In this document: positions 1 through 64,000 of the stretch, in pieces
Numbering within the stretch: the first letter of the stretch is position 1
How the letters are laid out: each line of letters opens with the position of its first letter
NCBI GenBank assembly: GCA_903851365.1
Contig: CAINOB010000061.1
Location: 1-64,000 of the forward strand
Reading direction: 5' to 3'
Origin: an uncultured Bacteroidota bacterium
Lineage (GTDB): Bacteria; Bacteroidota; Bacteroidia; Bacteroidales; UBA12481
Length of the DNA: 64,000 nt
The notes under the pieces: model-generated
The model's database searches: none
Seen by the model: the letters and a program-made list of their open reading frames with translations, nothing else
What the model was told of the DNA's origin: nothing
Position numbers and translations under genes: made by a program

Positions 1-2039
1 GGCTTAAGGTTTCCATCAAAATCAATGATGGAAGTATTTGCTGTACAGGGATAACTGTCGTGCCCCATCCAAATGATGAACCCACCGCATCCCGGAAAAC
101 GCTTTTTGCATGCTTTTAGGGCGATTGCCAAACCCTGCGCTTGTCGATCCTGGCTCCACTTAACATAATCCTCCAGGTTGTCAGGAGCCTTTCCCAGGTG
201 TTCTCTTAAATAATCATCCCATTCGATCCACCAGCTAAAAGGGTTCCAAAGGGGATTATCCTGATTTGCAGGTAATGCATTGAGGTCGCCCTTGTATTTG
301 TTGATTAAAGCTGCAGATGAACAACCTCCGACCCCTACTTCTGAATGCATCAGGGCATCATCGAGTTTCCAGAAGTTTTCGACTGATGCCATCGTTTTAT
401 CTGTTTCAGTAAATGGCAGGGTCCAGGGACCGTGAACATCCCAATTGATCCCTTTGCCGAAGTTGTCGAGGCCTTCCCAGATGTTAATTCCTGATGGAGA
501 TCCTGGCACAAACCTTCTTCCCGGATCTTCAGCCATCACAATCTCTTTCAGGCTTCGAATCATAGGATGTTTGTCCGTAACCATTGCCTTATCGCCATAT
601 TCGTATAATTCATTTCCTGCGCACCATAAGAGTAATGAAACGTGGTTTTGAATTCGTTTAACATAGCTGCGGGCAATAACAGATACGGTTTGAATCTCAG
701 TGGGCGCTTCGGGCGGATAATTGTCATAACCACCTGATGATAAAGGAAATTCCTGCCAAAGTAAAAAGCCTAACTCATCGCACAGGTCATAAAACCAATC
801 CTTTTCAATCTTAGCTCCTCCCCATACGCGAAATACGTTGGCACCTAATTCTTTATAGGTAGTTAAAAGCTTACGGTAATCTGCTTCACGCAGATCAGCA
901 AAATTAGGGCGAATAGGGGTCCAGTTAACTCCTTGCAGAAATGTTGGAGTATTGTTTACTACACATAACCACGGATCAGCACCAGCAGGTGCATATTGAT
1001 TAGCCTCCCAGCTGATATTTTTAAAACCAACCTTTTGCCTGATCTCCTGGCGAAATGTCCCGTTTTCATCATAGAGGGTGCATAACAATTGATAAAGCGG
1101 TTGATCACCTTGTCCATTGGGCCACCAGCGTTTTATTTTCAAATTGTTCCAAACCTTTCCATCACGAATCTGGGTGCATGGAACCACTTCCTTGATAATC
1201 AGATTCCCGTCAGCATCTTTTAACTGTACGGAGAGATTTCCTTTGATGGCGCCGGGATCCATATCAGCCGACATCTTCAGTTCTCCGATCTCATTGATTT
1301 TATCTGCCTGGCTTAATACCTTGAGATTTTCGATACTTACGATATCCTTTTCACTGATTTCGAGTTGAATATCATCCCAAATGCCAATCTGAACATTGCG
1401 CGGCATCCAATCCCAGACATAGTAGAACCTGGGTTTCCAGTCTTTAATTTTTGAAGCGTAGGTTGGGACCCCCAGATATCTAGGCGGAGGGTTGAATGCG
1501 ATCTCAAGCGTATTGTCACTCTCTTTCAAAAATGAAGTTATATCAAATGTATAAGGGATGTGGGTATTATTGAATTGACCAGCTTCCCGGGAGTTCACCA
1601 GAATAAAGCCATTATCATCGAGACCTTTACATATCAGTCTGATTGTTTTTTTTCTGCTGATCCATTCATCGGGAATTTTAACAGAAAATAACCAGCTTCG
1701 GTTTTCCACCCATTCGCAGTCGTTGTGGTTTAACCCGATATTCCAGTCTTTTATAATACCCGCATTTTTCAATGCCATCTGTACAGATCCGGGGACTGTC
1801 GCAGGAATTCCCCTGATCTCAGAATTCTTCTTCGGGTTTGGGATAAATTGGGAGGTTCTGAAACTTTCAGGGCTAAAGCCCCAAAGCTTCCATTCCAGTG
1901 ACGAAGTATTATACGTTTTTTGAATCTGATTAGTGAAACTTGCACCATTGTTTTGTGCACTCAGATAACCTGCTGCTGAACTTAAAAAAATAATAATCAG
2001 ATAAGGAATTGACATCTTACCCCATTGATATTGCTTCAT
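1..2039 (-). CDS. Glycoside hydrolase family 2 protein, beta-mannosidase-like (C-terminus beyond window)
   Basis: This is a secreted or periplasmic GH2 exo-glycosidase that would release a sugar, probably a mannosyl or related residue, from the non-reducing end of glycans. The frame runs from an ATG at 2039 to base 1 with no stop, about 679 codons, so the C-terminus is missing. A signal peptide ends near LSAQ (about residue 29). A jelly-roll sugar-binding domain and an Ig-like domain follow, then the TIM barrel. The WCAGNE motif near residue 475 carries the likely acid/base glutamate, and HSEVG near residue 566 carries the likely nucleophile. The substrate is inferred: an exo-glucosaminidase or another GH2 subfamily is possible. 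The gene downstream lies outside the window. Confidence 0.85.
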   Translation of the reverse strand, partial: MKQYQWGKMSIPYLIIIFLSSAAGYLSAQNNGASFTNQIQKTYNTSSLEWKLWGFSPESFRTSQFIPNPKKNSEIRGIPATVPGSVQMALKNAGIIKDWNIGLNHNDCEWVENRSWLFSVKIPDEWISRKKTIRLICKGLDDNGFILVNSREAGQFNNTHIPYTFDITSFLKESDNTLEIAFNPPPRYLGVPTYASKIKDWKPRFYYVWDWMPRNVQIGIWDDIQLEISEKDIVSIENLKVLSQADKINEIGELKMSADMDPGAIKGNLSVQLKDADGNLIIKEVVPCTQIRDGKVWNNLKIKRWWPNGQGDQPLYQLLCTLYDENGTFRQEIRQKVGFKNISWEANQYAPAGADPWLCVVNNTPTFLQGVNWTPIRPNFADLREADYRKLLTTYKELGANVFRVWGGAKIEKDWFYDLCDELGFLLWQEFPLSSGGYDNYPPEAPTEIQTVSVIARSYVKRIQNHVSLLLWCAGNELYEYGDKAMVTDKHPMIRSLKEIVMAEDPGRRFVPGSPSGINIWEGLDNFGKGINWDVHGPWTLPFTETDKTMASVENFWKLDDALMHSEVGVGGCSSAALINKYKGDLNALPANQDNPLWNPFSWWIEWDDYLREHLGKAPDNLEDYVKWSQDRQAQGLAIALKACKKRFPGCGGFIIWMGHDSYPCTANTSIIDFDGNLK

Positions 2040-2060
2040 GTATGTGGTTGTTTACTACCG

Positions 2061-3008
2061 TTAATTATTCTTCACGCAACGTACAGAAAATCCGTAATTC
2101 CGGTAATAGTTAAAGCGACTTACTCCGATATACTTATATCCCAGATAACGGCCCCACGAGTGTGCTGAGTCGTCGATAGTGGCGGTCCAGTAATTTGTGT
2201 CGATCCGCAAATCATAGAAAAGTCCGTCATAATTCCGGTGACCACCTGCCAGAGCAGTAAAGCCGCTTTCATTGGTAGCGCCGGTGTTCGGGCTATCCCA
2301 ATGATTTAATCCGGTTTCTTTCATTTTACCCCCGGCCGATTCACCCAGAAAATCAGTTAATTCCGACCATTCGGCATCAGTGGGCAGATGCCAGCCTATT
2401 GGGCATGCATCGATTGCTGCCGCCCAGTTATACAGGGCGCCATAGATTTGATAGTATCCCGTTAGCATGGCTTCTGCGGCATCACTGCCATTGTATCCGG
2501 ATACATAGTAAAACTTTTTGTCATCCACCCAGTTTGAACCGTGGGTTGGCGGGCTGACCATCGGAAGAAAAGCAAGGTTTTCTGACATCCAGGTTTGCCG
2601 GCCAATTCGTAAATAGCCGTAAACATGTCCATCGCGGGCATCTGTAAATGTTAATTGGGGTTTTTCTGCAGCAGTCACCAGTAGTACAATGACCGCCTGA
2701 TCGGTGAGCTCGTCTTCATTCCTGACTTCAACCTTCGCATTGTAGATTGCGGGTAGTATAAATTTATGACTGGCTAAAGGATTTGACGACCACTCGGTAT
2801 CCCAGTGGCCATCGCTTTCCCAATCCCATCGGTAATGCAGCCGGCATTGGCACTTTTCATGATTATTGCTTACGCTGGCGTCAAAGTGAAAAATAGTTTC
2901 AGTAGTTCCGGTAAACGGATCCACCGAAAGGGAGGCAGTTGGGGGAGTGATTTTTGAACAGGAAAGAACAAGGGCTGTCACCAGGAGGAATAATGTCAGC
3001 CTTTTCAT
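2061..3008 (-). CDS. PKD and FISUMP domain lipoprotein
   Basis: This is a predicted outer-membrane or surface lipoprotein of 315 aa. A hydrophobic signal ends in a lipobox with Cys17 (VLSC). Residues about 25-110 form one PKD-like Ig domain, with the typical YRWDWESDG segment. Residues about 120-314 match the Fibrobacter succinogenes major paralogous domain: ENLAF, then GWHLPTDAEW, then a final GFSVRCVK. The role of FISUMP domains is not established; they are common on surface proteins of Bacteroidota and Fibrobacteres. A longer paralog with four PKD-like domains lies at 37116-38867. The gene stands alone, 21 nt upstream of the GH2 start and in the same direction, so the two may be co-transcribed. 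Confidence 0.85.
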   Translation of the reverse strand: MKRLTLFLLVTALVLSCSKITPPTASLSVDPFTGTTETIFHFDASVSNNHEKCQCRLHYRWDWESDGHWDTEWSSNPLASHKFILPAIYNAKVEVRNEDELTDQAVIVLLVTAAEKPQLTFTDARDGHVYGYLRIGRQTWMSENLAFLPMVSPPTHGSNWVDDKKFYYVSGYNGSDAAEAMLTGYYQIYGALYNWAAAIDACPIGWHLPTDAEWSELTDFLGESAGGKMKETGLNHWDSPNTGATNESGFTALAGGHRNYDGLFYDLRIDTNYWTATIDDSAHSWGRYLGYKYIGVSRFNYYRNYGFSVRCVKNN

Positions 3009-3096
3009 TGGAGGTAAGAGTTTGGTTTTCTTCCTCTAAGTTAGTGTTAATAAAATAACTTAAGACAAGATTATTTTCCTTTGAAATTTCCAATAC

Positions 3097-3438
3097 TCAT
3101 GCAACCCGGGTCGATAAGGTTCCGGCCGAAAACTCTTCGCGGTGTTTTAATTTTGACTTGTGAATCTGATGGGCAGCCTCATTAAAGACCAGACTGAGCT
3201 TCTTCTCGAATTCCTTCTTGTCAAGATCGGATTTGATCAATACCTGGGCTATGTGTGATTCACCTGCCTGGGTTATGTTTTTTAGAGCCGGGGAATTGAT
3301 TTCCATATCATAGTATTCAATCAGCTCAAGTCCTTCCTGACGAATATATTTAGTCAACACCTCCATGCAGAGTATCGCTTCATATTCATACTGTGGCAGA
3401 AAAATCAGACCGGTGCCAAAAATTGAACTTGCTTTCAT
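3097..3438 (-). CDS. Small protein resembling part of the glutamate synthase GATase-2 domain
   Basis: This 113-aa protein has no signal peptide. By eye, its sequence follows the early part of the class II glutamine amidotransferase domain of glutamate synthase large subunits. A GxGxIFLPQ segment comes first, then a helix, then LELIEYYDMEINSPAL (in GltB: a Gly-Trp-Arg-x-Val-Pro-Val-Asn-type stretch), then FEKKL, and finally a terminal LSTR at the place where GltB reads SLS(S/T)(R/K)T. It lacks the N-terminal catalytic cysteine and everything after LSTR, so it cannot be an active amidotransferase. It may be a gene remnant or a repurposed stand-alone fragment. The assignment rests on pattern memory and needs a profile search. 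No gltB or gltD lies nearby. Confidence 0.5.
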   Translation of the reverse strand: MKASSIFGTGLIFLPQYEYEAILCMEVLTKYIRQEGLELIEYYDMEINSPALKNITQAGESHIAQVLIKSDLDKKEFEKKLSLVFNEAAHQIHKSKLKHREEFSAGTLSTRVA

Positions 3439-3576
3439 CTTTTATCCTTTCATCAGTTGTAAATAACTATGCAAATATAATGCAATAATATACATCAAAA
3501 TATGCATATAACAACATAAATGGTCAAAATCTAGCTGAATTCAACAACTTAGTGCATAATTATACAAATATTTAGA

Positions 3577-4539
3577 TCAGTTTGGAGCTAGATGAATATT
3601 GCCGACTTCGAAATTAAAAAACCGAAAATCCCGTTTAAATCCCCTGGCGGATATTTTCAGGAGGTCACCGTTTCTTTCGATCGTCAGGTAAAAATAGATT
3701 GGTTTGGATTCCTGATTCAGCAGATCCTGATTAGTACGTTTCTCCATCGCCAATAACGGTTGAGTAATGCCGCCACCACCGCCAATCACCAGGTAATGCT
3801 TCCCTTTGGCCCCCGCAAAATATTCCAGGTTGTGTGAATGCCCACTGATAAAGAGTACTGATTTTTTTGAATTCTCAAACGTAGGTACAATCAGGTTTTT
3901 TACTGGTTGGGAGGACCCTACAATGGCACTGTTGCTGAATGGAGCATGATGGGTACAAACAATTATTGATAGGGTTGCCCGATCCGAATCAAGAGAATCC
4001 ATGGTCGAACGATACCATTTTAACTGGTTTTTAATCTCGTCTTCATCAAGATTGCTGAAGTTAGAGTTGATCATGATGATCGCGATGGAATCAATGTTAA
4101 CAACATAACCATTTAGCATTCCTTTTGGGAACCTCTCCAGAAAATTCCTGATGCCGGAAGATCGATTAAAAATGTATTCATGATTTCCAGGCAGGGCGTA
4201 TACTTCGGTTCCAGGGTTTTTTAATGAACCCAATAAATAATCCAATGGATGCCATGCGTCTTGTCGTGAACCGGCGGATACCATGTCGCCGGTCATGAAC
4301 AAATATTTTGGCTGACTCCTGATAATATCAGCAAACAAACTGTCCCTTGCCTCCTCATTACGATAAGATTTCAACAAGATCTTTTCTGTCGCCATCGGAG
4401 CTTGAAAATCGCTGATAAAGTCGATCTTATGATTTTTTGGGCTCACCTGGGCCAACCCGCAGGAGAAACCAATCGTAAGAAACATCAGGATAGATCTGAA
4501 TAGCATAACTAAGGCTAATTTTAAGAAACAATAAACCAC
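3577..4539 (-). CDS. Secreted calcineurin-like metallophosphoesterase
   Basis: A predicted exported phosphoesterase of 320 aa with a dinuclear metal centre. The N-terminus is hydrophobic, ending near CGLAQ; an internal ATG at 4506 is also a possible start. Metallophosphoesterase motifs appear in order: DFISDFQ (where the usual D-x-H has Gln in place of His), TGDMV, GNHEY, THHAPF and SGHSHN. The missing first histidine is unusual and may alter metal binding, although related families tolerate it. Substrate is unknown. The start lies 6 nt downstream of the stop of the membrane transporter gene at 4546-5190, which points to co-transcription with it. Confidence 0.8.
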   Translation of the reverse strand: MVYCFLKLALVMLFRSILMFLTIGFSCGLAQVSPKNHKIDFISDFQAPMATEKILLKSYRNEEARDSLFADIIRSQPKYLFMTGDMVSAGSRQDAWHPLDYLLGSLKNPGTEVYALPGNHEYIFNRSSGIRNFLERFPKGMLNGYVVNIDSIAIIMINSNFSNLDEDEIKNQLKWYRSTMDSLDSDRATLSIIVCTHHAPFSNSAIVGSSQPVKNLIVPTFENSKKSVLFISGHSHNLEYFAGAKGKHYLVIGGGGGITQPLLAMEKRTNQDLLNQESKPIYFYLTIERNGDLLKISARGFKRDFRFFNFEVGNIHLAPN

Positions 4540-4545
4540 TTATTC

Positions 4546-5190
4546 TTAGAAGGAAACGAATATTGCCAGGATTCCCAGAGCAATCAGGACAGCTCCCGTG
4601 AAAAGCTTTTCGTGATGCTCGAGAGTGTGCGACCGGATCTTACTGGAACCCTTCAATCCCGCATATACCAGCAATAGCATCAGAGAAACAGTTATTATGG
4701 TATAAACGGCTGAAACAATAAAGATTCCTTTCCAGCCAATTCTCGCGGCTTGAAAATAATAAGTCTCTATTTCAACACACGGGGTCAGGAACATGGCAAT
4801 GCTCAAACTCACCAGTATACCGATTGTTGATTTTCCTGGCTTATTGATATTGGCTCCGCCAACTTTAGCATGATGATCGTGGTGGTGGTGATTACGATCC
4901 CTCAAATCTAAAATCAGGTATATTAAGCCAAGGCCGGTCAGGATCGATGGAGCAACATAGCGCATTACTGCGCTATAGCTGGTTGATAGTTTAATCCCAA
5001 TAAGACCCACTAGGATGCCGATAATTACGGTGCTTAAAGTATGAGCAAACCCTGTGATCACTGTTGCAGACAGAGTTTCTTTCATGGTCCATTTTTCTGT
5101 TTTTCCTAATGCGACCAAAGGAATCCAGTGGTTGGGAATGGCTGCATGCACTAAGCTCAAAAGAAGGCTGCCAACGAATATTTGCCACAT
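4546..5190 (-). CDS. NicO/HupE-like membrane metal transporter
   Basis: An integral membrane protein of 214 aa with about six hydrophobic segments. The N-terminal HAAIPNHWIPL segment and the histidine-rich loop (HHHHDHH near residue 100) fit nickel/cobalt or related divalent-metal exporters of the NicO/RcnA and UreH-like group. TPCVE near residue 137 in a later helix is similar to conserved polar motifs in such proteins. The metal is not determinable from sequence. It lies between the methyltransferase gene (25 nt upstream) and the phosphoesterase gene (6 nt downstream), and the three may form an operon. Confidence 0.7.
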   Translation of the reverse strand: MWQIFVGSLLLSLVHAAIPNHWIPLVALGKTEKWTMKETLSATVITGFAHTLSTVIIGILVGLIGIKLSTSYSAVMRYVAPSILTGLGLIYLILDLRDRNHHHHDHHAKVGGANINKPGKSTIGILVSLSIAMFLTPCVEIETYYFQAARIGWKGIFIVSAVYTIITVSLMLLLVYAGLKGSSKIRSHTLEHHEKLFTGAVLIALGILAIFVSF

Positions 5191-5215
5191 TTTTTTTGAT
5201 TTAGAAGCGGTATTA

Positions 5216-6199
5216 TCAATTTATAAGGGGTTTTTCAATAAGGAAGTAGGCGCCAAAATTATGGTCACCTTCATCGATAAGATTGAACCCGCTTTTTTCG
5301 AATAGTTTTTTCCAGTTGCCGCGGGTGGCAAATGCCAGACTCAGAACATTGGAAATTGCAAAGGACGAATATCCCCTGACGATCACGATGAGTAAGAACC
5401 TTCCTCCTGGTTTTAATATCCGGTACATTTCCAGTAATGCCGGCAACTTGTTTTCACCCAGATGGTCGAACATATAAGAACTTGCTGCAGCATCAAAGGT
5501 GTTTGATTCAAAAGGTATGGCGGTAATATCGCCCTGTTCTATTTTTACCTTTGATGATATACCTGCTAATTCAAGATTATGTTTTAAAAGGCCTTTTCCG
5601 CCATCGTCAATATATCCTGCATCAAAACGGTCAAAAGCAACAATATTAATATTCGATGTGGTTTTCGATAACGAAATTGTTGTTCGTCCTGCCCCGCAGC
5701 CTGCGTCCAGGACCTTTCCTTTTCCAGACTTGAATAAGTCAACAAAAGGCAAAACCAAACCGTTGGTGCTTTGTGAAGCCCTGGCAATCATATTGCCAAG
5801 AAAGAAGTTTACTGCCAGCAACAGTAAAACGGTAAATACAATGATCTGAATAGCTGCATGGCCAGCCAGGCCGAAGTAGGAATAAAAAGCCAGCAGGGTA
5901 AGCAGGATTGAGGCAAAGCCAAACCCTTTGCTCCATTTTGCTGACCATCCGAAATCATAAACTTCCAGGGATTTTTCTTTCCTTAGTTTCCTCAGGGTTT
6001 TCTCTGGCAAAGCCATCCAGCCGCCAAATAAGGCGATCATTACGATCAATGCGTGAGTGACTATCAATCCAATCAGGACCGATGGAAATATTTTTTCCTC
6101 CGGTAAAAGGTTGATGTAGATTATTGCCAAAGCGGAAGCAACAATAATTACGATCCATGCGTGTGAGTGGTTCGAAAACCAGGTTCTGTTCTTAGTCAT
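5216..6199 (-). CDS. Membrane-anchored class I SAM-dependent methyltransferase
   Basis: This 327-aa protein has two parts. Residues about 1-150 contain three or four hydrophobic segments separated by a charged stretch. Residues about 155-327 are a Rossmann-fold methyltransferase with motif I at VLDAGCGAGRT, an acidic residue at the end of beta 2 (VAFDRFD), GDITAIPF, and the post-motif LKPGGRFLL. The substrate is unknown; membrane-anchored versions often act on lipids or quinones, but nothing here proves it. It is probably the first gene of an operon with the metal transporter and phosphoesterase. Confidence 0.75.
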   Translation of the reverse strand: MTKNRTWFSNHSHAWIVIIVASALAIIYINLLPEEKIFPSVLIGLIVTHALIVMIALFGGWMALPEKTLRKLRKEKSLEVYDFGWSAKWSKGFGFASILLTLLAFYSYFGLAGHAAIQIIVFTVLLLLAVNFFLGNMIARASQSTNGLVLPFVDLFKSGKGKVLDAGCGAGRTTISLSKTTSNINIVAFDRFDAGYIDDGGKGLLKHNLELAGISSKVKIEQGDITAIPFESNTFDAAASSYMFDHLGENKLPALLEMYRILKPGGRFLLIVIVRGYSSFAISNVLSLAFATRGNWKKLFEKSGFNLIDEGDHNFGAYFLIEKPLIN

Positions 6200-6296
6200 A
6201 GCATTATTTTTTTAAGATTAATTAATATGACTACAAAAATCGGAAGTCCAAAATCCTTGTTGTTTGCAAAACTTGGTGAACTGTTTGCAAATCTTG

Positions 6297-7229
6297 CTAT
6301 TTTATTTTAACCGGAATCAAAAGGTTGCGAGGGATATCCTCATAATGTTTGTCCATGGGATTTTCTTCAAACTGCTCGTAACATATCATTTCCGAAATCG
6401 AATATCCCATGGATTCAATGTAGTTGTGGTTTAGTGCAATCAGGGCTCCCAAAGTCTCATTAATATCACCAGTCACATTACATCTGATATATTGACCCTT
6501 GTTAAAGGTTATCAGGTTTATTCCTTTGGTGGGTTTAACCTCAGCGTTTACATCAATTCCACAAAGTATGCGGCACTTATCATAAGGGGTAATAAATGGG
6601 AAATCGAGCCAAATACCGTAGTACCGTGTTGAAGAATTAATCAACCCTCTTGGGAATGCCCATTGATAAAGGCTTTTAAATGCGAAAGAAATATTCTCTT
6701 TGTGGCTAAGTGTTGTCTGAATACAAGCAATTTTAAATGGATAAAGGGTAGTAACTTCAGGAGGAGAAGATATTTTTATGGTCTCAATTTTTTCCTGGAT
6801 GTTTATGATCGGCTCGATCCATGGTGCTTCCTCAACTATTGCCAGCTTGTTAATATTAAGCTCCTTTAACTGAATATTGGGGAGAGCCCTGAAATTATCT
6901 GCAGTGATGCCATAATAGTTTTTAAATGCCCTGCTGAAAATTGAATTGGAGGAAAATCCGCAGCCGTTAGCGATTTCATTAATCGCCAGATCAGGGAATA
7001 TCTTTAAAAAGTGAGCAGCTCGTTCAAGTCGCAGACGGATCACATATCGTTTGGGCGTTTCTGATAATGCTTCGCTAAAAATCCTTTGAAAATGAAAGGG
7101 TGAGTAATTGGCAATTCCGGCGATCGTTTCGAGCGAAACATCACCAGTAAGGTTCTGATTGATGTAATGCTGAACCTTCAGGACCGCTTGCTGGTATTCC
7201 GGTTTTATCGGGTGATCATGTTGATGCAT
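6297..7229 (-). CDS. AraC-family regulator with GyrI-like effector-binding domain
   Basis: A cytoplasmic transcription factor of 310 aa. Residues about 10-110 form the double helix-turn-helix of the AraC/XylS family: the first helices carry ETIAGIANYSPFHFQRIF, and the second carry INEIANGCGFSSNSIFSRAFK. Residues about 150-310 fit a GyrI-like (SOUL/BmrR-type) small-molecule binding domain. This arrangement, with the HTH first, is typical of the Rob/SoxS-like branch that responds to hydrophobic effectors. It is transcribed toward the methyltransferase operon, 97 nt away, which it might control, but no operator is evident. Confidence 0.85.
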   Translation of the reverse strand: MHQHDHPIKPEYQQAVLKVQHYINQNLTGDVSLETIAGIANYSPFHFQRIFSEALSETPKRYVIRLRLERAAHFLKIFPDLAINEIANGCGFSSNSIFSRAFKNYYGITADNFRALPNIQLKELNINKLAIVEEAPWIEPIINIQEKIETIKISSPPEVTTLYPFKIACIQTTLSHKENISFAFKSLYQWAFPRGLINSSTRYYGIWLDFPFITPYDKCRILCGIDVNAEVKPTKGINLITFNKGQYIRCNVTGDINETLGALIALNHNYIESMGYSISEMICYEQFEENPMDKHYEDIPRNLLIPVKIK

Positions 7230-7370
7230 GGGTTCCTATTGATTTCTCGCTCATCAAAGATGTAAAAAACAACAAGACAAAATTTATAACTGTTTAACTG
7301 AGATTAACAATCATTAAATTTTTTAGGGTGTTTATTTACTAGTAGAATGGGCAACTAAAAAACAAAAAAA

Positions 7371-8735
7371 ATGAAAATCTCAAAAAAAGTATCAGCGATG
7401 TCCATGATTCTGGGATCAATGTTGGTCCTGAATGTACAAGGACAAAATTGGGAGTGGGCTCAATCAGCCGGTGGTAAAGAGCTGGATTATGCGAACGGCA
7501 TTGTCAACGATTCTGATGGTAATGCTTACGTGGCAGGAAGTTTTAATGGAACCGCGACATTTGGCGATAAACAATTGACAAGTGCAGGCTTCTTCGATAT
7601 ATACATTGCCAAGTATTCTCCTGCGGGAAAAGTGCTTTGGGTTTTTCAAGCCGGAGGATCAGAGGGTGATGAGGCTTATGGATTAACTATCGACAGCAAT
7701 AACAGTCTTTATGTAACTGGCTATTTTTCTGGTAAAGCAACCTTTGGCGACAAACAGCTGACCAGCCTTGGCAACCGTGATTTCTTTATCGCAAAACTTA
7801 ATCCTGATGGGAAACTGCTTTGGGTGCAACCAGGGGGTGGTTCGGAGGATGAATTTGGGAAGGCTATTACCACCGATAATAAGGGAAATATTTTCGTGAC
7901 CGGAATTTTCCATACGACTTCCACCTTTAGCAAAAAGATAATCAGTAGTAAAGGCAAGGAAGATGTTTTCCTGGCAAATTATAGTACCGATGGTAATCTG
8001 AAATGGATTAAAAGTATTGGAGGAGGAGGCCGCGACGAAGCGACTGCAATTGAAGCCGATGCTAACGGAAATTCTTACCTCACAGGTTGGTTTACCGGAC
8101 TGGTTGACTTCGGAAAAACAAAGCTGACTGCCAGCGGTGATGATGATATCTTTATTGCAAAATATAACTCTAATGGGGAAGAAGTATGGGCAAACCAGGC
8201 AGGTGGCTTTAAGGGGGCCGATCGCTCCTACGGCATCACGGTTGATCCTCAGGGAAATTCTTATATCACAGGTTCATTTAACGGGAGTGCCAAATTCTCT
8301 TCCGTTTCACTGAAGAGTGTGGGTGCCGATGACTTTTTCCTAGCAAAATACAACAGTAGCGGAGTTATGCAGTGGGTAAAACAATCAGGCGGTAAGAACG
8401 GAGAGATTGGTAGAGCCGTCGATCTCGATGCTGCAGGAAACATCTATGTGTGCGGTGATTTTAATGCCTCTTTCATTCCTTCTTCAACCCAAAGTATTGG
8501 CGATTGGGATTTGTTCATCGTAAAATTTGATACCAAAGGGAACGTGATTGGCAGTAATCAGGCCGGGGGACAGGGATATGACCGTCCGACTGCAATGAGC
8601 ATAGATAAAAATGCTGGTGTTTATGTTACCGGAGTTTTTGAAAAGACATGCAATTTCGGTAAACAGTCACTAACGAATATTGGAAACTCAGATATCTTCA
8701 TAGCAAAAGCCAGGGAGTTTGAGCCTGCGCATTAG
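7371..8735 (+). CDS. Secreted SBBP-repeat beta-propeller protein
   Basis: A secreted protein of 454 aa with a signal peptide ending near NVQGQ (about residue 25). The remainder consists of seven to eight repeats of about 50 residues, each built on the pattern D-x-x-GN-x-Y-V-x-G-x-F, ATFG, LTS-x-G-x-x-D-x-FIAKY and a Trp. This is the seven-bladed beta-propeller (SBBP) repeat pattern. No catalytic motif and no clear type IX sorting domain is present, so the function is unknown; a binding or surface role is likely. It is monocistronic, with a strong terminator hairpin at 8761-8798. Confidence 0.8.
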   Translation: MKISKKVSAMSMILGSMLVLNVQGQNWEWAQSAGGKELDYANGIVNDSDGNAYVAGSFNGTATFGDKQLTSAGFFDIYIAKYSPAGKVLWVFQAGGSEGDEAYGLTIDSNNSLYVTGYFSGKATFGDKQLTSLGNRDFFIAKLNPDGKLLWVQPGGGSEDEFGKAITTDNKGNIFVTGIFHTTSTFSKKIISSKGKEDVFLANYSTDGNLKWIKSIGGGGRDEATAIEADANGNSYLTGWFTGLVDFGKTKLTASGDDDIFIAKYNSNGEEVWANQAGGFKGADRSYGITVDPQGNSYITGSFNGSAKFSSVSLKSVGADDFFLAKYNSSGVMQWVKQSGGKNGEIGRAVDLDAAGNIYVCGDFNASFIPSSTQSIGDWDLFIVKFDTKGNVIGSNQAGGQGYDRPTAMSIDKNAGVYVTGVFEKTCNFGKQSLTNIGNSDIFIAKAREFEPAH

Positions 8736-8760
8736 GCGATCAAGAAATCATTAAAAAATT

Positions 8761-8798
8761 AATCACCTGAAGGTTATCCTCTCAGGTGATTTTTTTTA
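8761..8798 (+). terminator. Rho-independent terminator
   Basis: A perfect 10-bp stem (AATCACCTGA at 8761-8770, TCAGGTGATT at 8782-8791) with an 11-nt loop is followed by a run of T. It lies 25 nt after the stop of the SBBP gene and should end that transcript. Confidence 0.85.
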
Positions 8799-8815
8799 TA
8801 ATCAAGTGTTATATT

Positions 8816-8823
8816 TACGTTTG
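8816..8823 (+). promoter_or_regulatory. Candidate Bacteroidota -7 box
   Basis: TACGTTTG matches the TAnnTTTG -7 consensus of Bacteroidota housekeeping promoters and lies 35 nt upstream of the symporter ATG. No clear TTTG -33 element is visible at the expected spacing, so the call is tentative. Confidence 0.45.
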
Positions 8824-8858
8824 TTAAGTCAGTCTGTTAAACCTTAATACCAAACCCA

Positions 8859-10538
8859 ATGGCATCATTAGACTGGATTGTTATTGTTCTTTTTTTTCTG
8901 GCCCTCGTAGGAATCATCATTTATGTGATGCGCAGAGGGAAAGATGATACAAGTGATTATTTTTTATCTGGCAGAAGCGAAACCTGGCTTGCGGTGGGAG
9001 CAGCGATCTTTGCTGCCAATATCGGTTCAGAGCATCTTGTTGGATTGGCCGGCGCCGGAGCTGAAAGCGGAATGGCCATGGCTCATTGGGAAATGCATGG
9101 CTGGCTGATTCTTATCCTGGGTTGGGTATTTGTTCCGTTTTATGCTCATAGCAAGGTGTTTACAATGCCCGAGTTTCTCTATAAACGATACAATAAAAAT
9201 ACCAGTTCAACCCTGTCAATCATCACTTTGATCAGTTATGTACTGACTAAAGTTTCTGTAACTGCATTCACCGGAGGAATTTTCCTTTCATCGGTCATTG
9301 GAATCAACTTTTGGTATGGGGCCATCGGCCTGGTTCTCCTCACCGGGATCTTTACGGTACTTGCCGGAATGAAGGGCATTATGACGATCTCTGTCATTCA
9401 GACACCGATCCTGATTATCGGGGCAATTATAATTCTGATTCTCGGTCTTCTGAAAGTCGGTGGAGGCGGTTTGATCGATGGCTGGCATGAAGTGGTGAAA
9501 CAGACTGGAAATAATATGCATCTGATACACACCAAGGGAGATCCATGGTACGATAAATTTCCTGGTGTCACAGTATTTTTCAGTGCCGCCATTATAGGTT
9601 TCTGGTACTGGTGTACTGATCAGCACATAGTTCAAAGGGCGCTCGCTGCAAAAAACCTGACTCAGGCTCGGAGGGGTTCGATTTTTGCCGGTTACCTCAA
9701 AATTTTACCTGTATTCATGTTCCTGATCCCCGGAATGATTGCCGCTGCATTAAATGCCAAGGCTCAGTCTACCGGCCATACCCTGTTTTCAGATAATAAC
9801 CAGGCTTACGGCTATCTGGTGAGCACGTTGCTACCCATTGGCATCAAAGGAATTGTGGTAGTAGGGTTCATCGCTGCTCTGATGACTTCCCTGGCAGCCC
9901 ATTTTAACTCGTCGGCTACCCTTTTCACTATTGATTTTTATAAGAATTACAAACCTGATGCCTCTGAGCACAGACTGGTTTGGGTGGGCCGCATTGCCAC
10001 GATTACAGTAGTTCTGCTGGGTTTGGTATGGATCCCTATTATGAAGAGCCTCGGAAGTGTCCTTTATGAGTACCTCCAGAATGTTCAATCACTTATTGCA
10101 CCCGCAATTGCGGCCGTGTTCCTGCTTGGGGTCTTTAACCGGAAGATAACTCCAAAGGCAGGCCAGTATGGATTATTGGTCGGTTTTCTGGTTGGAATGT
10201 TCAGGCTGGGACTGATGATTTTTGACCCTGGCACTCATATGAATCCTGAAACTCAAAAACTTATTACAGATCCTTCATTGAGACATGGACTTTTTACAAT
10301 ACTTGACTTCAACTGGCTATATTTCTGTATTTTCCTCTTCTTCCTTACGATGGCAGTCATGGCAGCGGTAAGTATGTTTACTGCAAAAGCCGGTATTGAA
10401 CAGTTGCAGGGTCTGACTTATTTTTCACAATCGCCTGAGCAGATCGCGGAAACCAAAAATAGCTGGAGTAAATGGGATCTATTTAATACCGTTGTTGTTG
10501 TGGCTATCTGTATAGCATTTTACGCGTATTTCTGGTAG
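8859..10538 (+). CDS. Sodium:solute symporter (SGLT/SSS family)
   Basis: An inner-membrane sodium-coupled transporter of 559 aa with about 14 hydrophobic segments, matching the usual length of bacterial SLC5-type carriers. Typical SGLT signatures are visible: DYFLSGR near residue 32, then GSEHLVGLAGAGAESG, and later GFWYWCTDQHIVQRAL near residue 250. The substrate is probably a sugar or polyol, because these motifs resemble the vSGLT/SGLT branch, but this is not proven. It is transcribed alone from a possible promoter at 8816 and ends 5 nt from the convergent fusion gene. Confidence 0.9.
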   Translation: MASLDWIVIVLFFLALVGIIIYVMRRGKDDTSDYFLSGRSETWLAVGAAIFAANIGSEHLVGLAGAGAESGMAMAHWEMHGWLILILGWVFVPFYAHSKVFTMPEFLYKRYNKNTSSTLSIITLISYVLTKVSVTAFTGGIFLSSVIGINFWYGAIGLVLLTGIFTVLAGMKGIMTISVIQTPILIIGAIIILILGLLKVGGGGLIDGWHEVVKQTGNNMHLIHTKGDPWYDKFPGVTVFFSAAIIGFWYWCTDQHIVQRALAAKNLTQARRGSIFAGYLKILPVFMFLIPGMIAAALNAKAQSTGHTLFSDNNQAYGYLVSTLLPIGIKGIVVVGFIAALMTSLAAHFNSSATLFTIDFYKNYKPDASEHRLVWVGRIATITVVLLGLVWIPIMKSLGSVLYEYLQNVQSLIAPAIAAVFLLGVFNRKITPKAGQYGLLVGFLVGMFRLGLMIFDPGTHMNPETQKLITDPSLRHGLFTILDFNWLYFCIFLFFLTMAVMAAVSMFTAKAGIEQLQGLTYFSQSPEQIAETKNSWSKWDLFNTVVVVAICIAFYAYFW

Positions 10539-10543
10539 AAGAA

Positions 10544-13030
10544 TCAGGCTTGGTGCTTAGTAATTGCATTAACTATTTGTTTCTTAACCAGATCGTTGAC
10601 TTCTTCCGGTGTTGATCCATGTGGATGAATCGCCGGCAGAAACTCTACTCTGATTTTCTCACCTTTCTTTATCCTTCCGGTACCCGAAGACATGGCTTTA
10701 TAGGCTCCTGTGATAGCTATCGGAACGATCGGTATATCGAGCTCGCTGGCTAAAATTGCATAGGTTTTCTTGAATTGTCCCATTTTACCGGTCTTAGTGC
10801 GCGTACCCTCGGGGAAAATCAGGATCTTTTTGTTTTGCTTGACCACCTCAGCCATCTTCATGATTGATCCTTTAAGGTCCTTCGCGAGATCCATCACGAT
10901 AACATTACTGCGACTGGCCAAATATCTGCGGATCCAGCTTTTTACATGATCCTTTTTGGCATAGGAAAAAGTGTTCTTCAGTGTTTCTTTATCAAGATAG
11001 GAGAGGACCAGGAAGGCATCGAGTTTTGTTTCATGGTTAGGTGCCAGAAAACACGGCCCTTCCGGGATATTTTCCAGTCCTTGAACCTCAAACTTGAAAT
11101 AGAGTTTGAAAAAGCCGCGAACGGATGAAACAATCGGATGAAGGAAAAATGACGTTTTTGGCAGGATTACTTTCGATTCTTCTTTCAGATCGCCCGACCA
11201 GCTTGATTGCTGCTCTGTTTTATGAAAAAGCTTATTTATATGTACATGTTCTGCTATTTTCCTGACCGATGGGAATTTCAGCAATTGCTCATCCTCCATT
11301 TTTATCCCAAAGCTTTTTTCGATATAATCGATCAAACCTAACTTGCCCAGCGAATCGAGCGAAATGTCAAACTCCAGGTTGTGTTCAGGAAGAACATCCA
11401 TATCCACCTGGCTTTCGATATAAGACTTGATGGCCTTGTATTCAGGTGTTTGTGGCGCATCGTCGGAAACTTTTTTATTTTCCTTCATCTCCAGTAACTC
11501 CGCAAACTTGAATCGTTGAAGTTTTGATAATCTGGTTCGCGGCAATTCCGATTTCACCAGGGTAAACTGCATGATACGCTTGTAAGAACTCATGTCCGCG
11601 TTAAATGGAGATATCACTTTTTCGCGGAAAAACTGATTAATGTCATCAATGTTATTTTCGGTCAGGTAAGCGTAATCAGGGAATATTACCGCATGAAGCA
11701 TATCGTTGTGCATAAATACGCCAGCCTCTTTAATGGCTGCGGAAAAGCCATCAAGTTTCATTTCAATCTCGACCGGATTAATGTTTTTCCCGTTGGGCAG
11801 AACAATGATTTCCTTTTTGCGCCCCGTGATATAGAGAAATCCGTCATTATCGAGATATCCCAGATCGCCAGTATACAGCCATCCATCGATCACCACCTGT
11901 GCGGTTTCTTCTGGCCGGTTATAATATCCCTTCATGATACTCGGACCCTTGGCAACGATCTCTCCATCGCGTATTTCTACTTTGAGTCCTGGTAATGCCT
12001 CGCCTGTTGAGCCGATCTTTACCCTTCCCGGACGTGGGAAGGTGATCATCGGGGCAGCTTCGGTCATGCCAAAACCTTCCAGAATATCGAAACCGATGCC
12101 ATAGAAAAATGTGCCGACTTCCTTGTTCAGGGCAGCTCCGCCGGCTATCATATACTGAAGATGACCGCCAAATCCTTCATGAACTTTCTTGAATAATTTC
12201 TTGCCCAGTTTGCGGCTCTTGGTTGATAAAACCAATTTAAGCATGGTTCGGGCAATAGCGCTGCTATCGATTTTAGTCTTGATACCGCGATACATGAGTT
12301 CGTATAATCGGGGAACACCCAGAAAAACGCCAATCTGGTTATCAGCAAAAGTTTTCATCAGGTCCGATGACTGCATTGAAGGGGCAATCGGAATGGTGCA
12401 ACCCACAAAAAGGGGAGTCATCATGGAACCAACCAGGGGAAATATATGATGCAATGGAAGGAAAATCATTACCTGCCGTTCAGGAATATAAATTTTGCAT
12501 CCAATCACGGAATTCATGTTTTCATGGATATTCGTATAGGATAGCATAACTCCCTTCGGGCTGCCCGTAGTTCCCGAAGTGTAAATTATAACAGCGGTGA
12601 TTTCGTTGTTTTCCGGTTCCATCCATTGACTTTCCGGGACGCTGTCATCATTTGCTATTTCCTCAAAAACCACTACCTGTGGCTTGTGCGATATTTTCTG
12701 TTCGACCTTTTCGTATGCTTCATTCATACCGGCGCTGATAAAAAGCAATTCAGGCTGGCAATCATCTATAATGTAGGCTACATCGTCTGCAGAAGCCAGG
12801 AAATCGATCGGAACAGCAATACACCCATTCTGCAGGGCTGCATAATAGGCATATATCCATGCCGGGGAATTCTCTGCATAAATCGCAACTTTTTGAAATC
12901 CTTTGCCTTCAAAAAGCATGGCAAACTGTTGAACGCGCTTCAATAGTTCACTGTAAGTTACATCGCCCTGACTCGCTATCAACGCCTTTTTCTCAGGAAA
13001 CGACCTGTTTATAATGGCTTTCATCCTCAC
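10544..13030 (-). CDS. Acyl-CoA/ACP synthetase - ACP - PlsC-type acyltransferase fusion
   Basis: A three-domain lipid enzyme of 828 aa. Residues 1-500 are an AMP-binding synthetase that activates a fatty acid (TSGTTGSPKG, YTGDLGYLD, KEIIVLPNGKNINP). Residues about 535-610 look like an acyl carrier protein domain with a phosphopantetheine site (LDSLGKLG). Residues about 640-828 are a PlsC-like 1-acylglycerol-phosphate acyltransferase with NHETKLD (H-x4-D) and FPEGTRTKTGKM. The likely role is to activate a free fatty acid, hold it on the built-in carrier and pass it to a lysophospholipid, as in membrane lipid repair. E. coli Aas joins similar activities in the reverse order. It is a single gene, divergent from the ABC-F gene. 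Confidence 0.85.
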   Translation of the reverse strand: MRMKAIINRSFPEKKALIASQGDVTYSELLKRVQQFAMLFEGKGFQKVAIYAENSPAWIYAYYAALQNGCIAVPIDFLASADDVAYIIDDCQPELLFISAGMNEAYEKVEQKISHKPQVVVFEEIANDDSVPESQWMEPENNEITAVIIYTSGTTGSPKGVMLSYTNIHENMNSVIGCKIYIPERQVMIFLPLHHIFPLVGSMMTPLFVGCTIPIAPSMQSSDLMKTFADNQIGVFLGVPRLYELMYRGIKTKIDSSAIARTMLKLVLSTKSRKLGKKLFKKVHEGFGGHLQYMIAGGAALNKEVGTFFYGIGFDILEGFGMTEAAPMITFPRPGRVKIGSTGEALPGLKVEIRDGEIVAKGPSIMKGYYNRPEETAQVVIDGWLYTGDLGYLDNDGFLYITGRKKEIIVLPNGKNINPVEIEMKLDGFSAAIKEAGVFMHNDMLHAVIFPDYAYLTENNIDDINQFFREKVISPFNADMSSYKRIMQFTLVKSELPRTRLSKLQRFKFAELLEMKENKKVSDDAPQTPEYKAIKSYIESQVDMDVLPEHNLEFDISLDSLGKLGLIDYIEKSFGIKMEDEQLLKFPSVRKIAEHVHINKLFHKTEQQSSWSGDLKEESKVILPKTSFFLHPIVSSVRGFFKLYFKFEVQGLENIPEGPCFLAPNHETKLDAFLVLSYLDKETLKNTFSYAKKDHVKSWIRRYLASRSNVIVMDLAKDLKGSIMKMAEVVKQNKKILIFPEGTRTKTGKMGQFKKTYAILASELDIPIVPIAITGAYKAMSSGTGRIKKGEKIRVEFLPAIHPHGSTPEEVNDLVKKQIVNAITKHQA

Positions 13031-13078
13031 AATTATTTAGATAGGTAAAGTAACGAAATACCCTCTGATAATGTTGCG

Positions 13079-13105
13079 GTCACCGGTCACCTGTCACCCG
13101 TCACT
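13079..13105. repeat. Heptameric tandem array, word GTCACCN
   Basis: Four tandem copies with a 7-bp period (GTCACCG, GTCACCT, GTCACCC, GTCACTT) lie in the divergent region between the acyltransferase fusion and the ABC-F gene. The same word in opposite orientation (GTGACGG) occurs at 36832. Confidence 0.8.
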
Positions 13106-13141
13106 TTTTCGTATCATTGCACCGAATTAAAATCAATCCGT

Positions 13142-14998
13142 TTGAATTACCTCCAGGCCGAAAAAATTACAAAATCTTATCGGGAAAATTCCCTGTTTGA
13201 GTCTCTGTCACTGACTGTTGAGAAGAATCAGAAACTTGCGCTAATTGCGCGGAATGGAGCCGGGAAATCAACCCTTCTTCGCATTTTGGCAAGAGAGGAG
13301 GAAACAGATTCAGGCATGGTTAATACTGTGCAAGGACTCACCGTCGGGTTTTTAAAGCAGAATCCCGACCTGCAGGACCATCTTGAAGTAATAGAACAGG
13401 TATTATTTTCCTTGCCTCATTTATCTAAGGCTATTCAGGATTATGAAGAAGCAATTGCAGGCGGGGATCATGATTTGCTGGATAAGGCTATTTTGGAGAT
13501 GGATCGTTTAAGTGCCTGGGATTGCGAATCGCGCATTAAAGAGGTACTCACGCAACTGAAAATCAGTGATCTGACACAGAGAGTAGGGGAGCTTTCGGGA
13601 GGACAGCGCAAAAGGATTGCACTAGCTGCAGTTTTGGTTCCTCAACCCGACCTCCTGATCCTGGATGAACCTACCAACCATTTGGATCTCGACATGATCG
13701 AATGGCTCGAGGAATATCTGAGCCAGTCGTTTATAACGGTATTGATGGTTACGCACGACCGATATTTTCTCGATCGGGTTTGCACGGAGATCCTAGAACT
13801 CAACGATAAGACCCTGTACCGTTATAAGGGCAATTATCAGGTTTATCTGGATAAAAGGCAGGAACGTATTGAATGGGACCAGAAACAGGCAGATAAGGCC
13901 AGCTCAGTCATGAAAAAGGAACTCGACTGGGTTAACCGGATGCCGAAAGCCCGCGGAACAAAACCCAAATACCGTATCGAAGCTTTTGAGCAGCTCCGGG
14001 AGGATTCTAAAAAGGAATATCAGGCTGAGATCGGGGATATAAGTTTTATTACCAGGCGGATAGGAAAAAAAGTACTCGATCTTTATGACCTGTCAAAATC
14101 CTTTGATGACCTGTTGCTGTTCAAGGATTTCAGTTATAAGTTTCAACGGTTTGAAAAGATTGGCATGATCGGTCCGAATGGTGTGGGTAAATCGACTTTC
14201 CTTTCCATTATAACTGGAGCAATGCAACCTGACTCCGGCCGCATTGATGTTGGTACGACTATTAAATTCGGGGTTTACAGGCAGGAAGGAATCGAGTTTG
14301 ATCCGGATGATAAGGTGATCGATGTGGTGCGTAAAATTGCCGATGAGATTGAGCTGGGTCCGGGTCGCTCCATGAGTGCCACGCAATTTCTTGAACTGTT
14401 TCTCTTTCCCCGGAATGTCCAATACGGGCTGGTCTCCAAGCTGAGCGGCGGCGAAAAGCGTCGGCTCTACCTGCTGACTGTTCTGATGACGAATCCTAAT
14501 TTTCTTATTCTTGATGAGCCAACCAATGATCTGGATATTCTCACACTAAACGTCTTGGAAGATTACCTGCTCCGGTTTGCAGGCTGCGTGATCATTGTAT
14601 CGCACGACAGGTATTTCATGGACAAAGTGGTGGATCACCTTTTTGTTTTTGAAGGATCTGGTTTGATTCGGGATTTTCCTGGCAATTACTCCATTTACCG
14701 CGACCAGAAGGAAGTTGAGCGCCAGCAGTTAATCCGTGAGGCTCCGCTTAAGGAAAAGAAAGCAAAGCCAAAGCAGGAACCGGCAAAGGGAAAACTAAGC
14801 TATAAAGAGAAAGTGGAATTCGAAAATCTTGGTAATGAGATTGCCGCTCTGGAACAAGAAAAGAAGATGATCGAAAATGCACTCAGCTCGGGGTCCACAC
14901 CCGCGGATGAATTACATCGCATGAGCCTGCGAATCGGCGAAGTCATCAGTCTGCTCGATGAAAAGGAGATGAGATGGCTGGAACTGAGCGAGTTATAG
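13142..14998 (+). CDS. ABC-F family ATPase, Uup-like
   Basis: A cytoplasmic ABC-F protein of 618 aa without membrane segments, expected to act on ribosomes or branched DNA as Uup does. It has two nucleotide-binding domains: the first with ARNGAGKST, LSGGQRKR and LLILDEPTNHLD, the second with GPNGVGKST, LSGGEKRR and FLILDEPTNDLD. The linker is charged, and the C-terminal 80 residues form the coiled coil typical of Uup. The start is a TTG at 13142, because no ATG lies in frame upstream and the product begins with the usual NYLQAEKITKSY. It ends 4 nt from the convergent ABC ATPase gene. Confidence 0.88.
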   Translation: MNYLQAEKITKSYRENSLFESLSLTVEKNQKLALIARNGAGKSTLLRILAREEETDSGMVNTVQGLTVGFLKQNPDLQDHLEVIEQVLFSLPHLSKAIQDYEEAIAGGDHDLLDKAILEMDRLSAWDCESRIKEVLTQLKISDLTQRVGELSGGQRKRIALAAVLVPQPDLLILDEPTNHLDLDMIEWLEEYLSQSFITVLMVTHDRYFLDRVCTEILELNDKTLYRYKGNYQVYLDKRQERIEWDQKQADKASSVMKKELDWVNRMPKARGTKPKYRIEAFEQLREDSKKEYQAEIGDISFITRRIGKKVLDLYDLSKSFDDLLLFKDFSYKFQRFEKIGMIGPNGVGKSTFLSIITGAMQPDSGRIDVGTTIKFGVYRQEGIEFDPDDKVIDVVRKIADEIELGPGRSMSATQFLELFLFPRNVQYGLVSKLSGGEKRRLYLLTVLMTNPNFLILDEPTNDLDILTLNVLEDYLLRFAGCVIIVSHDRYFMDKVVDHLFVFEGSGLIRDFPGNYSIYRDQKEVERQQLIREAPLKEKKAKPKQEPAKGKLSYKEKVEFENLGNEIAALEQEKKMIENALSSGSTPADELHRMSLRIGEVISLLDEKEMRWLELSEL

Positions 14999-15001
14999 AC
15001 C

Positions 15002-15697
15002 TCACCCCGCAAAATACTTCTCTAATTCTTTCAGAGTATCCTCATTCTTCATCATATCGTACCTGATTTCGCCCCGTTCAAGAATGACAATCCTGTCGCA
15101 TACCTCATTAACATGATTCAGGTCGTGGCTCGATATGAGCAGAGTGGTTCCCTTATTCTTCTTCAGATCGTTCAAAATCCTGATCAGGCGCATCTGGGTG
15201 GACGGATCGAGACCGTTGAACGGTTCATCAAGAATGATGACCTCAGGCTTAGCCATCAATGCTGCAGCCACACCGATTTTTTGCTTGTTCCCGTGCGAAA
15301 AATCACGGATATACTTCTTCTTGCCCAATATTTCCCCGGCAAAGAATTCATCGTACTCCTGGTAAAATAAGTCGAGGTCGCCTTTCGACATGTGATGAAC
15401 CTGGCTGATAAACTCAAAATATTCCTCCGGGCTCAGAAATTCAATCAGGAAACGGTCATCGAGATGCGCTCCGGTATAGAATTTCCATTCAGTTGTGCCT
15501 TTAACATCTTTCAATTTCGATTTGATCCAGCCACTGTTGGCCCTTATTAAATCCAGCAAAAGCCTGAAAAAGGTTGTTTTTCCGGCGCCGTTATTGCCAA
15601 CAAGACCAAAACTCTCATTCTCCCTGATTGTCAAATGAGGTATCGACAGAACCGTTGTTCCGCTATATATCTTGGTGAGATTCTGAACTTCTATCAT
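15002..15697 (-). CDS. ABC transporter ATP-binding protein
   Basis: A nucleotide-binding subunit of 231 aa. Walker A is GNNGAGKTT near residue 35, the signature is an atypical SHGNKQK near residue 136 where LSGGQ is usual, and Walker B is VIILDEPFNGLDP near residue 155, followed by SSHDLNHV. It resembles the BcrA/CcmA-like exporters. It lies 59 nt downstream of the DUF5687 permease gene, and the two should form one exporter, whose substrate is unknown. Confidence 0.85.
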   Translation of the reverse strand: MIEVQNLTKIYSGTTVLSIPHLTIRENESFGLVGNNGAGKTTFFRLLLDLIRANSGWIKSKLKDVKGTTEWKFYTGAHLDDRFLIEFLSPEEYFEFISQVHHMSKGDLDLFYQEYDEFFAGEILGKKKYIRDFSHGNKQKIGVAAALMAKPEVIILDEPFNGLDPSTQMRLIRILNDLKKNKGTTLLISSHDLNHVNEVCDRIVILERGEIRYDMMKNEDTLKELEKYFAG

Positions 15698-15756
15698 GAT
15701 AAAATTTTTTGAATTTGACTTGATTTTGATTTTTATTCGATTGAAGGCGTCCGGTA

Positions 15757-17235
15757 TTATTCCCGGAATCCTTTTGCCATGTTATATCTGTTCTTCATAA
15801 ACTGTTTGGTCACAATACCCAGTAGGGCTTTGTTGAAAACCAACCCTGCCAGACCAATTACGCCGATTGCTACATATCCGATATAGGGTATCTTGAAATA
15901 TTTGAACGGCCAGAAAATCAGGACCGGCAGCAAAAATCCGGGCAGCATCGACAGCCATTGTGATGCTCCCATACCCTGATAGTTGAAACTTGCACTACGG
16001 TTCAGATCAACTCGTTTAGTGCTGTATGTTGAAAGGTAGATCATTGCAAACGATAGGAAACCTATATTGTATAAAAAGGTTGCTGTATTGATCAGGAGAA
16101 TTTTGTATCCGAAAAATACATACGGCACCGTGAGAACATAACAGATGGTACACATGGTGATGGCCAGAATGTATTTCGCTCTGATGTATTGCCTGAAATC
16201 GGAGTAGTTAGCAAGGATGCTATCAAAATAACTGCTTTCAAAGCTGAAGCAATAATTTACATAGCTGATCATCATTCCACCAGTCATGAATATCCCAATA
16301 AATATGACCATTCCGCTGAATGCCTCTCTTTTTATATCAGGATACAGCATTAATCCATACAATATAAAGATAGGGGACATATATAAGATGGTCTTGGTGC
16401 GCTTGTTCCGCAACATCAGCCGCAGATCGAGTGAAATCAGCTGACCGGTAAGGCCATAATTCTTCAAAACCCGTATTTCTCCAATTGAATCTGCTTTTGT
16501 CTTTTTCTTAATATTCAGTTCATCAGGATACAGGCGATCCTTTAAAAAGAAATAGTTCAGGATATAGCTGCCTGTCAATACAAACAGCGGAATTCCCAGG
16601 TACAGAGGATTTTTCAGCATTCCCCCCATCAGCGATCTTGACAAGGTTGACAGAGAAAAAACGTGAAAATGGTCAAGCACAAATAATCCAATCAGAGCAA
16701 CGGCAAAGATTGCTGTAACCCAAGGTTTATGAGCCAATTGCCTTTTCGCATAGGTGGCGAGAAAGTTGTTGCTGAAAACCAGGAGGATCATCCCAAGTAT
16801 CCACACCCAGGCCATTCCCATGTTATATACCGGTGCAATCACCTTCATCGCGAATGGGATGAAAACCAGCCACGAAAGGAAATTTCCGATACTGAAAAGA
16901 GATTTGGATGCGACATAATGAACGATCGCCGATTTTTTGACCGGAAGCATGAGGTAAGTCTCGATATTCATCACCGGCAATGATTGCATCACAAAACGGA
17001 TCACGAACTCAAAACCGAAATAATACAGGACGATCCCATTGAAAATATGGACGGGATCCTCGTCGGGTGCAATTTGCTGGAAGAGCTTGTCAATGAACAT
17101 CCCCAGCATTACCAGGTAAGCAAGCATGATCATGAGCAAAAGGCCCATGACAATGTTGAGCACAATTTGTTTCTGCCAGAAACTGGAGCGCATGGTCTCC
17201 TTGATCTGGTGAGAAATGAACCATTTAAGTATCAT
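15757..17235 (-). CDS. DUF5687-type ABC transporter permease
   Basis: A polytopic inner-membrane protein of 492 aa with about 12 hydrophobic segments. The composition and the position beside a CcmA-like ATPase fit DUF5687 permeases, which are common in Bacteroidota. Conserved charged residues include the LDLRLMLRNKRTK segment near residue 260, similar to the coupling region of ABC-2 exporters. It forms a transporter with the ATPase at 15002-15697. Its start lies 3 nt after the stop of the lactonase gene, so lactonase, permease and ATPase are probably one transcript. Confidence 0.75.
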   Translation of the reverse strand: MILKWFISHQIKETMRSSFWQKQIVLNIVMGLLLMIMLAYLVMLGMFIDKLFQQIAPDEDPVHIFNGIVLYYFGFEFVIRFVMQSLPVMNIETYLMLPVKKSAIVHYVASKSLFSIGNFLSWLVFIPFAMKVIAPVYNMGMAWVWILGMILLVFSNNFLATYAKRQLAHKPWVTAIFAVALIGLFVLDHFHVFSLSTLSRSLMGGMLKNPLYLGIPLFVLTGSYILNYFFLKDRLYPDELNIKKKTKADSIGEIRVLKNYGLTGQLISLDLRLMLRNKRTKTILYMSPIFILYGLMLYPDIKREAFSGMVIFIGIFMTGGMMISYVNYCFSFESSYFDSILANYSDFRQYIRAKYILAITMCTICYVLTVPYVFFGYKILLINTATFLYNIGFLSFAMIYLSTYSTKRVDLNRSASFNYQGMGASQWLSMLPGFLLPVLIFWPFKYFKIPYIGYVAIGVIGLAGLVFNKALLGIVTKQFMKNRYNMAKGFRE

Positions 17236-17238
17236 AAT

Positions 17239-18402
17239 TTATAATAATATGCAAACAGGTTTATTTACTTGAATCGATTTCCCGGTGTCGCTTAATCTGC
17301 CTGAATCGGGATTAATAGAAAAAACAGTGATTGAGTTGGAATTCTGGTTGGCTGCGATCAGGAACCTGCCCGAAGAATGAATGGCAAAATTTCTCGGGGT
17401 TTTCCCTTTGATCGGCTGGTTCTGGATTAATTTTATTTTCCCGGACGAAGAGTTAATTGAAAAAACGGCAATGCTGTCGTGGCCCCGGTTGGATGCATAT
17501 ACGAAAAGGCCATTGGGGTGAATATGAACATCGGCACAGGTGTTGTCCCCGGTAAAATCAACAGGCAATGTTGATATAGTCTGCAATTCAGTTAAAATGC
17601 CGTTGGCGGCATCGTATCTGAGATAGGTGAGAGTTGAATTGAGTTCGTTAACCACGAAGGCTTTATCGCCCTCCTTGGTAAAAGTTAAATGTCTGGGTCC
17701 GGCCCCTGGGGCGGTGGCGAAAAAGCGATGATCAGCGGGAGTGAGCTTGCCGGTTTTCTCATTGAACCGGTAAACCATTATCTTATCCATTCCAAGATCA
17801 CAAACAAAAACAAACCGGTTATCCGGTGAGAAATTGGATGAATGTGCATGGGCAGTCTCCTGGCGCGACAAATTTGGACCTTTGCCGGAATGCTGAACCA
17901 TATCCACTGGTGCACCCAATTTTCCGTCGGCTGAAACTGGCAGAACTGCCACATTTCCACCTGTATAATTTGCCACCAGGATAAATTTTCCGCTGCGATC
18001 TGTTGTTATATGACAAGGGTTTGCACCCAGGCTTGGCTGAGAATTCAACAAGTTAAGGCGGCCAGAATTTTCGTCTATTTTAAAGGCACTGACAGAACCA
18101 GATTTTTTACCCTCGAAATTGTCGGTTTCATTTACCGAATAAAGGAATTTCCGCTGATGGCCGAAGATAAGAAAGGACGGATTCTGTACGTTTTTACAGA
18201 CGTCAATCGATTTAATATCACCATTTGTTGGATCGAGATTCCCTGTTGATATTCCCTGTTCAGCGTTGTCGGTATAACTGCCAATGTAGAATTTTTCTGA
18301 AGCCGATCCGTTTGCTTTAAAAGCCGCGAAAGCCTCTTTTGGGAGGGCGAAAGTGCCAACTGTACCTGTTGCGATGTACTGAAAAAACCGCGACCTTTTC
18401 AT
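17239..18402 (-). CDS. Lactonase-family beta-propeller protein (YbhE/Pgl-like)
   Basis: A predicted exported seven-bladed propeller of the 6-phosphogluconolactonase YbhE family. I place the start at the ATG at 18402, because the product then begins with MKRSRFFQYIATGTVGTFA, which looks like a Tat or Sec signal; an ATG at 18441 would add 13 residues. Repeated blades follow YxxNExxx, NPCHIT, VANYTGGNV, GPRHLTF, CADVHIHPNG, YASNRGHDSIAVF and TPRNFAI, typical of the family. Because it appears to be exported, a true role in the pentose phosphate pathway is doubtful. It is the first gene of the set with the DUF5687 exporter. Confidence 0.8.
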   Translation of the reverse strand: MKRSRFFQYIATGTVGTFALPKEAFAAFKANGSASEKFYIGSYTDNAEQGISTGNLDPTNGDIKSIDVCKNVQNPSFLIFGHQRKFLYSVNETDNFEGKKSGSVSAFKIDENSGRLNLLNSQPSLGANPCHITTDRSGKFILVANYTGGNVAVLPVSADGKLGAPVDMVQHSGKGPNLSRQETAHAHSSNFSPDNRFVFVCDLGMDKIMVYRFNEKTGKLTPADHRFFATAPGAGPRHLTFTKEGDKAFVVNELNSTLTYLRYDAANGILTELQTISTLPVDFTGDNTCADVHIHPNGLFVYASNRGHDSIAVFSINSSSGKIKLIQNQPIKGKTPRNFAIHSSGRFLIAANQNSNSITVFSINPDSGRLSDTGKSIQVNKPVCILL

Positions 18403-18471
18403 GAAATCAAAGTAAGGTTTTTTTACGATATCATTGGACAAACACTAATTTTTAATGTTGTATTTTTGGGT

Positions 18472-19941
18472 ATGATACAATCTGATAATCGCAGCCACCG
18501 TGCCATCCTCAGGGAACTGGCGCGCAAGGCAATGATAAGCCGGGGACTGCAACCTGATTTTACTCCTCAAGCACTGGCTGAGCTTGATAACTTGCATCCC
18601 GATACTGTTTTAACAGGCAAGGTTCGTGATCAGCGTTATATGCTCTGGTGTTCGATCGATAACCATGATTCCCGTGATCTTGATCAGCTTACTGTAGCTG
18701 AGGCACTTCCGGATGGTTCATCGAGATTATTGGTAGCAATCGCAGATGTGGATGCTCTTGTCAGCAAAGGTACGGTCATCGATGAGCATGCCATGCAGAA
18801 TACCACATCGGTATACACTTCAGCGGAAATTTTTCCTATGCTTCCGGAAAGGCTGTCGACCGATCTGACCTCCCTGAATTATCATTGTGAGAGAATGACA
18901 CTCGTAGTTGACATGAATATTTCGCGCGATGGTGAATTATTGAAATCAGAGGTATACAGATCCCTGGTTCGCAGCAGGGCCAAGCTGGATTACGCAACTG
19001 TGGGTGCATGGATTGAAGGCGCTGAACTGGTTCCGCCGGAAGTTGCCAGGGTACAGGGACTGTCTGAAAACATCAGGTTGCAGGACAGGCTGGCGATTCT
19101 TATGAAAAAGTTCAGGCATGGGTTGGGTGCACTTGATTTTGAAACCCGGGAATCTACACCTGTTTTTGATGGAGATATGATCCTGGAACTGAGGGAGACC
19201 CAACGTAACAGAGCCCGCGATATCATTGAGGAATTTATGATCAGCGCAAATGAAGCGACCGCCGCTTTCCTGGCTGATAAAAATTTTCCGACATTCAGGA
19301 GAATCGTTAAAAACCCTAAGCGTTGGTCGAGGATTGTTGAGATAGCGGCTGAACATGACACAAAACTACCTGAAGAACCGGATTCCAAAGCATTGCAGGA
19401 TTTTATGGCTCAACAAAAAGCGAAGGATCCTGAGAATTTTGCAGATTTGTCGCTGAGCATTATAAAACTTTTGGGGCCTGGCGAATATGCCATTGGGTTC
19501 CCGGGTGAGCCATCGGAGGGTCATTTTGGACTCGCGGTAAAGAATTATTCCCATTCCACCGCGCCCAACCGCAGGTATCCCGATCTGATCACTCACCGCT
19601 TACTGAAGAATGCGATGGCCGGTAAAGAGGTTCCGTATGCTCACGAGGAACTTGAATCCCTGGCTTTGCACTGCACCCAAAAGGAGGACGATGCCAAAAA
19701 GGTTGAGCGTCAGGTCTCAAAATCTGCGGCAGCCCTGGTTCTTGAGCACCATATAGGAGAACAGTATGACGCCATTGTTACGGGTGCAGCTGATAAAGGC
19801 ACCTGGGTAAGAATTCAGCATCCTCATATTGAAGGAAGAGTTATTCATGGCGCTGAGGGTATCGATGTAGGCCATAGGATAAGGGTGGAACTCATTGCTA
19901 CCGATGTTGAGAATGGCTATATCGATTTTAAGAAAGTTTGA
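18472..19941 (+). CDS. RNB-domain ribonuclease (RNase II/R family)
   Basis: A 3'-5' exoribonuclease-like protein. The RNB catalytic core begins near residue 60 with the acidic motif SIDNHDSRDLDQ, whose aspartates bind magnesium. Later family segments are HFGLAVKNYSHSTAPNRRYPDL and the arginines that follow. A short OB/S1-like tail of about 70 residues closes the protein. At about 489 aa it is shorter than RNase R (about 800) and lacks N-terminal cold-shock domains, like many compact RNB proteins. A TTG at 18466 is an alternative start two codons upstream. A TAnnTTTG-like box at 18461-18468 overlaps the start. Confidence 0.85.
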   Translation: MIQSDNRSHRAILRELARKAMISRGLQPDFTPQALAELDNLHPDTVLTGKVRDQRYMLWCSIDNHDSRDLDQLTVAEALPDGSSRLLVAIADVDALVSKGTVIDEHAMQNTTSVYTSAEIFPMLPERLSTDLTSLNYHCERMTLVVDMNISRDGELLKSEVYRSLVRSRAKLDYATVGAWIEGAELVPPEVARVQGLSENIRLQDRLAILMKKFRHGLGALDFETRESTPVFDGDMILELRETQRNRARDIIEEFMISANEATAAFLADKNFPTFRRIVKNPKRWSRIVEIAAEHDTKLPEEPDSKALQDFMAQQKAKDPENFADLSLSIIKLLGPGEYAIGFPGEPSEGHFGLAVKNYSHSTAPNRRYPDLITHRLLKNAMAGKEVPYAHEELESLALHCTQKEDDAKKVERQVSKSAAALVLEHHIGEQYDAIVTGAADKGTWVRIQHPHIEGRVIHGAEGIDVGHRIRVELIATDVENGYIDFKKV

Positions 19942-19971
19942 AGGAAGATAGTCGAGATTCTTAATCCGAAA

Positions 19972-20721
19972 CTAGGACTTCAATAAAGCCTCTGCTTTCA
20001 CCCGGTTTTCCTTGCCCCCAAGTTCATGATCAATGAGGATCGTCTGAATAAAATCTTTCGCTTTTTGAATGGAATGTGAGCGTACCCGGTGAATATGCCC
20101 ATCCACAGGATGTGTATTAAGGAACGAGGGACCTTTGAATTTCCTCGTCAAAAATGGGAAGCAGATACCGAGTCCGTTAGAATAAGCTTCCATGCGCGTA
20201 CGTCCGCCGATGCCGTTGGAGTTATCGCCCTCATCATGCAATTCCTTTAGTAATATATTGTCTATCAATCCAATATCTTGATAATTCTTCAATTTTTTAT
20301 AAAGGTCGGATTGTTCGGAAACCATGCTTGCTCCCAAAGCTAAATTGAACGGGTGACTCAATTTTTTTGATGCCATCTGATACTCGGCAAGGTGACAAGC
20401 GGCCTGGGCTGCGACAACGCTGCCATAACTTGAGGAAACCAGTGTCAGTTTTATGTCCGGAGTTTGAAGGCAGGAGAGAATCTGGTCTACGGATCGGGAG
20501 ATGATCCTATTCTGAAGTGGGAATTTGTGAGGCTCCTGCGCACGACTCAGTGCCCAAATAACATTCATTACGGGCATTGGGTGATAGATTCCTTCGATAA
20601 TACTAAATTGATGACCCAGAACTTCTTTCAGGTAATGGATGAAATTTGCTGTGAAGGCATTGCCCTGACCCTCCTTGAAATCCCCGCCTGCGAAAAAGAA
20701 AAATCGATGTGCCATTTTCAT
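19972..20721 (-). CDS. Alpha/beta-hydrolase-like protein
   Basis: A 249-aa cytoplasmic protein that I do not recognise with certainty. The SSSYGSVVAAQ segment near residue 97 resembles the nucleophile elbow of alpha/beta hydrolases (S-x-S-x-G), and HPVDGHIHRVRSHS near residue 210 could provide the acid and the histidine. FFFFAGGDFKEG at the N-terminus resembles the first strand and oxyanion region. Substrate unknown. Its start overlaps the stop of the reductase gene by 4 nt (ATGA type), so it is the last gene of the lysC-carB operon. Confidence 0.55.
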   Translation of the reverse strand: MKMAHRFFFFAGGDFKEGQGNAFTANFIHYLKEVLGHQFSIIEGIYHPMPVMNVIWALSRAQEPHKFPLQNRIISRSVDQILSCLQTPDIKLTLVSSSYGSVVAAQAACHLAEYQMASKKLSHPFNLALGASMVSEQSDLYKKLKNYQDIGLIDNILLKELHDEGDNSNGIGGRTRMEAYSNGLGICFPFLTRKFKGPSFLNTHPVDGHIHRVRSHSIQKAKDFIQTILIDHELGGKENRVKAEALLKS

Positions 20722-21968
20722 TTGCGACCCAGAAGCCGGATATAAAAGGAAATTTTTGTGAGTTTTTTCCTTTCCTCAAGATTATCAATCATAAGGATCA
20801 AGGATTTCTGCAGATCATCATTAGCGGTAATCTTATTCATCACCCAATTGAAAAGCCTGGGGAAATTGATCAGCCGCTGTATCCACGTTGAATTTCGAAG
20901 TTCCTTCCAGAGTTTTTTGTAAATATACCGGTCGTATTGTTTATTGAAGGCAGCATCGAACCGGTTGGCAGTGATGGCTTTCTCAATATGCTCAGCAGCT
21001 GCAAACCCCGACCACATGGCATTTCCAACCCCTTCACCGGTAAAGGGATCGATTAATGATGCAGCATCGCCGGTGAGTAAATAGTGATCACCCGACAAGG
21101 GGATTTTTTTCGATCCCAAAGGCAGGTTCCATGCCGAGATACCTGATACCGGACGGGCATTTTTAAATCGTTCGGCCAGGTGCGGATTATTTATGAGTGC
21201 CTGCTCCATTACCTGTTTTAAAGTCAGTTTGCGCTTTTTTAAAATATCGGTCCGAATGCCCGCACCCACATTTGCGCCACCGCCTGGCAGTGGAAAAACC
21301 CATAAATATCCGGGTAAAAATTCATCGAGAAAATAAAAATCAACAAAATTGCCTTCGTGTACGCCTGTCACTCCTTCAAAATACTGCCTGATGCCTGTTG
21401 CCTGATGCTTCGGGTCCCTTTTTTCAATTTTCGCGGTTGCGTTAAGTTTACCTGAAGCTCCCGATGCCATAACCAGCATCTTTGCTGAAAGGCGGAGGTT
21501 GCCTGTTGTGTCGGTCACAATAACCTCATCCTGATTATGTTCAACCCTTGCTAGGGTGACGCCCTGGATTACTTTAATGAGTGGTTGCCGGGCAACCTCC
21601 TCCATCAGAAGATTATCGAAATCAATACGTTTGATAATATGTCCGGGAGGGTCATCCGGGAATTTTGCATTACGGTAAGGCAGTGAAACGGATTTCATGT
21701 TCGGCGCAAAAAACCGCACACCGTAGGAGGGCAGTTGCCCTGGCAGAGTTTGCAGCCGGGTAACGAGATCGGGATTGATTCTGCGGAGCATGCTTATAAC
21801 CCAACCGCTTAACCCATCGCCGCAAATTTTTTCGCGCGGGAAAGTATCCTTCTCAATAAGCGTGGAACCAATGCCTTTCTTTGCCAGGAACAGGGCCGTT
21901 GACATCCCGGCAGGCCCGGCTCCCGCAATAATAATTTCTATCCGTTGATCGCCTAATACTCTTTCCAT
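20718..21968 (-). CDS. FAD-dependent geranylgeranyl reductase-like oxidoreductase
   Basis: A 416-aa flavoprotein of the geranylgeranyl reductase/PHBH-like group. The N-terminal dinucleotide motif is IAGAGPAGMSTALFLAKKG with the following acidic residue (IEKD), then PREKICGDGLSG. The second FAD motif is LLTGDAASLIDPFTGEGVGNAM near residue 290. Family members reduce prenyl chains of lipids or quinones, or act as halogenase-like monooxygenases; which one applies here is unclear. It overlaps the carB stop by 16 nt and the hydrolase-like gene by 4 nt. Confidence 0.8.
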   Translation of the reverse strand: MERVLGDQRIEIIIAGAGPAGMSTALFLAKKGIGSTLIEKDTFPREKICGDGLSGWVISMLRRINPDLVTRLQTLPGQLPSYGVRFFAPNMKSVSLPYRNAKFPDDPPGHIIKRIDFDNLLMEEVARQPLIKVIQGVTLARVEHNQDEVIVTDTTGNLRLSAKMLVMASGASGKLNATAKIEKRDPKHQATGIRQYFEGVTGVHEGNFVDFYFLDEFLPGYLWVFPLPGGGANVGAGIRTDILKKRKLTLKQVMEQALINNPHLAERFKNARPVSGISAWNLPLGSKKIPLSGDHYLLTGDAASLIDPFTGEGVGNAMWSGFAAAEHIEKAITANRFDAAFNKQYDRYIYKKLWKELRNSTWIQRLINFPRLFNWVMNKITANDDLQKSLILMIDNLEERKKLTKISFYIRLLGRK

Positions 21969-24900
21969 GCTTTAATTGAGATGTCCTCCAGATCAAGCTT
22001 ACAGAAAGCTGTGATAAAAGCTGCAGCCAGTCGGGCATTCGTGATCAGGGGCACATTAAAGTCGATGGCATCGCGGCGAATCGTATAATCGTTCTTAAGT
22101 TCGCCCTGGGTCAGGTTTTTTGGAATATTGATGACCAGATCGATCAACCCGTTGCGGATATATTCGGTCACGTTGGGATTAATCCGCTCATCCGGCCAGT
22201 GCAATATGGTCGCAGGGATACCGTTTCCGCGCAGAAAATCACCGGTTCCCGGAGTTGCAAATATTTCATAGCCATGATTGTCAAGTAGATGGCAAGCTTC
22301 CAAAAGATGAACTTTATCCTTGATGGGCCCGGTAGATAACAGAATATTCTTTTTTGGAATTTTATAACCTACTGATAACATCGACTTGAGAATGGCATCA
22401 TAATAGTCTTCCCCGATACATCCCACTTCACCGGTCGAGGACATATCTACTCCCAGAACCGGATCGGCTTTCTGCAGTCTGGAGAAGGAGAATTGCGATG
22501 CTTTTACCCCGATATAATCCAGGTCGAAAATTGATTTTTTTGGTTTTTCTACCGATTTGCCCAGCATTACCCGGGTTGCCAGTTCTATGAGATTGGTCTT
22601 TAATACCTTGGAAACAAAAGGCAAGGACCGGGAGGCCCTGAGGTTGCATTCAATAACCTTGATGTCATTGTCCTTGGCAAGGAACTGAATATTGAACGGA
22701 CCGGTAATGTTCAGCTCTTTGGCTACCTGGCGCGAAATTTTCTTGATTCTTCTTACGGTCTCGAAGTAGAGCTTTTGCGGAGGGAAAATCATGGTGGCAT
22801 CACCGGAGTGAACGCCAGCATATTCAACGTGTTCGCTGATGGCATAAGCGATCAGTTCACCTTTGCTGGCAACAGCATCGATTTCGATTTCCTTTGCCTG
22901 CTCAATAAAATCAGTGACTACGACCGGATGCTGTTTGGAAACTTTAGCCGCCAGGTGCAGATAGTTATCGAGCTCTTCTTTATTGGATACCACATTCATT
23001 GCAGCTCCGGATAAAACATACGAAGGCCTGATCAACACCGGGAAGCCGATACGGTCGGTGAAATGATGGATCTCATCAATGCTGGTCAGCTCTTGCCATT
23101 CCGGCTGATCAATATCCAGCGTATCAAGCATCATCGAGAATTTGTGACGGTCCTCGGCCCGGTCAATGGATATCGGAGAGGTACCAATGATCGGTATCTT
23201 CTGTTCATGAAGCCTGAGAGCCAGATTGTTTGGTATTTGTCCTCCCATGGAGACCACTACACCGAGTGGCTGCTCAAGATCCAGAATATCAAGTACCCGC
23301 TCGAACGATAATTCATCAAAATAGAGCCTGTCGCTCATATCATAATCGGTGGATACCGTTTCGGGATTGTAATTGATCATGATCCCGCGATAACCTTCCT
23401 TTCTGATCGTCATCAGCGCGTTTACGCTGCACCAATCGAACTCTACCGAGCTTCCGATGCGGTAAGCACCAGAACCTAATACGATTACAGAGTTTTCGTT
23501 ATTGGTAAATTCCACATCATGAGAAATGGAAGAATAGGTCAGGTATAAATAGTTGGTCTGAGCAGGATATTCAGCTGCCAGGGTATCGATCTGACGAACA
23601 TAGGGTACAATGCCGGCTGCCTTCCGGAAGTTCCGTACCTTCAGCATATCTTCCTCAATCTGTTCAACCGGGCTTTTTAAGATCAGCCTGGTAATCTGGA
23701 AATCAGAAAAGCCTCTGACTTTTGCTTCTTTTATCAGGGCAATATCCGTGGATTCCAGTGTATTGTTCTCTTCGAGCATGTTTTTCAGGCGTACGATATT
23801 CCGTAATTTCACCAGGAACCACAGATCGATTCCGGTGATCTCATGAATATGCTCCACTGACATTCCTTTTTCAAGAGCCTGGGCAATGACAAATATTCTT
23901 ACGTCAGTCGGCGTGCGCAGCTCCTGATCGAGGCTGGCAAACTCCATACCGCGGTTTCCGACAAACCCATGCATGCCCTGACCAATCATCCGAAGTCCCT
24001 TTTGAATGGCTTCCTCAAATGTCCGGCCGATGGCCATCACTTCACCCACACTCTTCATGCTGGAGCCGATCTCATGCGACACCCCTTCGAATTTATCCAG
24101 ATCCCAGCGTGGAATCTTAACGACGATATAATCGAGAGCAGGTTCAAAACAGGCTGTAGTAGTAAGGGTTACGCTGTTTTTAAGTTCGTGTAAGCCAAAC
24201 CCCAATCCCAGCTTTGCTGCAACAAAAGCCAATGGATAACCTGTGGCTTTGGAAGCCAGGGCCGACGATCGGCTTAATCTGGCATTCACTTCAATAACAC
24301 GGTAATCTTCAGAGTTTGGATCAAGCGCATATTGCACATTACATTCACCGACAATCTTGATATGCCTGATGATTTTTATTGATAAAGCCCTGAGCTTGTG
24401 ATATTCTGCGTTCGAAAGAGTTTGCGACGGAGCCACAACGATACTTTCACCGGTATGTATACCCAGCGGATCGAAGTTTTCCATGTTACAAACCGTGATG
24501 CAATTATCGTAACGGTCGCGGACCACTTCATATTCAACCTCTTTCCAGCCCTTTAGCGATTTCTCAACGAGAATCTGGGGTGCCATGGTCAGCGACTTGT
24601 AGGCCAGTTTTTCCAATTCTTCGCGATTGTCGCAAAATCCGCTGCCCAATCCGCCCAGTGCATAAGCCGACCGAATAATGACCGGATATCCCAGTCTGTC
24701 AGCAGCCTTGTATGCATCTTCTAATGTGCTTACTGCCTGGCTCTGAATGGTTTTCACGTCTATCTCATCGAGCCGCTGAACAAACAGTTCGCGATCCTCG
24801 GTATCCATGATCGCTTTTACCTGGGTTCCAAGAACCTCCACGCCATATTTATCAAGAACACCTGATTTGAACAAGGCAACGCCGCAATTGAGCGCTGTTT

Positions 24901-25180
24901 GTCCGCCAAAGGCGAGCAATATCCCATCGGGTCTTTCCTTACTGATGACTTTTTCAACAAAATAGGGGGTGACTGGCAAAAAATAGATCTGATCGGCTAT
25001 GCCCTCGGATGTTTGTACCGTTGCAATATTCGGATTAACCAGAATAGTGTAAATGCCTTCCTCACGCAATGCCTTCAGGGCTTGAGAACCTGAGTAATCG
25101 AATTCACCGGCTTCACCAATTTTCAACGCTCCTGATCCTAAAACCAGGACTTTACTGTATCTGGATGCTTTTGAGTCCAT
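21953..25180 (-). CDS. carB: Carbamoyl-phosphate synthase large subunit
   Basis: The ATP-dependent large subunit makes carbamoyl phosphate from bicarbonate, ammonia delivered by CarA, and two ATP, feeding arginine and pyrimidine synthesis. Its 1075 aa match the usual length. Two ATP-grasp halves are evident: the first has GQTALNCGVAL, RSAYALGGLGSG and EVNARLSRSSALASKATGYP; the second has LGSGAYRIGSSVEFDW, RPSYVLSGAAM and ECNLRASRSLPFVSK. The last 130 residues are the MGS-like allosteric domain. It starts 3 nt after the carA stop. Confidence 0.97.
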   Translation of the reverse strand: MDSKASRYSKVLVLGSGALKIGEAGEFDYSGSQALKALREEGIYTILVNPNIATVQTSEGIADQIYFLPVTPYFVEKVISKERPDGILLAFGGQTALNCGVALFKSGVLDKYGVEVLGTQVKAIMDTEDRELFVQRLDEIDVKTIQSQAVSTLEDAYKAADRLGYPVIIRSAYALGGLGSGFCDNREELEKLAYKSLTMAPQILVEKSLKGWKEVEYEVVRDRYDNCITVCNMENFDPLGIHTGESIVVAPSQTLSNAEYHKLRALSIKIIRHIKIVGECNVQYALDPNSEDYRVIEVNARLSRSSALASKATGYPLAFVAAKLGLGFGLHELKNSVTLTTTACFEPALDYIVVKIPRWDLDKFEGVSHEIGSSMKSVGEVMAIGRTFEEAIQKGLRMIGQGMHGFVGNRGMEFASLDQELRTPTDVRIFVIAQALEKGMSVEHIHEITGIDLWFLVKLRNIVRLKNMLEENNTLESTDIALIKEAKVRGFSDFQITRLILKSPVEQIEEDMLKVRNFRKAAGIVPYVRQIDTLAAEYPAQTNYLYLTYSSISHDVEFTNNENSVIVLGSGAYRIGSSVEFDWCSVNALMTIRKEGYRGIMINYNPETVSTDYDMSDRLYFDELSFERVLDILDLEQPLGVVVSMGGQIPNNLALRLHEQKIPIIGTSPISIDRAEDRHKFSMMLDTLDIDQPEWQELTSIDEIHHFTDRIGFPVLIRPSYVLSGAAMNVVSNKEELDNYLHLAAKVSKQHPVVVTDFIEQAKEIEIDAVASKGELIAYAISEHVEYAGVHSGDATMIFPPQKLYFETVRRIKKISRQVAKELNITGPFNIQFLAKDNDIKVIECNLRASRSLPFVSKVLKTNLIELATRVMLGKSVEKPKKSIFDLDYIGVKASQFSFSRLQKADPVLGVDMSSTGEVGCIGEDYYDAILKSMLSVGYKIPKKNILLSTGPIKDKVHLLEACHLLDNHGYEIFATPGTGDFLRGNGIPATILHWPDERINPNVTEYIRNGLIDLVINIPKNLTQGELKNDYTIRRDAIDFNVPLITNARLAAAFITAFCKLDLEDISIKAWKEY

Positions 25181-25183
25181 GGT

Positions 25184-26284
25184 TCAATTCTTTGTGTTTT
25201 GTATGTTACCGATAAACTCATCAAACAAAAATTCCGTGTCGGTTGGACCGCTGCTGGCCTCTGGATGGAACTGCGAAGAGAAGAAGGGTTTTGTCCGGTG
25301 CTGGATTCCTTCATTGGTTTGATCGTTGAGGTTTCTGAACAACGGATCCCAGCCATCGGGGAGGGTAGTGTCGTCCAGTGCAAAACCATGATTCTGTGAA
25401 GTAATATATGCCTTATTGGTTCCAAGTTTAAGTACAGGCTGGTTGTGACTGCGATGTCCATACTTTAATTTGTAAGTGTCACCGCCAGCAGCGAGGCCCA
25501 TCAGCTGATTGCCAAGGCAGATCCCGAAAATCGGCTTATCTCCTGCAATCGCCTTTCGGATATTGGAAATCGTAATTTCACATTGCTTTGGGTCTCCCGG
25601 TCCGTTCGAAATAAACAGTCCATCGTATTCAATCGATTCAAAATCAGTATCCCAGGGTACCCTGATAACCTCAGTATCCCTCTTCAGCAAACAACGGATA
25701 ATATTGTTTTTCACTCCGCAGTCGACCAGTAAAATTTTGTATTTCCCTTTGCCGTAACGGATGATCTCCTTGGTGCTCACCTGATCAACCAGGTTAAGTA
25801 GATTGGGATTTACAAAAGGTATGTCTTCATCAAAAACAATCTTGCCGAGCATGGCTCCTTCCTCACGCAGATGTTTGGTGAGGGTTCTTGTATCGATACC
25901 ATATATTCCGGGGATGTTGAACTCCTTCAGCCAGTCAGCTAAGCTCTGATCTGCATTCCAGTGGCTGAAATCAAAAGAATAATCCGAAATTATGAGACCG
26001 CTGATATGGATGCTCTCAGATTCGAAATACTTCAGCATTCCATTTTCGCGCTCTTTGCCAGGTACACCGTAATTTCCGATCAGGGGATAAGTAAGTACCA
26101 GGATCTGACCACGGTAAGAGGCATCTGTGATACTTTCGGGATAACCGGTCATGGCAGTATTAAATACTACCTCCCCAGCCTGCGGGGTTTCAGATCCGAA
26201 CGACCAGCCGTTCCATTCTGTTCCGTCTTGAAGAACAAGTTTAACCGGCCTGCTTGCCGGATGTAGAAGATTTGCTTTGTTCAT
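25184..26284 (-). CDS. carA: Carbamoyl-phosphate synthase small subunit
   Basis: The glutamine-hydrolysing subunit supplies ammonia to CarB. It has 366 aa. The N-terminal CPSase small domain contains VFNTAMTGYPESITDASYRGQ, and the class I amidotransferase domain contains the nucleophile in GICLGNQLMGLA, the segment SQNHGFAL and the catalytic FHPEASSGP. Its ATG at 26284 overlaps the lysA stop by 44 nt; a slightly later start is possible but less conserved. It is followed at 3 nt by carB. Confidence 0.97.
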   Translation of the reverse strand: MNKANLLHPASRPVKLVLQDGTEWNGWSFGSETPQAGEVVFNTAMTGYPESITDASYRGQILVLTYPLIGNYGVPGKERENGMLKYFESESIHISGLIISDYSFDFSHWNADQSLADWLKEFNIPGIYGIDTRTLTKHLREEGAMLGKIVFDEDIPFVNPNLLNLVDQVSTKEIIRYGKGKYKILLVDCGVKNNIIRCLLKRDTEVIRVPWDTDFESIEYDGLFISNGPGDPKQCEITISNIRKAIAGDKPIFGICLGNQLMGLAAGGDTYKLKYGHRSHNQPVLKLGTNKAYITSQNHGFALDDTTLPDGWDPLFRNLNDQTNEGIQHRTKPFFSSQFHPEASSGPTDTEFLFDEFIGNIQNTKN

Positions 26285-27440
26285 TAGATATAATTTCGTC
26301 GGAATACCAGGTTTTTACTTTTTCTCTAAGGTTGTAGTTGGAACTCATGGTTTCACCATAAGCTCCGGCCGACCGGATAGCGATCAGATCACCTCTCCGG
26401 GTTTCAGGTAAATTTACAGCTTTGCCGAAACAATCGGACGATTCGCATATTGGTCCTACCACATCATATAACATTTCTTCACCGCCGGAGGTCAGGTTCT
26501 CGATCAGATGGAACGCCTGATAGAGGGCCGGACGGATCAGTTCCGTCATACCGGCATCAAGTATGGCAAAGCGTGTTTTTACGCCTTCCTTGATGTATAG
26601 AACCCTGGAAATCAGGCTTCCGGCTTGAGCTACGAGCGCTCTTCCCGGCTCAAAATGCACTTCCTGTCCGTTCTGCAAATCGAGATGTTGTTTGAAAATA
26701 TCAAAGTAGGTTTTAAAATCGGGACCCTTGCCATCTGGCTTTGAATAATCGATTCCTAATCCACCTCCAACATTGATAATCCTGGGAGTGAACATGTTGC
26801 ATTCGAACCAGGCTTGGATCTCATTTATTCGGGAGCACAATCCTTTGAAAACATCGATGTCCGTAATCTGCGAACCAATATGGAAATGCAATCCGAGCCA
26901 CTCAAGGTTTTTCGATCTTTCGATGCATTTTATCACGCGATCCCAATCCCATGGGTTGATACCGAATTTATTTTCTTCGATACCCGTAGTAATATAATGA
27001 TGTGTCCGGGCATCAACATGTGGATTAATACGCAAGGCAACCGGGGCTTTCACTCCTTTGCGGCCAGCAATTTCATTGATGACTTCGAGTTCCTGTATCG
27101 ATTCGGAATTGAAGCAGGAGATACCATGATCTAAACCGAATTCGATCTCCCAATCTGCTTTTCCAACGCCGGCAAACACGATGTCGGAAGGCTTGAACCC
27201 TGTTTCCAAAGCTCGGCGTACTTCATATCCGCTCACACAATCGGCACCAAAACCTCTCTTGCTTACCTGTACGAGAATAGGAACATTCGAATTGGCTTTT
27301 AATGCGTAATGAACCCTGAAATCATTTTGCCTGGCAAGTGCAGCAACCTCATCCAGTGTTTTTGTGATCAGGTCGACATCATAATAATAGAATGGGGTTT
27401 CAAGTTTCTGAAACTGATCCAATGGGAACCTGGTATTCAT
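26241..27440 (-). CDS. lysA: Diaminopimelate decarboxylase
   Basis: The PLP enzyme decarboxylates meso-diaminopimelate to lysine, the last step of lysine synthesis. Length is 399 aa. The PLP lysine is in HYALKANSN near residue 47, the phosphate-binding loop is VGGGLGID, and EPGRALVAQAG and CESSDCFGK (with the catalytic cysteine) are present, as is the terminal SAGAYGETMSSNYN. It overlaps lysC by 4 nt (ATGA) and carA by 44 nt. Confidence 0.93.
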   Translation of the reverse strand: MNTRFPLDQFQKLETPFYYYDVDLITKTLDEVAALARQNDFRVHYALKANSNVPILVQVSKRGFGADCVSGYEVRRALETGFKPSDIVFAGVGKADWEIEFGLDHGISCFNSESIQELEVINEIAGRKGVKAPVALRINPHVDARTHHYITTGIEENKFGINPWDWDRVIKCIERSKNLEWLGLHFHIGSQITDIDVFKGLCSRINEIQAWFECNMFTPRIINVGGGLGIDYSKPDGKGPDFKTYFDIFKQHLDLQNGQEVHFEPGRALVAQAGSLISRVLYIKEGVKTRFAILDAGMTELIRPALYQAFHLIENLTSGGEEMLYDVVGPICESSDCFGKAVNLPETRRGDLIAIRSAGAYGETMSSNYNLREKVKTWYSDEIISNEQSKSSTSGKQAG

Positions 27441-28756
27441 CGTGCCTGAAATAGATGGTTGCTCAGGGAGTTAAGTGCATCTATTTTATCGGAGGTCTTG
27501 ATAAGCAGCGAGATATTATTGTTGCTGGACCCGTAGGAAATCATCCTTACTGGAATGTGCCTAAGCGCCTCCAGGGCCTGAACGGCCATACCGCGACTTT
27601 CTCCGATCATATCGCCAACAACGCAAATAATCGTTTGATCATGAATAACTTCCACCGTGCCATAATTTTCCAGATCACTCACGATCTCACTTAACCGGTC
27701 AACCTGATCTATAGTCATGGAAACCGAGACTTCCGAAGTGGCAATCATATCGATTGAGGTGCGGTGGCTTTCGAAGATTTCGAAAACTTTTCTTAAAAAT
27801 CCGAATGCCAGCAGCATACGATCTGATTTAATCCGGATGGCAACGATTCCGTCCTTTGCAGCCACTGCTTTGATGCCGGATCCGGTTACCCGACTGGTAA
27901 TCAAGGTGCCAGGTGAATCAGGATCCATTGTGTTTTTTAGTCTTACCGGGATATTTTTATCCTGCGCAGGCCTTACGCTCGTGGGGTGAAGAATTTTCGC
28001 ACCGAAATAGGCCAGCTCAGCTGCTTCGTTAAAGGAGAGATCATCAATGCGTGCAGTGTTTTTAACGTATCGTGGATCGTTATTGTGAAATCCGTCAATA
28101 TCCGTCCATATCTGAATCTCATCCGCATCAATGGCTGCACCTATAATCGATGCAGTATAGTCTGATCCGCCTCGCTTCAGGTTGTCGATCTCGCCAAAAG
28201 CATTGCGGCAAATAAATCCCTGTGTAATAAAAAGCGTGGAGCCGGGATGGAGTGCGATCTCGCGATTGAGGTTTTCGCGTATGTAATAGTTATCCGGCTC
28301 CTGATCTTTATCGATACGCATAAAATTCAACGCGGGGAGCAAAACGCTGGCGATCCCTAGCTCCTGAAGATGATAAACCATTAAAGCCGTGGATATTAAT
28401 TCTCCTTTAGCGAGAACAGTTTTTTCCTCATGCTGGGTAAACATATCGCGGTTAAACTCGTCGAGATTGTCAAAATGCGTGTCGATCATCTCGCGACCCT
28501 GTTTTCGCAATTCCTCGGTCGCAAAGAGTTCCTCAGATACTCGATAGTATTTCTGACGCATGGATTCCAGAAAAACCTTGGCTCCCGAATGATCTTTCTT
28601 GTATAAATATTCAGAATAGGTAACCAGATCATTGGTAGTGCCGGACATGGCCGACAGGACAACTATCTTGGGGGTTGAATCAGATATTAAACGGCCTACT
28701 TCCGCGATTCGCTGGGGGTTTCCAACCGAGGTGCCCCCGAATTTCAGGACTCTCAT
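27437..28756 (-). CDS. lysC: Aspartate kinase (monofunctional)
   Basis: The enzyme phosphorylates aspartate, the first step toward lysine, methionine and threonine. Length is 439 aa. The KFGGTSVGNP start, GRGGSDYTA-like segment (LKRGGSDYTASIIGAA) and TDIDGFHNNDPR define the kinase domain; residues about 300-439 contain two ACT domains that usually bind lysine or threonine as feedback inhibitors. There is no homoserine dehydrogenase domain. It is the first gene of a six-gene operon with lysA, carA, carB, the reductase and the hydrolase-like gene. A -7-like box lies at 28816-28823. Confidence 0.93.
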   Translation of the reverse strand: MRVLKFGGTSVGNPQRIAEVGRLISDSTPKIVVLSAMSGTTNDLVTYSEYLYKKDHSGAKVFLESMRQKYYRVSEELFATEELRKQGREMIDTHFDNLDEFNRDMFTQHEEKTVLAKGELISTALMVYHLQELGIASVLLPALNFMRIDKDQEPDNYYIRENLNREIALHPGSTLFITQGFICRNAFGEIDNLKRGGSDYTASIIGAAIDADEIQIWTDIDGFHNNDPRYVKNTARIDDLSFNEAAELAYFGAKILHPTSVRPAQDKNIPVRLKNTMDPDSPGTLITSRVTGSGIKAVAAKDGIVAIRIKSDRMLLAFGFLRKVFEIFESHRTSIDMIATSEVSVSMTIDQVDRLSEIVSDLENYGTVEVIHDQTIICVVGDMIGESRGMAVQALEALRHIPVRMISYGSSNNNISLLIKTSDKIDALNSLSNHLFQAR

Positions 28757-28815
28757 TCAGATAATATTTTAGTATTTTAATGGGAATCAGCTGTGAACAG
28801 CACCAAACCGGGGCA

Positions 28816-28823
28816 CAAAGATA
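28816..28823 (-). promoter_or_regulatory. Candidate -7 box for the lysC operon
   Basis: On the minus strand these bases read TATCTTTG, a match to TAnnTTTG, about 60 nt upstream of the lysC ATG. No good -33 partner is visible. Confidence 0.4.
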
Positions 28824-28834
28824 GCTAAAAAACT

Positions 28835-28842
28835 TAAATTTG
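28835..28842 (+). promoter_or_regulatory. Candidate -7 box for the 909-aa lipoprotein gene
   Basis: TAAATTTG matches TAnnTTTG and lies 21 nt upstream of the ATG at 28864. A second match, TAACTTTG at 28852-28859, is too close to the start unless the mRNA is leaderless. Confidence 0.35.
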
Positions 28843-28863
28843 CCCCTTGGTTAACTTTGAACG

Positions 28864-31593
28864 ATGTTGAAAAGACTATTGCCCTTATTAATAATTGTGT
28901 TTTTTTCTTGTACCCGTACAGAAGTCAAAAGCACCAGCGAGAATCAAGCGATAAAGGTTGTTCCTGACGATGCTGTGTGGATCATTGAATCACAGTCGGT
29001 TCCGGAACTGCTGACTGCCCTCGTCCAGTCGGACCCCTTATTCCCATCGATTCAGCAATTGGGAAATATTCAGCCCTACCTGCAGGCATTGCGTAATATC
29101 GACAGCCTGATCACAAAGGATTCCAGATTCAAGCAACAATTCGAGCACAGGCCAGTGGTCATCTCTTTTCACCAGACAGGTAAGAATCTTTACCAGTTTT
29201 TACTGATTTTTAATAATGATGGATTTGCTGGCGTGGAAGGTGCAGGAAAACTCTTCTCCGCCTTGAGCAGTCACACCGGACAATGGTCGCAAAGGACCTA
29301 TAACGGACAGGTGATTCATCGGATTACCTTTGGTATTGATGCTTTGATACCCGGAATTTCATTGTCAGAAAATAAAAAATATCTGGTTATCAGTCCTTCA
29401 CCAATATTGCTGGAAAATGCTGTCCGGCAAATGAACCAGGAAGGTGGATTGTACAACAGCCGGGCATTCAGTAGATTATCGAATACTGCAGGCAAAGAGG
29501 CTCTTGCCCATGTTTATGTAAATCTTAAGGTTCTGCCAACCTGGCTAAGCGGTTGGATGAACCCTGTCGTCAAGAAAAAGATGGAACGATTCACCCGTTA
29601 CGGCGATTGGGCTTCGCTCGACCTGACATTGCGCAATGATGCTATCTGGATGAATGGATTTGCCTTAGAAGGGGATACACTGAATTCGTACCTGAATCTA
29701 TTTAAGAACCAGGTGCCACGAAAGTTGGATGCAGAAAGATTTCTTCCTTCAAATACTGCCGCTTATTATTCCGTTGGTGTTGAAAAACCCGGTATTTTCC
29801 TAAAAGGATTGGCTGATTATCTGGGTAGTGGCGAAACCGGCCGTAAAAGGCAGATGATGATTGATAAGGCGACGGCAATTATGGGTGCTGATGTTATTAA
29901 GGTTTGGTCAGAGATTGATTTTAAGGAGCTTACAATTGGGTACCTGTGCGGCGTTGCCGACCAAACGATTCACCCGGTTGCGATGATTCAGGTGAAAAAT
30001 GGAAAACTGGCTCTTGAAAAACTTTCGATTCGCGCAGGTACCACGACTGCGGTGAAGCCGCCGCGACTTCCGGCCCAAAACAAGTTGTTCAGCCTTTATA
30101 ACATGCCTTTTGAAGGGCTGCCGGAAATTCTGGGAGGAAGTTTCTTTTCAAAAGTTTCCGGAAAATATTTCACTTTCATCGACAACCAGATGATCCTGGC
30201 TGATGAGATTCAAACCCTCGAGGATATATTGCATAAATATTCAATGAATAAGACTTTATCCACCGATGCGGTTTACCTTTCGTTAGCCGGACTGCTCTCA
30301 TCGCGGTCCAATGTCTCTTTTTTCGTTGTTCCCTACAAAGCCAGACCGATTATTGAAAGTATTCTGAGCCCGGAGGCAACCACAACCTTTCTCGCAACCG
30401 ATAAATTTATTCAGAAAACGGGTGCCATTGGCCTTCAGTTCAGCTCGGAAAATGGCTTATCGCTTCATAACCTATTTGCATCGTTTGCTGAAATCGACTA
30501 TACCAAGCCCCAATCGATATGGGAATCACATCTGGATGCAAAAATTTGTACAAAACCTTTTATTGTGACCAACCATATCACGAAGGATAAGGAGATCATA
30601 GTTCAGGATGAGAAGTCAAATCTTTACCTGATAACTGCTGCCGGTAGGATATTATGGAAAAAGAATATCGGGCAGCGCATCAATTCGGAGATTTACCAGG
30701 TTGATGTCATGAAAAATGGAAAAATGCAGTACCTGTTTTCAACCGCCAACGCCATTCACCTGCTCGACAGAAACGGGGCCTATCTGCCTAAATATCCGGT
30801 TAAACTTAAACTGGCTACCACCAATGGCATGTCATTGGTTGATTTCGACGGTACCCGGGATTACCGGATACTTTTGGCCTGTTCCGATAATAAAGTTTAC
30901 TGTTTGGACAGGAGCGGAAATCCCATAAAAGGATGGAACTTCGGCCCCGCAACCGGTCCGATTACGCTGCCAATCCAATTCTTTAAAATTCAGAACAAGG
31001 ATTATCTGGTTTTCAGCGATCCCCTGAAAATTTATATCCTCGATCGTAAAGGTGCCGTTAAAGTGAATCCTTCCATGGATTTTGCCGTTTCACCAAATAA
31101 CCCAATCCAGTTTGAAAACATTGCCTCCGGACAAGGACCCCGGTTTATCGCTACCGATGTTGACGGCACGGTATATACTATTCTGATGGATGGAACCGTT
31201 GATTCGAAAAAACTGGGAGAATTCAGCTCAGATCACTATTTTACCTTTGAGGATATTAATAAAGATGGCCTTAGCGAGTATGTTTTCGTCGATCGCAATA
31301 AGATGGAGATTTTCTCACAAAAAGGCGAGAAAGCCATTACACACAAATTTGACGGAAATGTTACTTCCTCCCCGGAAATGTATATTATGGATGGAAAAGT
31401 CAAGAAGCTTGGAATGACGGTACCCGCAAGAAATCAAGTTCTTCTGTTCAATGGAGACGGCACGGTTTATGGTGGTTTTCCATTGTACGGGCAATCCGAC
31501 TTTACCATTGGCAAGCTCGGGCAGACCGGCAAATATATGAATCTGCTGGTGGGCAGTGAGGAGGGCTATCTATATAATTATGCAATCAAATAG
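28864..31593 (+). CDS. Large lipoprotein with C-terminal beta-propeller (DUF3352-like N-terminus)
   Basis: A 909-aa predicted lipoprotein; the lipobox Cys is in FFSCTR near residue 16. Residues about 30-560 are a mixed alpha/beta region with PDDAVWIIES at its start and repeated VYVNLKVLP-like segments, similar to DUF3352 proteins. Residues about 575-909 contain short repeats of the PQQ/VCBS type (LYLITAAGRILWKK, VYCLDRSGNPIKGW, IYILDRKG, DINKDGLSEYVF), which should fold as a propeller with calcium-type DxNxDG loops. The function is unknown; an envelope assembly or binding role is plausible. The DUF4834 gene follows 6 nt downstream. Confidence 0.7.
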   Translation: MLKRLLPLLIIVFFSCTRTEVKSTSENQAIKVVPDDAVWIIESQSVPELLTALVQSDPLFPSIQQLGNIQPYLQALRNIDSLITKDSRFKQQFEHRPVVISFHQTGKNLYQFLLIFNNDGFAGVEGAGKLFSALSSHTGQWSQRTYNGQVIHRITFGIDALIPGISLSENKKYLVISPSPILLENAVRQMNQEGGLYNSRAFSRLSNTAGKEALAHVYVNLKVLPTWLSGWMNPVVKKKMERFTRYGDWASLDLTLRNDAIWMNGFALEGDTLNSYLNLFKNQVPRKLDAERFLPSNTAAYYSVGVEKPGIFLKGLADYLGSGETGRKRQMMIDKATAIMGADVIKVWSEIDFKELTIGYLCGVADQTIHPVAMIQVKNGKLALEKLSIRAGTTTAVKPPRLPAQNKLFSLYNMPFEGLPEILGGSFFSKVSGKYFTFIDNQMILADEIQTLEDILHKYSMNKTLSTDAVYLSLAGLLSSRSNVSFFVVPYKARPIIESILSPEATTTFLATDKFIQKTGAIGLQFSSENGLSLHNLFASFAEIDYTKPQSIWESHLDAKICTKPFIVTNHITKDKEIIVQDEKSNLYLITAAGRILWKKNIGQRINSEIYQVDVMKNGKMQYLFSTANAIHLLDRNGAYLPKYPVKLKLATTNGMSLVDFDGTRDYRILLACSDNKVYCLDRSGNPIKGWNFGPATGPITLPIQFFKIQNKDYLVFSDPLKIYILDRKGAVKVNPSMDFAVSPNNPIQFENIASGQGPRFIATDVDGTVYTILMDGTVDSKKLGEFSSDHYFTFEDINKDGLSEYVFVDRNKMEIFSQKGEKAITHKFDGNVTSSPEMYIMDGKVKKLGMTVPARNQVLLFNGDGTVYGGFPLYGQSDFTIGKLGQTGKYMNLLVGSEEGYLYNYAIK

Positions 31594-31599
31594 TTCGAA

Positions 31600-31809
31600 A
31601 TGGAAGTATTTCTGGTTATTTTATTGATTTTCCTGATTCTCCGCTTTTTTGGAAATTTCAGGGTTTACACCATGGGCTCGCGCAGTTCGCGGTATAACGA
31701 CGAAGTAACACCTGAACCGACGCATCAGCCTCAGCCTCAGGCTAAACCGACCAAGATAATAGCTAAAGACGAAGGGGAATATGTCGATTATGAGGAGCTT
31801 AAGGATTAG
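31600..31809 (+). CDS. DUF4834 family small membrane protein
   Basis: A 69-aa protein with one N-terminal membrane segment (LVILLIFLILRFF) and a charged, proline-rich tail ending in YVDYEELKD, the pattern of DUF4834 proteins found in Bacteroidota. The function is unknown. It follows the 909-aa lipoprotein gene at 6 nt and is probably co-transcribed with it. Confidence 0.75.
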   Translation: MEVFLVILLIFLILRFFGNFRVYTMGSRSSRYNDEVTPEPTHQPQPQAKPTKIIAKDEGEYVDYEELKD

Positions 31810-31853
31810 GAAAACTATTCCTTTGATGAATTGTTTAACTGTTAAATATTGAA

Positions 31854-33124
31854 ATGTCCATAGTCACGGATTTTTTTAAGGAGTTTTATACACTGGTAAG
31901 CGAAATGGCTCCGTACCTGCTGTTTGGCTTTTTATTTGCCGGTTTGCTGAAAGCATTTTTCCCAGCCGAAGGAATTGAGCGATACATGGGAAAAAGAAAT
32001 TTCAGGTCGGTCTTTAATGCCGCCTGCTTGGGGTGCCTTTGCCGTTATGCTCCTGTGGAGTTATTCCGACAGCCGTGTCATTTTATCGCAGTGGAGCTTC
32101 CAAAGGCGCCACTACTTCTTTTCTGATATCCACACCACAAACGGGAGTTGATTCGATGCTGGCCACCTATTCGCTACTTGGACTTCCGTTTGCGCTCATC
32201 CGGCCGGTTGCTGCCCTGGTAACAGGTTTGGTAGGTGGGGTAGCCAGTCATGCCCTTGACAAGGACCAGGTGAGTCCTGCGGAAATGAATCCTGACAGAG
32301 GCTTGGTTAAGGTAAAGCAGACCTTTCCCCAGAGAATGACAACGGTAGTGAAATATGGTTTTGGTGAACTGGTGGAGGATATTGTAAAGTGGTTGCTGAT
32401 TGGCCTATTTGCTGCAGCTCTGTTATCAATGCTGATACCTGAATCGTTCTTCACTAAATACGTTGGCAATCGCTGGATTGAAATGCTGGTTGTCCTGGCC
32501 GCATCTGCACCATTATATATTTGTGCTACCGGATCAATTCCGCTGGCTGCAGTGTTGCTGATGAAGGGTTTGTCGCCCGGAGCCGCACTGGTTTTCCTGA
32601 TGGCCGGACCGGCTACCAATGTTGCTACTATGATGGTGATCAGCAACACCATGGGTAAAAAAGCTTTCCTTATTTATCTTTCGACCATCGTTGGTGGCGC
32701 CCTGTTATTTGGGACAATAGTCAATGAATTATTGCCGGCAGCATGGTTCGGAATGAGCCATATGTCGCATCATGATCATACGATGGGTGGAAGCATCATC
32801 AATCTGATTTCATCTGTCTTTTTGTTTGCCATCATTATTGTGGCAATATGGAATAAGTGGCTGAAGAATATGTTTTTTAAGAATAAACTCAATATTATGG
32901 AACAAGTTGAAAATCCTTATTACAAAACCATTTCGGTGGAAGGAATGACCTGTAACCACTGCAGGATGACTGTGGAAAAAAATATTTCCGCGATGGAAGG
33001 GGTGGAGGAAGTTACAGTGGATCTTCAATCAGGCCACGTCAAAATTGGCGGTAATGGGCTGAATTTGGAAAAAATTGCCTCCAAGGTAAAGGATTTGGGT
33101 TACGATTATAAGGGCACGGTTTAA
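31854..33124 (+). pseudogene. SO_0444/ArsP-like metal efflux permease with C-terminal HMA domain, frameshifted
   Basis: Two overlapping frames make up one gene. The first (from ATG 31854) encodes the N-terminal membrane helices up to FNAA. The second (open from upstream, with a GTG at 32033) continues with LLGVPLPLCSCGVIPT, the conserved Cys-Ser-Cys metal motif of the DUF318/PF03773 permease family. A single missing base near 32024, in a run of C (GCCGCCTG where GCCGCCCTG would restore the frame), explains the break. The C-terminal 65 residues form a heavy-metal-associated domain with GMTCNHC, so the protein would pair metal capture with export. Either the gene is inactive, the base is a sequencing error, or the ribosome slips. 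It would have about 423 aa. Confidence 0.8.
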
Positions 33125-33133
33125 TGTCGATAG

Positions 33134-33217
33134 ACGAAGAAGAAGACAGGAGACGGGAGACAGGAGACAGGAGAAGAAGATCGGGAGACGAAAGACAGTT
33201 GGCAATCAGCAGTTGGA
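33134..33217. repeat. Heptameric tandem array of about 12 units (RGGAGAC then AGTTGGC words)
   Basis: Units of exactly 7 bp continue in phase for about 84 bp. The first nine are variants of AGGAGAC, GGGAGAC, GAAGATC and GAAAGAC; the last three are AGTTGGC, AATCAGC and AGTTGGA. It starts within 10 nt of the permease stop and is followed by a hairpin at 33242-33284. Confidence 0.8.
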
Positions 33218-33241
33218 AGTACGAAATCGGTAACCTTAGAG

Positions 33242-33284
33242 CGTTGTCATCCCGGCGAAAGCCGGGACCTTGTCCCGAACAACG
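33242..33284. repeat. Nested hairpin element, TTGTCATCCC family
   Basis: An inner stem CCCGGC/GCCGGG (33251-33256, 33261-33266, loop GAAA) lies inside an outer stem CGTTGT/ACAACG (33242-33247, 33279-33284). The same frame, TTGTCATCC + stem + GGGACC + GTCCC, recurs at 50804-50837 with a compensatory base-pair change in the stem. Confidence 0.75.
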
Positions 33285-33300
33285 ACATTATGCAATATCT

Positions 33301-33324
33301 GAAACCCTGAAACCCTGAAACACT
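33301..33324. repeat. Three tandem 8-bp units GAAACCCT
   Basis: GAAACCCT, GAAACCCT and GAAACACT follow one another, 14 nt before the ATG of the DUF2461 gene. The period here is 8, not 7. Confidence 0.7.
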
Positions 33325-33338
33325 AAAACTATCCTATC

Positions 33339-33992
33339 ATGCAACAAATTCTAACCTTTCTGCGCCAGCTGGAGCTGAACAATAACCGTGATTGGTTCAA
33401 TGCTCACAAGTCGGAATATCTCTCAGCCAAAACCGCTTTTGAGCAGATTCTTGAGAAAGTACTGGAAAACCTGAGTCAGGCAGATCCCCGTATTAAAGGA
33501 TTAAAAGTAGCTGATACGGTTTTCAGAATATATCGGGATACCCGTTTTGCAAACGATAAAACACCCTATAAAACCAATTTCGGCGCCCATATTTCGCGAG
33601 GTGGCAAAAATAGTGGTGAGCCAGGATATTATTTTCATATCCAACCAGGTGAAAGCTTTGTCTCGGGTGGGATCTATATGCCATCATCGGACAAGCTGAA
33701 ACTGATCAGAAAGGAGATTTTTCTATTTCCCGAAGATTTTTCTGCCCTCATCGAAGCGCCCTCCTTTGTTAAGAATTTTACATTTTTTGAGGATGATAAG
33801 CTCAAAAGGCCGCCACTGGGCTTTCCCGCCGATTTCCCATTGATTGAATATCTCAAACATAAAAATTATTGTCCCTGGGTGCCTTTATCCGACGATCAAT
33901 TGGTCAATTCGGATCTTGCCACCAGGATAGTTGACTACTATAGGTTGATGAAGCCATTCAATGATTTCATCTACAGAGCCTTGGAAGATTAG
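33339..33992 (+). CDS. DUF2461 domain protein
   Basis: A 217-aa soluble protein matching the DUF2461 (TIGR02453) family: LELNNNRDWFNAHKSEY near the start, then VFRIYRDTRFANDKTPYKTNFGAHI, the family hallmark, and YYFHIQPGESFVSGGIY. No function is established for the family. The gene stands between the repeat-rich region downstream of the metal permease and the cytochrome c biogenesis gene, which is on the same strand. Confidence 0.88.
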   Translation: MQQILTFLRQLELNNNRDWFNAHKSEYLSAKTAFEQILEKVLENLSQADPRIKGLKVADTVFRIYRDTRFANDKTPYKTNFGAHISRGGKNSGEPGYYFHIQPGESFVSGGIYMPSSDKLKLIRKEIFLFPEDFSALIEAPSFVKNFTFFEDDKLKRPPLGFPADFPLIEYLKHKNYCPWVPLSDDQLVNSDLATRIVDYYRLMKPFNDFIYRALED

Positions 33993-34105
33993 TGTTTCCT
34001 CAGCCTTTCCGAGACATTCAGAAAGAAATCAGGATTAAATATTATATTCGCGAAAAATTTATTTCTCGCCCTCTTTCACTATTTACCGTTTGTAAAACCT
34101 TATTT

Positions 34106-36835
34106 ATGAAAACCTTGAATAGGATATTGAAGTTTATTTTCTCTATGTCGTTTATGGGAATACTGGTAGTTTTCCTTGCATTTTGCATGGCCGTTGCCAC
34201 CTTTATCGAGAACCGTAACGGTACTACCGCTGCACAGGCCGTAGTATACCAGGCCTGGTGGTTTGAGCTTAGTGTTCTGCTGGTCTTTATCAATATCCTT
34301 GCGAATATTATCAGGCTTAAGTTATACAATCTTAAGCGATTACCTATTTTTATGTTTCACCTGGCTTTCCTGATCATCATTGCCGGCGCTGCTCTCACTC
34401 GTTATGTGGGAACAGAAGGGATCATGCATATCCGCGAAGGTGAAACCACATCAGATTACATCAGTTCCGATACTTATTTTTATGTAAAAGCGGAAAGTAA
34501 ATCAGGCGTTACTGAGAAGTTTCAAAGGATTTTCATTTCGCCTTCCAGCAAAAAAGAAGTCAACGTATCGTTTAAACTTGGATCCGATAAAGTCCATATC
34601 AGGAGTACGGAATATGTAAGCGGAGAATCAATGAAAATGGGCAGCCAGATGGCCGGCGGTAACAGTCATGCTGACGTTATGCAGATCCGCGTTCAAATCA
34701 ATGGGGGTTCTGAAGAGGTGGTGATTCGCGGTCTCCAGAAAAGTGATTTCATTGATAATCAATTTGAGATCAGTGGAATAAAATTTACTGCAAGTTTTGG
34801 ATCGAAACCAATGAAGCTTCCATTCAGCCTGACCTTAAACGATTTCCAATTAGATAAATATCCTGGTTCCATGAGCCCATCTTCTTTTGCCAGTGAGGTT
34901 ACGCTGAATGATCCAGCCGGGACAAAAGGAAAACCATACCGGATTTTTATGAATAATATTCTGAGCCACAAAGGGTATCGGTTTTACCAGTCTTCCTTTG
35001 ATCAGGATGAGCAGGGAACTGTTTTATCGGTAAACCATGATGCCCTGGGTACCGATGTCACGTATTTTGGCTATTTCATGATGTTTGCTTTTATCATCCT
35101 CTCCTTTTTTGCTCCGGGCAGCAGATTTCAGCGACTTTTACGGGAAAGCAGGAAAACGGTAGCTGTCGCCGGGCTGATCATAGGAATGGCACTCTTAACT
35201 GGCTACACTGCTTCGGCCCAGACTTTTCCCAATCCTCCTAATGCCGCTGAAGCAAAAGCGTTCGGTAAAATATGGGTTCAGGGCAGTGAGGGTCGGATGA
35301 AACCGGTGAACACCTTATCTTCTGAGATGCTTCGTAAGATGTTCGGTAAAAATAGTATTGCCGGAATGACTCCAGAGCAGTTTTGGCTGAGCCTCCTTAT
35401 CAAGCCCGATACCTGGTCTGATATAAAAATGTTTGACGTCAAGAATGTAGATATTGCCAATACTTTCCAGATCACTGACGGCAAAGGTTCCTACAGCGAT
35501 TTTTTCAGCAAGGATAAATACCTGCTGGGTGATATGGTCAACGATGCTTTGAAAAAGCAGCCGAGCCAGCGCAATGGAACAGATAAATATGTTATCAAGC
35601 TTGACGAAACGCTCAATGTTTTCTTTATGGGAATGACCGGACAGCTGCTGCAGATGTTCCCCGATATGAGAGACAAAAAAGCAAAATGGTCAGTTCCAGG
35701 TCAGGTACCTGCCGGATTAACTGGGATCGATTCATTGATGATTGCAGGTTCCTTTGGTGAATATCTTTCGGCGGTTGCCAGCAATGACCTGGCCAAAGCC
35801 CGCACTCTTCGGGAAGGGATTACCAGATATCAGGCTCAATACGGATCTTCCATCATTCCTTCGGCCAAAAAGGCCAATCTGGAGGTATTGTATAATAAAC
35901 TGCTGATTTTTGAGCGTCTGGCGATATTCTATGCCATGATCGGATTATTGTTCCTGATTGCCCAGATATGGGCACTCTTTAAACCAGCCAAGTGGCACAA
36001 AACATCTTCCTGGGTATTTGGAGGCCTTCTCTTCGCAGGATGGATATTACATACGGTCGGACTTGGATTACGCTGGTACCTTTCGGGACATGCGCCTATG
36101 AGCAATGGTTATGAATCCATGATCTTCGTTGCCTGGGGAACTCTTCTTGCCGGCTTCCTAGTGGTCCGGCGTTCGCAGTTACCTCTTGCTCTTACCGGCG
36201 TTCTGGCAGCATTATCCCTTTTGGTGGCACATCTTAGCTGGATGAGCCCCGAGATCACACCACTGGTGCCAGTATTGAAATCGGTATGGCTCACCGTTCA
36301 CGTTGCAATTATCATGACGAGCTACTCCTTCCTTGGGCTAAGTGCACTCATCGGCTTAATCACCATGGGTTTATATGTTGCAAAAACGAAAAAGAACCAC
36401 AAAATTCTCGACGGGCATATAAAACATCTCACCCGCTTGAATAAGATTGTTCTCACTGCCGGTTTATACCTGATCACCATCGGATGTTTTCTGGGTGCCA
36501 TCTGGGCCAATCAATCCTGGGGCCGCTACTGGGGATGGGATCCTAAAGAAACATGGTGTTTGATCTCGATTCTTATTTACAGTTTTGTTGGACATATGCA
36601 CAACATGAAGGAGTTTGATAATGATTTCACTTTCAATATGGGCTCCGTGGTTGCCTTTGCCTCGATTTTGATGACTTACTTCGGCGTTAATTATTTCCTT
36701 GGCGGAATGCACTCCTATGCCGCCGGTGAGGCAGCTACCGTTCCGGTATTTGTTTATGTTGCTTCGCTTGCAGTGATGGTTCTTTTATACTTTGCTTATT
36801 TGAATGACCTGAAATATCAGCAGAAGAAGAAGTGA
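34106..36835 (+). CDS. ResB-CcsA fusion cytochrome c biogenesis protein
   Basis: A membrane protein of about 909 aa that exports heme and joins it to apocytochrome c (system II). The N-terminal half holds three helices and a large periplasmic region of the ResB/Ccs1 type; the C-terminal half is CcsA, with the heme-handling WGRYWGWDPKETW motif and flanking histidines. Such fusions occur in Bacteroidota and epsilonproteobacteria. I use the ATG at 34106, since an upstream GTG (33992) would add 38 poorly conserved residues that overlap the DUF2461 stop. A GTGACGG repeat begins on its stop codon. Confidence 0.9.
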   Translation: MKTLNRILKFIFSMSFMGILVVFLAFCMAVATFIENRNGTTAAQAVVYQAWWFELSVLLVFINILANIIRLKLYNLKRLPIFMFHLAFLIIIAGAALTRYVGTEGIMHIREGETTSDYISSDTYFYVKAESKSGVTEKFQRIFISPSSKKEVNVSFKLGSDKVHIRSTEYVSGESMKMGSQMAGGNSHADVMQIRVQINGGSEEVVIRGLQKSDFIDNQFEISGIKFTASFGSKPMKLPFSLTLNDFQLDKYPGSMSPSSFASEVTLNDPAGTKGKPYRIFMNNILSHKGYRFYQSSFDQDEQGTVLSVNHDALGTDVTYFGYFMMFAFIILSFFAPGSRFQRLLRESRKTVAVAGLIIGMALLTGYTASAQTFPNPPNAAEAKAFGKIWVQGSEGRMKPVNTLSSEMLRKMFGKNSIAGMTPEQFWLSLLIKPDTWSDIKMFDVKNVDIANTFQITDGKGSYSDFFSKDKYLLGDMVNDALKKQPSQRNGTDKYVIKLDETLNVFFMGMTGQLLQMFPDMRDKKAKWSVPGQVPAGLTGIDSLMIAGSFGEYLSAVASNDLAKARTLREGITRYQAQYGSSIIPSAKKANLEVLYNKLLIFERLAIFYAMIGLLFLIAQIWALFKPAKWHKTSSWVFGGLLFAGWILHTVGLGLRWYLSGHAPMSNGYESMIFVAWGTLLAGFLVVRRSQLPLALTGVLAALSLLVAHLSWMSPEITPLVPVLKSVWLTVHVAIIMTSYSFLGLSALIGLITMGLYVAKTKKNHKILDGHIKHLTRLNKIVLTAGLYLITIGCFLGAIWANQSWGRYWGWDPKETWCLISILIYSFVGHMHNMKEFDNDFTFNMGSVVAFASILMTYFGVNYFLGGMHSYAAGEAATVPVFVYVASLAVMVLLYFAYLNDLKYQQKKK

Positions 36836-36873
36836 CGGGTGACGGGTGACTGGAGATGAAGACCGATAGACGG
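36832..36873. repeat. Heptameric array GTGACGG beginning on the ccsA stop codon
   Basis: Two GTGACGG units and one GTGACTG unit follow in 7-bp phase, then three weaker units (GAGATGA, AGACCGA, TAGACGG). The TGA stop at 36833-36835 lies within the first unit. The word is the reverse complement, rotated, of GTCACCC seen at 13079. Confidence 0.7.
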
Positions 36874-37012
36874 AAGAAAAGAAAAAGACGAGTCTTCAGC
36901 GCCAGTTTTGAATTTTGAAATTACACGATCAAGGGGTCTTAGAACTTCAGCGCATACTTTGATCTAAAACTTTATTATTCAGAATTGGTCCGCTTAGCCT
37001 GCCAAAATGCAG

Positions 37013-37047
37013 AGAGGCCGTCTCATCACTGAGGCGGCCTCTTTGTA
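37013..37047. terminator. Bidirectional terminator-like hairpin
   Basis: An 8-bp stem AGAGGCCG/CGGCCTCT (37013-37020, 37035-37042) with an inner CTCA/TGAG stem is followed by TTGTATTT. It lies between the convergent ccsA and PKD/FISUMP genes. Confidence 0.75.
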
Positions 37048-37051
37048 TTTC

Positions 37052-37115
37052 GTGTCACGCGTTTCGTGTTTCGCGTTCCGATCTTTCTTTCGTCTACCGA
37101 TCTTCTTCTTCGATG
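37052..37115. repeat. Heptameric array abutting the PKD/FISUMP stop codon
   Basis: GTGTCAC, GCGTTTC, GTGTTTC and GCGTTCC are in 7-bp phase; on the minus strand these are GAAACRC-type words. A pyrimidine-rich stretch with GATCTT and CGTCTACC words (complements of GAAGATC and TAGACG) runs up to base 37115, directly beside the stop codon at 37116-37118. Confidence 0.75.
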
Positions 37116-38867
37116 CTAGTCTTTAATACACCTCACGCTGAATCCGTATGCCTGACCGAGGTTAAGCTTAAAGTACCCATCCTGATCTCTCTGGAACGAA
37201 ACTGCCCAGGCGTTTTCGCCTGACGACTTGGTTGAGGTCCAGAAATTGGTAACGGTGTTCATCATTTCGGAGCGACCGGCGGTGGACCGCTGGCCTGCCA
37301 GGAACATTCTGAAATCACTGTCCCCGCTAACCAGCAGGTGGCTTTTTGCCTGGTTTGTGCCATAGAAGTCTACCAGCTGCTGCCATTCGGCCTGCGATGG
37401 GATATGCCAGCTAGTCGGGCATAAACCCTTGGCTCTTTCGGTTGTAGCACCATTCATTAAGTTGGTCCAGGTATAAAGGCCTCCGTAAAGGTTACAGTTG
37501 CTGACAAGATTACTGTAGCAAACTTTACCGGTTGCTTCATTCAGGTTTTCGGCCATCCACCACTGACTGCCTATTTTAACGGTACCGTAGGAGACGTTAT
37601 TCGGTTTATCGAGAATAAGTCCTGTTTCATTGGTTCCGCTGGTAACAAACACATTAAGTCCGGTTGTATCGGTCAAGCCACCTGAATCCATAACCTGCAT
37701 TCTGACATGATAAGTTCCTGCAGCGCCATATTTATGCGTTGCTGTCCTGTCCTTGTTATAATTGGTATCCCAGATGCCATCGCTTTCAAAGTCATATCTT
37801 ACCTGAAGTTGAGCTGCGATATCTTCGCGGTCGGTTGATGCTGTGGCATCAAAATAGAAATTCGTTGTCAGGTTTCCGTATTCATAACCGATAAAGAAAG
37901 CAGCGGTCGGTTTTAAATTCGAATGAAGAATAAAGAGGGTAGTCTTTATCTGGTTGATAAGACCCCATTGATCGCGGATTTCAAGGATTACACTGTTATC
38001 GCCTTCTGTTTGGAACTGATGGGCAATTACAGGATTGGTAAGGTATTCAGTATCAAATTCCGTGTCCTTGGAGTTTGTAAGGAAATTCCATCGATAGGTA
38101 AAAGTATTTCCAACATTGTCAGGATCATAGCTTGCAGAAGCATCGAGCATAACGGTATCAGAAGTTGATGGTTTTTCGGGTGACCATTTAAATAGCGGCA
38201 CCAATCTAGGATTACTTAGCGATACGCTTACTGATTTTCTTAATGTTGCAGTCAGCCCCTGTGGATCAATAACCTGAAGGGTTGGATTGTAAACACTGGA
38301 TGCAATGAAATAATGGGTGTATGATGTTTGGTCGGAATATTCTGTATCATAGATTCCATCTCCTTCCCAATCCCAGCGAAATTTCAGGGTCGACAAACTG
38401 TCTTCGTCGTCATGAGTATTCCTGGTGTCGAATGAAAATTCGGTACGGAGGTTACCGCTCCCCGGCATCATGGTAAAACTCGGTTGTGGTGGGCTATAAC
38501 CGCGGCCAACCTGAACGGAGAGCTGCGCAGTGTCGCTTAATCCCGACTCATTCCTGACTTCCATTCGCGGTGAATAGGAACCGGGCTTGTAATACCGATG
38601 GGAAAACGATTTGGAACGGGAAAACCCGGTGTCCCAAATGTTATCATTATCCCAGTCCCAGCGGAAAAACAAAATGGTGTCACCAACATTGGTGGCTTTT
38701 GAATCAGATACATCGAAAGTGAAAAGCGATGTTGTCAGACCACTGGCGGGATTAATTTTAAATGCAGCGACAGGTGGTGTCTTAACGGTATCTTCCTTTT
38801 TACACTGAACGATGCCGGCGATCACCAGGACGAAAATGAGTAAATATCGGGTATATGCTAACTTCAT
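37116..38867 (-). CDS. Multi-PKD FISUMP lipoprotein
   Basis: A 583-aa surface lipoprotein. The lipobox Cys is in GIVQCKK near residue 22. Four PKD-like domains of about 95 residues follow, each with an FRWDWDND-type strand and a final VTV-like strand (about residues 30-410). Residues about 415-583 are a FISUMP domain with WWMAENL, LCPTSWHIPSQAEW and GFSVRCIKD at the end. It is a longer paralog of the protein at 2061-3008. It starts 3 nt after the stop of the 153-aa lipoprotein gene and is the last gene of the three-lipoprotein operon. Confidence 0.85.
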   Translation of the reverse strand: MKLAYTRYLLIFVLVIAGIVQCKKEDTVKTPPVAAFKINPASGLTTSLFTFDVSDSKATNVGDTILFFRWDWDNDNIWDTGFSRSKSFSHRYYKPGSYSPRMEVRNESGLSDTAQLSVQVGRGYSPPQPSFTMMPGSGNLRTEFSFDTRNTHDDEDSLSTLKFRWDWEGDGIYDTEYSDQTSYTHYFIASSVYNPTLQVIDPQGLTATLRKSVSVSLSNPRLVPLFKWSPEKPSTSDTVMLDASASYDPDNVGNTFTYRWNFLTNSKDTEFDTEYLTNPVIAHQFQTEGDNSVILEIRDQWGLINQIKTTLFILHSNLKPTAAFFIGYEYGNLTTNFYFDATASTDREDIAAQLQVRYDFESDGIWDTNYNKDRTATHKYGAAGTYHVRMQVMDSGGLTDTTGLNVFVTSGTNETGLILDKPNNVSYGTVKIGSQWWMAENLNEATGKVCYSNLVSNCNLYGGLYTWTNLMNGATTERAKGLCPTSWHIPSQAEWQQLVDFYGTNQAKSHLLVSGDSDFRMFLAGQRSTAGRSEMMNTVTNFWTSTKSSGENAWAVSFQRDQDGYFKLNLGQAYGFSVRCIKD

Positions 38868-38870
38868 GGT

Positions 38871-39332
38871 CTAATTGGTAAATTGAGGAATTACGTGGAC
38901 GGTTGCATCTTGTTTAACTTCCACGGTGCCAATGGCCCATTTCATGCCAAATTTGCCACCGGGAAAACCGGCAGCGGAGCATGAATCACCCAGAGCAACA
39001 CATATAATGCCAGCCTGATAATAGTAAACCCCAGGAGTCAGATCGAAAGTGTACATAAGTTTACTGTTATAAACATTGGCTGTTTCAAGGAAATGTCCCT
39101 TATATAGCGATTCAGCATCTTTGGCAATACTCAGGTCAGCTCTGAGAACACGGCTGGGTCCCAAAAATGAACCCGGAACACGAAATTCGACTTCCATAGT
39201 ACCTACAATTTTGGCTTTGGAAGTATCGGTCCCCCCATTTGGTATGATCGGAGTTTTAGTGCAGGCGATAAAAAGAACCAATCCTGCAAAAATCCAGATT
39301 ATTGATGATTTTTTCATTGCCATGACTTTCAT
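38871..39332 (-). CDS. Small lipoprotein of unknown function
   Basis: A 153-aa protein with a lipobox Cys in LFIACTK near residue 24. It has no domain that I recognise; the sequence looks like one beta-sandwich, with PGVYYYQAGIICVAL and a cysteine pair near residue 115. Its ATG overlaps the stop of the upstream DUF4249-like gene by 4 nt, and a second in-frame ATG (MKKSSII) lies five codons later. Its partners are probably the two adjacent lipoproteins on the cell surface. Confidence 0.75.
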   Translation of the reverse strand: MKVMAMKKSSIIWIFAGLVLFIACTKTPIIPNGGTDTSKAKIVGTMEVEFRVPGSFLGPSRVLRADLSIAKDAESLYKGHFLETANVYNSKLMYTFDLTPGVYYYQAGIICVALGDSCSAAGFPGGKFGMKWAIGTVEVKQDATVHVIPQFTN

Positions 39333-40363
39333 TTGAAATTATTAGTGCTATCCCTGTCCAAAGTATGATCCAGAAATCCGAGATTCCTGGTGAATTGCCC
39401 ATAAGCCATACTATCGATCGTAACAGATGAAAGCAATAAATCGTTGACATTAATCCGGGCAACTGTACAAAATAGCCCGATGCCATTATTGATGTTTCCG
39501 TAAACTGGCTTTTCCATCAAAGCGCCTGCCGAAGGTGATGTCGATTCGATGTAATATTTCATTTCCAAACTGCCGCTGACGATCTGAAAATCGACCCCAA
39601 TGACCTCCCTGACAATGCCTTCACCGGCTTTCAGGTTGTCCTGTAGAATATGCATAAAACGAGCGCCGCTCACATCCATGCTCAGGTAATCAACATCAGA
39701 ACCCGGACTGGCAAAGGGCTGCGGCCAATCGAGATATTTTATCCTGGTGCTGTTGCCGATGGTTTCCTTGTATTTAAGCCTGAGTGCTACCTGGTAAACT
39801 CCTGCGTTTTGAACCGGATCCCATCTGCAGGTATAATTGTTGCCATCGTATAAACTTATCTTTCTTTGCTGCAACTGAATCGGATCAATGACATTTAACT
39901 TTCCGAGAGAGGAGGCTTCGGCATACAATACTTTTTCCTTGCTGCCCAAATAAATATACAATCTATAGGTCTGGTTGGCAACAACTTTGATTTTTGCTTT
40001 GTAAAGTATATTTTTCTGATACGGGAAAAAACCTGAATCTTTAGGTATTTCGTTGGTCGGGGCAAAGCGGAAGGTTTCCATTACCTTACCGGCTGACCAT
40101 CTTTCCATGGTTACAACAATTTCCCCTTGAAAAAGCATACTGTCCTGATCTGGAGGAGTATTCAAAGCGGCTTGATCAACCAGGTAGGTTTTCTGGATTC
40201 TTACATATTGAAAAGAATCCGCAGAATTTAAAACGCAATAAACGATTGGAACATCCTGATTCGAGGAATTGATGTCAATTTCGGTGGAACAGGACGCGAA
40301 AAGCCCGGCTGCCATTATGGCTAGAATCAAACGTATCGGCGTTATTTTTTTTCGTATATACAT
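39329..40363 (-). CDS. DUF4249-like lipoprotein
   Basis: A 344-aa lipoprotein with Cys in LFASCST near residue 25. VPIVYCVLNSADSFQYVRIQKTY near residue 40 and the later YRLYIYL segment fit the DUF4249 pattern of Bacteroidota surface lipoproteins, which often sit beside TonB-dependent receptors; no such receptor is present here. It is the first gene of an operon with the 153-aa lipoprotein and the PKD/FISUMP protein, so the three may form one surface assembly. The family call is moderate. Confidence 0.65.
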   Translation of the reverse strand: MYIRKKITPIRLILAIMAAGLFASCSTEIDINSSNQDVPIVYCVLNSADSFQYVRIQKTYLVDQAALNTPPDQDSMLFQGEIVVTMERWSAGKVMETFRFAPTNEIPKDSGFFPYQKNILYKAKIKVVANQTYRLYIYLGSKEKVLYAEASSLGKLNVIDPIQLQQRKISLYDGNNYTCRWDPVQNAGVYQVALRLKYKETIGNSTRIKYLDWPQPFASPGSDVDYLSMDVSGARFMHILQDNLKAGEGIVREVIGVDFQIVSGSLEMKYYIESTSPSAGALMEKPVYGNINNGIGLFCTVARINVNDLLLSSVTIDSMAYGQFTRNLGFLDHTLDRDSTNNFK

Positions 40364-40508
40364 GATGAATACCTAAATGGTAAAAAATCCAACCTCTTTG
40401 GCCTGGGGGATAAAAGGCCGCGTAAAAGTACGATTCATATACTCATAAACAAATCTGACTACCCTCTTCAGGTATCATTTTCACATTTTTTAAGACTTAT
40501 TAAGTCCT

Positions 40509-41366
40509 TTAAGGTTTAAAACGAGTGGCAGATAAGTTTATTTTTCGGAGTTTCATTCTGGCTTCAAAAATTGCTTTACCCGCAGATCCCAGCAGATAAA
40601 GAACTACAAGAGAGAAAATTATGGAGGCACCCGACGGGATATTACCAGCATAGGAGATCACCAGGCCAAGCAGTGATCCAAGGAATCCGATCCCGATGGA
40701 TAGCCACATGATTTTCTTTAGGTTATTGGAAAAGAGAAGGGCTGTATTCTGTGGTATGGTAAGTAATGAAAGAACGAGAATAATACCTGCTACCCTGATG
40801 TATACCACTGCTGTAAGGGCAACGAGCGCAGCAAGCAGGTATTTGAAAAGGCTCACCGGAACCCGGCTGGTTCGAGCGAAATCTTCATCAAAAGTAACGT
40901 ACTGAATTAACCGGAAAAAAGGGATAAATAGTGCCAGGACGAGCACTAAAAGAATACTCATGATCAGGATATCCTGCGTAGATACACTCAGGATATTACC
41001 AAAAAGGTAACTCATCAGGTTAGGCGCATATCCGGGGGAAAGAGAAATAAAAATGATCCCAAGGGCCATACCGAACGACCAAACCATGGCAATGACCGAG
41101 TCTTCACGGATTTTATGAAATCGGGATAAATATTCAACCCCGACTCCGGAAATCAGGCCGAAAACGGCAGCGCCAAGCAGGGGGTTGACACCAAGGAAGA
41201 AGCCCAGTCCAAGTCCGCCAAAAGAGGCATGCGTGATACCGCCAGTAATAAAAACCATTCGACGGGTAACTACATAAGTTCCTATAATTCCAGCAGTTAT
41301 GCTTCCCAGCAAAGAAGCTGCCAGAGCAAATCGGATAAAGTCGTAATTAAAAAAATCCAGAATCAT
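40509..41366 (-). CDS. Metal ABC transporter permease (ZnuB/MntB type)
   Basis: An inner-membrane permease of about 285 aa with eight or nine helices, the usual size of the ABC-3 family. The start is the ATG at 41366, which overlaps the ATPase stop by 4 nt; a longer frame from 41429 would run backward into the ATPase gene. Family segments include TGGITHASFGGLGLGFFLG, in which the His is conserved, and FDEDFARTSRVP. With the ATPase and the His-rich binding protein it forms an importer for zinc or manganese, most likely zinc. Confidence 0.88.
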   Translation of the reverse strand: MILDFFNYDFIRFALAASLLGSITAGIIGTYVVTRRMVFITGGITHASFGGLGLGFFLGVNPLLGAAVFGLISGVGVEYLSRFHKIREDSVIAMVWSFGMALGIIFISLSPGYAPNLMSYLFGNILSVSTQDILIMSILLVLVLALFIPFFRLIQYVTFDEDFARTSRVPVSLFKYLLAALVALTAVVYIRVAGIILVLSLLTIPQNTALLFSNNLKKIMWLSIGIGFLGSLLGLVISYAGNIPSGASIIFSLVVLYLLGSAGKAIFEARMKLRKINLSATRFKP

Positions 41367-42097
41367 GGAAGATGGGTATGTAAAACGCGATGTGGAACAT
41401 GCCCATGGGTAATCAGGTCGATCGGGCAATTATACGACTCCAGAATTTCCTCTGTAATCTGATTGCTTGGGTGGTAATGTAAATGCCTGTTAACGCAGGC
41501 AATAGTTCTGACTGATGAAACGATCTGTCCGATATCATGGCTGACCAGCAGTATAGCTGTCTCACGGCTGATGATTTCGAGCAGGTTATATAATTCCTGT
41601 TCAAAGCGGTTGTCGACATAAGTTACCGGTTCATCCAGAATGAGCAGCTGTGGGCTTGATATCAGGGCGCGGCCGATGAAAACCCGCTGCATCTGTCCGC
41701 CGGAAAGGTCACCGATACTGCGTTTAGCCAAATCAGCCATCCCAACCTTTTCAAGTACTCCGAGTGCTTTTTGCTTATCTTTTTTATTAACCCTGGTAGT
41801 GATGCCGTGGACTTTTAGCAGACCGCTGAGAACCACCTCGAGGACAGAGATTGGATAACGGTTATCGAAATTATGCGTTTGAGGAAGATATCCTATGTTT
41901 GTTTCTTTGGAGATAATCACCTCACCGCTCCAGGGCTCCAGCAGGCCCATGATAATGCGGATAATGGTAGATTTCCCTCCTCCGTTAGGACCGATCATCC
42001 CAATAAAATCGCCTGACCGGATAACCAGATCAACCTGATCTATCACAGGCTCATCGCGGTAACCAAAACTGACGGATTTTAATTCAACTAAGTTCAA
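41363..42097 (-). CDS. Metal ABC transporter ATP-binding protein (ZnuC type)
   Basis: The ATPase subunit of the zinc-type importer. Walker A is GPNGGGKST, the signature is LSGGQMQR, Walker B is LLILDEPVTYVD and the switch is LLVSHDIG. I place the start at a TTG at 42097 (NLVELKSVSFGY). The only ATG in frame, 42172, lies inside the heptameric repeat array, so the residues it would add (MFRVTRFAFRV) are probably not real. About 244 aa. It overlaps the permease by 4 nt and is separated from the binding protein gene by the repeat region. Confidence 0.85.
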   Translation of the reverse strand: MNLVELKSVSFGYRDEPVIDQVDLVIRSGDFIGMIGPNGGGKSTIIRIIMGLLEPWSGEVIISKETNIGYLPQTHNFDNRYPISVLEVVLSGLLKVHGITTRVNKKDKQKALGVLEKVGMADLAKRSIGDLSGGQMQRVFIGRALISSPQLLILDEPVTYVDNRFEQELYNLLEIISRETAILLVSHDIGQIVSSVRTIACVNRHLHYHPSNQITEEILESYNCPIDLITHGHVPHRVLHTHLP

Positions 42098-42137
42098 GGT
42101 GTTAATTTTTACCGGGGCAAAGGTACGATTTAGATTC

Positions 42138-42228
42138 GGGACACGAAACGCGAAACGCGTGACACGAAACACCGAAGAAGAAGATCGGTGGACGAAGAAG
42201 AAGATCGGAAGAGTCGGCAGTCGGCAGT
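42138..42228. repeat. Composite heptameric array of about 13 units with changing words
   Basis: The 7-bp phase is kept throughout while the word changes: GGGACAC, GAAACGC twice, GTGACAC, GAAACAC, then GAAGATC and GGTGGAC types, then CGGCAGT twice. It lies between the zinc ATPase and binding-protein genes. Confidence 0.85.
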
Positions 42229-42294
42229 AACTTCGGTACTCACTTGGATCTCCTACTTCGGAATTCCGAATTGGTCCTGGAATTTTTTAAGGCA

Positions 42295-42323
42295 CCCCGG
42301 GTTGAAACCCGGGGCTATTGATA
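42295..42323. repeat. Hairpin element, TTATCAATAGCCC family (minus orientation)
   Basis: A 9-bp stem CCCCGGGTT/AACCCGGGG (42295-42303, 42306-42314) is followed on the plus strand by CTATTGATAA. The conserved flank and a different stem recur at 54047-54079. No T-run follows it on the minus strand, so it is not a typical terminator for the zinc binding-protein gene. Confidence 0.75.
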
Positions 42324-42332
42324 ACTAGAATC

Positions 42333-43244
42333 TTATCTTTTGTCCATGTCGACCATCTTGTCAATCAGTATCTCCATTTCGCCAAACCAATCAGGCGACA
42401 TCGGGTCGATAACCACAATTTTTGCTTTGGTTTCGCGGGAAAATGTCTGTGCATTTTCCTGATCATATTCTTTCTGGATGAAGATGGTATTGATGTTTTC
42501 AGCTCTGGCCAGATCAACTAATTTCCTGAAATGAGAGGCTGTTGGCTCTTTACCTGCCAACTCCATGGAATGTTGCATCATTTGATGATCGCGTGCAAAA
42601 TAGGCCAGTGCTGGATGAAAAATCATGAAACTCCGGTGCTTCATACCGGCCATCTTCTGATTGGCCACCGTATTCAGGCTGTCGAGTCTGCTATCCAGGA
42701 TCACCAGATTTTTTTCGACCAGTTGTTTACAGGAAGGATCAGCGCTGATTAAACCAGCAGCCATAGTAACGGCCAGCTTCCGGGCTTCCACCACCGACAT
42801 CCAATAGTGAGGATCCACCCCCTCATGATCATGTTTTTCTGCCGCAGCGGTCTGAATATCTTCCCCTTCATGACCACCTTCGCCGCCTTCCTCAGAGATC
42901 AGGTTGATCCCTTTTGATAAATCTACAATCTGCAGCTTGGGATAGTTCGATTTCATCTTTGGAATCCAGGCCTGTTCAAATCCAAGATGTCCGTTAACGA
43001 AAAGGACTTTGGATTTTTCCAAATCCTGCAATTGACGCGGGGTTGGATCATAATTGTGATGACTGGCACCCGGCGGAACAAGCACATTTATCCGGAACTG
43101 ATTGCCGGCCAGTTGCCCGGCAAAATATTGCAAAGGAAGTATTGTAACAGTGATCACCGGTCGGGTGTCATTGTTTTGCTTTGATTTACAGCCTGTAAGA
43201 ATGAATAGTGCAACTAAAAGGCCGACAATAATATTCTTTATCAT
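42333..43244 (-). CDS. Zinc-type ABC transporter substrate-binding lipoprotein (ZnuA-like)
   Basis: A 303-aa cluster A-I metal-binding lipoprotein. The lipobox is LTGCKSK with Cys19. A histidine- and acid-rich loop (GGHEGEDIQTAAAEKHDHEG, about residues 110-135) before DPHYWMS is the mark of zinc-binding ZnuA proteins. Metal ligands would be His in ASHHNYDP, His in DPHYW, His near FHPALAYFA and Asp in VVIDPMS. Its ATG overlaps the stop of the acyl-CoA synthetase gene by 4 nt, so the two share a transcript, an unexpected pairing. Confidence 0.88.
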   Translation of the reverse strand: MIKNIIVGLLVALFILTGCKSKQNNDTRPVITVTILPLQYFAGQLAGNQFRINVLVPPGASHHNYDPTPRQLQDLEKSKVLFVNGHLGFEQAWIPKMKSNYPKLQIVDLSKGINLISEEGGEGGHEGEDIQTAAAEKHDHEGVDPHYWMSVVEARKLAVTMAAGLISADPSCKQLVEKNLVILDSRLDSLNTVANQKMAGMKHRSFMIFHPALAYFARDHQMMQHSMELAGKEPTASHFRKLVDLARAENINTIFIQKEYDQENAQTFSRETKAKIVVIDPMSPDWFGEMEILIDKMVDMDKR

Positions 43245-45181
43245 TGATTAAAAGGAAGATATTTTTTAATTGTTTGGAGATTTATCTCATTAACCGAATT
43301 GCTGCCGTCGGGAGTGTACATGACTTCGATTTTATCGTGATATACTTCCTGGATTTTAAATCTCACCATTTTCATGGTCGAGTTGATCATGTGATTTTGT
43401 TCGGTGAAGGGCTCGTCGACAATTTGAAAAGTGGAGGGTACCCATTTTTCCGGAAACTGATTTCGATATTCTGCCGTTTCCTTGAATTTATAAAAGTCCT
43501 GTTTGATGGCTTTCAGCAATACCTCGGCATCGGCAATCTTATGTTTCGCTGCATAACGGCTGACTTTTGCCGAATCGAGCGTGATGATGGCACTGGTGTA
43601 TTTTCGCATATCATTGTAAACCATTGCCTGCAAAACCAGATCCGAAGAATTCTGAATGGCCTCTTCGATTCCCTCAGGCGAATATTTCTCACCATCGGTC
43701 GAAATGAGCAATGCCTTGCCACGACCCACAACCATGAGGAAATTATCTTTATCATAATACCCCAGATCACCGGTATACAACCATCCGTCTTTAACAGTTT
43801 TTGCTGTAGAATCGGGATTCTTGTAATATCCCTTCATAACATTGTCACCCTGAATAACGACTTCACCCTGAACACCCTTGGCAGCTTCAGTTCCGTCGGG
43901 AAGCATGATCTTGCATATCAGGTTCGGAATAACCTTGCCTGATGAACCAAGTTTATGTACGTCGGGTGTATTTGCCGAAATAATGGGAGTGGCCTCGCTT
44001 AGGCCATAGCCCTGATAAACGGGTACGCCAATCGAATAGAAAAATACTTGCTGCCTGATATCCAGAAGAGCGCCACCTCCAACCAAGAAACGAATGTTCT
44101 TGCCGAAAATCAACCTTACTTTTTTGAAAACCAGTACTTCGGCAAGTTTATAAGGGATATAATTGATCATTCGGACCAAAAACCCTGCCTTATGAAAACC
44201 ATCCCGGTTCATCCGGATTCCGGCATTTAATCCGGCATTGAAAATACCATTAACGAATTTGCCCTTGGCAGCTACACCATCCTTTATCTTTGACATGAAA
44301 TTGCCGGAAAGGGCAGGAACTGTGAGAATAAAGTGCGGATCACATTCTACCATATTTATTGGGATATTCTTGAGGGTTTGAACTCCGCCACCCCGTGCAT
44401 CCACGAAATAGAGACTGAGTCCGCGGAGCAGCGCTGCATAAATTGCAACGGTATGCGCAAAGGAGTGATCGAGCGGCAGAATGATATAGAGCCTGTGGCC
44501 GACGGGTAAATTGAAATATTCCATGGCATCGGTGCAGTTCGAATGATAATTGAGCTGCGTTAACATGATGCCTTTTGGATCGCCCGTGGTACCTGAGGTA
44601 TAGGAGATAGTTACTACATCTTCCTCCAAAATCTCAGCTTCTGTTTGGTCGAGATACGACTCCTGCTCCTCAAACTCATGTTTTCCGGCGTTTAAAATAT
44701 CAGTATAGCGCAGGATATCTTTTTCAATGTTTATGCCAAACACCTTGCAATCTTTCTCAATAGGGGAGAGGTCGTCATCAAGAATGATAATCTTTTTAGT
44801 GAACTCCATCTGGGTCCAGATCGAAGCCACTTTTTCAAAGGTATTTCTCGATACAATAATTGCTTTGGATTCCGAGTGATTCAAGCGGAAGAGAACCTCG
44901 TCGGGCATGAGTTTTATGGAAAGCGGAACGGTGGTGCCACCAGCAAATAGAATTCCAAATTCGCCTGTAATCCAGCGGTTACGACCTTCGGCCAGGATGG
45001 CAACCTTATCTCCCTTATTCATTCCGATCTGATGCAGTCCGGCAGCAAGGAACCTTGATTCATGCAGAACTTCAGGATAGGTCATTCCATCCCATCCTTT
45101 TTCTCCCTTTTGATTGGTATAGGCCGTTTGGGGATACTTCTCGGCACTGATTCGCAGCATCTGGAGGACTGTTCTTTTCAT
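43241..45181 (-). CDS. Long-chain fatty acid-CoA ligase (AMP-binding)
   Basis: A 646-aa acyl-adenylate/acyl-CoA synthetase of the FadD15-like long type. Motifs are SYTSGTTGDPKGIM, the linker YQGYGLSEATPIIS, YTGDLGYYDKDN and GKALLISTDGEKYSPEGIEE. It would activate fatty acids for lipid synthesis or degradation. It lacks the ACP and acyltransferase domains of the fusion at 10544-13030. It is followed with a 4-nt overlap by the zinc-binding protein gene. A heptameric array (45182-45216) lies directly before its start codon. Confidence 0.9.
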   Translation of the reverse strand: MKRTVLQMLRISAEKYPQTAYTNQKGEKGWDGMTYPEVLHESRFLAAGLHQIGMNKGDKVAILAEGRNRWITGEFGILFAGGTTVPLSIKLMPDEVLFRLNHSESKAIIVSRNTFEKVASIWTQMEFTKKIIILDDDLSPIEKDCKVFGINIEKDILRYTDILNAGKHEFEEQESYLDQTEAEILEEDVVTISYTSGTTGDPKGIMLTQLNYHSNCTDAMEYFNLPVGHRLYIILPLDHSFAHTVAIYAALLRGLSLYFVDARGGGVQTLKNIPINMVECDPHFILTVPALSGNFMSKIKDGVAAKGKFVNGIFNAGLNAGIRMNRDGFHKAGFLVRMINYIPYKLAEVLVFKKVRLIFGKNIRFLVGGGALLDIRQQVFFYSIGVPVYQGYGLSEATPIISANTPDVHKLGSSGKVIPNLICKIMLPDGTEAAKGVQGEVVIQGDNVMKGYYKNPDSTAKTVKDGWLYTGDLGYYDKDNFLMVVGRGKALLISTDGEKYSPEGIEEAIQNSSDLVLQAMVYNDMRKYTSAIITLDSAKVSRYAAKHKIADAEVLLKAIKQDFYKFKETAEYRNQFPEKWVPSTFQIVDEPFTEQNHMINSTMKMVRFKIQEVYHDKIEVMYTPDGSNSVNEINLQTIKKYLPFNQ

Positions 45182-45216
45182 GGGTATGGGGTATTAGGTT
45201 TCAGGTATCGGGTGTC
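45182..45216. repeat. Heptameric array of five units (GGGTATG type)
   Basis: GGGTATG, GGGTATT, AGGTTTC, AGGTATC and GGGTGTC follow in 7-bp phase. It fills the space between the chitinase stop (45229) and the acyl-CoA synthetase ATG (45181), and touches the ATG. Confidence 0.8.
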
Positions 45217-45228
45217 AACTTTTCTATT

Positions 45229-46368
45229 TCATTTATTAAGTCCATTATATATGGCATCCAACAGCAATCCACTTTTATCGCCATTGTATTCCCAGAACAT
45301 GATCCCGCCGAGGTGTTTTGCTTTAACAAAATCAGCCTTTAGCCTCAGTGATTCAGGATCATCATAGGAAATCACCATGGCTGAATCCCTGGAATACAGG
45401 TACGGAGCCCTGGCCGATTTATCCCAATAGCGGGTGAAGGTATTCTTGTTGAGGTAATTATTTATAATCTCTGTATAAACTTTGTACTGGCCGGTTGTTG
45501 AACCCTGCTGATATAACCCGTGATTCGCATCCGGGACACCGCGCCAGAATCGGCCATAAAATGGTACTCCAACCACGATTTTCTCAGGCGGAACACCTGC
45601 TCCGATATTCCTTTCAATCGCAATTTCAGCACTGATATTTGAAGCACCCGGAAAATCTGTTTTACTGAGATTGGCATGATGTCCGCTCACCTTGCTCAGG
45701 CCACTGTAAAAATCATAAGCCATCACATTGATAAAATCCAGGTATCTTTGCGCCTCACCAAGGTTGGTCCAGCGGAAATATTCTTCATCAGCTCCGCCAG
45801 CAATTGTCAGCAAAAATGCGGGATTGATTTTATTCAATTCGACACGCAAAGCTTTCAGCATCAGGGTAAAATTCTCTTTATCTTCTTTTCTGAAAACATT
45901 ATTGTCCCCTGGCTGCCCGGGATATTCCCAATCGATATCAATTCCGTCAAAGCCAAATTCCCTGATCATCCTGCACCCGCTGGCAGCAAATTTTGCCCGT
46001 GACTCTGGGGTGAGGGCAGCGTCCGAAAAACCTTCAGCTCCCCAGCCCCCAACTGATAAAATTACCTTAAGATCCGGATTCCTGGCTTTCAAGCCGATGA
46101 TCCTGCTGACCGAAAGTTTGATGCGTTGTTCCTGCTCCGGATTGCGGCTTTGGAAGGCAATTTCACCGTTGACTACTTTGGCAAAGGCATAATTGATATG
46201 AGTCAGCATGCGGATCAGGGAATCAGGGTATTCCGGAGCACGCGCACCCATCATGTAAGCAACTATTTTGTACTGCGGCTTGCCCGGTTGATTCAGTGCA
46301 TTTAACGGTATTAACAGCAGTGTAATGCCGATAATAAAATACGCATTTAAGCCGGACAACTTTTTCAT
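45229..46368 (-). CDS. Secreted GH18 chitinase
   Basis: A 379-aa secreted glycosidase with a signal peptide ending near ALNQPG. The GH18 active-site motif is DGIDIDWEYPG near residue 140, with Glu as the proton donor; SVGGWGAEG precedes it, and MAYDFYSG, GVPFYGRFW and GGIMFWEYNGD follow, all typical of family 18. The likely action is cleavage of beta-1,4-GlcNAc linkages in chitin or peptidoglycan-type glycans. The final EYNGDKSGLLLDAIYNGL shows that the barrel is complete. It is in the same direction as the sortilin-like gene upstream. Confidence 0.92.
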   Translation of the reverse strand: MKKLSGLNAYFIIGITLLLIPLNALNQPGKPQYKIVAYMMGARAPEYPDSLIRMLTHINYAFAKVVNGEIAFQSRNPEQEQRIKLSVSRIIGLKARNPDLKVILSVGGWGAEGFSDAALTPESRAKFAASGCRMIREFGFDGIDIDWEYPGQPGDNNVFRKEDKENFTLMLKALRVELNKINPAFLLTIAGGADEEYFRWTNLGEAQRYLDFINVMAYDFYSGLSKVSGHHANLSKTDFPGASNISAEIAIERNIGAGVPPEKIVVGVPFYGRFWRGVPDANHGLYQQGSTTGQYKVYTEIINNYLNKNTFTRYWDKSARAPYLYSRDSAMVISYDDPESLRLKADFVKAKHLGGIMFWEYNGDKSGLLLDAIYNGLNK

Positions 46369-46436
46369 AGAGGTTTCAGAAAGTAGCTAAAATACAATTT
46401 AACTACGGAATCCGATATGCAAGCCCGCAAAAATGC

Positions 46437-46506
46437 GAAACACGAAACACGAAACGCGTGATACGGAACTCCAAATCTTCCGGGTCACGCGTCACGTGTT
46501 TCGATC
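46437..46506. repeat. Heptameric array with inverted second half, abutting the BNR protein stop
   Basis: GAAACAC twice, GAAACGC, GTGATAC and GGAACTC are followed in the same 7-bp phase by CACGCGT, CACGTGT and TTCGATC, which are complements of the same words. It ends at 46506, directly beside the stop codon at 46507. Confidence 0.8.
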
Positions 46507-49266
46507 TTATTTCCAGCTATCCTTCATTATAACAAACCCTGCTTCCTGTTCTTTGCCGTTTACTGATAGCTTAACAGTGTATTCGCCGGGTCCGGTTTGA
46601 GTGTTCAGGAAATTGGGATCGGCACCCTGGCCGCGACCAAAACGACCACCGCCCATGCCACCCATGCCACCGCCGCCACCTGTGCGTCCGGCACCACGAG
46701 CGCCGCCTGCGCCACCTGCACGGGCCCTGTCGGCCTGTTGTTTCATTTTATCTTTTTCTTCTTGGGTGTATTCTCTTACCCGTTTCTGGTAATTCCAGGT
46801 CAGCTGATTTATTCCTGCCTGTCCGGAGGTTTTATTTTCATATAGTAACCTCTCTCCTTCATAAACTCTCATAACAACCTCTTTCACTGAGTCTTTCAAA
46901 TAGAAGGAAACCGGAACTCCGGAAATTTCACTTTCACCGGCATAATTGCTGGATGAGCTGTTGTTTTCGCTGGCGCCTTTCCATTGAACTTTGTTTTCCG
47001 GTTTAAACAGATAAAAATCGGAAGCCAGGATCTTGCTGTTGAGCTTTTCAATCCAGGAAATATCGGTAATCCAGATACTTCTTCCGTGAGTGCCAACGAT
47101 CAGGTCATTTTCGCGAGGATGAATCTTAAGGTCTTCGCAGGCTACAAAAGGCATATTTCCACGCATGGACGACCATGTTTTCCCACCGTCGATACTGACA
47201 AAAACCTGTCTTGTTGTGCCGACAAAAAGCAAATCAGGATTACGGAAATGTTCGCGGATCACACAAACCGGCTCATTAGGCAGATTGGCTGAAATCGACG
47301 TCCAGGTTTTACCGTAATCAGTGGTTTTATAAACAAACGGACGTAAATCGTCGTTCCTTAAACCGCTAAGGGTAACATAGGCTGTGGCACTGGAATAATG
47401 CGATGGCTCTACACGGCTTACCCAGTAACCCGGCCCCTTGATATTAGCAGTAACATCAATCCAGGTCTTTCCGCCATCTTTCGTCATCTGTACTTTACCA
47501 TCATCAGTGCCTACCCATAATACGCCTGCTTCGAGGTAAGATTCTTCCATGGTAACAATCGTGAAGTAGGGAACGCTTCCGGTACCGTGGACTTTCAAGG
47601 TATCATTAGCAGTAAGATCGGGACTGATTTCGGTCCAGCTTTCACCCCGGTTGGTTGATTTAACTACTTTATTACCGGCATGATAAATTGTTTTTGCATT
47701 ATGCGGAGATACTACAATCGGGGCATTCCAGGCCCAGCGATCCATCTTGGTATACTGAATATCTGCTGATTCACCGGTTACCTGATCCAGTCGGCTGATA
47801 GAGCCATTCTGCGACTCATTGTATAACCAACGGCTATCATCCCAATCCACTACATTATACATCCCGTCGCCACCACCGGTTGTTCTCCAGTCTTCCAGTT
47901 TGATGGCGCCACCGCCTTTTTTCGAGGATGGACCTTTTATGGAGCCGTTATCCTGTAATCCACCATAAACATTATAGGGATAATCAAAATCATAACCGAT
48001 AGCAACGAACTGGCCAACCGGTAGAAAATCTGGATGAAACCAGTTCAGACCTGAATCATAGGTGATTCCCAAACCATGATCAAATCCGAGTAAAAAATGC
48101 TTCGGATCTTTCGGATCGATCCACATGGCATGGTTGTCGCCACCAAAACGGAACGCTGTTTTCCAGTCTTTTCCACCGTTGGATGTTTCCCATACGCTGA
48201 TTCCGATAATGTATACATGTTCAGGAGTGGTAGGATCGATGCGCACCTGCTGATAATAATAGGCTGGTCCGCCACCGATGCTCTGGCCATCCGGACTGGC
48301 TTTTTTCCATGTTTTGCCGCCATCGTTGGAACGATAAACCTCATCGCCCTTTTCGTTCTGGCCTTTTTTCGGACCGATTCCGTTTTTCATCATTTCCCAC
48401 CGCTGGGCGGTGGTTACGCTATCAATATTACAGTTTTCGATATTGGCATAAACCACTTTCGGATTGCTTGCTGAAATATCAACACCGATGCGGCCAAGGA
48501 TGCCTTCCGGCAATCCACCTGCCAGTTTGGTCCAAGACGATCCTCCGTTGGTTGATTTATACAGTGCGCTGCCCGGACCGCCGGCATTAAATGTCCATGG
48601 CTTGCGTTCCTTATCATAGGAAGTTGCGATAAATACATCCGGATTGGTTGGATCCATCACCAGATCAACAACGCCAATTTCGCGGTTGTCCACTGTGACT
48701 TTTAAAACCTGTTTCCAGGTTTTTCCACCGTCGGTTGATTTGAAAACTCCTTTATCGCCTTTTGGGGTATACAATGGTCCTTCGGCGGCCACCCAGATGA
48801 TATCGGAATTTTTGGGATGAATGATGATCCTGCCAATATGTGATGAGTTTTTCAATCCCATATTGGTCCAGGTTTTTCCACCGTCCGTCGATTTATAAAT
48901 CCCGTCGCCATAATAGGCGGTCCGGCTGTTATTCGCTTCGCCGGTTCCAACCCATACATTTTCGGGATTTTTTTGATCGATCGCGATATCGCCAATACTG
49001 ATAGCACCTGCTTCATCGAAAACCGGTACAAAAGTGATCCCGTTATTTACGGTTTTCCACAGCCCGCCGGATGCCAGGGCGGCATAAAACGTAGCCGGAT
49101 TTTTTTCATTCACTGCAAAGTCAACGAAACGTCCGCTGTGCCTGGTTGAGCCGATGGCACGATACTTTACTTTGCTCAGAATATCTTTTGATAATTCCTG
49201 TGCATTAACGTTGATACCTGCCCATGACAAGGCAATCAGTGCAACAATAAATACGCGATTTTTCAT
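46507..49266 (-). CDS. Secreted sortilin/BNR-repeat (VPS10-like) protein
   Basis: A secreted protein of about 919 aa. The ATG at 49266 gives a clean signal peptide (MKNRVFIVALIALSWAGINVNAQ minus the last residue group); a frame from 49314 adds 16 residues. Repeated BNR/Asp-box motifs, such as STDGGKTWTNMG, STNGGSSWTK, SNDGGKTWKK, TKDGGKTW and TTDYGKTW, define one large propeller, as in VPS10/sortilin proteins of Bacteroidota. A glycine-rich spacer near residues 875-905 precedes a last beta-sandwich. Enzyme activity is not evident. It probably binds glycans or proteins outside the cell. Confidence 0.85.
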   Translation of the reverse strand: MKNRVFIVALIALSWAGINVNAQELSKDILSKVKYRAIGSTRHSGRFVDFAVNEKNPATFYAALASGGLWKTVNNGITFVPVFDEAGAISIGDIAIDQKNPENVWVGTGEANNSRTAYYGDGIYKSTDGGKTWTNMGLKNSSHIGRIIIHPKNSDIIWVAAEGPLYTPKGDKGVFKSTDGGKTWKQVLKVTVDNREIGVVDLVMDPTNPDVFIATSYDKERKPWTFNAGGPGSALYKSTNGGSSWTKLAGGLPEGILGRIGVDISASNPKVVYANIENCNIDSVTTAQRWEMMKNGIGPKKGQNEKGDEVYRSNDGGKTWKKASPDGQSIGGGPAYYYQQVRIDPTTPEHVYIIGISVWETSNGGKDWKTAFRFGGDNHAMWIDPKDPKHFLLGFDHGLGITYDSGLNWFHPDFLPVGQFVAIGYDFDYPYNVYGGLQDNGSIKGPSSKKGGGAIKLEDWRTTGGGDGMYNVVDWDDSRWLYNESQNGSISRLDQVTGESADIQYTKMDRWAWNAPIVVSPHNAKTIYHAGNKVVKSTNRGESWTEISPDLTANDTLKVHGTGSVPYFTIVTMEESYLEAGVLWVGTDDGKVQMTKDGGKTWIDVTANIKGPGYWVSRVEPSHYSSATAYVTLSGLRNDDLRPFVYKTTDYGKTWTSISANLPNEPVCVIREHFRNPDLLFVGTTRQVFVSIDGGKTWSSMRGNMPFVACEDLKIHPRENDLIVGTHGRSIWITDISWIEKLNSKILASDFYLFKPENKVQWKGASENNSSSSNYAGESEISGVPVSFYLKDSVKEVVMRVYEGERLLYENKTSGQAGINQLTWNYQKRVREYTQEEKDKMKQQADRARAGGAGGARGAGRTGGGGGMGGMGGGRFGRGQGADPNFLNTQTGPGEYTVKLSVNGKEQEAGFVIMKDSWK

Positions 49267-49500
49267 TTGACAAAAGTTTGAGGTTTCCACCTCCAAATTA
49301 GTGCAATCCTGCAATCAATGATCTGTTACCCGGTTTTCCGGATGGTGTTTTAACATGATTTAACTTTTCCTGATTTCAAGGTGTCCGCTGGTGTATCAAA
49401 ATAATACGACTTCTGCTATTGGAGTTTTTTTAATACATTGATTATTAATAATTTAGAATTGATGGTCCAAAGATTGCTAATCGATTGAAAATCATAATTA

Positions 49501-50745
49501 ATGGATCGTCCTGTATCAAAAGCGCACAAAAGAAAAGAATTGATCAGGCAACTGGCTTTTCTGTCACTGGTCATTATTATCCCATTATTGATCATCCTGT
49601 TTTTGAAGGGCGCATTTACACCGGTGATCACGCTTTCGGGGGTGGCCACGGCAAATGTTGATAAGGGAAATCTCCAGATCACTGTTCAAGGTTCGGGAAT
49701 CGTGATACCGAACTATGAAGAAGTGATAAATGCACCCTTCCGAAGTAAAGTGCTGAAAATCACAAAAACACCTGGAGCTAGGGTAAACACTGGCGATACG
49801 CTGTTGATACTCGATAATGAAATGGCGGCAAACGACCTGAATCGTCTTCAAAACGAACTGGAATTGAAAGGGATCCAGAAGGAGAAACTGAAGATCCAGA
49901 TAAAGGAAACAGAAGATGATTTCGAAATTAGTCGTCAGATTAAGGAGATCCGTGTGCAAAACCTCAAATCGGCTTATGATGCTGAAGTTTACCTCAACAA
50001 GCGTGGCGGAAGTACTAAGGATATCATGAGAAAAGCCAAAACCGAATGGGACATAGCGGTTTTGGAACTCAGTCAGGCAATTAATAATAATGCCAACCAT
50101 GTAAATGCCAGTGAGGCCGGAGTCAGGGAGCTCGAAACCGAAATCCGGATACAGAAGAATGCAATTGTCGCTGCCAGGAATCTGGTGGATCAGGCCTATG
50201 TCCGAGCTCCATTTCCTGGCAGCCTCAGTTCGTTATTAAGTCAGCCGGGAGCCATGATTTCCGAAGGACAGGAGATTGCACGTATTGCGGATTATACGAG
50301 GTACCGGATCAAAGGAACAGTCAGCAACTCCTGGGCAGGGAAGATCGCGGTGGGACAAACCGTTTTGATTCGTGATAAGGAGAAGATGTTAAATGGAAAG
50401 CTCGAGAATATCCTGCCCTCGGTGAACGAAGGAATGATGGAATGCCTGATCGGACTTGACGAAGGAGACTTATCAAACCTTCGACCAAACCAGCAGCTCG
50501 AAATCAGGGTGGTGATATCGTTTAAAGATGAGGTTCTACGCTTGCCAAACGGATCTTATTATAAGGAGCGGGGAAGTAAAACTATGTACGTAATCCGGGG
50601 CAGCAAGGCTATCCGGACCAAAGTGATTTTAGGGGAAGCCAACTTTGATTTTGTTGAAGTGATCTCCGGCCTGGAAAAAGGCGACCAGGTGATACTTACT
50701 GATTTGGCTGAGAAATATGATCATGAGGAGATGAGAGTACGATGA
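49501..50745 (+). CDS. Efflux adaptor (membrane fusion protein, HlyD/MacA type)
   Basis: A periplasmic adaptor of 414 aa anchored by one N-terminal helix (about residues 20-38). Residues about 55-80 and 210-240 form the lipoyl-like half motifs, separated by a coiled coil of about 110 residues. A beta-barrel and membrane-proximal domain follow (GQTVLIRDKEK, GDQVILTD). With the ATPase at 50861 and the two permeases downstream it makes a MacAB-like tripartite export system; no outer-membrane channel gene is in the window. Confidence 0.85.
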   Translation: MDRPVSKAHKRKELIRQLAFLSLVIIIPLLIILFLKGAFTPVITLSGVATANVDKGNLQITVQGSGIVIPNYEEVINAPFRSKVLKITKTPGARVNTGDTLLILDNEMAANDLNRLQNELELKGIQKEKLKIQIKETEDDFEISRQIKEIRVQNLKSAYDAEVYLNKRGGSTKDIMRKAKTEWDIAVLELSQAINNNANHVNASEAGVRELETEIRIQKNAIVAARNLVDQAYVRAPFPGSLSSLLSQPGAMISEGQEIARIADYTRYRIKGTVSNSWAGKIAVGQTVLIRDKEKMLNGKLENILPSVNEGMMECLIGLDEGDLSNLRPNQQLEIRVVISFKDEVLRLPNGSYYKERGSKTMYVIRGSKAIRTKVILGEANFDFVEVISGLEKGDQVILTDLAEKYDHEEMRVR

Positions 50746-50749
50746 AAAA

Positions 50750-50798
50750 CAGTCATCAGTCGGCAGTCTTCAGTCCTCAATCTTCAGTTGGCAGCCTC
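50750..50798. repeat. Heptameric array of seven CAGTCNN units
   Basis: Seven perfect-phase units starting CAGTCAT and CAGTCGG and ending CAGTTGG and CAGCCTC. It begins 4 nt after the adaptor stop and leads into the hairpin at 50804-50837. Confidence 0.9.
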
Positions 50799-50803
50799 GA
50801 AGA

Positions 50804-50837
50804 GTTGTCATCCCCGCGGAGGCGGGGACCCCGTCCC
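50804..50837. repeat. Hairpin element, TTGTCATCCC family
   Basis: Stem CCCCGC/GCGGGG (50812-50817, 50822-50827) with loop GGAG, followed by GGACC and GTCCC. It is the partner of 33242-33284, with one swapped base pair in the stem. Confidence 0.75.
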
Positions 50838-50860
50838 TTACCACGAATAATTTTTTCCCT

Positions 50861-51523
50861 ATGATAAAACTCTCAAACATCTCGAAAACCTATCGGACTC
50901 AATCGATAGAAACACTCGCACTGGACAATATAAATCTGGAAGTGAAACCCGGTGAGTTCGTTTCAGTGATGGGCCCCTCAGGCTGCGGCAAAAGTACGCT
51001 GCTCAATATTATCGGACTGCTGGATGAGCCTGACAAAGGAATTCTGCACCTCGAAGGGAACCTGATCAGTGGCTATGCCGATAAAAAGACAGCCGGACTC
51101 CGGAACCGGATGGTTGGATTCATTTTTCAGAGTTTTCACCTTATCAAGGAGCTGAATGTGTTTGATAATGTGGAGCTTCCTTTGATCTACCGGAAGATGC
51201 CATCCGGGGAAAGGAAGAAACGGGTGTATGAGGCACTCGAACAGGTGAGCCTGACAAACAGAATGCACCATTACCCCTCACAATTGTCGGGAGGCCAATG
51301 CCAGCGCACCGCCATAGCACGTGCACTCGCAGGCAATCCGGGCATTATCCTGGCTGATGAGCCGACAGGAAACCTCGACAGCACGGTGGGCAAGGAAGTC
51401 ATGAATATTCTGACTGATCTTAACAAGGCAGGAACCACGATTATGATGGTAACGCACGATGAATTGCTGGCGAAAACCACGCATCGGATTATCAGATTAT
51501 TTGACGGAAGGCTGGTCGGATAA
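50861..51523 (+). CDS. ABC transporter ATP-binding protein (MacB/LolD type)
   Basis: A 220-aa ATPase with Walker A GPSGCGKST, signature LSGGQCQR, Walker B ILADEPTGNLDS and switch MMVTHDE, all of the LolD/MacB group. It energises the two FtsX-like permeases that follow (17 nt to the first). It is preceded by the adaptor gene, with a repeat array and hairpin in the 115-nt gap. Confidence 0.93.
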   Translation: MIKLSNISKTYRTQSIETLALDNINLEVKPGEFVSVMGPSGCGKSTLLNIIGLLDEPDKGILHLEGNLISGYADKKTAGLRNRMVGFIFQSFHLIKELNVFDNVELPLIYRKMPSGERKKRVYEALEQVSLTNRMHHYPSQLSGGQCQRTAIARALAGNPGIILADEPTGNLDSTVGKEVMNILTDLNKAGTTIMMVTHDELLAKTTHRIIRLFDGRLVG

Positions 51524-51540
51524 CCCCTAAAAGAAAAGAA

Positions 51541-52816
51541 ATGTTAAAAAATTATCTGAGAACCTTCTGGAAAGTCGCTCGCCAGAATAAGCTGTTTACC
51601 TTCCTGAGCCTGTTCGGTATCAGTATGACGATCATGTTTGTGATGATATTCAGCATGACCGTTACCAAGGTGGTGAAAGGTTCCGGGCCGGAAAAGCATC
51701 TTGGGAATATTCTTGTTGCTGAGAATATGAAAGTCAGAACACAGAAAAGGGGTGGAAATGAAGTGTTCACCGAATTAGGAAGGACAGAATGCGAAGAATA
51801 TTACAAAAAAATTAAGAGTGCCGATAAGATCAGTATGTTTTTTGGGTACGATTGGGAGTTTCGGCAAAATGGGAGGCAATATACTAAAGGGTACATGGTT
51901 ACGGATGCTGAATTCTGGGAAGTATTCGATTTTGACTTTATCCTGGGCCGGCCCTATACAAAAGAGGAAGTAACTAATGGTGCCAATCTGGCTGTCATTA
52001 CGGAAAGTCTGAGAGAGCTGCTTTTTGGGAACGAAAATAATGTTTTGGGTAAAATAGTACAGTACCGTGACTTCTCCCTTACCGTTATTGGAGTTGTTGA
52101 AGACATTCCCCCCACCTCTCAAAATCTTCGGTCAGGCGTTTTCTTCCCATATACTCTTTTCCCCGCCGAAAAGCCGGATACCAGGTCATTTAGTCCTTAT
52201 TCCGGTGCTTTCTCTCTGGCCTTTAAAGCGAAGAACCGAAATCAATTTCCGGAAATTCGACGGGATTTTCAAGCGACTCTTCAGCGTATTGATGCTGCTG
52301 ATCCCAATCTGGCCCTCTTTTGTGGCAGGTCCGAATACTCAGTGGCAGAGATTGTTTGCAACCTTTGATCCTGAAGATGACTTTGGACCCTGGGCACTTT
52401 TACGAAAATACCTGTTGTGGGGCTTTGGATTTATATTTCTGCCTGCCGTAAACCTGATGGCCCTCAACTTTGCCCGGATCCGGGAAAGAGGGGAGGAAAT
52501 AGCCGTGCGAAAATCATTCGGAGCCAGCTCGGCTGTGCTGAAGGGACAGTTTATTTTCGAGAATCTGGTACTCACGGTTACCGGAGGTGTTATTGGCATT
52601 GTATTATCCTTTGTGGTGGTCGCTCTGCTGGGTAATACACTGAATATACCGGTCAAGGCAGGAACTACCGTTCCCATGAGTTTTTCATTCGATTTCCTGG
52701 TATTTGGAATTACACTGGGGGTCTGCCTTTTATTTGGTATGCTTTCAGGCGTTTTGCCTGCCATACGCATGTCGCGGATGAAACCGGTTAAATATCTGAA
52801 AGGAGGCGAAATATGA
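51541..52816 (+). pseudogene. MacB/FtsX-type permease, frameshifted
   Basis: An ABC permease of about 425 aa spread over two frames. The first, from the ATG at 51541, covers the N-terminal helix and the MacB-like periplasmic domain and ends after PNLALF. The second continues with VAGPNTQWQ, then the three C-terminal helices of FtsX with ARIRERGEEIAVRKSFGAS and PAIRMSRMKPVKYLKGG. One extra T in the run at 52318-52321 (TTTT for TTT) explains the break, so this is either a real mutation or a homopolymer sequencing error. The gene otherwise looks intact and overlaps the next permease by 4 nt. Confidence 0.8.
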
Positions 52817-54006
52817 TACGCATATTTTTTAAAACCCTTTGGAACAACCGGATGCGGAATGTGTTGGTGTTTATTGAGCTGTTCATTATATCGCTGGTAT
52901 TAGTCAACCTTACTGTTTATATTACTGAAAGGGTTCGGATCCGTAGCATCAAATCCTGCTACGATATGCGAAGTGTTGTCAGTGCACAAATAATGAACAG
53001 GGAGGATCCGAATGGTACGACTCCCCTTGATAAGCTCAATCAGGAGACTTTTAGCAGACTGAAATTGAGATTGATGTCAAACGCGATGGTTGAATCGGTT
53101 TCTTTTGCAGGTAATGCCTCTCCGTTTTTTTGTTGCCCGGAAGGATGCACTCATAAATTTGGTGAGGAGGAGGTCCATATCCATAGAATGATTGTTGATT
53201 TTGATTATGCCAAGGTGTTTAAGATTAAACCATTGAAAGGCAGATGGTTTAATGAGAGCGACCGAGCCAAGACCGTCGAGTCGATACTGATCTGTAAATC
53301 TGTAGATGAAAAATATTACAAAGGAGAGGCTGTCGGCAAGTTACTGCCAGGCAAGGGACGCTGTAGTTTTGAAATCATCGGAGTGGTGGAGGATTTTAAG
53401 CGAACCGACTATGAGGAACCAAGGGCGACAGGCTTTGTTTTGGATGAAGAGGTTAAGAATTTCAGGCATTTGGAACTCCTGGTGCGTGTAAAACCAGGTC
53501 AACAGGAGAACTTTCTAAATATATATGAGAGTGAAATATTTTCGGTAATCGATCCAAAAGTATGGTTTATCCGCAGTATGTATTCCTTTGAGAATATGCG
53601 GAGTACCGAGAATCTGGACAGGCTTCAGCGCAAATACCTTGGAGTATTACTGGCCATTTTCGTGTTGATCAATGTTTTGCTGGGTGTGATCGGTATTCTC
53701 TGGTACAACACCAATCTACGGATTCATGAGATCGGGGTAAAACGGGCGCTCGGATCGACAGGCAGATTTATCAAAACACAGTTGATTCTTGAAAACCTGT
53801 TGCTGGGCGGACTGGGTCTTCTGGTTGTGGCGTTGGTCTATATTCAGGTTCCCTCCATCAGGATAACCAAGGTGGGGCCAGGCGTGATGTACCTCGCGGT
53901 TGGTATCAGCATGGTCGTTATGGTTCTGCTAATTTTGCTTAGCACCTGGATTCCGGCATCGATAGCCTCGAAGATCCGGCCGGCAGAGGCCTTGAAAACG
54001 GAATAA
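52813..54006 (+). CDS. MacB/FtsX-type ABC permease
   Basis: An intact 397-aa permease. One helix at residues about 15-40, a periplasmic domain with a cysteine pair (FFCCPEGC), then three C-terminal helices containing the family motif IHEIGVKRALGSTGRFIKTQLILEN near residue 305, and WIPASIASKIRPAEALKTE at the end. It would pair with the permease at 51541-52816. It may allow the transporter to work as a hetero-dimer. Confidence 0.88.
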   Translation: MIRIFFKTLWNNRMRNVLVFIELFIISLVLVNLTVYITERVRIRSIKSCYDMRSVVSAQIMNREDPNGTTPLDKLNQETFSRLKLRLMSNAMVESVSFAGNASPFFCCPEGCTHKFGEEEVHIHRMIVDFDYAKVFKIKPLKGRWFNESDRAKTVESILICKSVDEKYYKGEAVGKLLPGKGRCSFEIIGVVEDFKRTDYEEPRATGFVLDEEVKNFRHLELLVRVKPGQQENFLNIYESEIFSVIDPKVWFIRSMYSFENMRSTENLDRLQRKYLGVLLAIFVLINVLLGVIGILWYNTNLRIHEIGVKRALGSTGRFIKTQLILENLLLGGLGLLVVALVYIQVPSIRITKVGPGVMYLAVGISMVVMVLLILLSTWIPASIASKIRPAEALKTE

Positions 54007-54007
54007 G

Positions 54008-54042
54008 AAGTCCTCAGTCTTCAGTACTCAGTTGGCAGCGAG
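54008..54042. repeat. Heptameric array of five CAGTCTT-type units
   Basis: AAGTCCT, CAGTCTT, CAGTACT, CAGTTGG and CAGCGAG in 7-bp phase begin 1 nt after the permease stop. The last two units match the last two of the array at 50750 (CAGTTGG, CAGC). A hairpin follows at 54047-54079. Confidence 0.85.
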
Positions 54043-54046
54043 CATT

Positions 54047-54079
54047 ATCAATAGCCCTGTACTTTAGTGCAGGGGATAG
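54047..54079. repeat. Hairpin element, TTATCAATAGCCC family
   Basis: TTATCAATAGCCC is followed by stem CCCTGTAC/GTGCAGGG (54055-54062, 54067-54074) with one G-U pair and loop TTTA. The 13-base flank is identical to the minus strand at 42311-42323. Confidence 0.75.
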
Positions 54080-54106
54080 GCGGTTAAAATATTGAATAAT
54101 AAATAG

Positions 54107-55393
54107 TTGAAAATGAAAAGAATTTTTATTGCCATTTTTCTGATCGGATTGTTATTTGGCATGGGTTCAAATATCGATTGCATTGGTCAGTCGAAGTACC
54201 TGCCCGATACCTTGATCATCAAGATGAAGCAGGAAAAAGGCAGGGGATTACTGAATTATCAGAGGGGTATAAGTGATTTGGTTTTTCGCTCGCTGGATTC
54301 ACTGGGTTTTGAGGTAATTCTTCCTGATCATATTACCGATATCAGACTGCGTGGTGAAATTGTTGATTATGATGCCTATGGCTTTCAACTCCACACCAAA
54401 GAACAAAAGGATTCTCTTAACTGGAAAGAAATTGCAGCCAGGAAAAAGTTCGATCCCTACCATCCTATTTCCCTCCGGGATAATTCGGTTTGTATGCTTA
54501 CGGGAATGAGAGGCAAGGATTCGGTTTATATTATTGATCAGAACAATAACAAGGATTTCCGCGACGATACGGTACGGTTGGTTAAGCCAATAGACCTGTA
54601 TTCCCGGGAAAAGCTAATACCCTGTGACTATACCATATTTAACGGCAAAAAATATGTAACAGCCCATACTTGGATGGCGATTGGGACGTGGCGAAGGGAA
54701 GGTCTTTGGTACCAAGTGCTTCAGCATTACACGACCGGTTTTAATCTCGATAAATCAAATTATGAACTCGAGGTTTATATATCGGAGTCAAGATTTTATA
54801 CCTATCGACCTCAGATAGCAATAATTGGCGGAAACGGAATTCGCAAGGATACTGTTGCTCCGGGTGAGTATGTCGGGGTAGGCGAGTATATCCTGCTGAA
54901 GGAGGGCGTATATCGTTTTGCCGACCTTGCCCAGGATTGCAGTTATGTTACCTTGGTGCGGGAGGACCATTATCTGGATAAATCTGGAATCCAACCGGGA
55001 CTGCTGGCTCCGGCATTCAAATGTAATACTACAAATGGTGATTCGATTTCATCAGAAACCTACAAGGGTTCGTATGTCCTGCTGGTCAACATATCAGCTT
55101 GTTATTCAGTGCCGGGCAGCCAGGAAGTATATAAAGATCTGGCTGAAAAATATGGACCGAAACTCGATATGGTGGTGATTGACCGGGCTGGGGGATATCT
55201 GAAACAGATAGAAAACTGGAATCAGGCTGGAAAACTGGTTAATGCAGATACCCCGGATAATAAAGAGTTTGCAAAAAAATATCGTCCCGATTATTGCTCA
55301 CGAACTTGTTTTCTGATTGGTCCGAATGGCCGGATCGTGGACAAATTTGAAATATTTGATTGGGAGAAAAACCTGGCCAAACATTTTAAATAA
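54107..55393 (+). CDS. Exported thioredoxin-fold (redoxin/AhpC-TSA-like) protein
   Basis: A 428-aa exported protein with a signal peptide ending near CIGQS (about residue 27). Residues 30-290 have no domain that I recognise but are rich in beta strands. Residues about 295-428 look like a redoxin of the TlpA/AhpC-TSA type (GLLAPAFKCNTTNGDSI, then SACYSVPGSQEVYKDLAEKYG and LIGPNGRIVDKF). The usual CxxC active site is not present; a single cysteine is in SACYSV, with a CSRTC motif later. Thiol activity is therefore uncertain. It is transcribed in the same direction as the transporter genes. Confidence 0.65.
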   Translation: MKMKRIFIAIFLIGLLFGMGSNIDCIGQSKYLPDTLIIKMKQEKGRGLLNYQRGISDLVFRSLDSLGFEVILPDHITDIRLRGEIVDYDAYGFQLHTKEQKDSLNWKEIAARKKFDPYHPISLRDNSVCMLTGMRGKDSVYIIDQNNNKDFRDDTVRLVKPIDLYSREKLIPCDYTIFNGKKYVTAHTWMAIGTWRREGLWYQVLQHYTTGFNLDKSNYELEVYISESRFYTYRPQIAIIGGNGIRKDTVAPGEYVGVGEYILLKEGVYRFADLAQDCSYVTLVREDHYLDKSGIQPGLLAPAFKCNTTNGDSISSETYKGSYVLLVNISACYSVPGSQEVYKDLAEKYGPKLDMVVIDRAGGYLKQIENWNQAGKLVNADTPDNKEFAKKYRPDYCSRTCFLIGPNGRIVDKFEIFDWEKNLAKHFK

Positions 55394-55737
55394 GATGGTT
55401 AGATTCAAATCCGCAGCGTTTTTTCTTTGCTATCTATTCAATAAGCAATGAAAAACGGAAGATGGTGGGGGTTATTCAATCAAAACTCCAGCTAAAAAAC
55501 GGATACCTGAAATATTCGGAGATATCGAAACAACTCAACTTCGATGAAAAACGGCCTCGAAATAGTTGCCAGTTTAGTCCGGGGATTGTGAGGCGGTTGG
55601 TTTTACCCAGCAGTTGAAACTATTGTTTAATTCAGGTATATTTGATGAGCATACAACGATTCCACCAAAGTCCTTAGGGATAACAATGAAGACCACAAAT
55701 CCAAGACCAATCAAAAGGAAATGAAAGCCACCAATGT
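55394..55737. other. Gap without a recognised gene
   Basis: I see no coding frame with a sensible product, no RNA gene and no repeat in this stretch. It carries a short run of in-frame stops consistent with decayed coding DNA. Confidence 0.4.
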
Positions 55738-55812
55738 ATGATTGCTGCCACCTCGGTTATGGTATTCGCTTTCTGCGTACCTGAAACAATAGCACAAAAC
55801 TTAATACTATGA
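55738..55812 (+). CDS. Possible 24-aa leader peptide or signal-peptide remnant
   Basis: An ATG-started frame encodes MIAATSVMVFAFCVPETIAQ followed by four residues, which looks like a signal peptide with an A-Q cleavage site. Its TGA overlaps the ATG of the next gene (ATGA). It could be a translational leader or the remains of a degraded secreted-protein gene. Confidence 0.3.
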   Translation: MIAATSVMVFAFCVPETIAQNLIL

Positions 55813-56404
55813 GGATGAGATACCTACTTGTTCTGGTTTTATCCTTACTTTTTAATTGTGGAATCTGCCAGACCGCTACCGAAATTAATGTTCGTTTCAA
55901 TGGTTTCGATAAATTGAAGGACAAAGGATTCGTCGAAGTTTTTGTTCCCGATGTTGTTGATCCATTTAGGCAACAACTAGTTATAAATCAAAATGGAGAA
56001 TTTATTAGTAACCTGAATATTACAGAAACAAGAGAGGTTCTGATCAATTATGATGATAGAAGGATCACACTAATCGTAACACCAGGGGATCGGATCACGC
56101 TCTCTTTAAGTCTTCCTGCCCTTTTAAAAGCTAGAACTATAACTAATTTTAAAATATCCGGGACCAACTCTGTTACCAACAATCTGATCCTTTCAAAAGG
56201 GAACCTCATAAATGATTGGATTCAATCTTCCAGCAATGCATATGCAGCGCCAAAAACAATGGATGGTATGGCCTATAAGGAAAAGAGGATCAATGAAATG
56301 AATGATCAACTGAAGTCATTGGATAAATTACTTGGAGACAATAAAATCACAGATGTCATGTTCATTTCTTGGGCAAAATCGAAGATCAGGAATGCATCAG
56401 CAAT
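55809..56404 (+). pseudogene. TlpA-like protein N-terminal part, interrupted by IS21 element
   Basis: The N-terminal 199 residues of an exported protein: a signal peptide ending near CGICQT, then a beta-rich domain (VRFNGFDKLKDKG, then LIVTPGDRITLSL) and a helical region, the layout of the region before the thioredoxin domain in TlpA-like proteins of Bacteroidota. It ends in an IS21-family element after FISWAKSKIRNASA. A fragment on the far side of the element (59022) continues in a compatible frame with NRPFYLANN. The two parts together give about 270 aa, still without a thioredoxin active site. Confidence 0.6.
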
Positions 56405-56541
56405 TGATTAGATATTCCGGTCTAAGTGAGCACCCCATTTCGGACTAAAGTGAGCAGTCGATTCCGGAGCAATGTGAGCAGTCATTTTCAGCTCAATACT
56501 TCAACAAAGAACGCGATCCATTTTCTTCCTAAAAATAATAA

Positions 56542-57285
56542 TTAGTTTTCAGTTACTCTCTTTCTTGTTTTACGCATAGATTCTCCCTTAAGATTTACCC
56601 GGAATGAACGGTGAACGAGCCGGTCCAGGATTGCATCGGCGATGGTTTTTTCATTGATTACTTCGTACCAGTCGCTCACTGGCAGTTGGGAAGTCAGGAT
56701 TGTCGAGGATCTGTCATAGCGATCTTCGATAATCTCCAGAAAGATCAATCGGCTTTGATCATCCATAGGCTGGAGACCAAAGTCATCTAAGATCAGTAGA
56801 TCCTGCCGTTCCAGTTTGCTGATTTCCCTGATATAACTGCCATCCGCCTTCATCATTTTGAGCCAGGATAACAGTTTGGCCAGATTGAAAAACATTACAC
56901 GATATCCTTTCAAGCAGGCCTGGTGGCCAAGTGCACAACCCAGATAGCTTTTACCCACCCCTGTACTGCCGGTGATCAGAATATTCTGGTGCTGATCAAT
57001 GTAATCGCAATCGGCAAAGCGCTGGATCTGATTTTTGTCCAGATTTCGCTCCGGGAGATACTCCAGTTCCTCGACCGAAGCGGTGTAGCGGAACTTAGCC
57101 GAGGTGATCAGCCGGTCTTTTTTGCGGGTTTGCCGATCGTCCCATTCCGATTCGATCAGCATGCTCAACAGTTCATCTGCCGTCAGATATTCCGGCAAAG
57201 AAGCATTCAGGTTCGTCTGGAAGGTATGATACATCCCCCAGAGTTTAAGTTGCTTCATCCTGTCCAGGATTTGTTTCTGTTCCAT
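56542..57285 (-). CDS. istB: IS21-family helper ATPase IstB
   Basis: The AAA+ helper ATPase of IS21 transposition, 247 aa, related to DnaC/DnaA. Walker A is ITGSTGVGKSYLG near residue 104, Walker B is LLILDDFGLQP near residue 168, and the sensor segment is STILTSQLPVSDWYE, followed by HRSFRVNLKGESMRK. It lies 11 nt downstream of istA and regulates target choice and immunity. It appears intact. Confidence 0.95.
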   Translation of the reverse strand: MEQKQILDRMKQLKLWGMYHTFQTNLNASLPEYLTADELLSMLIESEWDDRQTRKKDRLITSAKFRYTASVEELEYLPERNLDKNQIQRFADCDYIDQHQNILITGSTGVGKSYLGCALGHQACLKGYRVMFFNLAKLLSWLKMMKADGSYIREISKLERQDLLILDDFGLQPMDDQSRLIFLEIIEDRYDRSSTILTSQLPVSDWYEVINEKTIADAILDRLVHRSFRVNLKGESMRKTRKRVTEN

Positions 57286-57296
57286 GATTGTTTGAT

Positions 57297-58838
57297 TTAT
57301 TTATAATACTGGTTTCCTCGTATATTTTCATGGCCAGGCAGACGGATCACTTTCGTTTCCTCTTTGGCCTGTTCTAGCCCCTTTTCCAGGATGCTTTGAA
57401 CCATTTTGTAATTGTATACCTCGTATTCCAAGGCACGCTTACAGGCCAGCTCTAAGCGTTCCCGGCCGACTTTTCTTTCCAGTAGCAAAATTCCCTGGCA
57501 ACTCTGGTAGTTATGTTCCAGATATTTACTCCGCTCCAAAACCTTTTCGATAAGTTTTCGGGCTTGCTCACCAATGGCTGCCGCCTGAGTGAGATATTCT
57601 TCCGGGCCTCGGCTCAGGTAGGCCTGATGAGCTTTGGGCAAATGAGTAATGACTGTGGTTTTAAGATACCGGGCCCGCTCCCTCTTGTGGTAAGCGATCA
57701 TCTCGTAATGATGATAAATCCAGACCTCTTCCGAGGTGTATTTTATCTTTACTTTCTCGCCGATGTACTGGTATGGAGCGCTGTAGTAGTGCAGATCGTC
57801 CGATAACAACACATGGCAGTTTTTGTGAACCGTCGCTTGCTGATAACGACGGAGTTCGTACTTCTCCACTGGCAAAGGAGCCAGGTATGCTTTTTCTACC
57901 TCGACAAAGACATCTTCGCGGTTATAATCCCGGTTAAAGAACCTCTTTTTGTTATAGCGGTCCAGCAGGATCAGGATCGCTCCATTGAGTTCATCAAGTG
58001 AGTAATAAGTCTGTTTCTGCAGGTCACGGTAAATCCGCTGATAGACCAGCTTGACAGCTATTTCTACCAAAGCCTTATCCTGTGGCTTCCTTACCCTGGC
58101 TGGCAAGACGCTCGTCTGATAATGCAAGGCAAAATCCTGGAACGTCTCATTAATCTCCGGTTCGTACCGCTGTGGCTTTTTGACGGCTGATTTTAAGTTA
58201 TCTGGTACAACCACTTGAGGAACGCCACCATAATACAAAAAAGCGTTTTCAACAGCCTTGATCAGATCTTCTTTTTTCTGGCTGAGGGTGGCTTCCACAT
58301 AAGTCATTTGACTGAAGCCCAGGACTGCCAGGAAGACCTCAACCAAAGTTACCTCTCCCGTAGCCTTGTCAACAATCGATAACCGCTTGCCGGCAAAATC
58401 AATAAAGACCTTGTCCCCGGCTTTATGTTCGATGCTCAGGGTTGGTTTTGTTTGACTCTGCCATCTCCGGAAGTACTCGCAAAACTGAGTATAACAGTAT
58501 CCGCCGGGCTTCCGTTGAATATACTCAAGCCAACACGCCTGCCGCGTTTGACCGGGTTTGCCGAGTAGTTTTTCCATCCTTTTAAACTCTTCTCCCAACC
58601 CAGACTGGCGGGGAGATGGAGGCTCCTCAGGAGCCGCAAAATAGCTCATCAGCTGGTGGTCGCTCATTTTATCCACCTGATCCCAAGTAAGATCCGTATT
58701 CAAAAACCCGGCGATATACTTGTCAACTGTGTTTCTCGATAAACCAAGGTTCCGGCTGATGTAGAACTTTTTTTTGCCCTGAGTGAACAACCTGATTGCT
58801 TGTCTGATTTTCATTATACCTATCCTTTCGTTTGCCAT
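57297..58838 (-). CDS. istA: IS21-family transposase IstA
   Basis: A 513-aa DDE transposase. Residues about 10-45 are a helix-turn-helix (YISRNLGLSRNTVDKYIAG). The retroviral-type catalytic core includes the first Asp in VFIDFAGKRL, the second in VVPDNLKSAV and the Glu in DKALVEIAVKLV. The remainder is a beta-barrel and tail (Mu-type C-terminal region), typical of IstA. It is intact and is followed by istB, so the element could still move. Confidence 0.95.
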   Translation of the reverse strand: MANERIGIMKIRQAIRLFTQGKKKFYISRNLGLSRNTVDKYIAGFLNTDLTWDQVDKMSDHQLMSYFAAPEEPPSPRQSGLGEEFKRMEKLLGKPGQTRQACWLEYIQRKPGGYCYTQFCEYFRRWQSQTKPTLSIEHKAGDKVFIDFAGKRLSIVDKATGEVTLVEVFLAVLGFSQMTYVEATLSQKKEDLIKAVENAFLYYGGVPQVVVPDNLKSAVKKPQRYEPEINETFQDFALHYQTSVLPARVRKPQDKALVEIAVKLVYQRIYRDLQKQTYYSLDELNGAILILLDRYNKKRFFNRDYNREDVFVEVEKAYLAPLPVEKYELRRYQQATVHKNCHVLLSDDLHYYSAPYQYIGEKVKIKYTSEEVWIYHHYEMIAYHKRERARYLKTTVITHLPKAHQAYLSRGPEEYLTQAAAIGEQARKLIEKVLERSKYLEHNYQSCQGILLLERKVGRERLELACKRALEYEVYNYKMVQSILEKGLEQAKEETKVIRLPGHENIRGNQYYK

Positions 58839-59021
58839 GCCGCTGATTATTAGTGTTTTTAAGCACTAAGGTACTCGGCGGACGTGAAGAATAGGATCGG
58901 ATTATCTATTGAAGAAAACTGCTCAGTATACTCCGGAACACACTGCTCACATTGCTCCGGAATCGACTGCTCACTTTGGCCCGGAATGGGGTGCTCATTT
59001 TATATCAGAAAGGACTGCTCA

Positions 59022-59246
59022 AATAGGCCGTTTTATCTAGCGAACAATGCTATTCAGTATCACGGCGACTACTGGGAATACATTGAGATCGTTTTTAAGA
59101 ACTATGGACTTTGGGACAAACTTATTGAGTTGGATAGTAAAGGAACATTTCAGAAAAAGATTCAAACCTTCTACTCAAAAATGCCAAAGCAGAAATTTGA
59201 TTTTGATGAAGTATTCAAAGACCTTTATCCTGACATTTCATCATAA
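59022..59246 (+). pseudogene. C-terminal remnant of the interrupted TlpA-like gene
   Basis: The frame NRPFYLANN, GDYWEYIE and FYSKMPKQKFDFDEVF reads on from the element's right end to a stop at 59246. It is in the same codon phase as the 5' part at 55809 if the element between 56403 and 59021 is removed. A longer frame reaching back to 58884 reads through the IS end and is not a real gene. Confidence 0.5.
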
Positions 59247-59269
59247 TATTTATCAGCATGGCCCTTGCG

Positions 59270-59430
59270 TTGGCAATGACAGGGCTCTGTTTGTTCGGAA
59301 GGTTTTCGAGGGCAACCAATACTGGATGAAAGCGGTATAATCCTCCGCAAAGTGGTGCCCAAATTAAATGAGCTGGATAATAATGTTGCCAAAGAACGGC
59401 ATTCCATCATGGATCATTTGCCAGAATAGT
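59270..59430 (+). pseudogene. Unrecognised coding remnant
   Basis: An open frame without a start codon reads GFRGQPILDESGIILRKVV and KLNELDNNVAKERHS before a stop at 59430. Its composition looks protein-like and helical, but I cannot assign a family. It sits between the interrupted TlpA-like gene and the AAA+ gene. Confidence 0.3.
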
Positions 59431-59562
59431 TTAATGCACGGGCCCGCTAATGCGCTATAATTTGCTTGTTGCATTTTTGGCAGATATCAAAACGGCGCTT
59501 ACTTTAGCACGAATCGGTATTGTCTGGGACTTCAACTGACATACCATAAATCCAATTAAGTT

Positions 59563-61239
59563 ATGCAACGAATGGTTGAAGATCGAAAGATCAAGAAGGC
59601 GGAGCAGTTTTGCAGGGTTATAAGTCAACAGCAGCAATCGTTTGCCGAGCACGGTTTTATTTTTGACGAATACAGCGACGAGGATCGTACCCGAATACGG
59701 ATGATCAATAAGTTCTTCGGCCTTAAAACGGCTTACGACTGTAATGTCCTGTGCTTCTTTATTGAAAGGAAACTGTCGGAGAACTCGACGGTAAAATGGA
59801 GCCATCTAAAAAAACACTTTTCGCTCGACTTGCAGGGAAGCGTACGGATGAATGCGACCATACAGAATTTGGTTAAACATCAACTAATCCAGCCCTCCAC
59901 TGATCGGTACAATAATCGGGAGAACGAGTTTTGCTTAACACGTAGTTGTTTGAATAACATTCTGAACTATAGACCCTTTACCTCAAGAAAGATTAGCAAA
60001 AATGAATTCATGGATGGGTTTTTAAAAAGCTTCGATTCACTTGTTACAGACGCAGAGGGGTTACAAAGCGAACAAGTCCTTGAAAACTTCATCAATCTTA
60101 CCAACGATTTCCGCTCCCTACCAGAAATCCAATGGTTGAAGCGGTTAAAGATTTCGTGCGAGTCAATGCTAATCTTCTTCCTGACGCTTCGCAATTACAT
60201 CTACTTTAGGAGTTCAACTACACTGGAACATATCTTAAAATATTGTACCACTGAACCATTTGAACGTTATGAACTCGAAAAGGAGTTGAAAGGGGGCGCT
60301 CATCAACTGATCAGGGAAAACTTGCTATGTTTCGAAGTTGATTTTTTCGTAACCGACAATCTTAAATTAACACCGATGTCATTGGATTCTCTGAGCTCGA
60401 TATCAAAGGGTTTTGAAAATGGTAATACAAGACCGTTCCATCCCAAACTGTTTACAATGATATCACCTGATGAGATAAAGGAAGAAAAGTATATCCACGA
60501 GAACCCAGAACTGAGCCTGATTGAGAAAATGATAAGCATTGAGTCCTATGAGAAGATAAGACTGACCGTACCAGGACTCACCATATTATTAACTGGTTCC
60601 CCAGGTTGTGGAAAAACATCTTTCGTATCACAAATCGCCAGAAAAACTGGTCGACCGATGCTTGTCGTCAACATTGCTAAGATTCTGTCCAGCTTCGTTG
60701 GTGAGAGTGAGAAAAATTTGATGAAATTGTTTGAAGAGGCGGATTGTGCATATAAATCCTTTGGTCAAAAAAACCCAGTTTGTCTGTTTGATGAAGCAGA
60801 AACATTGCTATATGCAAGGAATCCAAACCAAACGGGATCAGTTGAACATATGAATAACAATCTTATTTCGATATTACTCCAAGCCCTCGAAAAATTTCAC
60901 GGTATACTATTCTGTTGTAGTAATTTCAATGTGCAGGACTTCGATCCGGCCATTGCCAGAAGATTTCATCATATTGTTCAGGTAAAATCGCCGAATCAAG
61001 ATATTCTTCAGTCAATCTTTTCCAGTCGGTTCCCGGAATTTACAGAGGGACAGGGCAAAGAGTTTATTGAACATTTCAACCAAATCACGCCAGCCGAGAT
61101 TGAACTCCTAAAAAACAAATATCAGGTTCAGATGATCGTTAATGGGGAGAGTGACCCAAATACCTTGTTATATCAAGTTGCCGAACAGGTAACTGCCAGT
61201 AAATATCATCAACAGACTCGGATCGGATTCAGACTCTAA
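59563..61239 (+). CDS. Classic-clade AAA+ ATPase with helical N-terminal region
   Basis: A soluble 558-aa ATPase. Residues 1-330 are mainly helical, with a winged-helix-like segment near residues 75-125 (VKWSHLKKHFSLD), and have no domain that I know. The AAA+ module, about residues 340-500, has Walker A LLTGSPGCGKTSF, the classic-clade second region SFVGESEKNLMKLFEEAD, Walker B VCLFDEAE, sensor 1 CCSN and the RR (AIARRFHH) arginine finger. This is the layout of Cdc48/FtsH-type modules with a single ATPase domain. No protease domain is attached. It lies between an IS21 element and a tyrosine recombinase, so it may belong to a mobile or defence locus; the role is unknown. Confidence 0.75.
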   Translation: MQRMVEDRKIKKAEQFCRVISQQQQSFAEHGFIFDEYSDEDRTRIRMINKFFGLKTAYDCNVLCFFIERKLSENSTVKWSHLKKHFSLDLQGSVRMNATIQNLVKHQLIQPSTDRYNNRENEFCLTRSCLNNILNYRPFTSRKISKNEFMDGFLKSFDSLVTDAEGLQSEQVLENFINLTNDFRSLPEIQWLKRLKISCESMLIFFLTLRNYIYFRSSTTLEHILKYCTTEPFERYELEKELKGGAHQLIRENLLCFEVDFFVTDNLKLTPMSLDSLSSISKGFENGNTRPFHPKLFTMISPDEIKEEKYIHENPELSLIEKMISIESYEKIRLTVPGLTILLTGSPGCGKTSFVSQIARKTGRPMLVVNIAKILSSFVGESEKNLMKLFEEADCAYKSFGQKNPVCLFDEAETLLYARNPNQTGSVEHMNNNLISILLQALEKFHGILFCCSNFNVQDFDPAIARRFHHIVQVKSPNQDILQSIFSSRFPEFTEGQGKEFIEHFNQITPAEIELLKNKYQVQMIVNGESDPNTLLYQVAEQVTASKYHQQTRIGFRL

Positions 61240-61322
61240 CGATGATCTGGCCCCGTTCCGAGCGGCGGATCACAAAATTATAGGTGGTAATTTCTACACA
61301 TTCCGTTTTTCGATTGCTAGTC

Positions 61323-61351
61323 AACTTACACTTATATAATTAGTATAAGTT
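61323..61351. promoter_or_regulatory. Core-site-like inverted repeat upstream of the recombinase
   Basis: Arms AACTTACACT (61323-61332) and AGTATAAGTT (61342-61351) are inverted with one mismatch, separated by 9 bp (TATATAATT). A third copy of the right arm is at 61446-61455. This layout (10-bp arms with a short AT spacer) fits a tyrosine-recombinase crossover site; it could also be an operator. Confidence 0.45.
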
Positions 61352-61492
61352 GCTCAATGCCAGACAATATTGGTTCCTAACGCCTTACGAAAATTCTCCT
61401 TCGACAAGCGTCTTTTAACAAATACTTAGCACTATTTATGCCGCAAGTATAAGTTTTCTGCTGTATCATGGCACTCACAAAAACATCAAAAA

Positions 61493-62083
61493 ATGAGCTT
61501 ACTAGGTCAAAGGACAACAACAACTAGCATGAATTGGGATGATTTTAAGTCACTCATTGGAAAATTAGAAAGAGATGGTGAATACAAGTTCTGTCTTCTC
61601 ATCAGTATCGGGGTTTTTACGGGTCTTCGAATCAGCGATCTCCTTTTATTGAAATATAAACAGTTTGAGAATACCGATATCCTGACGATACAGGAGAAGA
61701 AGACCAAGAAGACCCGCCGGATTAAAATCAACACAGACCTGAAAGAGATTGTGGAACGGGTAAAAGTGAAAATGGGTGTGGTGGATACGTCTCAGTTTAT
61801 CTTCGTCAACAAGTATGGCACCAAGCCGATTGACCAGTCTTACGTTAATGTGAAACTTAAGGAAATCCTGAAGCAATATAATATTGTATTGGAAGGGAAT
61901 GCCAGTAGCCACCTCTTCAGAAAGACACTGGGGAATCGTGTGCTGCGGTTGAACAACTATTCCAATGAGTCGGTGATTCTGTTAATGGAACTTTTTTCTC
62001 ATTCGTCTCCGAGCATGACCCGAAAGTACCTCGGCATCAGGGAACGAGAAATCCATGATGTGTATGATAGTTTGAGGTTGTAA
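61493..62083 (+). CDS. Tyrosine recombinase (FimB/FimE-sized)
   Basis: A 196-aa site-specific recombinase consisting almost only of the catalytic domain. The catalytic residues are visible in order: Arg in TGLRISD near 51, Lys in KKTKKTRR near 77, His-x-x-Arg in SHLFRKT near 144, His in LFSHSSP near 169 and Tyr in RKYLGIRE near 178. It lacks the N-terminal SAM-like DNA-binding domain of phage integrases, as in the FimB/FimE DNA invertases (about 200 aa). A core-site-like inverted repeat and a third half-site lie within the 250 nt upstream. Its role (inversion, excision or integration) is not determined. Confidence 0.85.
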   Translation: MSLLGQRTTTTSMNWDDFKSLIGKLERDGEYKFCLLISIGVFTGLRISDLLLLKYKQFENTDILTIQEKKTKKTRRIKINTDLKEIVERVKVKMGVVDTSQFIFVNKYGTKPIDQSYVNVKLKEILKQYNIVLEGNASSHLFRKTLGNRVLRLNNYSNESVILLMELFSHSSPSMTRKYLGIREREIHDVYDSLRL

Positions 62084-62396
62084 GTGCACAACCGTTCAAT
62101 CAGTTTAACTTCTCCACATTTTAGATAAGGTAAAGAATGTATTCTGGCACCAACGATCAACCTGTTTCGTAGTAAGATGGAATCGACAATCATTTATTGT
62201 TTCGACGCCCCCCTCCCGCCTCTCCCTCCCCCTTCCCTCATGTATCCCCTATTATATAGGTCATTTTTAGTCGTTTGGGAAGGGGGAACAGTACCGCACG
62301 AAAAGTGGGCCTGCAAAATCGGTAGAAATCGGGTTCTTGGGAATTGCTGAAAAATTCTGCAGAAAAATTATCTCCCTATTATCTTCTCATCGACCA
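62084..62396. other. Gap with a G-quadruplex-forming tract
   Basis: No gene is seen between the recombinase and the small lipoprotein. The minus strand of 62208-62237 has five G-runs separated by short loops (GGGGGG, GGG, GGG, GGGGG, GGG), a strong G-quadruplex pattern. CCCCCTTCCC at 62228-62237 pairs perfectly with GGGAAGGGGG at 62277-62286, and a small CCTAT/ATAGG hairpin is in between. Confidence 0.7.
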
Positions 62397-62855
62397 TTAC
62401 TTTCGACTTGGGGATACATCAATAGAGGCCTCGCGACGGGAATTTTCATATTTCCCCAGTTCATTCCATAAATTAATGTTATCCCTTTTCAATATCGATT
62501 GATTAAAGTGATAAATCTTAGAATCTATCAGGAATTTAGATGTGTTTGGGAAACGATTACAAACCTGTTCAATTGTTAAAAACCTGATCTTGGTAGTATC
62601 TGGATGGTTCAAAAGTGTTATAAATTCCTGCCGTGAATAGAATTTCAGTTTAATAGAATCAGTGCAATTCGGTAATTCGACGACTTCATAATAGCTATAG
62701 TGACCCTGATAAATAATTGGCACCCAACTTAAATAATCCAAAACAGGTTCAATTTTCCCTCTGTATAAAGGAATGTAGCTGGGTAGGCATGAATGAGAAA
62801 TTGCAAATATGGAAATGGAAGATAGGACAATCAGGATTCGTTTTAACTTTTTCAT
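62397..62855 (-). CDS. Small lipoprotein of unknown function
   Basis: A 152-aa protein with a lipobox-like SHSC near residue 23 and no domain that I recognise. YYEVVELPNC and EFITLLNHPDTTKIRFLTIEQV are its most ordered segments. The 53-nt gap from the PorV-like gene upstream on the same strand suggests that both may be expressed together. Confidence 0.6.
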   Translation of the reverse strand: MKKLKRILIVLSSISIFAISHSCLPSYIPLYRGKIEPVLDYLSWVPIIYQGHYSYYEVVELPNCTDSIKLKFYSRQEFITLLNHPDTTKIRFLTIEQVCNRFPNTSKFLIDSKIYHFNQSILKRDNINLWNELGKYENSRREASIDVSPSRK

Positions 62856-62908
62856 CAGATCGAAAGTTTATGCCTACAATTCAAGTGTCGATATTTCGTT
62901 AGTTTGTA

Positions 62909-64000
62909 CTAAAACAACACATTAACTCCAAATCCAAAGGTATTCGCTAACGGACTGTTTTGATTATTCATTGGAAGAAGGTAAGAACAGTTAATCCTTA
63001 CCTGATCCTTTAGATTAACTCCTACGCCCAAAGTAAAAAACTTCCGATTTCCCTTTGTTCCATCTTCATAGAAAAATCCCAATCCAGCAGTAAACTCATG
63101 GAATTGTGCCATGAATCCAATTTGATGAACAATTTCCTTCATTTCTTCGGAGAACCCTGACGGAGCATCATAAAATGATCTGATCATCCCAAGCGGAACT
63201 GAAACATTCGGATCATAACCAGATTTTATCACAGGATCACCATTTACTCCAACTGAATCTGCAAAATAAAGAGGTGGCGATGGCACCAAGAGTTTGGATA
63301 CTTCATAAGAAAGGGCAATCGACCAATCATCAAATTCAGTTTTAAACTGGTAACCGATGGCCAAAGTTGTTGGTATAAAATCCTTTCGGGAATTTTTAGT
63401 ATAAGAAATTTTTGAACCAATGTGGTTCAGAGATACGCCAATCATATGACTGAACCTATCGTCGTTACCAAGAAATTTCTTTGAAAATCCCAAGTTGCCG
63501 GCAAGCGCTATCCCGGGATGGGATTTAATGCCTCCAACATTTGCTCCACCCGTTAGATTGCTATAAATGAATTCACAACCTATCCCCAAACTTGTAAGTT
63601 CATCAAAATTGATCACATAGGACGCAGATGGTGAAAATTCATACGGTTTAAATGTATGGGTTGAGTTTCCGACAATATTAGTAAAGGTCAAATTTCCCAA
63701 ACCGAAATAGCGTAGTCCAAAACCAATGGTGGAACGTTTATTAATGCGATAATAGAATCCCAGTCCAAAAAGGTTAATATCTGGAACCAACTTCCGCAGC
63801 CAAGGGGTATAACTGACAGAAATTCCGAATTTCTTCTTTTCAAATCCTACAAGTCCAATATTCCCGAAGATAGTGGGCTCTAAAGTTCCATTTGGAACAG
63901 TGGAAATTCCACTATTCGTGAAAGCTCCCACCGGTATCGTGAGAAATGGCACGGCAGTAGTAACCGCATTTATCTTACCTGAAAGTTCACTGGTTGTAAC
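62909..64000 (-). CDS. PorV-like type IX secretion outer-membrane protein (N-terminus beyond window)
   Basis: An outer-membrane beta-barrel of the PorV/LptO family, the shuttle that receives type IX cargo. The frame is open to the right edge at 64000, so the start and signal peptide lie outside. NAVTTAVPFLTIP is followed soon by VSYTPWLRKLVPDINL, the strongest family signature, and then by alternating barrel strands to GFGVNVLF. The usual SPDARAGGMGD loop and the WNPAK segment are missing. It may be a diverged paralog with altered cargo. About 364 codons are visible. Confidence 0.75.
   Translation of the reverse strand, partial: VTTSELSGKINAVTTAVPFLTIPVGAFTNSGISTVPNGTLEPTIFGNIGLVGFEKKKFGISVSYTPWLRKLVPDINLFGLGFYYRINKRSTIGFGLRYFGLGNLTFTNIVGNSTHTFKPYEFSPSASYVINFDELTSLGIGCEFIYSNLTGGANVGGIKSHPGIALAGNLGFSKKFLGNDDRFSHMIGVSLNHIGSKISYTKNSRKDFIPTTLAIGYQFKTEFDDWSIALSYEVSKLLVPSPPLYFADSVGVNGDPVIKSGYDPNVSVPLGMIRSFYDAPSGFSEEMKEIVHQIGFMAQFHEFTAGLGFFYEDGTKGNRKFFTLGVGVNLKDQVRINCSYLLPMNNQNSPLANTFGFGVNVLF

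Follow-up and report, generated by a model that had tools for sequence, protein, structure and literature searches.

Tandem arrays with a 7-bp step recur in the spacers of an uncultured Bacteroidales genome and its relatives, and at sites compared among these relatives the word can change without loss of the step or the place. We found arrays that persist at several of the compared sites, one array that differs by three whole units between two species, and arrays that lie in frame within enzymes. The analysis covers a 64-kb stretch of DNA (the window), further stretches of its genome (G000) and related genomes.

Arrays in the window

A sequence-only reading of the window had named nine sites with a 7-bp step, and 9 of 9 score for that step (7-bp scores 8.5-19.5; Table 1). 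Tandem Repeats Finder reports period 7 at 8 of the 9; it misses the 45182 array, though this one is plain by eye. The period had been called strict, which is too strong a word for units this degenerate, and the sites had been taken as intergenic. They are mostly in spacers; however, the 36832 array starts within the stop codon of ORF 33992-36835, which falls inside its first unit, and in the wider genome some arrays lie in frame within enzymes. The 45182 array abuts the start of ORF 43241-45181(-) and is a degenerate form of GGGNATC. The inverted pair at 46436/46484 scores 11, under the cut-off of 12 applied in the inverted-pair counts below.

A 7-bp run at 21385-21408 was dropped as a family member: it is conserved native coding sequence, kept at the protein level in the congener G006. 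An Rfam search of the window gave no family at gathering score, and hence no known structured RNA. The palindrome at 50795-50848 has dozens of short matches in G006 and in another congener, G001, at 74-100% identity and mostly above 85%.

Table 1. Repeats of the window (positions in the 64-kb stretch; TRF, Tandem Repeats Finder)
Feature	Position	TRF	7-bp score
CGGTCAC x4, GTCACCN word	13077-13104	score 42	16
AGGAGAC/GGGAGAC, just under 5 units, step 7 bp	33141-33174	score 55	19.5
CTGAAACC, 8-bp array (secondary period), in the spacer of the 33141 array	33299-33329	period 8, score 48	
GTGACGG 7-bp array	36832-36856	score 38	13
TTTCGTG/TCACGCG/TTTCGCG, 3' of ORF 37116-38867(-)	37048-37080	periods 7 and 14	8.5 (at 37058-37080)
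ACACGAA/ACGCGAA 7-bp array	42141-42172	score 36	10
AGTCGGC, 2.4 units, adjoining the 42141 array	42212-42228	score 34	
GGGTATG/GGGTATT/AGGTTTC/AGGTATC/GGGTGTC, step 7 bp	45182-45216		10.5
CGAAACA x3	46436-46458	score 40	13.5
GTCACGCGTCACGTGTTTCG, inverted partner of the 46436 array, read directly from the letters	46484-46503		
CAGTCNN, about 5 units, NN varies	50750-50786	periods 7 and 14	12.5
Dispersed palindrome (GTTGTCATCCCCGCGGAGGCGGGGACC...), beside the CAGTCNN array, outside the 7-bp family	50795-50848		
AGTCCTC/AGTCTTC/AGTACTC 7-bp array	54009-54032	score 34	9.5

Period 7 against other periods and shuffled sequence

The window spacers (29 pieces, 5757 bases) hold 7 arrays of period 7 against a shuffle mean of 0.04, and none of 1000 shuffles attains 7. 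For periods 5, 6, 8, 9, 10 and 11 the counts are 0, 2, 1, 0, 0 and 0 arrays; the period-6 value is reached by 1 of 1000 shuffles and the period-8 value by 46 of 1000. These counts, like those for arrays in genes and for placement relative to genes, use a later, hexamer-scored ORF caller, while a crude ORF caller split coding from intergenic DNA for the counts on 959 kb and for the GAC count given below.

The 959-kb sample of G000 consists of the window and of stretches selected by contig number regardless of content, and amounts to about 18-19% of the genome. Its spacers hold 23 arrays of period 7, compared with 2, 12 and 5 of periods 6, 8 and 9 and with 0.6 of period 7 in shuffles. Period 7 is also foremost in the spacers of G001 (42 arrays, shuffles 0; first contigs picked for CAGTC arrays) and G006 (9, shuffles 0; 2 of the first 20 contigs, C15 and C31, picked likewise). 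The claim of a heptamer excess over periods 6, 8 and 9 and over shuffles therefore withstood a trial on 959 kb of G000 and parts of two congeners, and the step stands out as it does in heptanucleotide long SSRs. The 8-bp arrays are real too (12 in the G000 sample against 0.2 in shuffles, one of them being 33299-33329 of the window): period 7 is dominant, not exclusive.

In called genes 250 aa or longer, arrays of period 7 number 13 in G000 (4, 4, 3 and 5 for periods 6, 8, 9 and 12) and 17 in G001 (0, 2, 2 and 0), and a single codon-block shuffle leaves 1 and 0 of period 7, respectively. Across the phylum, (CAGTCNN)3 occurs in 33 of 395 Bacteroidota genomes and an 8-bp control with the same core in 3 of 395. 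The reverse word CTGACNN was rejected as a null control for this search, being itself a heptamer word: by-eye counting places it in 61 of 395 genomes, and its period-8 version in 4 of 395.

The same sites in related species

All site comparisons are between species, and the extra G001 and G006 stretches used here and in the inverted-partner test were picked for matches to the window, IleS or MetK. The spacer at 42141-42228 carries 7-bp arrays in five species (G000, G006, G001, L022 and L023) with several words: those of G001, L022 and L023 differ from those of G000, and the 42212 part holds a long CAGTCNN run in G006. At the 46436 site the word is kept in G006, and GTCACCN units occupy the G001 spacer. 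The counterpart of 13077 in G001 is an interval of 2.5 kb with a GTCACCN array (C929:5653) and an array of 13 GACTGNN units on the right flank (C929:6579). CAGTCNN-type arrays lie at the place equivalent to 50750 in both G001 and G006, and the 37048 end of its spacer has a short ACTGAAG array in G006 (score 14.5).

A whole-unit change of length, a mark of long SSRs, was found in one orthologous pair. The word family at 45182 is common to G000, G001 and G006, with 5 units in G000, 8 in G001 and a longer array in G006; in a by-eye alignment the units shared by G000 and G001 keep their order and show two substitutions. Site persistence is not universal: the G006 spacer matching 36832 has no array at that end, and the L022 spacer matching the 33141 site has no 7-bp array. 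We found no report in the literature of a site that persists as its word family gives way to another.

Arrays inside enzymes

In-frame arrays were found in IleS, MetK, GDP-mannose dehydratase and MtnA. The in-frame claim rests on these four enzymes because short-ORF calls are doubtful; the IleS, GDP-mannose dehydratase and MtnA inserts were judged against solved relatives, and MetK is less sharp, with 67 residues from STQHD to NPTG compared with 44-64 in 12 order-mates.

The word varies in the IleS loop before WTTTPWTL, which is readable in seven family members. Five of the seven (G000, G001, G005, G003 and G010) have an in-frame 7-bp array there, each with a different word and with 7-bp scores of 13-20, whereas scores in 11 order-mates are at most 6.5. 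G007 is without an array and G004 carries another insert; the G002 match starts downstream of the loop, and the search in G006, G008, G009 and G011 matched distant synthetases alone. We found no published report of one IleS loop with in-frame 7-bp arrays that differ in word among relatives. A G001 NADH-dehydrogenase-like protein (L124) gives a weak indication of an insert.

Unit order, variation and a possible 7-nt-step process

Unit order within arrays is near-random, with only a slight excess of identical neighbours over unit shuffling: 39 against 33.5 (sd 3.7) in G000, 88 against 80.2 (sd 6.2) in G001 and 41 against 34.0 (sd 4.1) in G006. Mismatches concentrate by unit column (sum of squares 3766 against a permutation mean of 2263, sd 39), and among arrays whose consensus has GAC, the A and C are the least variable columns; the word is thus constrained. 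GAC occurs in 43 of 72 spacer arrays, where 17.5% is expected at random.

Slippage, which the sequence-only reading had offered as one origin, was proposed for long SSRs by Mrazek et al. 2007, as cited in PMC4679880 and PMC4692102 (both represented here by excerpts). The three-unit difference at 45182 between G000 and G001 agrees with it, but adjacent units are hardly more alike than within-array shuffles and variation is concentrated in columns. Such concentration is not expected from slippage combined with random point mutations, and simple slippage should give strong runs; because of the fixed unit columns and the near-random order, plain slippage is a poor fit.

On balance, we think it somewhat probable that the arrays are hypervariable heptanucleotide long SSRs, made by a lineage-specific 7-nt-step process and kept where insertion is tolerated. 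The process would gain, lose and reshuffle DNA in 7-nt steps, perhaps through misaligned replication or unequal recombination among units, and may act genome-wide, with arrays visible where selection tolerates the insert. Such places would be spacers that follow genes, more rarely spacers with divergent promoters and, if the total is in frame, some enzyme loops that are presumably tolerant. The 7-nt step and the site would last longest while the word drifts or gets replaced, and the arrays would probably have no common sequence-specific function.

Other origins

It is doubtful that the arrays derive from a mobile micro-element whose hairpin insertions land in spacers or, in frame, in genes. 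Such a behaviour would recall Rickettsia palindromic elements, which insert in frame into metabolic genes (PMC10969869, excerpt). The in-frame position in four enzymes is alike, and by eye inverted array pairs around a short loop can be made out in the G000 and G001 IleS inserts and in the MetK stretch. In G001, an inverted partner lies within 150 bp of 15 of 73 arrays, compared with 19 of 438 control comparisons. At equal threshold, however, partners accompany 0 of 52 arrays in G000 (17 of 312 controls), two stretches holding CAGTC matches (C63 and C92) having been added there, and 0 of 19 in G006 (8 of 114). Inverted pairing was accordingly rejected as a general rule, the systematic test supporting it in G001 alone, and inverted pairs occur in a minority of arrays. 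Unlike the Rickettsia elements in that excerpt, the arrays share no conserved sequence or peptide, and words differ between species at one site.

Strings shared between arrays bear on the same question. Array pairs with an identical 21-mer number 7, 29 and 6 in G000, G001 and G006 (unit-shuffled means 3.5, 30.6 and 3.7), and pairs with an identical 24-mer 1, 18 and 6 (2.0, 20.1 and 2.9). The slight excess in G000 (21 only) and G006 would suit a mobile element, but there is none in G001, the array-richest sample. Block copying between arrays was rejected since such sharing is little or not above unit shuffles, and the earlier suggestion of a dispersed element, taken as blockwise copying, finds little support. 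Y1-type transposase genes are present, yet Y1_Tnp occurs in 8 of 8 congeners searched, array-rich and array-poor alike, and a RAYT/Y1 transposase was therefore rejected as the driver. We found no gene that explains the difference between array-rich and array-poor congeners.

Equally improbable, in our estimate, is that an oligomeric regulator binds the arrays, as DNA or RNA, with a 7-bp step, reading a fixed core and leaving spacer positions free. Conserved core columns beside free ones and the near-random unit order are consistent with such binding, and a proposal of a regulatory role exists for TAACTGA arrays in one Beggiatoaceae genome (PMC4679880, excerpt). Placement speaks against it. Arrays per kb are lowest in divergent spacers, in G000 (convergent 0.64, co-directional 0.34, divergent 0.12) as in G001 (2.36, 2.12 and 0.98, densities inflated because contigs were picked for CAGTC arrays), although the divergent counts are small (3 and 3). 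Strand relative to transcription is even (6:4 in G000, 9:10 in G001), and 10 of 15 co-directional arrays in G000 and 17 of 28 in G001 are closer to the upstream stop than to the downstream start. With words that change at a kept site and arrays within enzymes, a regulatory role is not supported.

Templated writing, in which an enzyme would add 7-nt units, some positions sloppy, from a short template in the way degenerate telomere repeats arise, and arrays would mark repaired ends, would suit the constant step, conserved core, free columns, near-random unit order and several dialects that keep the step. It is very improbable; many words would require many templates.

Relation to known heptamer repeats

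Heptanucleotide repeats are already known as a kind, Bacteroidetes included. Cyanobacterial STRR form heptanucleotide arrays, have several words and occur on both strands, and the likeness to them that had been pointed out for the window is right in form, in tandem step, number of words and strands. CCCCANT, which we take to be a cyanobacterial STRR-type word, is missing from G000 (0 matches) and found only in G008 and G027 among 41 genomes.

The sequence-only reading knew of no such family in Bacteroidota, but heptamer arrays of TAACTGA are described for Beggiatoaceae, Cyanobacteria and five Bacteroidetes in the excerpt of PMC4679880. A literature search under "Bacteroidota" returned no intergenic heptamer repeat report, a result of little weight since the older name Bacteroidetes yields PMC4679880. 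The same excerpt reports 7-nt-step indels between related strains, a mix of several heptamers in Microcystis and some Bacteroidetes and, in the Beggiatoaceae genome BOGUAY, TAACTGA mostly just 5' of start codons in forward orientation. The 7-nt step is alike, and (TAACTGA)3 occurs in three of the 41 genomes searched (G004, G006 and G008, of the family); G000, in contrast, has 0 matches, and its arrays show no preference for places just upstream of start codons. Arrays here also lie in enzyme interiors, whereas the ORF repeats in that excerpt are mainly at protein ends, an RNA polymerase beta-prime-like ORF being the exception named and a PurC gene having its repeat near its end.

GGGNATC/GGGAATC repeats of Xanthomonas and Nostoc have conserved and variable unit positions and some inverted pairs, and GGGNATC arrays between the same genes in two xanthomonads vary in length and sequence (PMC4692102, excerpt). 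Site persistence with such variation, and conserved against variable positions, are therefore not new. GGGTATC and GGGAATC arrays occur here too: exact (GGGNATC)3 matches number 11 in G000, where the likeness holds for that word alone, and 29 in G008, all 29 GGGAATC. Most words here are others, however, and not G-rich, so that a G-quadruplex role cannot be general, and the word family is replaceable at kept sites.

The 7-nt unit leads the long-SSR class in most genomes (Mrazek et al. 2007, as cited in the excerpts of PMC4679880 and PMC4692102). The arrays share that heptanucleotide unit, but here there are several degenerate words per genome, words are replaced between relatives and conserved enzymes also host arrays. 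Congeners differ strongly, G002 having none of triple-unit CAGTCNN, TAACTGA, GGGNATC and CCCCANT, whereas G008 carries TAACTGA, GGGNATC and CCCCANT words. G001, G006 and G008 count as array-rich and G002, G009 and G011 as array-poor, the G009 and G011 genomes being incomplete. We found no literature report of one genome with Beggiatoaceae, Xanthomonas and cyanobacterial words together. These three words of G008 and the five words of the IleS loop in five relatives lead us to a tentative suggestion, on the speculative side: the heptamers of Beggiatoaceae, Xanthomonas, Nostoc and other cyanobacteria might be dialects of one 7-nt writing or duplicating process that keeps the step and a short core, leaves the remaining positions free to vary and, in certain lineages, rewrites essential-enzyme loops.

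Implications

The bacterial preference for 7-nt repeats has stood as an open remark since 2007 (PMC4679880, excerpt). The genus is a natural test bed, with array-rich beside array-poor species and site-by-site comparison, and the enzyme loops let the repeat-coded peptide be placed on a protein alignment. For annotators, a lineage-specific peptide in an essential enzyme may be repeat-coded and no domain. In draft genomes, contig ends may coincide with arrays; for example, contig C183 of G001 ends about 40 bp or less from the counterpart of the 37048-37080 array.

Heptameric arrays in spacers

All nine window sites that a sequence-only reading had listed as tandem arrays carry a 7-bp step (9 of 9). 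Spacers of the window (5757 bases in 29 pieces) hold seven arrays of period 7, a number attained by none of 1000 dinucleotide shuffles, compared to 0, 2, 1, 0, 0 and 0 arrays for periods 5, 6, 8, 9, 10 and 11. Period 7 is also the highest in spacers sampled from the source genome G000 (5.23 Mb, 130 contigs, the window being on contig C61) and from its congeners G001 and G006. There are 23 such arrays in G000 (959 kb sampled, 0.6 in shuffles) versus 2, 12 and 5 for periods 6, 8 and 9, 42 versus 0, 7 and 1 in G001 (214 kb, contigs selected for CAGTC arrays) and 9 versus 0, 0 and 2 in G006 (96 kb). This confirms the 7-bp array observation. Based on the spacer counts (12 versus 23), period 8 forms a second class in G000 that is genuine, though less numerous.

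GAC is found on one strand in 43 of the 72 spacer arrays of these three genomes (17.5% expected at random), and several 7-bp words are found again in more than one species. Mismatches between neighbouring units are concentrated in certain columns (3766 versus a permutation mean of 2263, sd 39, in 73 arrays), an excess inflated by inheritance of one old variant because every step was counted as independent. In the 70 arrays with a GAC consensus, aligned by consensus rather than by single units, mismatch rates are 0.23, 0.06 and 0.05 for G, A and C and 0.17, 0.12, 0.41 and 0.35 for positions 4-7. Unit order within arrays is close to random: identical neighbouring units number 39, 88 and 41 in G000, G001 and G006 versus 33.5, 80.2 and 34.0 after unit shuffling (sd 3.7, 6.2 and 4.1). 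A-B-A patterns (19, 62 and 24 versus 18.1, 45.0 and 18.5; sd 3.8, 6.2 and 4.1) are in clear excess in G001 only.

Array sites and words in relatives

Judged by the protein at 33992-36835, the closest named relatives are a Bacteroidetes MAG (L022, 79% identity), a Porphyromonadaceae MAG (L023, 79%) and a Bacteroidales MAG (L024, 62%). Comparison of spacers identified through their flanking genes shows that array sites persist at several of the places compared while the words can change (Table). For example, site 46436 has CGAAACA units in G000 and G006 and GTCACCN units in the matching G001 spacer, and the G001 interval matching site 13077 (2.5 kb) contains a GTCACCN and a GACTGNN array. CAGTCNN-type units are common to G000, G001 and G006 at site 50750. 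Site 45182 has five GGGTATC-type units in G000 and eight in G001; aligned by eye, the common units keep the same order, with two substitutions and a three-unit difference. In the G006 counterpart of spacer 36835-37116, a short ACTGAAG array lies at the end matching 37048 and the end matching 36832 is array-free; the L022 counterpart contains a pair of 8-bp arrays in facing orientation. At site 33141, the L022 counterpart spacer lacks any 7-bp array.

Nested inverted repeats, with outer arms, inner TTTTGAATTTTGAA-type arms and an innermost hairpin, were seen by eye in some of spacer 36835-37116, the matching G006 and L022 spacers and the G001 spacer matching 46368-46520. A palindromic repeat (GTTGTCATCCCCGCGGAGGCGGGGACC...) lies at 50795-50848, with a related copy near 33220; short stretches matching it at 74-100% identity occur dozens of times in G001 and G006, several of them adjoining 7-bp arrays.

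Table. Array features and compared enzyme regions.
Feature	Genome	Position or comparison	Units	7-bp score
8-bp-step arrays (examples)	G000 sample	window 33299, L033:8697, L050:8722	own words CTGAAACC, GGCAGGAG, TTGCCCTC	
Spacer ~42141-42228	G000		CACGAAA-type, short AGTCGGC	
Matching spacer	G006		CGTGACA-type, then CAGTCNN	
Matching spacer	G001		CAGTCTT	
Matching spacer	L022		AAATAAC/AAAAGAC	
Matching spacer	L023		AACTGAT-type	
IleS	G000	20 residues longer than 8c8w, between matches to NRDN and EYFLGWTTTPWTL		
GDP-mannose 4,6-dehydratase	G000	35 residues vs 11 in 1db3		
MtnA	G000	62 residues (array within) vs 15 in 1t9k		
MetK	G000	repeat before HVNPTGKF, common to G006, not seen in 12 order-mates		
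IleS loop	G000		GTCACGN	16.5
IleS loop	G001		GTGACAG/GTCACCN	13
IleS loop	G005		GTCACTC	20
IleS loop	G003		CGTTACG	15
IleS loop	G010		CACACNN	20

Arrays inside enzymes

The arrays had been described as intergenic, but across the wider genome some are located in frame within enzymes. A hexamer-scored gene caller places 20 of 47 arrays in G000, 1 of 8 in G006 and 23 of 64 in G001 inside genes. Some of these assignments are uncertain, and the 20 in G000 include a native run at 21385. That run (21385-21408) was rejected as a family member: it lies in a conserved gene (20718-21968, presumably reductase-like) and is a native protein part kept in G006.

Genes of at least 250 aa contain 13 period-7 arrays in G000 (465 genes; next, 5 at period 12) and 17 in G001 (115 genes; next-highest count, 2 arrays), compared to 1 and 0 in a single codon-block shuffle. 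Period 7 dominates despite each unit shifting the reading frame. Four enzymes of G000 were compared with solved relatives or order-mates (Table). The MetK stretch from STQHD to NPTG has 67 residues, just 3-23 more than in 12 order-mates (44-64).

The IleS loop is the clearest in-enzyme case. It is short and without repeats in G007, of the same family, and its 7-bp score is at most 6.5 in 11 order-mates. Before WTTTPWTL, G004 (sequence L161) has a different long in-frame insert (PPSLERSGAKSTSGEV...PLLHKEGAGGG). As this insert is found where relatives have 7-bp arrays, inserts in general may land in this loop.

Possible mechanisms

Arrays per kb of convergent, co-directional and divergent spacer amount to 0.64, 0.34 and 0.12 in G000 (8, 15 and 3 arrays) and 2.36, 2.12 and 0.98 in G001 (7, 28 and 3 arrays). 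Of the decidable co-directional cases, 6 of 10 in G000 and 9 of 19 in G001 have GAC on the coding strand. Spacer distribution and strand balance, with small divergent counts in both genomes, match the prediction of tolerance and are unlike a promoter-proximal or strand-specific site. We lean slightly towards a process in which DNA would be gained, lost and reshuffled in 7-nt steps, with arrays remaining where insertion is tolerated, as the best fit.

Slippage, proposed earlier as the origin, agrees with the three-unit difference at 45182, but the fixed columns and near-random unit order fit plain slippage badly; this combination is a lead worth pursuing. The earlier alternative of a dispersed element finds little backing. 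The hairpin-like appearance of the IleS and MetK stretches led us to consider elements resembling the Rickettsia palindromic elements described in PMC10969869. Yet in a systematic test on G000, G001 and G006 inverted partners are in excess in G001 only. Array pairs with a common 21-mer (7, 29 and 6 versus 3.5, 30.6 and 3.7 after unit shuffling) or 24-mer (1, 18 and 6 versus 2.0, 20.1 and 2.9) show a slight excess in G000 (21-mer) and G006 and none in G001. Moreover, a Y1 transposase family is present in all eight congeners searched, irrespective of array load.

Known heptamer repeats and distribution

Because passages of PMC4679880 and PMC4692102 describe such arrays and known words occur in the family of G000, this kind of array is already known, Bacteroidota included, as is part of its behaviour. 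TAACTGA arrays, with other heptamers intermixed, are described in Beggiatoaceae, cyanobacteria and five Bacteroidetes; most indels that distinguish two Cyanothece strains follow a 7-nt step, and repeats in ORFs are mainly at protein ends, with an RNA polymerase beta-prime-like ORF as exception and PurC near its end (PMC4679880). Mrazek et al. 2007, as cited there, found heptanucleotides to be the top category in the majority of genomes and suggested that the polymerase contacts a stretch of 7 nt. GGGNATC arrays of Xanthomonas and Nostoc have conserved and variable unit positions and some inverted pairs, and in two xanthomonads lie between the same genes with variable length and sequence (PMC4692102). 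Word replacement at kept sites, in-frame enzyme-loop arrays and several known words within one family are unusual. In the literature searched, which covered few subscription journals, we found neither word-family replacement at a kept site nor recurrent in-frame arrays that differ in word within a single essential-enzyme loop.

A search of 41 genomes found three exact tandem CAGTCNN units, (CAGTCNN)3, in 11 of them; G001 has 92 matches, G006 has 156, and both G002 and G003 lack the pattern. Across the phylum, 33 of 395 Bacteroidota genomes have this pattern compared to 3 of 395 for the CAGTC core at period 8. Within the family, (TAACTGA)3 is found in G004, G006 and G008, (GGGNATC)3 in G000, G001, G003, G006, G007 and G008 (29 matches in G008, every one GGGAATC) and (CCCCANT)3 in G008, plus G027 elsewhere within the order. 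G002 has no exact triple-unit match for any of these four patterns. Array load contrasts strongly between G002 and the same-genus G001 and G006, and such a contrast among congeners should permit a search for the gene responsible.
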